Shown here in pieces: positions 1-64,000 of a stretch of DNA of 64,000 nt (within the stretch, counting starts at the first letter, position 1; each line of letters starts with the position of its first letter). The position numbers and the translations under genes are program-made. The notes beneath the pieces are model-generated. The model worked only from the letters and a program-made list of their open reading frames with translations, was not told where the DNA came from and made no database searches. Source of the DNA: Branchiostoma lanceolatum (taxonomy: Eukaryota; Chordata; Leptocardii; Amphioxiformes; Branchiostomatidae); assembly GCF_035083965.1 (NCBI RefSeq), contig NC_089724.1, positions 20,850,974 through 20,914,973 on the forward strand. The letters run 5' to 3'.

Positions 1-1134
1 TACTTGGCATTTTACAGGGCTGACCTCAACGTTATGGCTGCTCATAGGAAAGCATGTTAAGATACACTGAAACAAGGCTTCATAAAAGTACTAACCCAAA
101 CTTCGATCTTAAAAATTCTTGGAATACACTGGAAAGTCACAAGGGTTTAGTTGATAACCATACAAAGAAAACAGAGGACTGTACAGCTCAAACTCCGAGA
201 AAAGCTGCCAGTTTCAAGGAAACCCTACCTTTGACCCCAGATTTCGGATGTATCCCTCCGCATGACCCAACAACTCACATCTATCCTTACGCCAACTAAA
301 ATGGTAAACTAGACAAATTTCAACCAAAATGGGAAAGCTAACACACTTCCCTCTAACTAAAAAAAGTCTCCAGATTGGGTAAAAAAGTTCAAGGAAAAGA
401 AAGGTAGGGACTATAAAGGTTGGGGTCAACTCTACATACACCTCGGTGTGGACACGGCCAAAAGTGGATGAAAATAGGTACCAGTTTGTACTTAAGTATC
501 TAAGATCTACCTATTCTCTACTGTATTTGCCTATTTGCCCCCTTTAAAGCTTATGTCCTCCTAAAATATCGGAACTACTCATAGGATCAAATGTATCAAA
601 TGATTTTGAGCAAGCGGAAGTTTAAATATCTGTTACGGGTCATTTTTCCAATACCACATTGAAAGACAATTCTTTTTAATCAAAATAAATTCTTTACAAC
701 ATTAAAAGAAAAGGCCCTCATCTGTCTTTCTCTTCTCTTGACCCAGCCCTCATATTACCCTTGTCTATATACGTTACAAGAGACCGGTCGATAAACAGAT
801 CTGACTACTTCAACATATCCTGCACGATGACAATGCCAAGGACACTTAGGCAAATGAGAGCGTTAGCGTCAAACGTCGAATATAGGTCGTGCGAATCTTT
901 ACACTGGATGGATCTTTGATTAGCTCCCTCGGGACCCCGAGTGATCTCAAATTCTCATTTGTCTCGCTTATCTTCAGTTTAACCCAACTTTCCCGTCCAT
1001 TTGTTCTGCTATTCAAATGTCTTGAAGTTATACATATAGTGCAGGTTAATTCGTTTCCTGACCTACTTGCCTAACATAGTCGCTATTACGTGTTACATTA
1101 ACATGAATTACTGGGACCTAAGGCCACAGCGAGT

Positions 1135-1757
1135 AAATTTTATGGATGACATCCTCCGCAGACTCCAAAATTAATGAGATAGGGCGAAAACTTGAAAGAA
1201 CAAGCCGGGCCAAAAAAACAAGATTCCTAAATTTTTAGGTTTTGAGATCATAATTCTTGTTAAACAAGAATTGAGGCGACGAAATATGATATCATGACCA
1301 ACAGGTCTTTTAGTCCTGTATTCATTCATATATGATATAAAACCTCCTTTATTCAGCAGTAAATATAGTCCTTGTAGATGTGTATACATGTCAATAGACT
1401 AAATACAACAAAAGCAGAAAATAACTTGTTGTACCATCATCTGAAGCAACTGCACTGGCTTTTCATATGCGATGAAACACCTTGTGTATACAGCTCAATC
1501 AACTAGAACCCCCCCCCCCCCATTATTTATATAATGTCCTTGCTAGAACAAATGCAGAAAACAGCTTGTTATCTGTCATGGGCAGGAACTACACTAGGTA
1601 TTCATATGTAATGAAACATCTTAGACTGTCAACGTTTACGACATATTTGCCAATTTTTGGCATGTTGACCACCGTCGGAGGGCAATGAAATTTCTTATTT
1701 TTTATTTCGAAATCAGGCGAAAATTAATGAGCGCACTGATGTCATCCATAAAAATTA
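1135..1757. mobile_element. MITE-like element with ~16-bp terminal inverted repeats
   Basis: The ends carry TTTTATGGATGACATC at about 1138-1153 and its reverse complement at about 1738-1753, giving a ~620-bp unit with no coding capacity. Inside are two diverged direct copies of a ~100-bp segment (about 1391-1490 and 1529-1630). This fits a non-autonomous DNA transposon. I did not find a clear target-site duplication, so the family is unassigned. Confidence 0.45.
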
Positions 1758-3656
1758 ACATTTGACTGTGCAGGAGTGAAACCTTTCTGCAGGTCACCAA
1801 CATCGGGTTCTGGGCGTTCTGTGTGGAATTGCAGGTTCACGACTTGCAGGGCAACATTTGTGGGGCTTCATGTATCTTCCAAATGGTCCTGATTGTTTGT
1901 AAAATCTCTTCCTCCAATGAAATGTTTGCTCGATCTGTTTTATGCCACCCGACCCCTTTCCAACCCACCCACATGTCTGGATGGATAACTCCCCGACACA
2001 GGCCCTGAGAAAGGATCCTCGTTCTTTACCTGCACTGCATCCTCGCTGGAACGCCAGTCTTGTTCCTCAAGGTCAAGACTCATTTGTCCGACCTTGTACC
2101 GGACACGCCTACATATTCAAACCCATCTTCCACGCCGAAAGGATCTTCCACGTTGAATGGATACACTCGATGAGAAAGACTGCGGTGTTGCAACCTAATA
2201 AACATGGAAATCACTAAGGTCGATGCCATTACAATTCACTTCTAAAAAGCTAGGTTTACTTACACCGATCATTAATCAAAGCTGAAAGCTGAAAGAACTT
2301 TTATTTTCGCTCATTTAAATTTCAAGCTGCAGGTTTTACTTTACTAGTTGAGTCTTATCATCCTAATTGGTCCCAACGTGGCTCTTTACAACATGATCCG
2401 TTACCGGCTATCTAATGATGGTCCACAGGCAGCGATGAAGACGCCAGTGACGCCCAGATCTGGCCACCGTGACTGTGTGCATGTACGACAGCACCGAACC
2501 AGGCCTGATGTTTGATGGACCTGTCGCTAACCAGACATAAGTGATCTGTCAGTTCTATAATGTGCAATGAAAGGGATATCTTGGGAATTATCTGGTAATG
2601 GCTTCTTTTTTTCAGATCTTGAAAACCGATTGGGAAAATGCGTAAATTGGGTATAAAACAAACGTAGGTTCGTCAGATTATAGACACAGAACTGTTTTAT
2701 TGGAATTTCTGTTATGATGAGGTTTTCAATAATATATCGGATTGAAGGGGGCTTAAAATGCTTTACTTTCCTTTCATCTCACAGATGTTTGGAGATGTGT
2801 CCCGTTTTGTAGCTCCGTTAAACACGAAGGGAAAACACCGCAGACACACACAACATCGACCGACCTAACGACCTTGGAGTTGACATCTTTGAAGGGAGTG
2901 AGGGTATCGCAAAAACAAGGCGCCGACCCCTGCACTTCTCCTTCTTACGATGTCTGTGCATTGCTAATCCTTGTGACCTCTCCCAACCCTGGCAGGGACA
3001 TCAATATGAGAGGAGCAGAAGGCTTGTGATCATGTCCAAGATAGTGTCGCTTATATAAGAGCTTGACGGATAAGACGAGACAAATTTGCTTAAATTTAGA
3101 CTTACAGTTACACTCCAAGAAAATGTTCTGACATCAGCCATGAATATCTGAATGCCGGTGGTATTATTCTCTCCCTCTGGGTCTAGTCAATGATTTTCAA
3201 ACCCTATCTTCGTAGACTTACCAAAAATACATGTAAATGGGACGCTAAGAGAGGGTATTTCCGGATAATGTACCATGTTGTCTATAATTCCTTTGCTGCT
3301 AGAAGCCCTTAAGCGGATGAACTGTTGCGTAAAAGGCCAAAGTTGTCAAGGGAAGCGGATGATCGATGTCCACATGTATCCTTAACCTACTCAAAAAACG
3401 ATCTGTGTATGAACTTGGAGACGTTACATGGGCTCCTCACGCGGTACCTGAAAATCGATCCTTTTTAAGTTCTAAAGGTCATCTTGAATATATATGAAGA
3501 CGTCTGAACCTGTCTGGGAATGTGCCCACTGGCTTTATATACAGTATCTACAAGTTGGGAATCTATCATATACCCCATCGGAACCTAATCTGCAAACTAG
3601 GAGCTGATTTGCATAATGATTGAGGAAAGTTTATTAAATGACTTTTTAATTAAGGG

Positions 3657-3827
3657 TTAATGACCCGCCCCAAGGTGTATATGGTGTCATAACGCCTGGC
3701 CATGTGCTATAACCACCGAATAAAACCACCGAGTGAGCGAAGCGAACGAGGTGGTTTTATGAGGTGGTTATAGCACATGACCAGGCGTTATGACACCATA
3801 TACACCGAGGAAGAGGCGGGTCATTAA
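3657..3827. mobile_element. Near-perfect hairpin (fold-back) element flanked by TTAA
   Basis: Two arms of about 75 bp pair almost perfectly around a short GC-rich loop near 3730-3750. The outer ends read TTAATGACCCGCC and its reverse complement, so TTAA lies at both termini. TTAA flanks are the target-site signature of piggyBac-type transposases, but a TTAA inside the inverted repeat would look the same. No open frame is present. Confidence 0.6.
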
Positions 3828-4101
3828 CGTTATTATCATATAGCTTATCCAAACTGACACATATAAGAGTAGACAATTTCTGTTTGACGTATAGATCCCT
3901 TATACTATTAAGAATGCATTTCAGAATTCACATTTGTCCTTTTTTAACAGAAGATGAAGAAGAATATGTACAACTGTTGCCTGATTTATTTATTTCAACC
4001 ACACAGGATAGGAGGGTCGGTTTCAGGTCAGTCAGAAAATGTTATCATTGAAGAATCTCCCTGCAACATGACCTCAGGTAACCTGAATAGAACACAGGTT
4101 T

Positions 4102-4200
4102 TTTGGCCAGCAGGAAATGGAACGCGCGGAACCTTAGATAGAACGTGGTTTCTTTGGCCAACAGCAAATGGAACACGCAGAACATTTTTGGGAATTTTAA
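4102..4200. repeat. 51-bp tandem duplication
   Basis: Two diverged copies sit 51 bp apart, each containing a TTTGGCCA..CA..AAATGGAAC core (starting at 4102 and 4153). The period is divisible by three, so one plus-strand frame stays open across both copies, but there is no other evidence of coding. Confidence 0.5.
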
Positions 4201-4253
4201 ATTTGTTTTCCCTTTTTCATGTATTCTAAGGACATTTTTAGGAATTCTAAGAC

Positions 4254-4400
4254 AATAAAGATTTTTTTAAACAAGGTTAAGAAAAAGATTCATCAAATAG
4301 ATACCACCTCTACAAAATGCAACGGTTATAAAGATTTTTTAAACAAGGTTAAGAAAAAGATTCATCAAAAAGATACCCCCTCTACAAAATGGAACGGTTG
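4254..4400. repeat. ~72-bp tandem duplication
   Basis: Two copies of a ~72-bp unit containing AAACAAGGTTAAGAAAAAG and CTCTACAAAATG lie head to tail and differ at only a few positions, which suggests a fairly recent duplication. No coding role is apparent. Confidence 0.65.
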
Positions 4401-4539
4401 TGTTCTGACATGACGTCAATAAGTGGTGCGTTATGGCGTGATAACAGACCACTTATTGTGGGCAACGGAGGCTTCTGATTGGTCGACGCCATCTACCTAT
4501 GTGATAATGGTGTATAATAGCTCTTAGGGCAGGGAGTAA

Positions 4540-4880
4540 GTGATATAAGTATGGCCCCCCTAGTGGCTTGCTTAGAACTGCAGTGGGCCTTTTTGTTTGT
4601 AACCGTTTTAACGAGGACAACTCGAGCAGGGATTGAGGGATTTTAATTGTTTTTGGTAGAAAGGTACCTTAGGTGATGATTAACATAATAATGCAAATCA
4701 CGACCTACTTAACATGATCTTTGAGGAAATCTTCTGGCACTGCTGTATCATATACTATGCATTTTCACAGATGGCATCCTGGATCTAGGTCAATCGTTCA
4801 GCAGCTGGCATGACTAGTTGGGCGATTGAAAAACAGGAGTCTGGTTATCTCCATGAAAAATGGAGATATTGTTTTTGGCG

Positions 4881-4954
<74 letters not shown>

Positions 4955-5540
4955 TGTTTCCGGACTCTTGTAGTCAGCATAACTCAAGAACCTCTTCATG
5001 GATTACAATGATATTTGGTATGTGGGCGGGTGTTGTGAAGCCGAAGGTCAGGGTCGATTTTGGGCCCCCTGGTATGTGACCTTGGTACTGCAGCAGAACT
5101 TCAATTTTTGTATCTTTTGACTTGGACGTGCTGTGGTCTTGATTTTTAGGTGGGAGATAGCTTGTGATGTAATTAAGAAGTGGTGTAGGTTTGGACCCCC
5201 TAGCAGCTTGCTCTGGAACTGCAGGGGCATTATTGTGAAAATCTTCTAAGGAGAATAACTGAACAAAGGAACAACGGATTTCCATGATATCTAGTATGCA
5301 GGTAGCTTAGACAGAGATATACACAATGAAGTGCAAATTATGCTAATTGGGACTTAATTTGCATAGATAATGAGGGAAATCTATATTTGCTGTGTTTTCC
5401 ATTATAAGACTCAAATGCATGTAACATATGTACTTTATGGAAAGTGGAGCATCAACAGATACCAATTATGCAAATAAATTCCTGATTTGCATAATTAATG
5501 CAAAAACACCGAAATTCATCAAATTTGAAAATTATAGGAC
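4540..5540. repeat. Diverged ~300-bp dispersed repeat units in tandem
   Basis: Related blocks recur in this kilobase. A CCCCCTAG(C/T)(A/G)GCTTGCT..GAACTGCAG core appears near 4555 and again near 5198; a related GGGCCCCCTGGTATGTGACC block lies near 5062. Each is followed by an ATAACT..GATTTCCATGATAT-type segment and AT-rich TTTGCAT/ATTATGC words. The units resemble a repeat I associate with amphioxus genomes (from memory, not searched). A long TG microsatellite interrupts the array. Confidence 0.5.
4885..4951. repeat. (TG)n microsatellite
   Basis: About 33 nearly perfect TG dinucleotides. It creates spurious Cys-Val and Thr-His frames on both strands, which are not genes. Confidence 0.95.
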
Positions 5541-6164
5541 TGTCAATATTGCAACATGTTTAAGTAAGATAAAGGTGTTTATGATAAAGCATATATTATA
5601 CTCAGGTCAATTACGGCATGTGACACCCTGTAATTACCGGTATTTTACATGTATGGTTATAATTATTGTTTGCATGGTCATAACGCCGAGAAATTTGACA
5701 CACTGTTAGCGCTTCTTGGTCTGAATAAAATGACTGTACAAAAGTTTTAATGTGACAGATTTTTGGGGTAAGAAATCGATATTTTGGTTAAAAAATGACA
5801 TGCTCACTTTATGTGCCCGAGCCCAGCTGGGGAAAGCAGTTCGAGTCTTGGCATTTTACAGGGTGTAAGGTAAACTCTTACAGATTAAATTTGTCCGCGG
5901 CCTTTTTGACCCTTTTGAAGGTATCGCATGTATTTTGGGGCAAAAACGTGAAAAACTGGGATATTTTTCGTATTTTCTGTGAACTATTGAATCTGTTAAC
6001 ATTATCTTGATGATTACGAAAAAAAGCCTCGGATAGTTTGAAAGAGAAAGATGTGTCAAGTATTAACTTAGTTCTTGTTTTAACAGTATTGTTAATTTGA
6101 GCTGGGCTTGAGCCCGTAAAGTTGACTATGCGATCCGTCTAAAGCGCCGTATTAAACATGACGT

Positions 6165-6260
6165 AATGGGGGTACGGCCCACTCAGCATTGACCAATCAG
6201 AGAACGTTACCATTGGTTACAAAATGGCGGACGCCGGCAGAACTTTTGTAAATCGTCGCT
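6165..6260. promoter_or_regulatory. Promoter-like CCAAT / YY1-like stretch
   Basis: A locally GC-rich, CpG-containing stretch carries a CCAAT-box match (GACCAATCAGAG near 6190), an inverted CCAAT (ATTGGTTA near 6212) and an AAAATGGCGGAC motif near 6221 that resembles a YY1 site spanning a translation start. Together these resemble a TATA-less promoter. The ATG at about 6224 opens only 28 codons, and I cannot link it to a downstream gene. Confidence 0.3.
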
Positions 6261-8485
6261 TTTCATTTCTTTTAAAGCCTCTTCCTGTGTTCCTACAGTC
6301 AGAAAATTAACAGAAACAACGTTTTCGGATAGCTTATGCATGACACATATGTATTTTACTTGATAGTCGTACAGAACTGTAAATACAGAGTTTCAGAAGA
6401 CATTCAGCGTCTCGTTCAGAGCCTCTGTTGCCAAAGTTTGGGATGCTAACGTTAACGTACATCGCAAGTGAAAGAAACGAGAGCTGAAAAGCAAAGGGGA
6501 AAGGTATGCTCTGAGCAAATGTGCATAAGGCACAGAGGCGCATTATGGGCGAAAACAGACGGGACAAACTTCCTGTCTACGGAAGGTTACAAGAAACGAC
6601 AAGAGCGGCACATGGGGCTGTATTTCGAATCGCGTGAGATGTAGTGCATTAGAGAAGTGCAAGATAAAGTAGGGCTGAGGGAGCCTAAACAACATGCACC
6701 ATACTGGATGCACCTTTTGTTTGATCGAGATGAAATGTTGGACCATGTGAAGTCATTGCCATGTGGTAGTAAGGTAATTCAATACCGATCCCTGCAGTAT
6801 CTGTTCCTACGAAAGGGTAGGCTGCAGGTTGCAGTGCACTAGTGGGAGGATTCAGCTGTCATGTGTTACCCAGTTTAATACTGGTTACAATGCTCCTGTT
6901 TGAAGTGATTTACACTGTTGATGTTTGGTTACAACAGTAAAAGTTCATTTTACAAAGCAGTTATTCTGCATGTGCTCATTCACAATGTTGTGATTAACAA
7001 TGTAATATTGGATCATCAAGTGCAAAACAAACCTCCACAAAATCTAACAGAAGTGTATCATTCAACATGTTCCATGCACACAATATACACCTCATGTACA
7101 TGTATTCAACATGATTGAATGAGCGAGTCCCTAATTGTTAGTGCAGACTGATTCAAGGAACAAAAAACACATTAAACAGGCTAAGTATAGGTTGTTGCCA
7201 TGCAATTTCACAGAGTAGAATATCATAAATGAAGATTGGAAGATCTAAGAATATCAAACTGTACACAAGTAAATTGACATGGATATATTTATTCACTTCT
7301 TTAATCAAACACTGTAACATTAGGTAAATAAAATCACATAATCTAATCTGACTATTTATAATGAATGTAATCTTTCAGGATAATGCTTTGAAATTCAGCT
7401 GTGAACTTTAAAATTGATGGCAAAAATGTAAACCAACATAACTTGTCAATATTTTGCTTTCCAACAAGCAATTTCAGCTCCCTATTAAGTACATGCCATT
7501 TATTCTGGCCTCAGCAAAATTAAGGCATTACTGTATAACATAAATGTATTTCATGTCATTAAATAAATGTTTGTGAATCAGAACATTTAAGGTCACATGG
7601 TATCAGAAATAACATGATTAAAGCTGTCAATCAAAGTATGCTTGTATTTCCATTGGGAGTGGTGACATTCTGACTTATCACATGTCCTTGTCTACAGCCT
7701 GAAGAGCTTTACTGTCCTTTCTGCAGAAGTTCTTAGATAAGCAGAGTCCTCAGTGCTGTGTTGACATCCTTGAGCAAAGTCCTACATCAAAAGAAAATAT
7801 TTTGAAGACCCGAGGTCATATGGCAAATATCAATTCATAGGATTCAATACATGAGATTGCACAATAGCAATTACTGTATAAACAGGGTGGAAAGAAGATA
7901 GATACACATTTGTCGTTTAACTTTAACCAAATACATAAGCCTGTATTGTACCACATCATATTCTGTCTTCAACATGTGCTTCTTTCATTTCCTTCAAGCA
8001 TGGAGATACTCTGATTTAAGGATAGATCATGGTGACTGACAGAATTGTCAAATGTCACATAAATGTTCCCAGAATGAAGATTTGCTATTCAAGGAGTCAT
8101 CCAGCTACAATGTATAAGATATACTTAAACTTGGTGACACGGTGGACTTGCGTTAAGGGTTGTTGAAGCTAGAAGTGTTGTCTTGGAATCCCTGACAGAA
8201 CCCCAGAATACACCCTTGTTAAAGGCACTTTTCAAATATTTCCTCACTGGACTCAGGTGAAAAATGGAAACCTGAGTAAGATTGGCTAGAGATGTTCTTT
8301 GGGTAGGCTGATAAAAGGAAGTCTCATGCATGTTCGAGGAGAGACAAACCTTGACCCCTTTATTGAGAAGAATGGGGGACCAACCCAGTGAGACTGAAAT
8401 AAATCAGTCCAGAAATGAAGCTTGTGCTGCAGTTTACCCAGTATACAAACCTATCTCTTACCTTAATATGTAGTATACATGCACA

Positions 8486-8523
8486 TACACACATATATAC
8501 ATACACACACACACACACACACA
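8486..8523. repeat. (CA)n microsatellite
   Basis: An impure ACATACACACATATATACA stretch grades into a run of CA dinucleotides. Confidence 0.85.
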
Positions 8524-9654
8524 ATATTTTGTTTCTGTCATTAACTGAAATGTGTAAGTGCTACAATATAACCTACAGTCTCCCTCCATGTAATGAACAC
8601 CTAAGACAAAAAGGGAATGGAGTATGTCCTTTTTATTTACTTCCTTTAGCTAAGATACAATCAGTCCCTATCTCATAGCTTGCACAGCTACACCCTAACT
8701 GGCTTTCTGTTCAGACTGTCTACTATTTATGGAACTATTGGGCCATAGCATATCATTACAAAATACCCCATCACAGCAGGTACTTGAATTCCTAATAGGA
8801 ATTCACAATGAATACAACTTCATCCCTTAATGAATATAAAGCTAAACCCTCCATGATAAATGACAGGAGATAATGTATGGTATTATACATATGAGAAATA
8901 AACAAATATGCCAAATGTATACTGCATGCATGGTTGTAATATACAGTACATACATGTAATGTACAACAGCAACAAGTTACAGAAATGTTCAATAAACATT
9001 TGCTCAACATCCATCCCATTTCCTGTCAGCTAGCTTGTAATACTACTAACTTTATATGTGCAGTGAGATTAAACCTAACAAACCTAACAAGCTTGCCTTT
9101 GACAAGCAAATTGGTGTGGTACATAAAGTAGTTGCTGGTTAAGTTAGACTGTTGTTTACCTGTGAGAGGGTCTTAACTATTTAAAAATGGAGGTTTTGAC
9201 TGTACATACCTTAGCATACCTTAGGACTGCTTGGTGTAGAAGGCTTCTTCTTGCCTATAAGACACCCATACATACATGTACATGTCATTAGAGTTCCTGT
9301 CATTAAAATTAAACATGTTTTTGACTTTTTTTTTCCACGGGCATATATACTTCAGTTCTAGGCTATAGACTATATAGTAAGTCTCTATAAAACTATAGAC
9401 TATAAAAAAACTATAATAAGCATTCAAACATGGAAAAAGATGCATCTAACTTCTTTTGGAGTTTGTCAAAATCTGCCCAGGGAGAATTGCAAGTGTACAT
9501 TTCTTGTCAAAGACAATATATGCATGTAGTATAAATATCTAGGAAGATGACTACTGTTACACCTTAGGACAGTTATAACTCCTAGCAAGGCATATGCCTT
9601 TTAGCTTTATCCATTCCCATTTCGTAGATGAATACTTTTTCATTGATAAGGCAC

Positions 9655-9904
9655 GATTGGCTGAGAGTTATATGTACAGTACAGTTATGTGGACAGTTAT
9701 GTGTACAGTACAGTACAGAAATAGACGTCAAACAAGGACAACAACAACAACAACAGTGCTACAGAGCCCCAGCCTGTAGGCTCTGTAGTACTGTTGTTGT
9801 TGATGTCCTTGTTTAACGTCTATAATCTCTATTTCTGTACTGTACTATACACATAACTATCCACATAACTGCACAGTGTACTGTACACATAACTCTCAGC
9901 CAAT
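9655..9904. mobile_element. 250-bp hairpin (fold-back) element
   Basis: The left arm starts ATTGGCTGAGAGTTAT and the right arm ends ATAACTCTCAGCCAAT. The arms contain matching GTACAGTACAG/CTGTACTGTAC, ACAAGGACAACAAC/GTTGATGTCCTTGT and GCCTGTAGGCTC centre sequences, so the whole unit is one long imperfect palindrome centred near 9780. There is no coding capacity. It fits a MITE or fold-back element. Confidence 0.6.
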
Positions 9905-10135
9905 GTTATGTTTCAAACTAAATTGCAAGCCAGAGTTGTTAACGTTACATGCAGAACCAATAAATAAGCATTTTGATTGCTACTCACAATTTCAAAGCCG
10001 CCCTATTGAGAGTATTGGAAAACATTGTTGACACTGTCCTGGTGGTGGGTTCCTTGTCTGCATGCATCCCGTCAAGATATACCGTTCAAGAATGACCCGG
10101 GCCCGTATTCGAGTCGTGCACGGGAACAAATATTT

Positions 10136-10407
10136 ACCTTCAAGATTGCATTCAGCTCAATATTACCCACATTACACTGCTCCCCTGGAGCCATATCCCA
10201 CAGTTCACTTCTCCTGTGTACTGCACTTGTAATGATAACGTCTTTACTGATGTCCCGAAATATAGTGCAATAAATGTTAAGATGTCGATGGGAGAAAGTA
10301 CTTAAGGAATCTTGTAAACTTTCTATAACATATGTTGGGATATTGAAGTTGCAATTTGCATGTGTGAGTCGGCCGCAACCCAGACAAGCCCACACACAAT
10401 TTATCAA
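10136..10407 (-). other. Unidentified coding-like segment, possible exon
   Basis: A minus-strand frame stays open for about 110 codons with a non-repetitive, protein-like composition. It meets a plausible GTAAAT splice donor just after an ILK triplet at about 10,136. I do not recognise the sequence, see no convincing acceptor and find no partner exon. It may be a single exon of an unknown gene or chance. Confidence 0.2.
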
Positions 10408-11533
10408 ATCGGAAAGTCATGAACAACTTACTTCGGTTAGAAAAGTCCTGGCTCTTTGCGATCTGTAGTCAGTGACTTGAAGATGTTAGACTTCATTACA
10501 AATGTTTGACTTCATTGACCATATAAAAATGATCGGCTCGATCCCCCGGCCACATGGCCGGAAAACAACACAGTGGTAAGCAACCATGCTGCACGTACAG
10601 CTGTAAGCTTTGCCCTCGCCGCGGCTGAACGACATTCGTGGATATGACGTCCCAGTTGGTATTAGTATTACGTTTAGATGATAACAAAGCCAATAGAAGA
10701 CGTATAAAAATGTATCAAATAGTTTTCCAAGTGCCAAAGATGACGTGAAGTTCTTTTTTTACTGAAATACATAATATTCGATGTACCCCCCCAAACCGCT
10801 TCGTAATGGAACGGTCCGAACTGTGTTCCAGCGTTTCGTTCGAGTGTCACAAGCCGTAATTGACCTGAGTATATTTGCATAAATAGACTTGTTCATGGAG
10901 ATATGAGGTCGAGGAACTCTTGTTTCATCTGTTATGTTTGTTATGAAGATAGCTTACTATAAAAGTGAATCTGACGATTGACGCATATATAGTAAGATGC
11001 TAATTATTCCAAACAGGTAATTTGCATAATCGATGACATTTTTAACATCCGCTGAATGCCATCAAAGCACTTTCAAACATATGGCATCTATCACTGAGAA
11101 GGAGAGGAATATCGATAAACATAAATTATGCAGATGACCTCATTTAAATTATTGATGAGAACATTATGCACTATCACGTTTGCGTCTAGATACGTGAAGA
11201 AATACATAATAAAGAAGCTATCAGTTTTTGTAGATGAAAGAGCCGCGCTGATTTTTTTTCTAGAATTAACAGAGGGACAATAAAGATGACTACTGTTTTT
11301 ATTTTGTTTATTTCCTCGCTCCTCCTCCTCCTAAAATGAAATGGCAAGAACCATTAAGTCGCTGTAAACAGTATCCCGATGACACTTCCTGCAGTGATAT
11401 TTTTGATCGTAAGTCGGCGCTTAAGCGTTATCGGCTCTTGGTTCCTCGTGTATCTTGGTCTACTTATTGATAGATTAAACGCCGTTAAGTGCAGCTCATT
11501 TCTGTTCTTTGTTGGCGACTTTTACCGGTTCAG

Positions 11534-11697
11534 CCTAGCCTCCGTTGCAGACACCTTCCGGCTGTTTCTTTTTCAAGTTACAGTTTTAGTGCTACATTTT
11601 TTTCTTATTCTCGGCCAGCGATAAGAAAGAAAAATGTAATAATAAAACTGTAACTTGAAAAAGAAACAGCCGGAAGGTGTCTGCAGCGGCGGCTAGG
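11534..11697. mobile_element. Near-perfect hairpin (fold-back) element
   Basis: Arms of about 70 bp, starting CCTAGCCTCCG and ending CGGCGGCTAGG, pair almost perfectly, including the segment ACACCTTCCGGCTGTTTC. Around it, a TGCAGTGATATTTTTGA phrase occurs on both sides (about 11,391 and 11,791) as direct repeats ~400 bp apart, so a larger composite element is possible. Confidence 0.6.
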
Positions 11698-13710
11698 TTC
11701 AAGCAGAGTGCGGTCGGCAAAGAATCAAAAGGGACTTTTAGCAGTTCATTGAGGAAGTGCACTACACAGTCGGCATTTTCGCTCAACTGTTGCAGTGATA
11801 TTTTTGACCGATAGATGACGCTTTAGATCCATGGAGACAAGGCCATAGTAACTGTCACGGGTCGGGCCAAAGGAGAATGTTGATGCAGTGCAGATTTCTT
11901 TCTAAGCACAACAATATTGCATTCTTCTTGAGAGAAGGTTTAATTCTGCATTTCCTCTACGATTACTGATATTACAAAATGCACTTCCCATGCAGTGTTC
12001 TGTGTGTAGTCTACACACATGAATTGTACCCCACCCAAAGGCTTTACACGTGTAGTCATTGCTCACAAGAAAACTCAAGTCATGACAACATTGTCTTCTG
12101 GCAGCTTTATTGACCAGTAGAGTGACACAAACCATGGCAGTTTGGGAGGGCAGATCCTCCATAACTTACGATATATGTCTCTCCTACTTCCAGAAGCAAG
12201 ATCACATGAATACACACATCTCTCACTTCTGAATAGATCAGGAGAAGCACACAAAGAAATCTGTCTGCCATGTAAGTTAGACATTCCTACAGAGTCTACA
12301 TGTCTACCTGGCTTATGGTGCCTAGATTTTACATGTGCACAAATCATTAGTGAACATTATATAACCCTTATACGTGAACACAGACACCTCAAATCCCAGA
12401 TCTAGAGGAACTGGGGGATTTTCCAAGCATGCAGTGAGCTAATGTCCAACCACAAATGTTCCTGTTCGAATTGTAGAAAGAACAGCCTTAGGAACATCTC
12501 CATGCACCAAACAGGAGCAACACACACTGTTTGGCCCTGGAGTCCCTCTTCACATGTGTTACTGATATCAGCATCACACATCAATATGCAGTTTTCCTGC
12601 AGATAGCACAAACTTGCAAAATATGACGTACCACAATGTGCTATAACAAGTCATTGTCACATATACAGCAACATTATACATGTCCTGTACATTGCTTCAC
12701 TAGTTATTGTGGGGCCAAATGTGAGGACGTTTGCATGCAGCAAGAAATACTTCTATGGCTACTATTTGCATCCATTCCACCCATACACAACAATAATCAC
12801 AAAGTACACGTGCCACACAAGCAAGGAATGAAGTTACAAAAGCATCTTCTTCTGCTACAGTGAGATTTTCACTCTTGCTTTCAGTGACATGTCAAAGGGA
12901 ACAGTTCTTAGGACATAAATCAACAACTATGGTGTGGAGAATACAAAGTCAACACTGCCAAACTGACATAGGCAACTATTTATATCATAACTCTTATCAA
13001 CCACAGTTGTCTCAGACACTTTCATGCATATGTACTCTTAACCATACAAACTATAACAATGCACACTTTCTAGTTGATGTTGGTGGCAAAACTATGTGTG
13101 TAATAAGGTCACAAAGGTATTCTACTAAATTCCCTCTTTACCAAATGTTTTCTGTCAATCCCAAAAGTATGTGATTTTGAATAAATAATAGTAATAAATA
13201 GCATATAGGAATCATATCAACACATATTGCACATTGACAATAGAGCACGTTGTCACAGCCACATGAAAACACTTCAGTGAAGTACACTGTATGTACAATG
13301 TACAGCATGATCGACACTCACCAACCCATGGAGCTGTGCTCGGACTACATCTCGTCCTGTTTTAGTGACATTTTTTTTGGCTTTTTGTTTCCTTCAAGCC
13401 TTTTGCAGGCTTGGCAAGTTCCACACATGTGAAAACCTTGCTTCATTAAAGAACTGACCCTCTGGGGCAGGCATTATGCTGATAGGCATGAATTTTGTTA
13501 CCACATTTATGCTTCCATTGGGAAATTCTATGGTATACAGCAAGGTAAGACTGTCAACTTGAAGAAGTTGAAAACCTCATCGCTTTAACCACATTTCTTA
13601 CAAGATTTACAACCTGGTAACATACCTACACAAAATAATGAACTTTGAACTACAAAGTTACATTTTTGGGCCACAGGTCAGGGCAAGGTATATATTTACC
13701 TCATTTGTTA

Positions 13711-13716
13711 TTTATT
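13711..13716 (-). terminator. Candidate poly(A) signal of the KIAA0232 homologue
   Basis: TTTATT on the plus strand reads AATAAA on the minus strand. By my reading it is the first such hexamer downstream of the minus-strand stop codon and would give a ~980-nt 3' UTR. Vertebrate KIAA0232 also has a long 3' UTR, so the true site may lie further on. Confidence 0.3.
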
Positions 13717-14694
13717 TTCAGTATTTGTCAATAAATATTCTCATTCATTCATTCTTCCACACCAAGCATACCCTTCGAAACAAATGTACGGGAGCTTGAA
13801 CAATATCATCTTGAAGCTAGAGACTATGATGTGACTATATGTTCACATGGTAACAACCATCCTCAGTTCACAGACTGGTGAATGATGCCTTCTACATTTT
13901 TTTCTGATACAACATACATGTGTAGATACTATCACATGTACTGCAATAGAACACACGCATGAAAACCAACACACCTTCAATCTGATCTTTTTTTGCAGCT
14001 CTACTATTAACCTAACAGCTGCTGTTTTGCTACAGGTTCAACGGGTAAATATATATCCAATAGACTACCTCATCCCTTGTACTATGTGTAACAGTTTTCA
14101 TAGCTTCCTATTAATGTCAGCATGTTTACTCATCTTTCACTTTTTCTGATAACACATGTACATCTTCTGTCACATTTGACAGTATATTGTAAGCAGTGAC
14201 TCTCACTTTCAATGAGTGACTTTAAAACTTAGCTCGTCACTTTTTGGGCAAAATGTCTGCAAAGGAAGATGATACTGAGTTGAGGGAATACTCAATAATA
14301 CTTTAAGTTTCGGGCATTTATCTATATCTTTGAAAACTTCATATTCATGTCTCTGTGAAAGTTTCCAGTCAAATACAGCCTTAACTGTTGTCTGGTTAGA
14401 ATTTAAAAGGCACTGGTTTCTCCCCTTGCAGACATTTTACAGTTTTGGTACAACTTTGTGTGCTACTTACTTGCAAACATATGTGAGAGAGCACAAATCT
14501 AGTGAGTAATACATACATATTCAAGTCTTACCATACCTCCTATGTCTTTGCTTACCAAATGTACATTCTACGACTTACAAATGATCTAAAGCTTGGTGTG
14601 GAATACAATCAGAAAAATGGTGCTGCACCCAATACAACTTATCTCCTGTTGGCCTAGCTGGTGACAAATCATGATGCACCAATGGAGTTGCTGC

Positions 14695-17600
14695 TCATAT
14701 ATCAACATCATTGACATTCTCACCCAGCATCCGTGTGAATTTTGTGACTCTCAACTCAATTGGCCAGCATTGCCACAGTTCAGTTGCAATCGGACCAACA
14801 GGGTGGGAGCTTCCATCAGATGGTTCCCTGCTGGCAGCATCCTCTTTCATACAGACGGGTGCTTCGTTCCTCGCCTACCGGCAACGGGAGGGGGAGGGCG
14901 TCCTCAGGATCCGAGGCCTGGGGTAGGAGATTAGTGTGTCAGAAATTTAGCACAAACAATACTGTTGTATGATTAGACCAGTATGCAGCACAAAAAAGTC
15001 TAGTTTTTATGACTAGAGATACTGATGTCTGTTCATGTACTGAAGTCATACTAAAGTGAGAATCAATAAGATTTGGACGAATCATGCATGATTACCAATT
15101 GTGCATTACATTGAAGTTAATGGTTATTCGCAAACATATGTAATGAACACTCCAAGCTCTGCTTTACTTGCTATATTACTGGAATTTCGGTGCACTCCAA
15201 GAATATTTTTACAGAAACGGTTCTGCATAGTTTCAATCGGACACCTGTCATTCAAATGGTCCTTGCCCCAAACTTCACTGCCATATAACATAATAGATTT
15301 AACACACACATCAAATATTCTTAACAGAGCCTTAGGGGACAGAGGTGAGCGAAAGAGCGGTTTGAGACTGAAAAGGGCTTTGCGTGCTTTTAAGGACAAC
15401 TGTTTTTTTGCTAAGGAAAAAGTGTCTGATGAGGACAACAATAGTCCCAGATAACAATAAGAATTTGTTATTTCAATAGTATCTGAGCCAAAGGAAAATT
15501 TCACATTTTTTACTGATCGTCCAAATTTGTTGAAAATTACAACTTTAGTTTTCTTCATGTTTAATTGTAGTTTCCATTTTGTACAGAACATGTTCAGTCT
15601 ATCCAAGGCACGTTGTAATCCTTTTTCCGACTCTGAAAATATCACGACATCATCTGCATATAATAAACAAGGAACAAGAAGATTGTGTAGAGTGGGGGGT
15701 TCACAGTCGGGATTATCTAATTCTTTGACTAAATCATTTATGAATAAGTTAAAAAGTGTGGGAGAGAGGTTACATCCCTGTCTCACGCCTCTATCAGTAA
15801 TGAATAATGGTGTAAGACCCGCAGAGGTTTTGACGCAGGTCTTTGGATTAGAATACATTGATGTAAGTAAACTATAGAATTTACCACCTATTCCCGAACT
15901 TAGTAATAGCGGATACTCCTTTATCTTGAACGCCAACAATCTCGATCTAGACATACAACATATATGTACATTGTTAAGAAAAAGGCTGACCGACATTTAC
16001 ATTCAAAGTTTTCTTTATAAATTATCTATCGATGACAGTAAGTTAAGATTTTATAGGAATGTTAAAACAGAATACTCAATGGAAAAATATCTTTCCAAGA
16101 AAGATTTTGAACAACGGTCAGCTGTGTGTAAGATACGAATAAGTGCACATCCACTAGAAATAGAAAAGGGTAGATATAAAAAGCTGCCCGCTCACGAGAG
16201 AATGTGTAAGTTTTGTACAATGAACACAGTGGAAAATGAAATACATTTCCTTTGCCAATGCCCTCTATATGAGGCCGAAAGAAACGATTTATATAAAACA
16301 GCTTCCGTTAATTCTCCTAGCTTTTACCATTTGAATAGCTTACAAAAATCCATATCACTACTAAAATCAACAAACCCACTTACGATGAAAAACGTGGGTC
16401 TCTTCATTTTCCACTGCCTTCAAAAAAGAAGTCAAACCCAACCATAGTCAACCTTAGTTAACTTAGAACTTTGACAGTAGTCCAGATAACTATTTTTGAT
16501 TCCCATGTATTCCCATGTACTTGTTTGTCTGCAATTAGCCTTCGGGCATGAACTTGCAAAAAAGTTATTATGTAATGTTGACACAATTTTACGGTTGTTT
16601 TTCCTTGATTTCAATCAAAGTGAACTATTGTCTTACATCGATGTCAGGAAAAGAAAACGTGGAGTGAGGTGAGGCCACATCCAGCAGCAACCCTCCTATG
16701 GCTTCTCCAAAAGCTGCGGATTAAACACAACTGTGAAAAAACAGTCAAAACATATCTTCAAGAAGTAATAACTCCAACTAAGGACTGGTGACTGGATCTC
16801 TCCAAGCCCTCCGCAAAACAAGCAGAAATCAGAGGGATTGAGACGTCTCCAAAAGATTGCTTACATATTTGTTAAAAGCTGATTGCTCAAATCACCAAAC
16901 AATACAAGAGACACGTTTTTTTACAGCACTTTACGAAGAGCAAGTCACAATGAGTACCTTTTACTACTTAGAATTGTGTTTTAATACTGTATAAACGCTA
17001 ACATATGTATAAAAGAGGCCAATTTGGGACCCGGAAAGGCATTGTACTTACGATCAAGAGATCCCAACTCCTGTGGCTCGTCGACCTCTGTGCTCCAAGG
17101 CTTGGCTGCAGCCATCCATGTACCAGAGATCTCTACAGACAGCATCCCCTGGCTAGACTGGGGTGTATCCTCAGTGCTTAGGGGAACATTCTACAGGGAA
17201 AGCAAAAAATTCCAGTTCAGTCTAGTGCACAATTGTTGTTAAAGCATCAAACATCTTTTATTGTCTGCACAAATCAACAGAATGCCTTCATCTGGATACT
17301 TTTCAGCAGTAAATGAAAGCAAGCACGCATCCACAGAAATCTCCAAACCTATATACATGTACCTACGATGATACTGAAGACTATGACATGTCTCTTACCT
17401 CCCACAGGTTTGGCGGAGGTGGTGGCAGCTGGTCCTTCTCCGTGCCAACATCCTTGTCCTCATCGAAGGACTCCCTCCCGTCAGGGGACGTCCTCTCCCC
17501 CTGGCTCAGCACCAGCACATCCAGGATGGGGGAGAAGTCATCCGGCTCCTCCACACCTCCCACATCATTAACACTTGTCTGAGAGGACTTCTCAAAGGAA

Positions 17601-20600
17601 AGTTTCCTCAGCTGTGGTAGCAGGTCCTCACTGATGTCTCCGACCAGAGGTTCCTCAACAGTCGCCAGTAACGGCTCCTCCACGCTTTGCACCATTGCAA
17701 TCTCCTCCACTGTCTCCGGTGGAGTGCTGAAGATATTGTCCACAGCTACCGCCTCTTCTAAGTCCTCCTCCTCTTCCAGGATTTCTGTCCCGTCCGAGTG
17801 GTAGCACTCGTCGGGGGAGGTTTCGCGCGAGGTTATCGGTTTGAAGTGCGTGCGCGACGAAACAAACAGGTCTTCCTCGTCCTCAAATGAGCCGTAAGAG
17901 TTCGGCTTCGGGTGAGTCAACTTGGACTGTTTTGGCACGGCATCTACCTCTACCTTGGCCTTCGGTTTCACCTCAGTGAAACAGCTTTCCCCTTTGTGGT
18001 ACTCCAGTTTACTCACAGGAGCCCCCGACTGGGGAGCAGCAGCAGCAGCTTCATCTGGCACAGTTTCCACAGGGAAGGCTGGACAGGACTCGGTGATGTT
18101 CTGTGGGCCGTACTCTGCATACTTGTAAGGGTCTTCCTCCCCGACGTTCTGCTTGTAGAACTCTGTGCAGATACTGGAGAGAACTACGCTGTCTGCAAAC
18201 TGTTCACTATCACTGTGCACCGAGTGCAGATCAGCCGAGTCGTCCTTGCTCACATCACTACCTTGGGCGAAACTGAACCTTGACCTACTGTGACTTGAAG
18301 CATCCGAGAAAATTGGAGACGGAGCAGATGTGGGAGTGAAGGATCCCGTGTCTGGCGTTTCCCACACTTCCGTCTGCCCCGCCATGCTGATCTGCCCATA
18401 CAACCCACCTGTGATGAAGTTGCTGCCAACCTGCAGGAAACTCAGGTCGTTGGGGCAAGGGTACCCAGAGTCTGAGAAATAGCCACTGAAGTCGTCTTCG
18501 CATTTCTCAATCCTCGAACTCTCCTGCCACGGGCTGAAGTTTGGCTCTGTCTGCTGGGGGTTGTCCCCTATCATCGGAATATTTGTGGACAGTTTTCGAA
18601 CTTGGGGGGACTCTCGCCCTGTGTACAGGTAACTGTCGCTGGAGCGCCGACGCACACGCTTCCTGTGCAACCATCGTCCTACTGGGAATGTACTATTCAT
18701 CTTCTCTGTCGTTTCCTCGTCGAAGCAGAACTGCCTCTCATTGCCAACTGCCCCAAACTCAGGACTGTCATCCTCCAGTCCACCCTGCTTCTGCTGGCAT
18801 TCTGCACAGCTGGCCACAACAAACAACTCGCTATCTGCAGGGTTTCTGTCATCCAACAGAGGGCGCTCCGGCTCCTTCGCGTCTTCGTAGGTGAAGACGT
18901 CGCGAGGGAACGTGGCATTCCCGTCTTTGTAGGAGTTTGAGTCCTTTGCTACTGGGGACGCCCGTTCACTCAGGAACCCTAATCTGGGTCTGTTTCTCCA
19001 GATGTGAAGTTTAGCGTCCGAGCAATCTCCTCTGTCTGACACGGGGGAGAACAAGCTCCTGTCTCCGAGGTGGCTCGTGTCTATAATACTGCCACTCTCC
19101 GACCCCGGCGTTTCCCTGCCCCAGATGGGGGCAATCTTAGAGCCGTACCTATCTTCAAACTCAGCTTCTGTTATATCTTCCAAAGAGCCCGACGACTCCG
19201 ACAGGTTGTCATCTTCTGTTCTATTTGGAGAGTTTTTAGACTGTTTTTCTGCATGAGAGTTTGTGTGTTGCATAGATCTATGGCATTCCTCTAATGATAC
19301 ACTAAAGTCTGGATGTGATGTAGCAGCATTCTGGCAATGTTCTATAGAATTTCCATGATCAGTTCTCTGTTCTTTGGCACTTTGTGAATGTTCTCTGTCA
19401 CACTTTTCAACAATTGTCCCCGACCTTCTCCGAAACGTTTGGTCCCCTTCTACTTCGCAGCCTTTTTCCCCTTCGAAAGCTTGCCTGTTATGCATGCAGT
19501 CTATGCAACATAGCTGATCATACAGCAGCTTCTCTTCTCGACCAGTGGCACTTTCTTGGCTCCAGTCTACCTGACCATCTGCAGTTGGAGACTTTATTTT
19601 GTCTCCACTGGCCAGCACTGCACTGTCCCCAAATGTGTACTCCATTTCCAGCCGACTCCCGGCCTCAAGCCCCTCAAAGAATTCCTCAAACATGGGACCG
19701 TCATACCAGTAGCTCATCTCAGCTGAGGCACTGGCCTTCTCTATGAAGGGATAGTCGCCCTCGCTCCTCCTGGCAGGCATGGCCACCCTCTCCTCCCCCA
19801 CAGGCTCCGTGTACCACAGAGGAAGGCTCTTCATGTGGTCTGAAGCTGAAGAACTGAAAGCACGCCTTTTCGCTCCAATCTTTGGGAGAACAAAGGGCGG
19901 GGTCCCCCTGTGATTACTGGAAGGTGGAGATTTGCTCTTCTTTGACCGACGGGCAGTATGTCCTGGCAACTTGCCTGTCTTTCTGTCTCTCCCTTTCACC
20001 CCCTGACCTCCGCCCTTCGACCCAGAGGCGTTGTCTTTCTTCCCCGTTCCGCAGCCCTTGCGGCTCACCCTGCTGCCTGACGCAGCTCCGTATTTGTTGC
20101 CATGGGAAACTTTGTTGGTGGGTGTGGTGTTGTCGGGTGTGGCACTTTGTTGAGGGCTGTGGAAACAATGAAACAGATCAGTCAATACCACAGAGTGTGA
20201 GGTACAACAGGATAACAGTCTAACACATACTTCAAATGCTGGAGGAAATGATACAAAATCCAAGCAGCATGTCCAGTTTGAGTTCTTACTGACCTGGAGG
20301 AAGCAGAAGACGACTTGCTCCTGCCTTTGCTACTGTTTTTCCCACTGCTCACACCAGAGCCCTCAGGCTTAGCACACCAGGTGGGGGCAGCAGCAACAGT
20401 CACAGGCTCCGCCGTGTCACCCAGGGCAGGAAAGGCCTCGTAGTACCTACATGGACACATACATGGAATGTTCAACTCCTTAATGATTTTGAGTTGTTAT
20501 TGTTTTGAGCTATCCTGAGCTGTTAATGATTTTTTACTCCTGTGTTTGATGGTTACTATTTTATGTTACATTATTGTGATTCATTCAGTGTATGTTAAGT

Positions 20601-23600
20601 AATCCTCTTTCTATCCTGCTACCTTGAAAATTAGTTAGCTTGGAAGGGAACACACTTACGATTCATGAATAAATAAACTTCACAAACAAATCATATGGTC
20701 GGTACAACAAATGCAAAGAGCTGCTCAATTTCTCATGTCATGAAGATATTTCTTATTAACAATCATTAATGTTGTATGACGGTCAAAGTTGTCTTTTAAC
20801 AATACCTACAAGACACTGACAGTAAAAAAATTACTACCACCAAAGCTTCTCAATCTTCTAGTCACCAGGAACAGTTACTGTAGGATATATCCGAAAATAG
20901 ATTCTACATATCAGTGACAACAAGTTGAATGGATAAACTACAAGTTGTTTGTTTCTTTGTTTGTATTGCATACCCCGTAAACTGCCTCATGACGTGACAT
21001 GCCTGGTTTGTAATGATCAGTACAAGCTGTACAGATTTATCTGATCCACTCACACCAGGAAGGGCCCCTAATCTTGTCAAAGTTGAATGGTTACCTCTGA
21101 GCCTGGTCCTCGGGTGAAGTGGAGTTCTCCTCTCCCTCCTCGACTGCAGGGCTAACGTTCTCCTTCTCACCGTCGGGCTGGGCTTCTGGGAACACAAGGA
21201 AACAACACTGATTCAGTAATATGCTAGTTTTGCGCAACACACAAGGAAAGAATATTGTTTGAACAATAAGTTAACCGTGCCAGTTAACGTGAAAGTAGTC
21301 ATAACAATGACATTTGAACATTACCAGCCCTATTCAGACATCTTCAATACTGGCGTACCCAAAGTTGCAAATGTTTTATTTTCACACGTCTAACCTTACC
21401 GTCGAACAACCTTTGCTCTTCAATGAGGCAATTGTAGACAACTTGTGGACTGGCTTTCCTACACTGCTAGTGCCACAGCTACATGTGCTTGTAGTACAAA
21501 TGTACATGCAAAGCCAATTCAATATACCGGTATTGTCACTGCCTTCATTCTATTTGTAGACCACAAGCAGGTGTCACATGCAACTGCAACAGCAAACACA
21601 TGATTGCCCTCGTACGTCAGAGTTGGCATTCTGCCCCAGTAATACATCCAGCTTAATAACTGTTACATGTACAGTATGTAGGATCTACGCTTCCCTGACT
21701 TCTACAAAAATATCATAATGTTATTAAAACTAGAATGTTGCCTGCGCACCACCTTGAGCCATGCCAACAGTACGTCCATATGTGATGGCACTGCCACATT
21801 TAGCTTGACGTGCTTGAAATCCCCACACAAGACATGTAAGTCCGTATACATTGCTTCAGGCGTGGGAAACCACGTACAAAACATACAGTGCATTTATGGC
21901 TTATGGTGAGTCGTCATGCGTCCCATGTAAGTTTGTAACGTGCGACAACATCTGCGACCTCGATGGTACAACATGTAACAATCTAACTGTCAGAGAACAT
22001 CACCATAATCAGAGAGACGTCACAACAGTGACCTGTTGGTGGTGTTACGCAGATGCCAAGTCAAAAGTACACTGAACGATGACGACATACATCTCACTTT
22101 CGTTCATGCCTCCATTGGAGACAGATGTCTACATCATGAATGTTAAACATGTACATGTATAAGAACACAATAGGATTAACAAGTAAGACACAATTGCAGT
22201 AATGTAAATTGTAATTAAGCTAAAACTTGTTCAAGACAGCTGTGATGCAATTGTAAGACTTTTCTAGATCATAATTCATATGTACAAACTCCAAGATCCC
22301 ATTACTTGTTGTACAAATTAGAGCTCTTTTTCCTGGCATACATCCAAGAGAATAAGCCAAACTACTCCTTTGTGACTTACCATCATGTTTTGGCAATCCG
22401 CCAGCCCATGTGAGGCTGAGTCACTGGTAGATTGTTTGTAAAGATCATGGCAGAAATATGGGTATTTTCTCCTTCTCTGTCCTTTTAATACTTGTATATC
22501 ATATTTTACAATTGCCAATTCATTGAAAAAAAAACACATGTTGGTTTTATGAATATCTTAGTAAAACTACCTTGTTATCATACATATGGGTTTTATGTTC
22601 AGACATTTTCATTGTGTTTTAGGGCTGCATGGGAAATTCAAGACAGAAGAACATAAACTACATCTTCTTGATTACATCTGCTCGAAAACAATCTGAATTG
22701 TGACGTTACTTTAGATAATCATTGCTTCCTTTCCTCACTTCTAAAAGAACACTGAGCTATGTACCCACGAAATGATACGATGTCCATTCCAAGAAGGCCC
22801 TACAAAATTCTAGTCTTAGGAAAGGAGACAGTACCAGAATAACAGGTTATGCTACATATCTCTTTCTCTCTGATCAGCTCAAAGATGATAAAGCCTAGGA
22901 AAAAACTGTGTTTCCGGTTACCCGACCAACCTTGGGAAAAACTGCCGACCATAGCCTTTTTTTGTATGCCACTGGCAAGGAACAAAAATTTTCCATCCAG
23001 CATCTGAGTAATCAGGTAGTCTAATTTTCTTCCTGTATGTTATACTCTTTTAAAAGATTAAGGCTTTGAACATTCTTACATAAAGTGTTCAAAGCTATAC
23101 TTCTTTATTCTGTTTATTGATATACATGTACTTGTGCTTGTACAATGTGTATCTGTATAATCAGGATACGATGTGTTGAAAATACCAGCATCATGATGTA
23201 TTTCATTTCTACATTGTTAAACTGTATTTGTCGGATCACTTTGGCTGAAATCTATTTAAAAAAAACTTTTGTCAGGACTGCAATCCAAAACGCAACATTA
23301 ATTGTTCCAAAAAGCTTTGGAATTGGGAGATATTGCTATATTATCCTTCTGAATAACATCTGGTGTTTTTTATCATTAAAAATATGCACAACTGCTTCTG
23401 TTCTTCACTGTTTGCAGGTAACTTTGACCATTTGGCATTACGTACATGTATAAAACCTAATGTGATCTCTTTTAACAACCCACCTGTCCTTTTATACTAA
23501 TTATAGGGACAATTGCAATTTTTCAGGGCCATGGTTTGCTTCAACTCCCAACAGTCCCAATGATCTACATGTAACCAACACGTTCCACATGTCATGAAAA

Positions 23601-26600
23601 GAATCATCCACATCGAAGTCATCCTTTTATTCCATCATAATTATTCTAATTCACAGCATGGATAGGCGAGTTGCCTGGCAAGTGTGATGAAAAGAAACAT
23701 GTTCTCACCCTTCTGTGCTTGCAGCTCCTTCAGACGACAGCAGAGCTCTTCCACAAGGCTCTCTATCCCAGCATCCTGAAGAAACATAGCGTTACAGTCT
23801 TGGTCAGGTAACATGGTGAAATCCATTCAAACGTATACTTCTCTACATGACAAGTGCCTTCAGTTTTACACTCAGATATCACCTTGTCCAGTTGCCTGCA
23901 ACGAGCAAAAATATGGCTCTCTGTCCTTGCACTGGGCCAGTTAATTGGCACAAGTTAGCATGTCCTTGGTTGGATGAGGCCATGACTGGTAAACATGTTG
24001 CTCTCGTTGTAGGGACAGCCCAAAACAAATGAAGACACCAACGTAAACAGCAGTACCACAAACAAAACAAGACCTTGGACCTTATCCTAGAAACCTGAAC
24101 AGAACATTGTCTTATCTGGAAAAGTTGTTAGGAGTCTAATCTGCACTATAACGTGTCAACCATCACATTGACATAAATGTACAATGTCATAAATGTACAA
24201 TGTATGTAACGTTACGTTTTTAAAAAGACCTTCAGGATATTTTTGGGATGACTCACAAGTACATGTAGATTAGGCCTAGGAAAAAAATGTTTTGTTTCTG
24301 TTCACCCGACCAACTCTAGCCTACTTTCTTTTGTGGTTCACCTTTGGCAAGGCACATAAAATTGTCCATCTGAAAATCAAAACAGACTTCTTGTACATTA
24401 TCATACTATATACAATGTATATTTGATGTAAGAATGTGTGGTAAACATTGTACATGTTAATTCAGATCATTGATATACTCGTGCTTGTGCAATGTATGTC
24501 TGTGTCATTACCATATGATGTTGAAAATAGTATTGTCTTGATTCATTTCACTTTTACATTGTTAATCTACATATTAAATATATTTTCATGTGCAGGTGTA
24601 TTCAACTGTTAGGCACCCAAAGTAACATCATTCTCAGAAGTTCTGTATGTATGTCACATCCTCAAGTACTCGACAACATGAAAACAATATCTCCTTGATC
24701 TGATGTCAAACATTCATCATCAATATTGCCCCATAAAGCATAATGAGTGAAATCTATTTTGTTCAAACAAGTCCTCAGCAGATACAATATTGAAAGGTTG
24801 TCGACATGCCAGCTGCTCTTGTTCCCATGTTGGTGGTGTCTGCCCCAGTAATTGGGAAGTCAGACATTCAACAGGGAACCACGGCTTTTGGCAAGTGGAA
24901 AATCAATTGAACATGAGGTTCTGCCAGTGATTCCTGTCCCTATAACAAAATAGTATCATGACAAATTCATAAGAAGACTATCTTTATACCAAACTTCAAT
25001 CCTGTTTACATACTAATATTAATTTTGTATTTACATCCAACTACAACAGTGCATCAATACTGCTATAGTATCAACATTATGCTGGTTCAATAATAAACAA
25101 TGTTACAATGTTCACAGTTATCATATTTCAATAATCATCACAGTAGTCTATATATCTGTTTACATGCACAAAACTGCCTCGAAACCGTGACCTGAAATTA
25201 GTGAAAAATTACTGTCATCATCTCATAGGAATAATGATCATGCTAGAAACCATGTGTCTGCTGGCCAACCTCATATTTTTTCTGTAGAATCATTGACATG
25301 GGAGAGGCTCATTAAATTCATCCCCTTCCTAGATGTCAGAGTAAATAATGATTCATATGGAGCTGACATTTTGGAAAACAAATAGGCAGGAAAACTAAAT
25401 CTTCCCCGGCCACATTTTCCTGCATGTGGCATGTGCATTGGTATGCTGCAAATGTCTGCTGCTAGACGCGGGCAACAGCGGCCACCAAAATGATCCCTAG
25501 ATTACCCCATGTTCCATACACTGAAATATGGCTCAAACCCACTTGGTCCCATGCAGGCTACCACCTTCCTAAACGCATGCATGCTGCTTGCATTAATCCT
25601 GAACGACCAATTAAGCAGCACGGCAGCCTAATGACCCTATGTTCTATTTGTAAATGAAGATGGCTCCCAGACAACTGACATTTAGCCCGATACAAATCTA
25701 TATACAGATCATGCACAAGCCGCCTGACGATCCCCAGACGATGACACATTATCCCGCCTTTGTTCCAGCTCAGCAAGGTGGCACAGTAAAATAACCTGTC
25801 ATCAAAATGCACAGACAACAAGGCCCATCTTACCATCTTATGTGTCTGCGACAGAGAGGGAATATTATTTACCGGAACCCCGGCTTTCGGCTGGCCACTT
25901 TCCTTTGGCAATCAATCAGTGATGACACCGGGGAGGGAAGCCGGCTTGCTTGTGCTCATGCGCCCAGGGCCAACCCCGCTTGGGGCCCACCCATGCTTGC
26001 CAGTATTGCTAAACCAACAACCACAAGTAGTATAGCTTGGGGCATCATCCCATCTGAACCTGGGCCTCAGATCTAGACATCCACACACAGTGTGCAGTGT
26101 ACACCATACAAAATGGACTTTCCCTAAAGCTTAGGAAGAAGGAACATTTATCATCTTGACAAAAGGAATAGGGGTATAACATCTACCACTGGTCCTGAAT
26201 AAGAATCAGCCCTAGACATGCATATGAGGTTGCAACAGTGGAGGCTGTGTGATGGAATTCAGGGCCCCCTAGCCCTGCCCCAGCTCGGTAATTTAATCCA
26301 AAGCTGACAAGCCCTTCCCAGCTGTTACTATTGCAGCATGGCCATTTTTGGAGCAGGCACTGAGTGCCAGCGCGATAAAGAGATGATTAGCATACTAACT
26401 AAATACAACTTTAAAATGTTACATAGATACACAATCATTGGCAATTCTTTGTACATATATCCTAATAAGTTACATACTTGATAAGAAAAAGACATTATTT
26501 TTACTCTGGCTTGACCTAGTGGTTTGAATTTGTGGTGCAAATACAGGCATTGTCTCAGAAAACAACAAACACAAGTAACACTGACATATGCCCCACCCTT

Positions 26601-29600
26601 TTTTTTCAATGGTACACACCCCCAACATTCTATGAGGGAATAGTAATATACATGATGATGCCATTGTACAAATGGCAGTGAGTGCCGTATATGCAAGTTG
26701 TATGTGACACATGTTCATTGCTACATGGTTATGCGATTTGTATCTATATTGTGTGTATACTAATTGTTTGCACTGTGGTTATGTAAGCTGATGCATGCAT
26801 TGTTTACTTTAGGAGTATCAGTTGCTTTAGGTCTTTAATTTGACACCAGAGTTTGGTGTTATTATGTAAACTATTGCCGCTGGAATAATCAATTATCTAA
26901 TTAACCTGTGTGAGGCATTAATTAATCCTTTTTGTTTTACGAATACACTGACTCAGTCTGTGTGCCAGTGTGAAATCATAACCTAAACTACAGAGGCAGG
27001 AATGTCACCATTAGTGTTAGTCATTTTATATTCCTGTCATAACAGCCGCCTCAAATTCCAAACTGTGTTTTATTGATTTGAACTACTGTAAATGCAGAAA
27101 TGTGGTTTTATGTTCATGGTTTTCATTGTAAGCTCTTTACCTACGAACTTGAGTTAAAACCACCACAAACGTTTTTGCCCTCCTACCCTCTATTTATTGT
27201 TTAAAACGCGAAAACCACCGCAAACCTTCCATTTTCTCCCTACCGCGAAATTAAAACCACAGGAACTTGAATGCATTTACAGTAGTATGCAGGACAGGAC
27301 ACCTCCGAGCTCAGATTATGTCATTTGAACAACAACTTGTTGACAAGATCAACCTCCTTGACAAGATAAATTGCTCCAATGGTATCAATGTTACCATACG
27401 TAATACAGTACATTATTTTAGTGTTCAACAGTACTTTGGATACCTCATACAGGGTTTGTAGTACATGTACCTTTAAGTTATTGTCAAGAACCAGTCTCAA
27501 GTCAACAAAAAGCCAAGAGTACAACGAATGCAAGCAAATCTCGCTTCCTACAAATTTGATCTCCTGACCACAAAAAACATGGTGCATAACCTACACAAAG
27601 TAAACTGATCAACTAGTAAAAAATTTCAATACCTGGTGCTTTGTGATAACTACACCATGTACATTGAGTAGTATTGGTTGTCATATACAAGTTAGCATTT
27701 TACCTACCATTCATATATTACTAGTACCTACCTAGAAAATCTTGAGTGAGATTGTTCTCTTCAATGTACTGTATTTTAAACTCAACAGGAGTCAGGCTAC
27801 TGATCTGCCGGTGTGCTTTACAGTCTGGACTGTATGGAGATGATGCCAACAAACCACCACTTTATAACCAGCTCTGACAGGCATGACGTAGGAAACTACC
27901 TGATGTATGAAATCCTTACAGGTGAAGATGTGCACAGGGGAATATTCCTAATTGAGTGGGTGTGAGAGGTTCTTACGTACACAATACCAAATATGGAAAA
28001 CCTTGTCTACATGTACTTGTTAGCCTTCCTCAGCTTGACTAATGTCCAGTATCTAAACCAAGGTAACATCAAATTGGCAAGTGGGTTACATATTAGATCT
28101 ATGTATTGTATGACCAAAAATAGATGTGGCTTTGCTCTACAGTTGTCAATCCACAATACCAGTCCTTATATGGATGAGTAGATATGATATTAGTTTTTGG
28201 GATACTTGGCAGGGATATGGATACAGGTGCATTGTGTGCAACATCACAATACTGCCAGGCATACAAAACATCAAGATCCAAGCATACATAAGGGCTTACC
28301 GATCCAAGAAAATAACAATCTCAGGCCAAAACAGAGCAGTTTGAACTAAGACGCCACTCTTTCTCAGACTCAATTAGTGATGGCATTCAATAGAATTTCA
28401 TCTCAATAAGCATTGTATATAATCATTTATATAAATTCAAGATTCTGCATGGTTGTATGAAAATTCCAATTTCTACATCTTGATTTACACCTCAGGATGT
28501 ACATGATTGATATACTTCACAAGGCAACTGCAGGGTTCCAGGATATCAGGCTGTCATTTTGGGTCACAGGGCATTCCAGTGCTGCTTGATTGTTCAGGTG
28601 CAGCCAGCAGGTTAGAGCAAGATGTACAATGTACATGTAGAAGTGTAAATTCTATCTTGTCCTTACACACTGCAGACATAGACAATACATCTTCACTCTT
28701 GAGGATAAGAGCTGCAGATAGATGACAAAATTTCACACTGTGTTCTTTCAGAGGATAAACAAGACAACAGATACAATTCTGATTGAGACTTTGGGAAATT
28801 CTCAGGGCATGTTAATCTTTCCCTCACTCAGGTTATTCTTCTGGTTAAAAATGGCAACGATGCATGTACAATGTAACCCTCGAGTCAACACAGCCTATTC
28901 TCCAAGCAGAAGCTTTGATCAAGAGTTTTTAAAAAAATACCGGACAAAACTACCCCTCTCGATCGAAGCCTCTGCTTGGAGAATAAACACAGCCATCGTG
29001 ACAAACCATGTAATTAAGCTATCAGTACTGTAGTCCAACCCAAAATGTCCTCTCACTTGTCCAAGGTGAATAGCATTGGTCTTGATCTCAACAGGGACGA
29101 TAAGTGCTAGTATTGACCTCACTCAAGGTTGTCTCGCTGCTCTCCGGACTTTACATTGCAAATGGCAAAACAGGCCATAATATAAAGGCAGGTACAGGGC
29201 AGTCAATAAACACACTGACTTTCAATGTCGCCCACCTGAGATAGTAAAGGTGAAAAAGCTTTATAGTCATAGACATAACAACTCATAACAGCTTTACAGA
29301 AACTCAAACATAAGATACCATTCCAGTCAAAACTGTCTTTGGTGGTTTAGATACATTCATCATAGTATGTATGAGAATAAATGAGAAGTGGAGATCTGAT
29401 AACATGTGACCTGATAGATGGACTACAAAGCAAGAAGTATAGTATACAGAGTTATGCTGATTTCTGCCCACTGCACCTATATTTTGTCAATTTTCTTTTT
29501 TCAATGAAACTGCAATGAAGAAATGTTTTTTTCACATCATTATATATGTTGAAATGTCTTTCATTGTTTTTGTCCTATATTCTCAAAACTGTCTCCATAA

Positions 29601-32112
29601 ACTTCTTAAGTCTGTCCCTGAGAGTGTTGAAATCCGACATCTGACACCAAGTTACACCAGGAACACAGCCGACCACCGATTACAGATTACAGCTGAGGTG
29701 AGGGTCAAGGAAAGGACAAATGGAATGTTACAGACATTGGCGTAAAACCCAGGAGAGGCCCCAGCATAGCAACACATGCACAAGACGACAAGTAAATTCA
29801 TGCAAGTCACAAGTCAAAAAAGTGTACCAGAATCCGGACGCTGACTGATCAGCATTTATAACATGGATTAGTGAACACTTTTTCAAGCAGTATCAAATCA
29901 ATTAATCAACAGTTTTTGATGAATAAATAATGATACAGTTCTACCATTATACACTAGGGGGAGCTTTTCATATTTAGGTGTTCTTCCATCATCCCCCTTT
30001 CTGGGACCACCAGTATGATGCAATATCCAGGGGCTGCTTCTTCAACACTGTTTTTCCAACAGATCTAGCTGTTCATATTGCAATATGCTTCAAAGCTATC
30101 ACTGAAGATTCTATTAAATACAGAAAATATAAGGAAATAATTGCAAATGCACTTTCAGGTAAGTTCACAGTGATTAAATTTCGCGGTAGGGAGAAAATGA
30201 AGTGTTTGCGGTGGTTTTACTTCGCGGTTGACACAAGATGGTATGCGAGCAGAGGATTGAACAAGCATTTTCACAGTGGTTTTAAATTTGCAGTAAAGAG
30301 GTTCCTGCAAAAACTGCGAACAATAAACCATCCCAAATCTAAATGTATTTTCAGTTTCTTACAAAGTTCTGTCATTAAAAAAATTTAAAATGATTCTCAA
30401 AATGCGGGTCAAATTTTGGGCTTGTACCTGCATGTATATACAAACAACATGTGCCCTAAATCCCTGGTGCATACTAGTGAATCTGGGTCACACCTGACAG
30501 AAAGATTAGAAGTCTGTACAATGTACATCTGGGATAGACAGCCAACCCAGGATAATTTATACAGGGGATGGACCATCAGGGATGGTAGGGGAAGGGGAAC
30601 AGTATTGGCTCTTCTATTTTTTATTCACTACTTCATCTATGTGCCATACCTCAGGTTGAAGGTTCAGGCACAGGGATGTGTGTTTTATCTTGCTACAGGT
30701 GGCACAGATAGCTGCAAATGTGATTTTCTATCATTACGTTTTTTACTGCACAATCATCCTGAACCAACATTTCTTAAATTAGTTTTCACCTTACCTATGG
30801 CTAATTCCTCTTTCTAATGTTTATGACTTTGTCTAAAGCTTCAGATTTTTCCAATTTGTGTAAAAAAAATTAATACTACATGTACTAGTATATGTACATG
30901 TATGTAATGCATCTTCAAACAGATTTCATTTTTACATGGGAACCTTGCAATTATGCTTCCTGCTGATGCAATTCACTACAAACATGTTGCGGGGCCCCAA
31001 TTATTGACCAGCATTCATCTCACATGAGTCATGCATATTATTGAACACATGACCACACCTGTCACTGGACTGCAAAGCAAGATCAATACTTAGCCTTCTA
31101 CCTGCTGACTAACTTTAACCAATAGAGACTGGGGTACCAAATGGCTACCTCAGTGTGCTAAAGGTTAGAATATGATAACACACCTAGCAATTCAGCAGCA
31201 TGGAAACAAAAACTGCTCCTGTCATAAAACACCAATGCACCACCATGTAAGTGTATATTACAATGTATAGATCTATCATGATAGAACATTATAATCTTTA
31301 CCAAGATCTTTGTTTCCACAAATTATTCTTGTCATTTCCTCTATCTAAGGCTACAATGCCAGGAATGCTTCAAATAGAAAAATACAACAAATAATTTTTA
31401 ATAGAGGGTTGTCCTTCCTGAGGGTGGTAACTGGCAGTGTCAGAGGTCACCAGGTCATTGACCTAAATAAACTGTTACACAGAGGGCAATGTACATGTAC
31501 ACACACACATACTACACAAGAATATTTACATATATAAAGATTGTACATTGAACTTTAACCTGTTGCACTGCAGCACATGAGAATTGCTGTCAAAAAAGGG
31601 CAGACAATAATTCTCAACTTCTCAACACAACAACATGGGGCAGCAAACTGTCAACACTGTTCTGGAAACATTCAACAAAGCTTCAATCAGAAAATGACTG
31701 ATTGACTAGTATTACATACATCATATCCTACCCTGCATATATTATCATACACAATGTATATATAGAAATCTGTGTCACCATGTCCAAGTACAAACAAATA
31801 TACAAATTCTCTCACCTGGTCAGACACAGACTGCAGACACTGCACTGCTGCTGTTTTCTTCAGCTCCTCCTTGTCTACGCGCCCCTTCTTCTTGCCCTTG
31901 ACCTTCACGTACCCCATCTTCCGTCCGAAGCCGGTGCCCCCGTCGATGTCCACCTCGGCCATCTCGTCCACATCCTCCTGGAGCAGGATGCTGAGAATGT
32001 AGCGCGTGTAGATCATGGCGTCGATCCCGCGCATCTCCAGCTCCTGCCCCAGCCAGGACTGCACACCGCTCGTCTTCAGGGCCGTCAAGGCCGGCAGGAC
32101 CATGGTTTTCAT
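14695..32112 (-). CDS. KIAA0232: KIAA0232 homologue (eight coding exons)
   Basis: Homologue of human KIAA0232, a conserved protein of unknown molecular function. Coding exons, 5' to 3': 32112-31816, 23775-23709, 21185-21095, 20446-20294, 20156-17399, 17190-17052, 16713-16637, 14874-14695. Every junction is GT-AG with matching phase (0,1,2,2,0,1,0), giving 1,253 residues; I recall the human protein as about 1,400. Conserved blocks include WLGQELE and GIDAMIYTRYILSILL in exon 1, ESLVEELC.RLKELQ in exon 2, YYEAFPAL in exon 4, LWYTEPV, GGLYGQI, SSRTHFKPI and FEKSSQTS in exon 5. Most of the protein is Ser/Asp/Glu-rich and probably disordered. No signal peptide or membrane span is seen. The start is uncertain: an ATG at 32112 or 32103, and a longer N-terminus from an upstream exon is possible. 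Exons 6-8 rest on splice sites and frame, with only weak C-terminal similarity. The last intron holds a LINE insertion. Confidence 0.88.
15124..16600. mobile_element. Non-LTR retrotransposon (LINE) with inverted 5' part
   Basis: From about 15,900 down to 15,124 the minus strand encodes an uninterrupted reverse transcriptase segment with RQGCNLSP and YADDVV motifs. From about 15,900 to the stop near 16,445 the plus strand encodes the C-terminal LINE region, with a C-x2-C...H-x3-C zinc-knuckle-like cluster (CKFC...HFLCQC). A 3' UTR then runs to roughly 16,600. The two parts are head to head: the 5' portion is inverted relative to the 3' portion, the classic product of twin priming during LINE integration. 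Both frames are open, so the copy is young. The 5' end of the element (endonuclease) is missing. It lies in the last intron of the KIAA0232 homologue. The clade looks CR1/L2-like, but I cannot assign it. Confidence 0.85.
22890..24570. repeat. Pair of diverged direct repeats in an intron
   Basis: Two ~310-340-bp segments, about 22,890-23,230 and 24,260-24,570, are related. Both have a CCTAGGAAAAAA..TG..TTTC(C/T)G near-match, then CCCGACCAAC. Further on both have TTGATATAC..GTGCTTGT.CAATGT and GATG.GTTGAAAATA in the same order. This is either an old tandem/segmental duplication or two copies of one dispersed repeat within the second intron region of the KIAA0232 homologue. Confidence 0.5.
27084..27284. 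mobile_element. MITE with TACTGTAAATGCA terminal inverted repeats
   Basis: The ends are TACTGTAAATGCA and TGCATTTACAGTA, 201 bp apart. The interior is rich in AAAACCACCGCAAAC and CCTACCGCGAAAT words and has no coding capacity. A related, more diverged copy in opposite orientation lies near 30,144-30,355. It sits in the first intron of the KIAA0232 homologue. Confidence 0.7.
28896..28985. mobile_element. 90-bp inverted-repeat element, CTCCAAGCAGA type
   Basis: TATTCTCCAAGCAGA at the left end is matched by TCTGCTTGGAGAATA at the right end. The CTCCAAGCAGA terminus is shared with the larger hairpin at 32,897-33,082, so the two appear to belong to one family. It lies within an intron of the KIAA0232 homologue. 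Confidence 0.6.
30144..30355. mobile_element. Diverged second copy of the TACTGTAAATGCA MITE
   Basis: The segment TTTCGCGGTAGGGAGAAAAT, followed by a TTTGCGGTGGTTTT block, is the reverse complement of the interior of the element at 27,084-27,284. The termini (GCAAATGCA and AAATGTATTT) are eroded. This copy is inverted relative to the first. Confidence 0.5.
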
Positions 32113-32896
32113 TGGTCTCCGCACCGACCAGCCACCCAACGGCTCAAAGCACCCTACCCTCACACCACACCACCTCCCCCTAAGCCAGCATCGGCACAGC
32201 CATGGTGACAGAAAGGTTGCTACTTTCCACAACAGGAACAAATTTCAGGGGTTCTAAAGAGATGAACTAGTAGCAAACCACATGACAATGACATTGACAT
32301 CCATACTGGACAATGATAACATGAATGTGTGGTGAACTAACACTAACTGATGCAAGCTATGAGATATTCTGTAGTCCTCCCACTCAATATTCACTACAGT
32401 GAGGCGAGGGCTATATTTAGCACAGCCCTGCTGGTTGTGAGGTGGAGCAGGTGGTGGGACTGGCGCTGATCAGCCACCTGCACAGGGACAATAAACAGAT
32501 GACACAATGTTAGATAAAGATCAACAACATAATGGCATTGCTCTGCTGGCAAAAGTGTTACTTGTCCACATTTCAAGCACCATAGGGACTGTACATACAT
32601 TTGTGAATGTGAATTCAACTGCTAACATTCATTCAAACAACCAACTACTCATAGAGTCATATACTATTGGATACTATTTGAATTCTTCTTACAAATTTAT
32701 GTCACAGTAGATTGGAATTCAGGAGAATCTGGAATTCTCCTAGGAGAGATTGGAATTTCATATACATTACATATACTGTACCGAACTTCTGTTATGAAGT
32801 CACAGTATTCTCTTGACATGATTTACAAATGTCCACAGGTCTGAAGATTGGTCATTTAATCATTAATTACTACTGGATCAAATCCAGAGTACAAAT

Positions 32897-33082
32897 GTAC
32901 AAGGTTAGTCTCCAAGCAGAGAGTATCTTTTTGGGGCGTTTTTGTCAGCCTTTCTATTTTGTCAGGTTTCCATTTTGTCTATTTTGGCAGTATATAAAAT
33001 CAAACAAGAAAACCTGACAAACTAAAAAGGCTGACAAAAACGCCAAATAAAGATACTCTCTGCTTGGAAACTAACCTTGTAC
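32897..33082. mobile_element. 186-bp hairpin element, CTCCAAGCAGA type
   Basis: The arms begin GTACAAGGTTAGTCTCCAAG and end with the near-perfect reverse complement. Inner arm sequences such as GGCGTTTTTGTCAGCCTTT also pair. The CTCCAAGCAGAG motif links it to the shorter element at 28,896-28,985. It is non-coding. Confidence 0.65.
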
Positions 33083-35661
33083 ATTTCTCCAACCCCTATC
33101 ATATCCACCAGTCAATTGGGCTCCCAGCTGATCCCACGGTGACAAAAAAAGACTAACAAGTAATCTTCATATTGCTGCTACACAGGTGGACCCTTACAAC
33201 CACTGTTTACATAAGGCAGGTGGGTGGAAATGTCTCCTTCATGCTTCATTACAGACTTAAACCCTACTGTTGACAAGATAGCACCATGTAACAACCACTT
33301 CACATCAGTTTACTTGGAGAAAAGCCTATAATCTTTGTTGTACAACCATAGCACGATGATGAAATGATATTCTAATATAGGACAGTAACAGATGGAGCTG
33401 TTGTAACATTTAAACAGATCAAGGAGTTCCTATTCAATAGAACATCATTGGACAGATAAACAGTGGGCATCAGCTGGCTACTATGGGCAGCATGGGAGGT
33501 TTGAAGCCCTTGGGACCACTGTTTATAGGAAATGCATTAAACATGAACAAACAATGTGATGTATACACAAGCAAGCATGACAACAATCAAACAACAAAAC
33601 ACTTGAGGGTAAATCAAAACTCTGCAAATCCATGTAAGTGTTCAGCTCATGCTGTGGAGTCATCATTTCCTTCATTCAACAACATTCTATTGGAAAAAAG
33701 GAACAGGATTGGCTTAAAAGCAGGTGTCTATTCATAAAATGTAACTCATGTAATCAATTGACACAGTTCGAAAGAAGCATATTTTCTTCTTGAAGTTGAA
33801 GTTCTCCTACATCCTACATTGTATTTGTAAGTCCAATATACCACACAGTAACAACCCTCTAACTCCCATGTCTGCAGGAATATGTGCACCCAACCATGCA
33901 TATTTCATCTCTGAAGCAATTGATTGCATACTGCCCATTTACTGATGACACGTCAGCAGCTGATGCAAGAAGAAAAACTGATTGTTGGCCGGCCTGTTTG
34001 AATATTCATGATGTCAAAGCTGTCATCTGCAGGTGATGCCAACAAGCTTTTATGTAGGGAAGAAACTTCAAGTGTTCATCAGTACATACTCTCTGTCATT
34101 GAGGACTTCTAGGTGATAAATATTAACATTTCATAGGAACTAGAAATGATTCACACGAGGAAAAATTTGTACAACGTGCAGTGTGCAATAATACCAATAC
34201 ACTCAAGTCAAAATAATGGACAATTCAGTAGGGCCATTTGGCATGTCTATCAATTTGGCGATCAAATCTATTCCAAAGGCCCAATTGTGCAAGATATTTC
34301 ACTTGGAACAACAATTCAAGTTGGATCTATTCAGAGATTGAGGTTCCGGTTCCGAATTTATTTTGACCTAGTGGCCAAAGAGTCCCTAAAATCATAGGTT
34401 TTTTCTATAGTTTTGGCCTCGGAGTTTTCGGTTACTGATAATTATATTTCCCGAAAAGCCTTATCTTCGTAGCGTTTTACGGTTGCACAGTTTTTGTCGT
34501 TCGCGAAGTCTTCCTGGTATCAGTGCGCGATAACGGTAAGCGGCCTTGTCGTCTGATTACTAAAATTGTGCATTCTATGTGTGTTTTGCATGGTTTTGCG
34601 CCATCGGAGATTGCGGAAAATGTATCCTGAAACTTCTTTCACTTTTCTTCATTGCCGTGTCAGATATTATCCTAGGAAAACTCCGTGCAGTAGCACTGGA
34701 AAATTGCCCCAAAAACAGCAGTTTTGGGGTGAAAACTTGCTTTAAATGATGGTTTTCCCCCAAAATAATATTTCCACAGAAAATATCAACTGAGTCGGTC
34801 GGTCAGTGACAAGGTACCCCTATATCCCCTGGAAACATAATTGAATTGCCCTGAAAACGATGTTTGGAAAAGTGCTAGCGCCTTTCTGGGAACGAAACAG
34901 ATCAGCCCCGAATTGTAAAATAACAACTGCAAACCGAGACGTTGAAAGGAGCCTTACTAAGTTAGGAAACCATACCAGCATATCAAATCATAGTACTGGG
35001 CATCATTTCTCACGCTGTTTGAAAATACAGTATATCCCATGTCCCTTCAAAGATATCTTTCAGATCCTCATGACATTTGATTTTTAAGGACCACTACTAG
35101 TAACAGGTTTTGTACACAGAAACAGAAGTCTTGGAGAAGGCGTTTGAACTATGACACCAAGGTCAGCTACATTTCATATGCATAACATGCGTACAGTATT
35201 TTTATGTATACATGTAGTTTTGTGCTGACTGAGCTCCAGTGAGAGCAAATTTTATTACTTATTTATTTCTACTCTTGATTTCTACTTTCTATGTCTACAT
35301 GTTGACACCCTAGCTGACCGCTGTAACTTCTATCTTGATTCGATTATAATATTTAAATGGTGACATCTTCTCGGAACCCCAAAACTGATGCGAGTATGCG
35401 AAAAAAATTAAAGTTTGGCAAGTTGCTTTCGTTATGACATCTACACACTAGAAATCTAGTATTCGTTCTCTGATTTTTTTTTCTGTTTCTTCTCTCCTCT
35501 TGTACTGCCAAGCCCAATATGAATCGAATTGGGCATATATTTACGGCATATATTTGCTCATTTTTCAGCTGTAGGATTTATGGTATGGTAGAAAACGCTT
35601 TTTGTGGAAACAGATGAAAACTTATGCGTGTGCAGATATCATCCATACCATTGAATCAACA

Positions 35662-35727
35662 TGGCCTAACGGTACAATGATATGTAGCTAATAATTCGCC
35701 TAACGGTACAATTATATGTAGCTAATA
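35662..35727. repeat. ~37-bp tandem duplication
   Basis: Two adjacent copies of a GCCTAACGGTACAAT(G/T)ATATGTAGCTAATA unit. No function is apparent. Confidence 0.6.
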
Positions 35728-38578
35728 TACATCTATCACATGTATTTTCCTTGCTCATTTCTGAAGAGGATATGATTTCAAATATTTTGGTTCCTTTGCC
35801 TACAATTTAGGTTGTGTTGCGAGTTTCAAGGCAAGTCATGGCATCATCATGCCATATTCATAATCACATGGATTCTGCATAACCGGTCTAGACCAGTTAG
35901 TCAATAATTACCTCAGCTAAAAACAAGGCATGCAAATAACAAGGTGTGGGAGGGGGAGGGGTCATTACAAAGAATGCAAGCCTCCTGGACATCGTTTCTT
36001 TGACCACTGCGTAATTCAGACATCAACATGGTATTGCTTTCAGTTAAAACTAGTAAAAACCTTGTTTCAAATACAAAGATTCCTTGTTTTGTGAAGCATT
36101 ATAAGATGAGTTCATAGATTTTCAATCTACAGAACAAAGTCTACTGCTGTGTTTCATTTTGAATAGTTATGAACTGGATCTTATGAACTCCAGAGAAGCT
36201 CCTTGCTTCAACCAACTTTACCAAGGAGGTTAAATATGAATTGACCTCCTTACTTCAACACTATCAGGGGGACCATGACAAATTATCCTGAAAGAGATCC
36301 TTTGGGACACTGACCACTAGTAGATCCTGTGGGACAGGTTGTTAAAAGGATATGCAAATTTACTGGGTGTAACATGACTGGGGCACAGGCACCTGTGTAC
36401 CCTCACGTGTGAAGAGCATGCCCTTGCGTGTCAACTATACCATCAAGTCAATTAAAGCTAGAATTATGAAAGAAACATCGAAGAAAACTACGATCTCTGG
36501 GGATTTTCGGCCTGTACCCTGTGGGTGCCCAGGTATGGAGCGATGGCCAAATATGACGATGTTCTCCAGTGACTTCCAGAAAGGCAGATACTAAAAATTC
36601 TCACGTCAGCCGGCCGGCTTGCATGACCGACAACACACGTGATTTTTCTACACTGTGGCACATATTTTATAGTATATAGTCACAATGCAGACAAAATCCG
36701 AACATCAGTTGATAATTCATACTATAGAGATGAAACTAAACCGAATTTGGGGAAAAGAAACATCGCGAAGAAGAAAGAAGAACTGTTTTATTTTGTAAAC
36801 CGATCACACACTTCCCTGCGTACGTTCCGTTAGGTGGGAGGGGACGGTACCGCAAAATTTCCAGCAAAGTACCGAGACAAAACGACAACCATCGACAGAC
36901 ATCTACTTTGTATTGCATTAAGAACATCAATTGTTTCATCTCCGGACCAAAAATCGACCATGTGCACTTCAGTTGGACAGCTGTACTTCCGCATTCGCAC
37001 CCAAAAATTATGGTGGAACTGGAAGAAAAAAAATTATCGAAGACCTTGACAGGACACACACGACAAGCTCGCACACAACCGGTGTAAATCTGTAAATTAG
37101 GACCCAACAGACAAATGAGACAATATCTTGGGCACTTATTTGCGATAACATATTAGTTAACAGATATTCTCACCGAAAATGCAGCCTGTAGATCGATTTG
37201 ACTGCGATGCCTCAAATAGCGCAGAGGTGGAGGGGCAGACACCGCTGACCGCTCGTACGGCGCTACCCAAGATTCCAAACCGGGCCCGCCAAAAAAGGAC
37301 GTCTGTCCCCTAAAGGAGGCCAACAAAGTCCCTGCAAACCTAAGATGCTCCTAAAGCTGGCCTCATGGATCTTAGTTAAGCTGGAAGGCTAGGTTTGACA
37401 ACTCTGGCCTCCAGACAAACAGATGACTTTCAGCTTGTTCGACCCGAGCTGGTGGGACAGTGCTGTTTACTATTTGTTTGGGTGAAAGGGCCAGGATGGG
37501 ATAACCATCCGCACAAAGTAAATCCAAAACATTTTAGTTTTTCCTCCTAATGCTTTGCTGTTCTGTCACTGATACGATGTATTTCAAATCGTTTATATAT
37601 TTCTTATAGCTCATGAGTTGTGATAGATGGTATCAAAACATAATGAATAGAGCATTTTCGTTCCTTCAGACGCGGATCAATACAATGTAATTAATGTCCT
37701 CAGCAGCAACGGTCGCGATCTCGTGTCCAGGGTAATCAGCGGACATCTGGTACTCTCGTGCAAAGTTGAGAGGTTAAAAATTGGCGGGAAAGCACCACTG
37801 GCAGGATACTGCGCAATACTTCCCAAGTCGATGCAGTAAGCATCACTTGTAATTTATGCGTACTTGAAATACACAACAGACGTGACAAAATGAACGAAAG
37901 ACATCCGAAACCAGATACGTGTATCTGCTTCAATATTATCTACGTAGTATACAATATCCGTATTGGCGTAGCCGCACCGGTTGAAAATATACTGTGAATT
38001 ACGGGGTAACATTAACGTTAAAGACATATTTTTAGTAACTTGATTAAATCTATTTAAAGCTTGGTGGGTCATCCAAATGTAGGCAGGGTTTCAGGACCAT
38101 TCAGCGTCTGTCACGTTACTCACAGTGACGTTTTCTTCCCCTCTTTTCTCAGTTTCTATGTCCTCATCATGAGGAAAACTGCGGCCCGGAAAATTACGTC
38201 ACTAATCTCCCAGCCCCAGAAAAGGCCGGATCTGGATGCCAACTTGGATCGGAAGAGCGGGCCTCTTGATAAAGGATTTGTGGTTGACCTCGGACGGGAA
38301 GAACCGTTTAAGCTTTTTGCAATGTCACATGGGATATAGGAATAGGAGAAACCCTCAAAGACTAGAGGCTTAAAAGTAGAGATGAGTGCACTTTACCTGT
38401 AAACGCTGGAATAGACAATAACAAATAAAAAGACCATTACTGTTTGTCCTTGATTTACTTGTAAATACCCTCATCGTCGCTAGGAGCGTTGTTTATAAGT
38501 GAAGTCGACTAGTTTAGCAAATGTCGACAGCTTAGTTTTGAAGCTGGGAACATCGCGGCGCTTTAGACTGATATTGAG

Positions 38579-38586
38579 TATAAAAG
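38579..38586 (+). promoter_or_regulatory. Candidate TATA box of receptor gene A
   Basis: TATAAAAG lies 278 bp upstream of the start codon of receptor gene A, in an otherwise GC-mixed stretch. Position and sequence fit a TATA box with a ~250-nt 5' UTR, but no initiator is obvious, so this is tentative. Confidence 0.35.
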
Positions 38587-38863
38587 AGCAATTTAACGTT
38601 ATGCAAGGACTGTGACGTTATATAACGTTACATATCTACACAAGGTTGAGTTTTATCCAGTATTTCCATCAGACTCATCATGGAGAAATATCTTTGTTAT
38701 CAAGTCCCGCCCGACTTTGCAGTGGCACATATAGATATTGCACGGTGGGGTGACCAAATTTCCTGTTGTCGTTCTTTTCTGCGCGGCCGACATCTAAAGA
38801 CAAGATCTTCAAAAGAAAGTTCTCCACATGTAAGAACGGTTTTGGTCACTGAGTAGTCAGAGA

Positions 38864-41800
38864 ATGGGGCAAGTAGAGTTCGGAGCCGGGAGCGCCGCTC
38901 GTGTCGTGGCTGTGTTCGCACAGTTTGTCACGGTGGTCTTGAGCATTCAAGGTATGACTGTACATTAATGTAGTGTACTAGTATATCTGGGACGATGTGC
39001 AAGTCTATTCATTTGATAGTAGCGTTTGCTGAATATATGAAAGTAGCAGGCCGATACAAAACTATGCTGAGTGATGTCCTCTGCAGAGTGGTGGGGTTTT
39101 CGTCACTAAAAGTTGCGGATAGCTAGGTGCTTCTGATATATCATTATCATTACCAGGGGTTATATACATGTGCATTGAAACCTGTATAACTCACCGATGA
39201 AAAATTAGGGGGTTGTGATCTTTGTAATTGGGTGGGTCAAAGCCAGTGGTCTCCGACACACAAGTGCTGTGTATTCGTTCTCTGTATTACCGTTCTGTGG
39301 TTGCGATGGAGGCGTAGAGGTGAAATCTACTCCAGGAAATCGTACCATTACAGAAAGTTTATATTCGGTCCATTAGACACTAAATATGTCCATCCGCCTC
39401 CGTCTCTGTGATTTGCACAGTGGAAAGTAATTGTCACCCGTCGAAAAAGCTCTACAGTATGTTGTGTTCTGAATCCCGTGGGTCAAGACATAAAAACATG
39501 TTATAGGTCAGAAAACGAAAATAAAGTTTTGTACTGCTACACTGATACAAGACGGAAATGTTTGACACGGATTAAGTTCTGTAAGCGTGTTTGTTTGTCT
39601 GCCTGTGTGCCTGTCTTTCTGTCTGTCTGTCTGTCTGTCTGTTTGTTTGTTTGACTGTCTGTTTGCTTGTTTCTTTCTTTCTTTCTTTCTTTGTATGCAT
39701 AGAATCTTCGAAGGTTTTCGTACATCACCGTACTTGTGGAATAGTTCATCGGATTATGGTACAATTGCTACGTATTTTCATGTGATATACCTATACTGAT
39801 TGTATATTGATTCAGTAAATGCTTGATTTGTTGATCAATCTATTAACAAGTATATCAATCTATTTTGTAAGTACACCTATCTTTAGTTCATTTTCTTTTC
39901 CTCAGATTGTTACACGAGAGTTGATGGCAGGATCGTCTATGAAGGAATAAACAACATCACGGACTTCGGGAAGCCTTGTGAGGCCTGGAGCAGACAAGAT
40001 GGACGGGCACACAACTACTGCCGTGCGCCGCGGGCCGGGGACTTACAGCCCTGGTGCTTCGTCCGGGCCGACACGGGGAACCTCATCCAAGCTCGCTGTG
40101 ACGTAGAACATTGTACAGGTGGGTGGAGATACACAAGTACTATCAAACTAAAGTGGTGACACAAATGTGTACAAGAAGAGTAGTTGGCTGCGATGTTGGC
40201 TACGAGATCATACAGGGACTGGTGAAACGTTTGTTTACATCTTTGTATTGTTGTGTGATAGCTGTATGATGTCATTGCTGATACCACTCAGGTGTTGAGC
40301 GAATGCACATATGGGGTATTAGCCTTCCAACTCTGCCCCAATGTCGTATCCTATAGCTGTGTGTACTTAAACCATATGCATCAATCAGACAAAACTGTGT
40401 AGCTATTTTTGATCTCTGTCGTTTGAACGCAGAATGTTATACCCTAACGGGGTCGGACTACCGAGGAACACAGTCCAAGCCGTCAACTAACGAATCTTCA
40501 ACGGTGGAATGCGTGTCTTGGACAGACGAGAGGTATGTCATTGATTACATACCATACATAGCTAGAATGTTGTTGATATAACGTTTTACATAACAGGAGA
40601 AACAGGCAAACTAGGACTAGGACTGACATAAGTTAACGGTGGTAACGTTGGGTAACATAAATTCGCCATTTTTCCGATAATGGTTGACTGAAATCAATCT
40701 AGCAGAACAATAAACCATCTTTTTTTTTCTATTATTCTGTCAGTATCATGTACTATCTTTGCACTAATCATATATATGATAGATTTTGTCTCTAGTCGTG
40801 CTGACACCACAATATTTCAACTTGAAACTACCGTCCGCCGCACGCACAATGACGGTGCTGTCGGACAGGTGTGAACATTATTTCGGGAGAGAAGATTCGT
40901 CTTGAATATCTTACCGCTAATTACATTTTATACAGCAGCTATTCGTTCCATCCTTGGCTTGAGGAGAGTGCTATGGATATAGACGTGTCCAAGTAAAAAA
41001 AATACACGAAAAAACGGCCGTACCGCACACATCAGGCTTTCGGGAACAACCCGTGTGTTGAGTCGGTAGAACGTCACTCAAAGTCAACCCCCACCGTCAT
41101 GGAAATTTGTACATTATTCATCGGGGCGTTAGCTGGATGCCGTAGAAATGGTAATACTACTATGTCCATGTGTTTCTGCTTGTGCTAAGAGCAAACTTTG
41201 AGGAAAATATCGCCATCAGTCCACTATCACACACAACATTTGGACAAAAAAGGGTTCCTCGCAAACGTTTGTCGTCTGACGAATAGCAGGATTCTGGGTA
41301 ACGAATATGGCGGCGGGAAAATTCACCGTAGTGCCGTAGCCATTGGTTGTAGCAACAAAGAGGCGTTTTGAGGATTAATCACACTTAGAGTCCAGTTGTA
41401 GGTTAGCAAAAGAGATTCTAATAAGTTGTATTGTAAATAATTGTGTTGAGCAGGAAGCGGATGTGACATTTGTCTTATAAACCAGCGAACAACTATGTAG
41501 TATAATTCTTCCACGAAGCCCTCAGACTGTGACAATAAGGGACGGAGAGTTTTTGACGTAGCCAACTTCTAATGCATGGTTATCGAAGCTTTTCAGACAG
41601 TGTTCTGAATACGTTAGTCTGTCAAGTTTGCATTTCTAGCGGTATTACTGATGTTGCATCTAGCACATATCCCTAAATACCCCGTTTTCAAAAAATCGCG
41701 AATTTAAGTACCCCGCGAATTTATGTTACCCAACGTTATATGATTATAGCATTACCTGTTGAGTATGGTTTGTTGAGTAGGGTTTGAGAAGTGCAAATTT

Positions 41801-44800
41801 TCATCTTAGTGCATGAGCGATATCGAATTAATAACTTGTGTCCCGCCCATCATCTAGACCGGTCAACACGATCTGTATCAAAGACTCAAGTTATCTATGA
41901 AAGGTTTCCAACCATATTATCAGTAACAAATGTTATTGCACCTGTGTGTTCTAATATCTCAGTGGCGGAAAGCGGTTCAACACCAAAGCACACCCTGACG
42001 ATAAAAGCGGCCTGGGCGACCACAACTACTGCCGGAACCCGTGGGTGGAAGGGCGCCCCTCGCCCTGGTGTTACACCGGGAAAACACCTGCCAGCCACCA
42101 GCAGTGCCTCATACCCAACTGTAAAGGTACGGCACTCTGCATACATGCGACATTCAGACACCTTCATATCTTAGTACAAAGATAGTGCAGATAAGAACTT
42201 AATTGCACGACAATTGTACATAGTACAATGTATCGCAACAACTATCAAAACATGATACAAAATAGAGGTATAGAATAAAACTTGACATATAATGCAGATA
42301 TGACCGGCTGTTACTGCTTCACAGCTATCATAATGTAACATTTAATCATATGAAGGAAATTAGATTCAACCCATACCATTGCCTGCCGCGACAATAAGGG
42401 TCATGATCGGGACGATGATATCTCTTAGCTGCAAGAGCAGTCCAGGTAAATGACTGTCCGGTTATTCCCGTACAGTTCCAGGGTACCTGGGCTGTATCCC
42501 TAACTCGGACACTCCGCTGCCCCTGTGGAACGTGCTCCGTACCGCCAGCTTCTCTGCGCTCACCATAGCACAATGCGTAAAGTACTGCCGGGACCACGGT
42601 ACCCAATATGCCGGATTCCGGAACGGAAACCAGTGCATTTGTATAGCGGGGGCGAGGGATGTGTTCCGGAGTCTACCCGAGGCTACCGACTGCAACAAGA
42701 AATGCGCCGGGGACTCACGACACTTCTGCGGTGGTACCAACAGCACTGCACTGTTTGATAGTAAGTTTCAAGTCTATATGTGTGTAACGTTAGGTGTGTG
42801 TGTGTGTGTGTTTGTGTGTGGGGGGGGGACGTGTACGTGAGTTCGTGTATGCTTGTTTCCACGCGTAGGTGCGTATGTGTTGCGTGTGACAACTGAACGG
42901 CGTGTTTGTCTCTCCCCAGCGCGGATGGGCGCGTGTGGAGGGTGGAGGTACGGGATATACGGCACCATCCACTCGCCAGACTTCCCCAGTGACTACCCGA
43001 ACGGCGAGATCTGCTCCTGGTCAATCATGGGGCCAGAGAACCACGTACTCAGGTAAACAGTCTGATGTCTTCCTCTCAAACTAACATGTATTTCTAAATG
43101 TATCTCATCCATTAGATAGTAAAAAGTATCATCCGACTATAACCACCAGGTATCTATCGACATATAATACATGCGTGCTCTTTTTTGGTCAGGTTACACT
43201 TTGCAATGTACGACATCGCAGACAGTGAGGATTATGTAGCAGTTTGGGACAACAGCACGCGGAGGAGGGTCCTCCTTACCCCCAGCAAAGATGGCTACGT
43301 GGTCAACTCTAACCAAGCCGGACTCCACTTTGTCTCCGACAGCGCTAAGAACGGACCAGGGTTTAGTCTGATCTTCGAAGGTAAGTTATACCTAACCCCT
43401 GAAACAATGATCGGTCTCCTTGCCGTTACTGTCCCTCATGTGTTCTCAGCTAGCTTTAACACAAAGAATCACCAAGGAAGTTAAATTCAGCCTTCTCATT
43501 TTAACCTCCTTGCATTCACTAATTCTTTTTTTTAGAAGATTTTATTGGATCACCTTGAGAAGCGGGCTTAATACTTAGGGGAAACAGAAAACAGAGTTTC
43601 GTTGTCTACTTCCCCCATTCAATGTCTTTGAGGTCCTTTTACAGGAAAGTCAATGTTTCATTTTGTTTTGTTTTATCTTTCTGCATCAGCCGTTAAGAAG
43701 TGCCCCAAACCGGACATTCTCAACGGAAAAGCGGACGCGGATTCCTTCCTGCCCGGACAACTCGCGAACGTCGAGTGCGCCCCCGGCTTCAGGGCGATTG
43801 GGCCGACAAAGGTGATGTGCGAAAACGACGGAACCTTCAAGAACCTGCCTGAGTGTCTTTCTGAGAACGCAACATTACCGACTCCCATGTGTAAGTATGT
43901 TACTTTGAGCATGACGACACTCCGTAAATATTACAGTTTAACTGTCCATAGAAAATAAACTGAAGGGGGGAGGGTGCAAAGTAAGACCTTCGGCCTCCAG
44001 TGAGATGCAAGACATTAAACAAAGCAATTGAATTAATTGCGTATAAGCACAGTACATTCGTACTCAATTCTCAGTAACAGTAACAAGCCGAACAAAACAT
44101 TAGACTAGACACTAGTCACACCTATGTTGGTGTCCGTCTTTGATAAAGGGCATTTAGTCAAAACATGAAATTTCTGCTACAAAGAAATGATTGCCTGTAA
44201 ACTCAGATTTACTTGCCTACGTTTGGAAGCTTACTATTGTGCTACATTCTTTAGCTTTCAGCAGCAACAAGACCACAGATGCGTCCGTGGTCTCAACAAC
44301 ATCTCATCATTTATCAACTAGAAGTAACAAGCCACTTACCACAAGCACAAAGGATCAGGAAACCACCAAAGTGCCAAAGACACCTGTACCGCCGTCTCGC
44401 CCAAGAACACAAGGACCAGTAAAGACAACCTTGGTTACTACTACTACCACAGGTGTGTTGTGCAACATTTAAAGTCCAAAAATATGCGCTTAAGTGTACA
44501 AACATACACAATCACCGCGCACACGCACGCAGATACGCAAACCATCCTGCGACGTTCGTCCTTTACGTTTCTCTTCATGTTTCCTTTGATTACTGTCCGC
44601 CATCAGCTGAACATGGCAGAGAAATATTTGTACCTAGGTATGATGCTCATATACTACATGAATACATAACGAATACTAAGTCACGATCACTTCCAGAAAC
44701 TATGACACCATCCAGTGCTGTCAGCAGGCCGTTCAGCACCAAGGAGAAACACCACACAACAGAGCTCCAGACCACCGAGTCTCCCGAACACTCAAACCCC

Positions 44801-46342
44801 GACTCGTCTTCAGGAAGCACGCAGGAAGCCGGGGATACTACAAGCGGTAAGATTAGTATCTGGAGCTCGTATTAAAGATTTTGTAATCTTTTTGTAATTT
44901 GAGTTTAAAGTATGTCTTGACTGCCCTAACTGTTGGGTCTGGGAAGGGCTTGGTGAGGTTGAAAATGGCAGGTTGAAAATGATTGTTAGATTTGAAGAAA
45001 CGAAAGAAATTTGGTGTGCGTTTACACTTTGAAAGTTCCCGTTGATTTTGACGTCTGCTTTTGTTTTCTCTACGTGTTGCATCTCAGCTGTGGTGATTGG
45101 GGTGGTGGTGTCCATCGTTCTCATAGTCGTCATCAGTCTACTCATCTACATCACCTGTGCCGTGTTAGCTGCTAAAAGGTACTGTTTCTTCTGCATGGTA
45201 AATAGCAAGGATCAAAGCTTGCTAAAATACGAGGTGTTTTCTCTTCATATTTTCCACAATCATATCCCGAGTGTGTTAGGGTGACTGCGTATCGGTCCCG
45301 TTCAGAGGTAGACTTCCCCCGCCTTCTGGCGAAATGTTACCAAACTGCAGCTCTCGATTAGTTGGATTTTGTGACTGGCAGCCATATTGTTGTTTTCGAA
45401 CAAGCGGATTGGCAGTAGTATATTTTTGGCACGTCGAGTTTTAGTCGGTGGTCTCGAGCAGAAACAGGAAACAGAAAGGGAAGCAATATGTTTCCCATCA
45501 GAGGACATCATTACGATATTTTTACACATCTCACAAGGATATAAGTCCATAAAGCAACATAATGCCATGCACCCTTTCTTTGCATTTCTGTTCTTTACAA
45601 TAAGAAGTAACTGGTAAGGTGCACTCAACATCTTTTTGCGATTCGCAGTTTGTTCGTGCAGAATGGTTTGTGTTGTTGTTGATATCCAATTACGTGCTGT
45701 ATACATGTAAATGATGTAATCTTGTGCTGCTGCCATTTTGCAAGAGTTAGATGCGATATTTTATCATACTCCATTACAAACAGAGCAAGGCAAGCCAGCC
45801 TTGAGAATGGACAGACAGAGAGCGCCGATGCCGAAGTCAACGTCCCTCTAAAGGACTTCGGCGAGGACAGGTGAGGTAAACGTAACAGCACTTCAAACAT
45901 TTCTACTTCTGTACCATTTCACGTCACCAGGGTTGTTCACACTTATGTGGCGGACACTGTATACATCGTTTGATAGCACCATGGTAACCTGCATTGCTGC
46001 ACAAAAGTCCAACCGTAAGTGCCCCGACAGCGGCACCGTGCTGTATTAAACCTATCAATTCTGCCACGGGTTGTACGCACTTTCTGCCGTGACCCAATGA
46101 CTGATAATAGCTAAATGGCAGGGCACGTCACTTTCATGTTGCCCTGAATTTAGACAACGGTAAAGAGTAGAAGAATATATATACATGTAACATAAGGATG
46201 TGTTTATATTGGAATCGGCCGGAATCCGTGCTTGCATTAGCATCCTGTTTACTTTGTTTATGTTTGTTTTGTTTGCATTAGCACGGCTAATGATGAAGAT
46301 GATGAGCAGACTGCTAAGGATGCTGTCCTGGGAGAATTGTGA
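38864..46342 (+). CDS. Receptor gene A: kringle2-WSC-CUB-Sushi, short tail
   Basis: Predicted type I membrane receptor, KREMEN-like. Exons: 38864-38951, 39906-40118, 40433-40532, 41963-42126, 42476-42760, 42920-43052, 43193-43380, 43690-43890, 44255-44452, 44697-44846, 45088-45178, 45784-45870, 46282-46342; all junctions keep frame, 652 residues. Order: signal peptide (1-29), compact kringle (30-101), full kringle over two exons (101-189; HNYCRNP, PWCYTG), WSC (189-284), CUB over two exons (284-391), Sushi (391-458), Ser/Thr-rich stalk (458-574), hydrophobic span (574-604), ~48-residue tail. The tail is acidic, has no tyrosine and so no ITIM. KREMEN proteins are Kringle-WSC-CUB membrane receptors that bind Dickkopf in Wnt signalling; ligand and role here are unknown. 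The CUB has only the first cysteine pair. First of a head-to-tail array; gene B starts 782 bp after its stop. Confidence 0.85.
39598..39695. repeat. (TGTC)n / (TTTC)n microsatellite
   Basis: Runs of TGTC pass through TGTT into TTTC repeats in the first intron of receptor gene A. This yields Cys-Leu-Ser frames that are not real genes. Confidence 0.85.
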
Positions 46343-47124
46343 CCACAGATATTTCAATTTCTTATCCCACCGCTCTGGAATTTAGGATAAGCACGAAGTG
46401 TTACAAATTGCTTCTGTTTCAAATGTGGCCAATGCCTGTGTTGTCCGAGGCTTACCGTTCACGTATTGAGAAAATCCATGTGAAAAGGTTTATGTTGCGT
46501 TTGGTGGAATTGTTATCGTGTTCAGGACGTGTATTTTGTAGGATTATCTCTGATGTTGAAGATCCAGTATTGTTGCCAGCAAGCATATCCGTAGAATCAG
46601 AGAAAGGAACGGTTATAATGCATCAGCTTTCCAGTAGAACAAACCAGTGCCGTAGCAGGAGGCAGTTGTCAGCCGTGTGAAGTTTTTGTTTGTTGCAAAG
46701 GAGACGGTTTGAAAAACAAGCAATAAAAAACGAACTAATCGACTTTGTCCATCCAGATACTTCTTTTTGCACGCATATATTCAAGTTGAAACGTTTGTTT
46801 AACTGTTTCTTTGTTTCTTTCTTTGCTTGCTCGTTTTCTGTACACTCGTTGTGGTCGGTTTAGTTTGCTTTCAATTTTGTATCTTAACTCACAGTCAGCA
46901 CTGAAAGCATTACTCAGCAATTCGCAACGGCAGCTATCCATAACGATTATCTTCGTGGGCCACACACCTTATCAGCGCCAGACCGACAGGAAAAGCAACA
47001 AGGTCATTTCCGGCGGTTTTCTCACATCAGTAACGCCCGTTTCTTTCCGGAGCAGTTCCAGGAGGAATTATTTCGTGTGTTGTAATATTGAACTAGTGCA
47101 AGCCGCAATCGTTAAACCGCGGTC
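46343..47124. other. Intergenic, receptor genes A to B
   Basis: Contains the probable 3' UTR of gene A with an AATAAA near 46,722, then the 5' flank of gene B. I see no TATA box and no separate gene. Open frames here run across both strands without splice sites. Confidence 0.5.
46722..46727 (+). terminator. Poly(A) signal candidate of receptor gene A
   Basis: AATAAA lies 380 nt downstream of the stop codon of gene A and about 400 bp before the start of gene B, a sensible position for 3' end formation. Confidence 0.5.
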
Positions 47125-50100
47125 ATGGCATCTGTCCACGTTTGGATGTCTCTTTTCTTCTTCTGGATGCTCAGCGCCGGAAAATGCCAACAACAAAATA
47201 CAAAAGGTGAGCTTCCGTTATCTCTACCATATAGCTTGTTTGATAGTAAAAGTTATAAAGGCCACAGTCACAAGTCTTTCGAATCTGAAGTGAACATTTA
47301 CAACAGTCTGATCAAGATTTTACATCTCTGTGTTGGGTTTGTGCAAGCGTAATGATTTTTCCGACACAAAATTCCCATGTCTACATTATTTACAGGAAAC
47401 GTATACTTGCCTGTTGTGGGACAGATTCGTATAGTCATGTAATGTATAAGAATGATGCTGTCTTTATCACGTTGAATTCCGCGTTCCTTGGGAAGCTATC
47501 CAGATAAAGCATCACCATAAGTAAGCGGGCTTTCGACAAGTATTGCAGGCAAAAATTCTGACGTTCCAAATAAAATAAAGAGAGGAGACTGTAGATTATT
47601 TGGCCACTTGTGCACCCTGTTGCCAAAAGTCAAGTTGATTTTCGAGGAGTTCAACAATAGGCGATGTGACGCGTCCATTAATTTGCTCAACTGCATTTTT
47701 TTCTTGCAGAATGCTTCACGAGAAGTAAGACGGCAGTGAGATATGAAGGACTCCTTGATGTGAGCAAATCCGGACAGCCGTGTTTACCATGGAGCGAGAC
47801 AGAACTTCCGTCTGTCGGTAACCATAGTTACTGCCGGGCACCCAGACCACAGGACCTGCAGCCATGGTGCTACATCCAAGGGAGGGAATCCCTACTGGAG
47901 AAACCGTGTGAGGTCGAACACTGCAAAGGTAAGTTGTACAATATAAATCTAGTTAGCTGTGACATTGCTGTACATCATTTTCCAAAGCTGCAAGCATTGG
48001 TATCTGCAATGTGTTGAACTGCTACTCAGTGAATGTCTGGATGCTTTTTTCCTGAACGCTAGTGGTCCTCAATGTCACAGACCGCCCTCTACCCGATTGC
48101 ATTAGCAATGCTGAAGTCAACGTCCTCTCACATACCCATATCTTCCAAATCACCATTCTTGGCTTAAGAAGACTTACGCTTTAACAAATATTTCCAGAAT
48201 CTGCCCACCTCGGATGCTTTCGCCTTGACAAACCACCAATTGAAGTCCTTAACGCCGTGCCTATCGCGGAAGACTCTATGACAATCGACCGCTGTCTTCA
48301 GCTTTGTAGAATTAGACTTCAAGACTACGCAGGACTGTCAGGCGGAGACAAGTGCTATTGTATCTTCTATGCTAAAGAGCGATTGACTGAAGCTAAAGAC
48401 TGCTTGACGCCTTGCAAAGGTAACGAAGAGCAGAAGTGTGGGGGCGACACTAGCATCGACATTTACGATGGTAAGTCTTGCAGATGGCTTGCATTCAATA
48501 TTTCATTACAAATGCAGTATTGTTCATGTAAGAATCTTGACGAATGACAAGCGTGTAGTATCTGATAGATAGACAAAAAGTTCGCGGTCTTTGTGACTAC
48601 AACCGTGCTTACTGGACAGTACATACGTACAGTACTCCTGTTTTATTATTTTGTAGTGAATATGGGCCGATGTGGAGGTAAACATTACGGACTGGAGGGG
48701 ACCGTATATTCGCCAGGATACCCCGGCTTGTATCCGAATGGAATCAACTGCACATGGGATATAAATGTTCCTGGGAACAGAATCATCCAACTGAGGTTCA
48801 AACACAGCAATATTGGTTACCCAACCGATATCGTGGACGTTCAGGACATGGTAATTTCCAAGGACCGTGCCAGAATCACACAATGGAACCAAAGCAGACG
48901 ATTTCTCAGTTCATCTAGCCGTGTACGAGTGTATTTTAGGTCGGACACCAAAAGCAATGGAGGCCAGTTTACCCTTTCCTACAAAGGTCAGTAACGGTAT
49001 TTCATCTGCTATACTTACAAGTGTTTTTCTTCCTTTTGTGATATTGTATCGATTGTATTGTATTGTATTGTATTGTATTGTATTGCATTGTATTGTATTG
49101 TATTGTATTGTATTGTATTGTATTGTGCAGTTACAGCGTATGGCAGATTTCAAACTAAGCTACCTTCTATTTACAATCTTTCTCTCGTAGCACTCACCAG
49201 CTGCCCTACACCGACCATCCCCAACGGGTCCCTCGAAATAAACAGGAAGATTAAGACGGACAGAGCTCTTTTCAAGCCAGGGGAAGAAGTCAACTTCACC
49301 TTCAGCTGTGACGCGGGCTATCAGAAGTGTAGGAAGAAACGAAAGTCGGCCACGTGCAAAAACAGCGGTAGTTGGAGTAAACTACCAGAGTGTCGCCCTG
49401 ACACTTTGCCGTGTGACGGGCAAGCACCTACAGGTTTGTCATCTATTGAAAACTAAGAAGCAAACGTCAATATCAAAGTGAAGCCCGGTTCACAGTACAT
49501 GTCTTTCTCATCAAATGTATTGTGACGCTTACATACTGATATGATGTTATACGCCCTGTCATCTCTCAGCTGGGCTTTCCATTCCAACGAAGTCTTATTC
49601 AATGTCTAACATCTCTCTCAGACGCATCCCAAACAGTGCCAGAGACATCCACTACAGCACAGTCAAGCCACATGAAGACAACACATCCATACACTGCTGA
49701 TAGAACTCTGCGCACATCAACCATTCGTGACCATGTCACCACAGCAAGATGGCAAACCCTTTATCAAACCTCAATGATGACGTCGTCACACATATCTACC
49801 AGTTCTTCACGCACAGAGACTGTAAGTGTAACTTACTCGTCGGAGCCTGTAGTCGCCACGACCAAGCCAAGGGAGCCTGAGGACCCCAACCTCTATGAGG
49901 GACCAAAGCAGGGGGTGGACCATAACAGTGAGTTATTTAGCTAGCTACGGACAATGATTGTCATATTGCTTATGTTTGAAAATTACACATGTGAGAAAAA
50001 ATGTAACTACTGTATATCGAAAGCAATGGAAGACGAAATGCATTTTTATCTGCCCCTATAACGACCAGGAAGCCGCTTAAACTCATTGCAATTTTTGAAA

Positions 50101-52066
50101 CGTTACTGATGGAAACAAAACTACAACCTTGTTAACTTCACAAAACCCACTCATTACAGAAAATGTGGGGCACTTCGTCTTGCATTGCTTAAAAAAAAAG
50201 AAGTCAAAACTAAAAAGTAGTTCTTATCAGAATAGTAACTCACTGGGGTAATTGTTTTTTATTCAGTGATAATCATTGCATCAGCCGTCGGCGGGAGTGT
50301 ACTATTGGCTGTGGGTGTTTTAACCTGCATAGTGATCTCCAAGCGAAGGTACGTGTCCCTCTATCACGGCATCGATCACCTCTGTCACACAATACTGTTA
50401 AAGTTCAGAATACTACAAATTGTATAACACTGACAGAGTTACTTCTCACATGAAGAATCTAGTGATAAAGAAACTTGCCTAGATGAAATGGATATTATAA
50501 AATGATGCCCCACTGTGGTGTCACTCCTTTATGGACAAATGTAGTTTCATACGCGTAACACTATGCCAAAAGATATATCATTAGCACTATATCTCGGATA
50601 GTATGACGCATACTGAACGTTCAAAACGTCGTGCAAATCAATGGAAGGCACTGGTCTCTACAAAGAGTCTCTCTTCACAGGGCCCGGGCAAGAAAAAGAT
50701 CACGACTGGCTACTGCACCCCGTGGGCACAGCAGGGACAACGAAGTCGTGGATGACGTCCTCACTTACAACTTCCGCACGCTCGCCAGCACTGCCCAGAT
50801 CAGGTCCGTGTGTTCTGCAAACATCAGCAATTTTCATTCGTCCTGCTTGCCCTCTTTGTAGTAATGGCTTTTCTGTAACCAGAATGATTTGACAATGGTT
50901 GATGTGTTTTTAGGCTACAAATCATCTCGACTGTAGACGGTCCTGGATCCGATCCAAATGACCAAAGTCCGGACGCCGGCTACGCAACAGCCAGTATGAC
51001 GAAGAAGAAGGTACGTGTTGATGGATTTAGAGATTTGCCAGGAGGAAATATTGCAGATGTGAATGCATGAAAATGGGAACCTTTGCACGTAAATTTTCTA
51101 TTTCTAGAGAGAGAGATATAAAGATAGATAGATATATATATAAACATACATATGCATATCAGACAAGAATGTCGAGGAACTTGAGATAGAACGCTGTGTG
51201 TCGAAACAAAATTATCCACACTGAGTGATGTGTTATGTTTACTTTCATAGATGCTGCCGGATCCACCGGGTGAAGCTGTGTATCAAAACGCTGTCATGTT
51301 CAACACCGCTGAGAGGGCATCCACGAAGAAAGACCTATCATCAAAGGCCCCCGCCATCTACACAAAGGTCAAGAAGAAGAAAAGGCATGTTGACAGTCCA
51401 GGATCCACCCTTGGGTCCCAGACATCCAGGTCCGAGAGGGACTTTGATACCTGCGAGGCAAAAGTCCGTCCAGAGCCATGTCCGCGCACATCCGCGCTCT
51501 ACGCCAAGGTCAACAAGAAACGCCCCCCGGAACCGCTTCCGTGGGAACTGGTAAGTCAGGTCCTGGTCTCATCCTGTTATGCCTCATTCTTGTAATAGTA
51601 TGTAAGTCTACACCTAGATATGACTAATCCATAAAACATATACCTAAATGTTAAAACCTGTTAACCTTTCGAACTTTCCCTGTTGCCACACAACTCAATT
51701 GAGCCTCATCACCACTGCCAAGAATTGTGTCGCTACGACTTGCAAGGTGCTTTTGATAGATATCTCTGGTGACATGACTCTCTCCACGATTCATTCTGAT
51801 TTGTTAGCACTGATACATATGACATTTCTATCTGCTCATAGGAAGAACTGCGTGAACCGGATCCGGAAGTGACATATCCGGAGCTGGACCATGTGCAGTG
51901 CCATGTTGCAGAGGTCACGGAGTTCCTGCCTGACGTCACGCCGTCCCACAGCGAGGGTGTGTATGCAGAAATCCGTGACATCATGGTACAAGATTCAAGA
52001 GGGTCGAGCAGTGACGAATCTTACAACACGTATGATAAGGCCGCCCATGGTTACAGTAGTGAATAA
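47125..52066 (+). CDS. Receptor gene B: kringle-WSC-CUB-Sushi with ITIM tail
   Basis: Predicted type I receptor, paralogue of gene A. Exons: 47125-47206, 47710-47928, 48198-48470, 48657-48986, 49191-49433, 49622-49927, 50267-50348, 50681-50803, 50914-51010, 51251-51550, 51842-52066; all phases match, 759 residues. Order: signal peptide (1-27), one compact kringle (28-101; HSYCRAPR, PWCYI), WSC (101-192), CUB in one exon (192-302, two cysteines), Sushi (302-383, an extra cysteine), Ser/Thr stalk (383-485), membrane span (485-512), ~247-residue tail. The second kringle of A, C and D is absent. The last exon has EVTYPEL (Tyr697), a strict ITIM that would recruit SHP-type phosphatases when phosphorylated, and GVYAEI (Tyr726). 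Further tyrosines lie in VYQNA (a YxN Grb2-type site), AIYTKV and ALYAKV. Signalling is inferred from motifs only. A LINE fragment and a TATTG repeat lie in introns. Confidence 0.85.
49041..49127. repeat. (TATTG)n pentanucleotide repeat
   Basis: About sixteen copies of TATTG, with one TATTGCATTG interruption, in the intron between the CUB and Sushi exons of receptor gene B. The tract ends about 65 bp before the Sushi exon acceptor. Confidence 0.9.
49995..50210 (+). mobile_element. Degraded LINE 3' fragment
   Basis: It matches, with many changes, the C-terminal coding end of the LINE at 15.1-16.6 kb. Parallel segments are GGAAGACGAAATGCATTTTT versus GGAAAATGAAATACATTTCC, then AAACCCACT..GAAAA.GTGGG and AAGAAGTCAAAAC. 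The frame is broken. It sits in the intron before the transmembrane exon of receptor gene B. Confidence 0.6.
51100..51150. repeat. AGAGAGA/GATA-rich simple repeat
   Basis: A short AGAGAGAGATA..GATAGATAGATATATATA tract in a tail intron of receptor gene B. Confidence 0.8.
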
Positions 52067-53166
52067 ATTTGCACTACTGACTGTTATAAACGTTCAACCT
52101 GGAAATGTAACTACGTATTTGTAGTGTTAACAGTATACACAAGGGTGTTCTTTGTAAGAACTAGAAAATGGAACGAAATCGAGCCAAGTTAGTGCTGGTA
52201 TCACATAACTGCTTTGAAGTTCATCATTAATTTTGTAGCGAAGCTAAGTAATGATGGTGATGTCAAGTGAGTGTTTTTTTACAGTATATTGTGATAAAAA
52301 GGTTTGTAAAGAATTTAAACGGGAAAGACATAAGAAATAACAATACTATATTAAGTATCTTATTCTAATGGATGCCTTTTGTATTGAAATAACTTAACGA
52401 GAAATTCCTTGGTGTAACTTTGATACAATGAGTAGTAATAAAGGAGTATTTGTTCACATGCACTTGGTGAGAATTTTATTTTTGCCATCTCATCAGCATT
52501 ACACACGACTTTAATCACAACATAGATCGACATGTGAGAGGGAACACTCGAAATAAAGAGACATTTTACTCTGTGTGTGACAAAATACAACTTGGCTATT
52601 TGTCGTGACACGGACAGTTTGGTTCACAGGCGGATGTGTGAATAGTAAACAATTACTTCTCTTTGGAGTCCTTGACACAAAAACGCAATACAATTGCTAC
52701 TTTAAATTCAAAACTGGCCCAAAACATAACTTTACAACCATAGGTGATTAATAATGAACTTCTACATTCAACATGGTAACGCCCGTAGTAGTTGAGACAA
52801 AAATGATAATGCATTCACAAACTTGGCATTAGCCATACTTATATCAAGTCGACTTATTTTCGATCAGATTGTGGCGTTGTGCCATGGTTCTCTTTAATCT
52901 CCTGCTGTGTGTCGACTACTGAGCCAAACGTGGGTGTCCAGCATTCTAAACACCACTTCATGTCGGTAATGTGTGAAAGAAGTCTGTATGACCGTGTGAT
53001 TGGATACCACAGCGAGCTCTTATCTCATACAGACAGACACACTGACGGAAATTACCTCTTGTATCCAGATATCTGCACGCTTCAAACTTCCTTCCTCAAT
53101 GGCCTTTACGCACGTTCTGTTCGGCCAAACCTCGCCCATGCCCCCAAGGACAGATGAAGGTTCAAT
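52067..53166. other. Intergenic, receptor genes B to C
   Basis: Probable 3' UTR of gene B followed by the 5' flank of gene C. AATAAA hexamers occur at 52,062-52,067 (overlapping the stop codon, probably too close to be used) and 52,437-52,442. I see no additional gene, TATA box or large repeat. Confidence 0.5.
52437..52442 (+). terminator. Poly(A) signal candidate of receptor gene B
   Basis: AATAAA about 370 nt downstream of the stop of gene B, a spacing similar to that in gene A. Confidence 0.45.
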
Positions 53167-56100
53167 ATGGCAACAGCAACATTTTTGTCCCTGGAGTTTG
53201 TTCTTATACTGTGGTTTCTGTGGTTTGAACAGCAGTGGGCTAAAGAACCTGAAGGTAGGAAGTCGTCACATCGCTTTGCCATTCATGTGATTTTTGCGTA
53301 GTCTTTACATCGTTGATTGAATGCACGGGCGAAAGGTCATGATAATGCCATAAAAGAGTCATACGCCCCAAATTAGGTTTGCACAATTTTTCTTGGTTTG
53401 GTTTTATCCCCAGCAGAGATAAATAGGGGTGAAAACGTTTCTACAGACATTTCAATGTGCTAGTGCGCCGTCTGTCCAACATTGTTTTTGCTAAATCAAA
53501 CGTCATGACTGGTAAATTGTTCTCGTAACATAACTTACCACATGTAACGTTACATATATAAGATAAAACTCTGCATGTATCAGAATGCTACAGAAGAGAG
53601 AACGGTGGTGTGAAGTACCAGGGAATATTACACGTGTCCGAAACCGGAGAGTCCTGCGTAAACTGGAATGAGACCGACGTAGTGTTCGCGGGGTCGGGCG
53701 GCCATAACCACTGCCGCGCCCCGCGACCAGGGGACCTGGTACCGTGGTGCTACGTGAGAACTGAGGAGGGGCAGTTGGTGGAACGTCGCTGCGATATACA
53801 GCACTGTACAGGTATGTAATGTGATACGCTGTAAGGGTTTGTTTTACGTAGTGCATGCATGGGGAGTGCACCCGTCTTTCGGAAGGGAGGTAAAATGGGG
53901 GCCCCGTGTTCGAGGGCGTGCCTTAAGTTGAGCACTTCAAAGGAGACGGGCTAGCAACACATCCCTGTAAAAATATACCCTGCTACAGAAATAGCAAGGT
54001 AACTTGCTGAACTATGTGCCACTAGGCACTATCGTCGAAGGTGAACAACAACAATGCATATTGTATACAAATGATTTGGGTCAGTCTTCCATGGATGTAT
54101 CGATGAGCTATCGTATTCCCAACACCAGAACGATATTGTCATATGGGATAATGTTATGTTGCTCATTTCAAGAGTGAATATCATGCAAACACGTGAATCT
54201 TTATTTCCCACATTCCCAGTTTGCTACACCGTGACTGGAGCTGACTACAGAGGTAACCAGTCCCGCCCGGAGCCCGGTGGGAAGCCGTGCGTGTCGTGGA
54301 CGGACAGGGGAACCTACAACAACAAAGGCGTCCACGCACACAACCAGGAGTATCGAAACAGAGGCATCGGAGAACACAACTACTGCCGGAACCCCAGCAC
54401 CTACTTCAGCCCCTGGTGCTACACTGGTAGAGGACAGACTAACTACAGACCTTGTCTTATATTGGATTGTAAAGGTAAAGATTTCTTATGTTGCCAATGG
54501 CATCAATGTTGTTGCTAGCAAGACCTACATGTATGCCACGAGACGCCAGGTGACGAGACTGACGCCAGCTTTTGCTTATGATTGCCCCAATCAATACACT
54601 GTGGTAGAATTTTCAACGATTGTACATTTTTCCGTTTTCCCACAGCACCAGGGTACTTAGGCTGCTATAGCGATGATGATGGGAACCTCATTCCTAAAGG
54701 AGTGACACCTCCAAAATGGTCGCTAACCATCGAGTCCTGCCTGGAGCACTGTCGCCTGCTTTCCAAGCAGTACGCTGTCATTCGGAACGGACGAGAGTGC
54801 TACTGTACCAGCGGCGTGGTCAGTACGGCAAAACCGCTCAGACCAAGCAACGCTTGTGGTAACCGCTGCCCTGGCAACTCTTTCCAGTACTGCGGAGGGT
54901 ATAAAAACATCGTATCCGTTTTTGACAGTAAGTTGCCAACGTCACTTATTTCATTGGTGAAATATTGCTCTTGGATTCATTCGTGGACAAGAGTATGTTT
55001 GAAAACCTAATAAATGTATCAAGGGAAACAATGTTTTATTTTCAGCAAATATGGGCAGGTGTAACGTCTCTCGGTATGGACAGCGAGGCACCATCTACAC
55101 TCCCAACTATCCTGGGTCCTACCCGAGTTCGACAGATTGCTACTGGAACATCAGTGTGGCGAAGGACCACATCATCAAATTTAGATTCCAACACTTCAGA
55201 ATGAGCGAAGACAGCTGGGTGAGTGTGTCGGATACTGCAGACAGGGCCGGCGGAGTGAGGATCACCGGACAGGACCCTGTGGGCGGGTACGTCACAAGTT
55301 CGGCAACTGCGTCGGTGTACTTCCGGGCACGTCCGTCACAGAACGCCGCGAGTCCTCGGGAAAACGACGGCTTTCCCAATGGATTTATCCTGTTGTTTGA
55401 AGGTACGTTGTGGTGTTGGTCATAGCCATGAGACAGCACTTCACATTGCTGTAGAATACTTGTGTAAACTTTATGATATCATCAATCACATAACTCTTAT
55501 ACAATCCAGTGAGACATGTAAAGATCATTTTATTGTGTTATCATTATCAGTATCAACTTCTTCGTTGAACGTGTCTTTAAGCCGGCGTCACAATTCATGC
55601 GAGCATCGGCCGATTTTGTAGATCGCCGGAAGCTCGCCGAATTTCAAATTCGCCCGAGCGTCGACCGTATTTTTCACTGAAAACCTGCCCCGTCACAAAT
55701 TGAACGGAGCTCGGGCGACGTCCGTCGAACACTAATAATCATAAATCCCACATAAGACGGTACCATCTCTTGGACACGGACGAAGTCAGAATCAAATGGC
55801 CTAGTAACAATCTCAAATTTAGACCAACTTTACTTTCTGAGTTGTGGCAAATCTGTAGGACACGAGTGAAGTAGGTGGGCACACTGAAAATAACCACATA
55901 AAGAGGAATTTTGTTATAGACCAATCAAAATACAAGTGCAGGAGCCACAAAGTCAACAGATCAGTCGTTTAACCCCGATCCAAACATTTTCAGCAAACGG
56001 AAATCGACCGAGGCTCGGGCGAACGCCGTCCGAGCTTCGACCGACCGTTGATAAGCCTATCGACGCCCTGCCGACGCCTGGGCGTGCCTCGGCAGACAAA

Positions 56101-59100
56101 CATAGATCTATAATGACTCAGTGGACTTTCAACTAGTCATTTGTGGAGAAAACACTCAGGAAGTGAAGGCAAACCTCAAAAGTCAAGCCCCAAATCATTA
56201 ATAAACAAATTGAAGCATCCAAACCAATACCTAAAAAGAAACAAGAAGCATTGTCTTCTGTGTCAACATTTTATTTATAATATTTCTTTTTGAATGAAAA
56301 TTTAACTTTGCATTGAATTGTCTTTCATTACAAAAGTTTGGCAGCATTCTTCGACAAGTTGATATTAGTATTAGTTAATATTACAATATCATTTATCATC
56401 TTATGTTATAAACCAAACTGTCGTTTCCTTTTATCTATAAACAAGAAGGAGTTCGGCCGAGGCCCGTCCAAGCTCCCATCAACACCTGCACAACGCTCGC
56501 CCGAAGCACGCCTTACTTTTCATGAGTCGGCCGGAACACTGACGACGGTCGTCCGATTATTGATCAAGGCCCGTGCGAGGCTCGCACGAGGCCGAAGAGT
56601 TCGGGCGACCTCCGACCGACCAAAAATCGGGTCTAAAATCCTCGGATGCCCGCCCGAATATTGGCCGAGCGCGGGGCGTTGCTCGGGCGAGCTACGGGCA
56701 AACTGTTGACGAGCTGCGCGAGTTCGAAAATCGTCGCCGAGGCCTCGCTGAATTTAAGCGCAGCTTCCAGTGACACGCGAACGTCGGCCGAGCTCCGAAA
56801 ATTCGCCCGAAGCCCGTAGAATCGACAGGACGTCGGTCGTACTTCGCCCGAAAATCGCCATTTGGAGCTCGCCGACAAGTCGGCCGAGCTAAATTCTTCA
56901 TTTGTGACGGGGGCTTTAACAACCATATTTGATGCAGCCATCAGGAGATGTCCGACACCAACAATCACCCATGGAGGCTTCGACGTCATGCGGCCCATGA
57001 CGGTGGTCAGTGACGGCTCCATCGTGACCGGAGACACCGTCCAGTTCTACTGTGATGACGGCTACCGGCTCACCGGGCCAGAACGTTTACTCTGCACGGA
57101 GAATGGGGACTTCGACAAAGACACCCCAGTGTGTTACATTCCAGAGACCATTGTCATTGTAATTGCCAGAACTACAAGTAAGTTTATAAAAACATAGTTA
57201 CGAATTGCTCTACTTGACAATGTCATTTCTTTGTCTGTCATCGGTTTCAACCGCTCATAACTAAACTTCGACGTGAACATGTCTTCCTTTCGATGTGATA
57301 TTACAGGAAGAACTACACCGGGACCACTTCCGCTAACGTCCAGAGAAGGACCAGCTCTACGCCCAAGAGCGCCAGGAACAAGCGTGAGACCAAATATAGC
57401 AACACCAACAACTTTTAGCACCATTTTACAACCAGCCGCACGAGTTACAACTGCACAGACATCTACACCCACGCAGAGACCTACAACACGGCCACTTCGT
57501 CGACCAACTAAAACCAAACGGCCCCCTTCATCTAGGCCAACTCAATGGACAACTGTGCCATCACGGTCAAGGGATCGTTCGACCGAGAGAACTGCACCAG
57601 ACGTCACTGTAACGGCAAGGTCCAGTGTCACACTACTTGATGGAGCCACGAAGGATGAAAAGACCACTTCAAAGGCACCCACTGATTCAAGAAAGCGCCC
57701 AACCACGGGAGATGAAAAGGGAGTGCTTGTCTCCACTGACACCAGGCCAGCAGAACGTAAGACCTTCACATTTCAATGCACATCATTGTACTTAAATGCT
57801 GCAACAGATTTGCTGTTTACGCACATACATACATGCATCATTACTGTAGACATCCAAGTCTAGCATTACATACCTTCTGACTCGACGTCCAGCGTGCAGT
57901 GACCAACATGATTTCACTAAACAAGCTGTTACGTTTGACGGAGTCTTTTTAACCACCAGGGCATGATTTTTCGACAGCTTACTCGACGAAAACAACATCC
58001 CTTGACGTGCCGTTTACTGCGAGAAGCACGCCCTTTATCTCGACCAAAACAACTGGATGGGTACCAGTCTCCTCCCCACACAAGTCAGGACCATTCCACA
58101 GCACCTCAACCACCGAGACCAGGCAACAAACAACCGGTGTGCGGAAAGGTCTCCCAACCTTGTTCACACAGTCACTGCCAAAGACAACGCATCACACGAC
58201 AGAATCCACCAAGACGTTCCTGACGACCCCCGCTGAAGACTCGAGGACACAACAGCAAGAGGTCACCAACGACCCAACCGCAACGGCCCGCAGATTGGGA
58301 TTAAACAGTAAGATATTTCTGAAATCATACTATAGCTAGTACATTAGATATGCATTTCATTCCCATTTATCCTTTTCAAAACCTCCTGTCTGGACGAGTT
58401 GTTCTGTTTCATGTGTTGAAGGCATGGACGTGGTTGTGATACCTTTTTTTTTATTGCAGTCTTCGCCCTGATCGCTATCGCTGTGGCGGCCTTGGCTTTC
58501 CTGTTCCTACTGCTGATACTGGTCATATGGAGCTGTCGAAGAAGGTACGATGATTTATTTTCAGAGGACCCGTTTTCATCAATATGTGAGACATCATGGT
58601 AACTTTGGTATCTGATTATAGCCGTCCTGTACTTTTCGTGTCCTCAACTCAGGAACCACAAGATCAAGCATCAGAAACTGGAGCTGCTGAACTACAGGAC
58701 AGAAATAAGAGCGCCTCCTACTGGCGGCACCACACCGGAGAACGTGCCGATGTCAGACATGTCCTCAAGTGGGTGAGTTTTGTATCTTCTACAATTGTGT
58801 GTAAATCACTAAAACCATGAGCATAAATGATGTTCTGTATACTCTACAGCGATGTAATAGCCTACAGGTACCGTCAGAACGACAGCTTGAGTGTGTATAG
58901 TGATATCTTGTGTTTCAATTTTATCCGTGAATCCATGTAACGTTAACAATATCTGAAAGCCAAGTTGAAATATACAAACCCTAACCGCTCTGTACTCTGA
59001 TTCAGACAGCAGGGTGACTTAGTGGCAAATGGGTCGGCTGGCCCGAAACCAAGTGAAGACGCAAACATGGTAAGTTGCTTCGGACGTCTTTCTCCTCTCA

Positions 59101-59574
59101 TCTACAAACTTGGCAGAAATTTCGGCTTTATATTCTTGTGACGTATACATCGGTCTTGAACAAGTTTTTATGATGTAAGAAGATGGCCAAGTCGAATCCT
59201 GAAGAGTTAGCCCTTCTGATTCTGTGTCAAAACATTTTGCTACGACATGTGAGTCAGTTTTGAACATTTTCGAAGCCCTTCTGAAAGCACGTACTAATAG
59301 CAACGTACATACATATTCACGGGTCATTACAAACTTGAAGAGTTAGATGCGTTTCTGCATTAGTCCAGCAGTTTTATTACAAACCACAAAATCAGTTTCG
59401 GTGCTCTCCCTTCTTCAGAGCGATGATGACTGTGACATTGAACCGGAAGTGACGTATACGGAACTGGACCTGGCCATAAATTGGGACGCTCCTGTCAGAC
59501 GAACGCAGCCGGAGACGGTGTACGCTCAAATACGCCCTCCGTCAGACAAGACTGGAGCTACGTATGCCGTGTAG
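53167..59574 (+). CDS. Receptor gene C: two kringles-WSC-CUB-Sushi, ITIM/ITSM tail
   Basis: Predicted type I receptor, paralogue of A and B. Exons: 53167-53254, 53584-53811, 54220-54474, 54646-54927, 55046-55402, 56938-57177, 57307-57756, 57960-58307, 58460-58544, 58653-58772, 58850-58867, 59006-59069, 59419-59574; phases match throughout, 896 residues. Order: signal peptide (1-29), compact kringle (30-106; HNHCRAPR, PWCYV), full kringle in one exon (106-191; EHNYCRNP, PWCYTG), WSC (191-285), CUB in one exon (285-404, two cysteines), Sushi (404-484), long Thr/Pro/Arg-rich stalk in two exons (484-750), membrane span (750-778), 118-residue tail. The tail has an 18-nt microexon and ends with EVTYTEL (Tyr858, strict ITIM), TVYAQI (Tyr880, ITSM fit) and ATYAV (Tyr894). 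The 22-residue spacing suits tandem-SH2 phosphatases; this is inference. The exon matching gene B's 300-nt tail exon is missing. A 1.3-kb transposon sits just upstream of the Sushi exon. Confidence 0.86.
53865..54050. repeat. Candidate SINE-like dispersed repeat
   Basis: CTTTCGGAAGGGAGGTAAAA and a CGTGTTCGAGGGCG phrase (loosely like a tRNA B box), followed by ACAACAACAAT, resemble a dispersed amphioxus repeat I recall. It lies in the second intron of receptor gene C. The assignment is from memory only. Confidence 0.35.
55581..56915. mobile_element. TTAA-flanked non-autonomous DNA transposon
   Basis: The left end GCCGGCGTCACAATTCATG and right end (reverse complement AGCCCCCGTCACAAATGAAG) form terminal inverted repeats, and TTAA sits immediately outside both (55577-55580 and 56916-56919). 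This fits a piggyBac-type TTAA insertion. The interior lacks a transposase frame. It has CpG-rich outer zones full of CGCCCGA/TCGGGCGA words around an AT-rich core. The right end is 22 bp from the Sushi exon of receptor gene C, so it forms the 3' part of that intron. Confidence 0.7.
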
Positions 59575-61368
59575 TAATGATTAAGTTACAGATATAGGAG
59601 AGCAACGAAAAGTTGCACATCACAAATTGCCGTCTTATTACTGAACAAAATCGCATCGTTTGTTGGTATTCTAATGATATTGTCCCATACAAGACTTATG
59701 TAACAAGACTGGCTATGTTTAGCATATTAGTGCTACTGCAAAATAATCTTTTTGTATGTAATTGTAGGTTATTAGTAGGTTAATAGCAGGTTATGTAAAT
59801 ATACATGACTCAACAGATTACCAAATTGTGAAAACAGACGGTCACAGATATTGCTGTTTGGTACAAACAAATTACCACGCAGATATATTTCCGACCAACG
59901 TCGTTCATTTCAGACCTGTTAGTGGTCTGATGTTTTCTAGTAGTTTACAACTGGTATCTGATTATCAAGTTAACCAAAGACACGTATTTATCAAAGTGCA
60001 GCAATATTGATAATCATTCTTTTGTTTGATAACCAGTATCTCAATCCGCATTCTATTGTCTAATGACACCCCTTACGTACACTCAGTGCGTTCGATATCA
60101 AAGAGTTTCATGACACAAGACCAACAGTTCCTGTTTCAATTAGTTGAATAAACTATTGTGATTATTGTTGCAATAAAGCTTTAAATGCTTGCAAGATGCT
60201 CGTGGCCTTTTCTTGTAGAGAGCGAACGTGCTGTTGTCTGGATTTGTATATTTAGTATGAAATTGATCGGAATATTGGGTTCATTGCAAAAATATTTGTC
60301 TACACACGATTTCAGTCCATTCTCATAGCTATCATCGTCAATATAGACGGAGAAAACAAATAGAATATAAAAACATAGTATAAATACTTGTATCAAACGT
60401 TCAATGTTGAAACTCAAGTGCTAAATGTCCGTGGGAAGGTTAATATTTCCCCTTCCGCGCCTGGCTGATGAAACCCTAGGGTGGCCAAAATCCCCTGGCA
60501 AAAGTATTCTCCCTGCAGCCAGCGTAGCTAGTCTGTTAGAGACTATACAGCTAGCTGGCCACTTTTCCTATCACATTCGACCTAAAGTTTTCTCAGAGGG
60601 GGCGCCCGGTAGGACACCAGCTAATAAAAAACATCCGATGTCAAAGGCCAATTGCCTAGGTCGTTACAGTGGTGGTTAGTGGTAACCTCAGGTCATCCCT
60701 CCACATAATAGGCGGATGGCGGTTGGCTGGAGACAGGAAACATTCCGATATAGATAAGGGACTTGGAAGCTGGGATTTCAGTTGGATTAGGGAAGATCCG
60801 TTAGATGCGGTCTATTCATTGGTGTCCAAAATGTAATAATATGCGCTGGCCTTTATAAAACGGCTATCTGCGGAATTATGAGTGTCAATTTCGTTACGTA
60901 TACTGAATAATTGTTGAGGATAGAACGGGCAATGGTCATGTAGTTCAGTTGAGTAGTTAAGAAACGCGAGGGGTTAAACGCACTTTTGGCAAGAAACATT
61001 GACAGGAATAGTCAGACAAAGTCCACAAGAACAGTCAATTTTCTCTCCTGGACTTAAAAAAACAACTTTCGAACAGGAACGTAATTCAGGCTATGGTTGT
61101 TTCGTGTGTGAGTGTGTTTTGTGCGTGTCTGTAACGATGATATTCAATAAAGAATTGAAATTAAATACAAGCTACAACATTCTACCTTGTCGAAAGAAAC
61201 GAGCCTCCCCTCAGCTCCCCTCCTGTAACCTGACAGTGCAGCAAGGACGTCTGACTTCCCGTGTTGATCTCATCGTCAGGAAGGGGTATCAACAATCAAT
61301 CCTGCTCCGGAATAGAGCAAAAACACGAGATGGGACCAGGTTTGTTGTTCAGTCGAGCTTCAGGCACC
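59575..61368. other. Intergenic, receptor genes C to D
   Basis: Contains the probable 3' UTR of gene C with AATAAA at 60,147-60,152 and 60,172-60,177, then about 1.2 kb of flank before gene D. The segment from 60,420 to 60,760 is GC-richer with CCCTGGCA and GGGGGCGCCC words, but I recognise no gene in it. An AG/CT-rich stretch near 61,200-61,230 may belong to the gene D promoter. Confidence 0.5.
60172..60177 (+). terminator. Poly(A) signal candidate of receptor gene C
   Basis: AATAAA about 600 nt downstream of the stop of gene C, with a second AATAAA 25 bp upstream at 60,147-60,152. A GT-rich element between and before them fits a 3' end-processing region. Confidence 0.45.
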
Positions 61369-63876
61369 ATGAAGGAGAAAGCTTTCATCCTCGGCTTAGT
61401 GGCCCTAGTCTGTGCCCGAGTCCGCGCCCAAATCGAAGGTAAGATTAAGAACTCTTGTGAACTCTCGTCTATACCACTTATCAATATCACCTTAAGTGTG
61501 ATTTCTTGATTAAAGAAAGCTTGACGCAAAGCTGATAACTCGGTTTAGAATTCTGTTTAGAGCAAAACCTCGCCTTCAGGAAGACCACAATTACTTGAAT
61601 TTTGGTTAGCGAAGATAATTGTTTCATCAGATAAACAACTACTAGTATGTGAAAACAGTTGCTTACAAGTCACGAACATCCGGAACGTCTTATTCTGATA
61701 GCTATATATTACAGTATCCTATTTAGCTTCTTCTCAAAAATGATGAGAAGAGTAGCTGATAACTTGTACAATGCGGAACTTTTCAAATCGCAAATCTCCA
61801 GATCGGTACCTTTGGGGAAAGCTCCCATCAGACTTAGCTGGGGAAATGGCACGTACTTCTCAATAAATAACAAGTTAGTTACGTTGAAAGTGTAAGGTGA
61901 AAATTGATACTGTTCATGGCATATTGGAACATACTGCAGAAGATCTAAGTGTCAAAGGAAATATAAGAACTACAAGCATTTTATTTGGGAACAAGAAAAA
62001 ACTAGTATCTGGCCTTTAGGAATAGGTAAGTCGTTTGAAATCTCGTCTGATGTGATGAAGGGCAAACTTTGACCTCTAAGTTGTCCTTGGATGGTCACTG
62101 TAGTCGCTGATGTCAGAGATAACCATCTATAGTTTGTCACAGACAAATGACCTACATTTGATGTAGAGGCTACACCTCTGGTCAGGAGATCGGCTTGGCT
62201 GCGTCTCTCTATTCACAGCCGAAAGCCTCTGTAATCTTGGGCAATTTAAAACGATGCCCCCCAGTCACTGGGCGTATAGAACACAGCATTCAAATGTATT
62301 CAGTACGTTGACTTTCTGTATACCAGTGTGAATGTAGCTAGCCTTTTGCGCAAAACTGCACAATTTCACAGTAAAGCAAAAGACAAGCCTAGGTAGGCGA
62401 TACATAACATAAGATCGGCATCAATCGGCATGATAAAAGTATACAGTTTACTGTCTTTCAAAGTAATATAGTGGTTCTGTCAGGTGGGAATATATTGGTA
62501 TGGTATTTGTTGGTCATTAACACAATAATAGCAAAACTAAATTTATAAAGAATATATACTTTGATACACGAGTTATGCGACTGTCCCAGTTCCAAAGCGG
62601 GGCCCGGTCGGGCAGCTGGTGGGAACGACAAATATGATATAAAAGACAACAAAAGACACAAAACGCAAGAAAATGACTCCTAGCCATATATAGTGTATTT
62701 TCTTGATATGCATTCTTTATTTTCCGTTTCGCGAATCCCGGTCGGGCCCCGAATTGGAAATCGGGATCGTAGCATAAAACGGTAAAAAAGTAAGTCTCTA
62801 ACAGGTTTGTCTCTGATTCCTTTCAGAATGCTACACCAGAAGAGATGACCGTGTGGTGTATGAGGGAAAGGTGAACGTGTCTGAGTTCGGGGACCCGTGT
62901 CTACATTGGACCGCTACTGGCGGACAGCAACTGCACAACTACTGCCGGGCCCCGCGGGTAGGGGACCTCAAACCCTGGTGCTACGTCCTGGTCGGGGGGA
63001 AATCACTAGTGGAGGCACAATGTGACATCCAACATTGCACAGGTATTATTAGGCTTCTTCTTGTTTTTGTTGGGTACTGAGTACGAGGATGTTGTCTGTA
63101 GACGACCCTTTTGTCTTCCATTCGACCTCCGTAACACCTCCATTCCACTTGGGCGGCGACCACGCTGTGACCGAGCGATTTTAAGAGCGCTCAACGAATT
63201 TCGTGTGTTTCAGTGTATCTTTTCAGCCATACTTTTGAATTTTGCGTGATATTCCAATTATGAAGTAAAGGGATACACAAATCAAATTTAGGTCGCAGCG
63301 AGGTCGCAGCGCGATCGCCGTCTACTGGAATGGGGGCCTAAGCGAAACGGTTGATCAAATATACGCAGAACCAGTGCAGTAATCCTCATGTCCTGGTGGA
63401 TTTACTGCTTTATAGAATGCTACACTCTGACGGGAAGTGACTACAGAGGAAACCAGTCGGAGCCGTACTCGGGCGTGAGAACAGCGTGCATGTCCTGGGC
63501 TGATACCGGCGGGGGGAAACAGGTGTCCACTGCCAGATATCCTGGAGGATCGCAGGGCATCGGAGAACACAACTACTGCAGGCAAGCTCTCTCTTCATCT
63601 GGGCGTAAAAACGAAAGGAAAAAGCTAAAATCACAATTGTTGCTAGTTGCACCCCATTCCCCTCAAATATAAATAAATTTTAAGTCTACAAATGTTTCCA
63701 CCTCAGCGCACTAGCAACGATGATCACTTTTATTTCTGATGCTTGCAGGCGTTGAGATGCATTTTTCTTCCTTTCCCGGTGTAAACCTAGGAACCCTGAT
63801 GGCCGGTCCACTCCTTGGTGTTACACAGGACAATTCGCTGGAAATGCGCTAGGATGTCACATACAGAACTGTAAAG
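61369..63876 (+). CDS. Receptor gene D: two kringles, 3' end beyond window
   Basis: Start of a fourth receptor of the array. Exons: 61369-61438 (signal peptide, 23 residues; an in-frame ATG at 61,330 would add 13), 62827-63042 (compact kringle; HNYCRAPR, PWCYV, CDIQHC), 63416-63581 and 63791-63876 (full kringle; EHNYC split from RNPDG, then PWCYTG). Phases are 1,1,2,1. The intron inside the second kringle begins GC instead of GT: the conserved YCRNP motif pins the junction to CAG|GCAAG. After 63,876 the donor is duplicated 33 nt downstream in frame. By analogy with A-C, WSC, CUB and Sushi exons should follow beyond the window; its tail type cannot be known here. An in-frame continuation is expected from phase 1. 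Confidence 0.8.
62586..62762. mobile_element. ~177-bp MITE with GC-rich terminal inverted repeats
   Basis: TTCCAAAGCGGGGCCCGGTC at the left end is matched by the reverse complement of GGGCCCCGAATTGGAA at the right end, with AT-rich DNA between. It lies in the first intron of receptor gene D, ~65 bp before the kringle exon. No clear target duplication was found. Confidence 0.55.
63135..63342. mobile_element. ~205-bp MITE flanked by TAA
   Basis: The left end CACCTCCATTCCACTTGGGC and the right end (reverse complement GGCCCCCATTCCAGTAGACG) are inverted repeats. TAA lies just outside each end, a 3-bp TWA target duplication as made by PIF/Harbinger transposases. CpG-rich GGTCGCAGCG words lie in both halves. 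It sits in an intron of receptor gene D between its two kringles. Confidence 0.55.
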
Positions 63877-64000
63877 GTAGGATTGAGTTTGAGGTACATC
63901 ACTGTAAAGGTAGGATTGAGGTACATCAATGCAAAGTTCCGAAACTTCCGAAAAAAAGGGAAAAGACTGATCAGTAGCAAAATGCATTCAACTATACGCA

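Follow-up and report, generated by a model that had tools for sequence, protein, structure and literature searches.

A tandem cluster of KREMEN-related genes in Branchiostoma lanceolatum encodes putative type I membrane receptors, two of them with possible inhibitory tails

What kind of protein is encoded by a locus in which the kringle, WSC and CUB domains of the KREMEN co-receptors recur in neighbouring genes, next to domains that KREMEN does not have? We asked this of a window of 64,000 nucleotides from the amphioxus Branchiostoma lanceolatum (contig NC_089724.1), the whole stretch of DNA analysed here. As anticipated by the original prediction, the cluster consists of four neighbouring gene models in tandem on the same (+) strand, on which all features given below lie. 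These are genes A (38864..45874, 633 aa, 12 exons), B (47125..52066, 718 aa, 10 exons) and C (53167..59574, 890 aa, 12 exons), which are complete as predicted, and the 5' part of gene D (61369..63876, 179 aa, 4 exons), which is cut by the window end. GT-AG borders are found at 33 of the 34 introns, the sole exception being a GC-AG intron in gene D, and the spacing from each stop to the next ATG, computed from the model coordinates, is about 1.25, 1.10 and 1.79 kb, in agreement with the 0.8-1.8 kb proposed earlier. With 16 domain queries, no further copies were found at E < 0.01 in the window outside 38.8-64 kb (best match 0.032).

The shared strand and the short gaps, in models that are themselves predictions from sequence, could also suggest one very large gene or a row of pseudogenes, but both are highly improbable. 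Each of the four models opens with a start and a hydrophobic N-terminus of its own; in A, B and C there follow a membrane span, placed by hydropathy after a stalk rich in S, T and P, and a stop. This makes four separate genes more likely than a giant one. Decay is opposed by the absence of internal stops from all four models, by the conservation of the cysteines, and by dN < dS in all 12 computable comparisons out of 22 between paralogs, dS being saturated in the other 10.

Domain prediction with Pfam recovers the expected KREMEN-like core of Kringle, WSC and CUB in A, B and C, and also bears out the Sushi domain and the mucin-like stalk proposed for these three genes, the latter as the S/T/P-rich segment before the span. 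Gene A encodes, in order, a signal peptide, a compact kringle (K1), a KREMEN-type kringle (K2), WSC, CUB, Sushi, the stalk, the membrane span and a short tail (Kringle 2.4e-18 over two stretches, WSC 2.5e-13, CUB 2.3e-11, Sushi 2.3e-07). Its K1 is a single exon of phase 1-1 (39906..40118), while K2 (40433..42126) is divided by a phase 2 intron into exons 40433-40532 and 41963-42126; there follow the WSC exon (42476..42760), a CUB of two exons (42920..43380), the Sushi exon (43690..43890), the membrane-span exon (45088..45178) and the last exon (45784-45874), which is the least certain of this model. Gene C has the order signal peptide, K1, K2 in one exon (54220..54474), WSC (54646..54927), CUB (55046..55402), Sushi (56938..57177), a long stalk, the membrane span and a tail with an ITIM and an ITSM-like motif (Kringle 3.5e-19 over two stretches, WSC 3.1e-15, CUB 7.3e-10, Sushi 9.5e-09). 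The D model comprises a signal peptide, K1 (62827-63042) and K2 (63416-63581 and 63791-63876, separated by the GC-AG intron), with Kringle at 4.3e-24 over two stretches, and ends after this second kringle at 63876. The tail of D falls beyond the window end.

The extra kringle that had been ascribed to the family is thus present in A, C and D, with two kringles each by Pfam, and missing from B, where the signal peptide is followed by K1 (47710..47928), WSC (48198..48470), CUB (48657..48986), Sushi (49191..49433), the stalk, the membrane span and a tail of about 210 residues (WSC 9e-15, CUB 6.8e-12, Sushi 4.6e-07, Kringle 9.8e-08). The single kringle of B is of the compact, non-KREMEN type; it has its six cysteines and scores 32.7 bits, slightly below the curated threshold of 34.3. 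Between its exon and the WSC exon at 48198 we found no K2-like match, and the absence of K2 from B is probably a loss.

The best match in the PDB is human KREMEN1 for both ectodomains searched, those of B (8.1e-37) and C (4e-38). At the level of single kringles, judged on profile bit scores alone, a K2 profile ranks KREMEN1 (71.7 bits) first among chains with a single kringle match, multi-kringle chains such as plasminogen, HGF and angiostatin totalling higher. With a K1 profile, KREMEN1 obtains 40.4 bits, exceeding some uPA entries (39) but trailing another uPA entry, tPA and ROR1 (all about 45), prothrombin (up to 48.8) and HGF (50.5). Pfam and hydropathy together show the order Kringle-WSC-CUB and then a membrane span for A, B and C, and a KREMEN-type kringle adjoins WSC in A and C and occurs as K2 in D, but not in B. 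The one-kringle, Sushi-free plan of KREMEN is not kept, with two kringles in A, C and D and a Sushi domain in A, B and C, and the WSC domain is a single exon in all three models that have it, unlike in Xenopus tropicalis kremen 2, where a phase 0 intron interrupts the WSC region (PMC3927609).

Every one of the 16 domain stretches in the models is recovered when the corresponding domain from elsewhere in the cluster serves as the query (E from 1.3e-28 to 7.1e-05). The idea of a freshly expanding family is weakened by the divergence of the genes. Since the kringle-WSC-CUB core is 32-39% identical among A, B and C, hardly more than the 31-36% identity to human KREMEN1, a recent expansion is disfavoured and we judge recent duplication unlikely, though the kringles alone are closer to one another (43-55% identity of the K1 kringles to that of A; 52-55% of D K2 to A and C, versus 42% to KREMEN1).

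A feature that was not part of the original prediction is a tyrosine-motif last exon common to B (51842..52066) and C (59419..59574). In B it carries EPDPEVTYPELD (ITIM) and EGVYAEIRD, in C EPEVTYTELD (ITIM) and TVYAQIR (ITSM pattern), so that the two share an ITIM of the form EPEVTY(P/T)ELD as well as a further tyrosine motif, VYA(E/Q)IR, which in C fits the ITSM pattern, one that 3.4% of 20,000 shuffles reach. The ITIM pattern (I/V/L/S)xYxx(I/L/V) corresponds to VTYPEL in B and VTYTEL in C and is not found in the A model. Around the ITIM, 8 of 10 ungapped residues are alike between B and C, a value reached by none of 1000 shuffles, while in the remainder of the two tails at most 4 of 10 are alike (3 of 10 with an earlier C model); some likeness of these last exons is expected by descent, B and C being paralogs. 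A search of the C last exon against the PDB returned no matches. For the C tail, an acceptor at 59421 was discarded for its poor score in favour of a path, obtained by enumeration, with a small extra exon (59006-59069) and a good acceptor at 59419; the reading frame of the ITIM is the same either way.

Neither tyrosine motifs nor an LV pair occur in the tail of the A model, and in the A region 45180-47120 the only frame match to an ITIM, at 46752, lies outside all exon models. We considered the last exon of A as a homolog of the tyrosine exon and found no support for this, its likeness being reached by 122 (against B) and 565 (against C) of 1000 shuffles. Nor is there support for A as an activating partner that would act by a charge within the membrane, as its predicted span contains none.

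These tails bear on whether the proteins could simply be the duplicated KREMEN orthologs of this lineage, acting on LRP5/6 and DKK, which their core, their top match to KREMEN1 and the calcium-site positions of its CUB domain would suggest, the latter being kept at 3 of 4 in A, 2 of 4 in B and none in C. Apart from the tyrosine tails, however, the extra K1, the Sushi domain and the lack of a KREMEN-type kringle in B depart from such a role. Of the 12 DKK1-contact positions of KREMEN1 defined from PMC5014086, A keeps 1, C 2 and B 3, and D K2 keeps 2 of its share of 6, although all four have a gap in the alignment at one of the 12, the loop alignment is uncertain and the counts are uncalibrated against KREMEN2 or invertebrate KREMEN. 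We consider Wnt/DKK regulation quite unlikely on these sequence comparisons.

Unlikely too, if less so, is that the tails serve uptake, making the proteins endocytic or scavenger receptors whose YxxPhi sites bind AP-2 and carry ligand inward, as KREMEN1 does with DKK1-LRP6. KREMEN1 is reported to be internalised via clathrin and AP-2 (PMC3522622), and B has four YxxPhi sites (YPEL, YAEI, YTKV, YAKV; as many in 2.3% of 20,000 shuffles) and C two (YTEL, YAQI; as many in 10%), which could equally function in AP-2 endocytosis. Kremen1 itself, though, is described in the same report as having no typical tyrosine or dileucine motifs and using an LV pair, so that tyrosine sites are not known from its endocytic function; the tails of B and C depart from this type by their YxxPhi and ITIM motifs, even if C also has an LV pair, within its small predicted exon. 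Moreover, the shared EPEVTYxELD, with V at -2 and L at +3, is a full ITIM, beyond the needs of a YxxPhi site. The motifs might instead be incidental, in homophilic or matrix adhesion proteins with no signalling or immune role. All modules are indeed of common adhesion or protein-binding types, and taken by itself the ITIM pattern falls short of significance: of 20,000 shuffled tails, 27% for B and 12% for C contain at least one. Against this improbable alternative stands the resemblance of the tyrosine exon between B and C in tails that are otherwise unlike.

The reading we prefer, at a probability of roughly 45% for the whole, inhibitory tails included, is that the tandem cluster consists of diverged paralogs for putative type I membrane receptors derived from KREMEN, two of which (B and C) may have inhibitory-type tyrosine tails and possibly act in recognition. 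The K2-WSC-CUB core would share its ancestry with KREMEN, and the compact N-terminal kringle and the membrane-proximal Sushi domain on its mucin-like stalk would be gains, if the direction of change is as we suppose. On binding of a putative ligand by the ectodomain of B or C, both the ITIM and the second tyrosine might be phosphorylated by a Src-family kinase, and the tail could then recruit an SH2 phosphatase of the SHP or SHIP type that damps cell signalling; A, motif-less in its model, may be a partner, a decoy or a differently signalling member. It is doubtful that these genes form an immune or allorecognition family that has left Wnt regulation, in which B and C would be inhibitory, A would lack the motif, and a kringle-WSC-CUB recognition head would sit on an ITIM/ITSM tail. 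Should the tails work, a Wnt co-receptor ectodomain would have been placed on an inhibitory tail, a case of ITIM receptors arising without Ig or lectin domains. The two tyrosines of B and C are named targets for mutation, and the cluster offers a new place to seek recognition loci in non-vertebrate animals.

Among the literature matches listed, none describes the full architecture, although existing literature could cover part of it. The closest proteins in plan are KREMEN1 and KREMEN2, co-receptors for DKK, of which KREMEN1 (ectodomain PDB 5FWS, 7BZT) served as the measure of likeness here. The cluster resembles it in the Kringle-WSC-CUB order, the cysteine numbers of kringle and WSC, the linker and the type I topology, and differs in the extra K1 (A, C, D), the Sushi domain (A, B, C) and the tyrosine tails (B, C). 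A Sushi domain is also reported for the fester co-receptors (FcoRs) of Botryllus, type I receptors that likewise lie in a cluster and share ITIM/YxxPhi motifs in their tails, which are of ITIM or hemITAM type (PMC12065747). Unlike our cluster, they are built with Ig domains, one of V and two of C2 type, whereas Pfam detects no Ig families in the A-D proteins up to E = 1; the domains named in the available text of that report are Ig and Sushi, with no mention of kringles there. In amphioxus itself, an expansion of kringle-bearing receptors has been reported in the Kringle/Somatomedin B Adhesion GPCRs, with ten genes (PMC2246102), which are, in contrast to the proteins described here, G-protein-coupled. 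The ITIM-type motifs of B and C have a counterpart in amphioxus BbLcLRR, a non-vertebrate ITIM receptor with an unrelated LRR ectodomain, which is reported to be phosphorylated by Lck and to be inhibitory in Jurkat cells (PMC8211107).

Within the region 38,864-64,000, we read all frames, scored splice sites by a simple hand-set scheme and built four predicted gene models for neighbouring KREMEN-like receptors on the same strand: A (38864-45874; 12 exons, 633 residues), B (47125-52066; 10 exons, 718 residues), C (53167-59574; 12 exons, 890 residues) and D (from 61369; 4 exons, 179 residues up to the window end). None of the four contains an internal stop, and 33 of their 34 introns are GT-AG, the single exception being a GC-AG intron in D. 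The original prediction of same-strand KREMEN-like genes is confirmed by Pfam: A, B and C each have Kringle, WSC, CUB and Sushi matches, and D has two kringles. In A, B and C these modules are followed by an S/T/P-rich stalk (41-52%) and then a membrane span. Six cysteines are present in all seven kringles and eight in all three WSC domains, while the Sushi domains have four (A and C) or five (B). In searches with 16 queries, one per modelled domain, every domain was recovered by its counterpart from a different gene (E ≤ 7.1e-05), and the same queries found no further copies in the window outside 38.8-64 kb at E = 0.01 (best 0.032).

The extracellular inter-module introns of the models are in phase 1, as expected of shuffled modules, and phase 2 introns lie within the KREMEN-type kringle adjoining WSC (K2), within CUB and 3' of the membrane span. 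The K2 intron differs in position between A (40533-41962) and D (63582-63790), K2 of C is intronless, and CUB is split in A only, which reflects intron gain or loss between paralogs. The K2 donor of D, ACTGTAAAG followed by gtaggattga, is present twice, at 63877 and 63910, 33 bases apart (63868-63920), a small tandem duplication spanning the splice site. A TATTG repeat of 17 copies (49042-49126) lies inside the CUB-Sushi intron of B.

Two kringle types can be told apart. The compact N-terminal kringle (K1) is short, and in all four genes it contains the block CRAPRxxDLxPWC, which underlies the region's only four-copy direct repeat of at least 40 bases; identity to K1 of A is 43-55%. K2, found in A, C and D, is by its sequence of KREMEN type: against solved structures, its profile scores KREMEN1 at 71.7 bits, top among chains that have only one kringle matched. 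With the K1 profile, KREMEN1 reaches 40.4 bits. HGF (50.5), prothrombin (up to 48.8) and, at about 45, tPA, ROR1 and one uPA entry all score higher, and other uPA entries score lower; multi-kringle chains have higher total scores in both searches. The B kringle, at 32.7 bits, is marginally below the curated Pfam cut-off of 34.3; it retains six cysteines and aligns with the other three K1 domains. B thus looks like KREMEN plus Sushi, but with a kringle of the other type. On this point the prediction needs its one correction, B having a single, compact kringle and no KREMEN-type one.

KREMEN1 is the best PDB match for the two ectodomains queried, B (8.1e-37) and C (4e-38). Over the kringle-WSC-CUB core, A, B and C are 36%, 32% and 31% identical to human KREMEN1 and 32-39% identical to each other, which argues for an array of old or rapidly diverging genes and not for a fresh duplication; the accompanying interpretation stands in part, its idea of an expanding family being weakened by these values. 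K2 of D is 55% identical to that of A, 52% to that of C and 42% to that of KREMEN1. dN was below dS in 12 of 22 paralog comparisons, all that were computable (the other 10 were saturated), and on these values the genes do not look like decayed copies.

Elsewhere in the window, on the reverse strand, an exon at 31687-32244 matches Pfam DUF4603 (6.4e-21), which we take to be the KIAA0232 family. Also on that strand, an open frame of 982 residues (17381-20329) has no Pfam match at 0.01; it presumably resembles, and may be, a large exon of the same gene. A reverse transcriptase fragment on the reverse strand at 15124-15996 (RVT_1, 9.4e-21) probably belongs to a non-LTR element.

The most interesting part of the locus is a tyrosine exon common to B and C, absent from the original prediction, which noted only that the tails differ. 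The predicted A tail (some 30-40 residues) has no tyrosine motifs, and its last exon shows no significant likeness to those of B and C (the D tail lies beyond the window). In B and C alike, the last exon holds a full ITIM, EPEVTY(P/T)ELD, and a second motif, VYA(E/Q)IR; the C version of the latter additionally fits the ITSM pattern. The best ungapped ten-residue match between the two exons is 8/10, reached by none of 1000 shuffles, against at most 4/10 for the rest of the tails (3/10 with the C tail minus one small exon). The ITIM pattern taken alone is weak evidence, since 20,000 shuffles of each tail yield at least one in 27% of cases for B and in 12% for C; the ITSM pattern of C is reached by 3.4%. 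We presume that EVTYxELD resembles vertebrate KIR/LILRB tails. A 13-base stretch, AGAGTTAGATGCG, is identical at 45743 and 59339, upstream of the predicted last exons of A and C, with no other + strand occurrence in the window; this may be chance, as there is no significant likeness between the two exons downstream of it.

As the guess with most support, we propose a set of type I receptors whose ectodomain would be a KREMEN-derived binding head, with the paired tyrosines of B and C, when phosphorylated, recruiting an SH2 phosphatase; every step beyond the sequence itself is one we infer. The chief alternative is that these tyrosines would instead serve AP-2 endocytosis, for which the YxxPhi pattern occurs four times in B and twice in C, numbers reached by 2.3% and 10% of 20,000 shuffles. 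Next comes retained Wnt regulation, against which the contact residues count: of 12 DKK1-contact residues defined from the KREMEN1 complex (PMC5014086), A keeps 1, C 2 and B 3, and K2 of D keeps 2 of 6, uncalibrated counts with KREMEN1 as the sole KREMEN compared.

Among the matches listed in the open-access literature, mostly titles and abstract openings, we found no published description of the architecture of these putative binding-head receptors. WSC is a single exon in all three of A, B and C, in contrast to Xenopus tropicalis kremen 2, where a phase 0 intron is reported to split the WSC region (PMC3927609). Kremen1 is described as lacking sorting motifs of the typical tyrosine or dileucine kind and as using an LV pair (PMC3522622), unlike the tyrosine-bearing tails of B and C, although C likewise has an LV pair, within a small predicted exon. 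Outside vertebrates, an ITIM-type receptor has a reported precedent in amphioxus BbLcLRR (PMC8211107), and the Botryllus fester co-receptors are described as clustered, Sushi-bearing and ITIM/hemITAM-tailed (PMC12065747).
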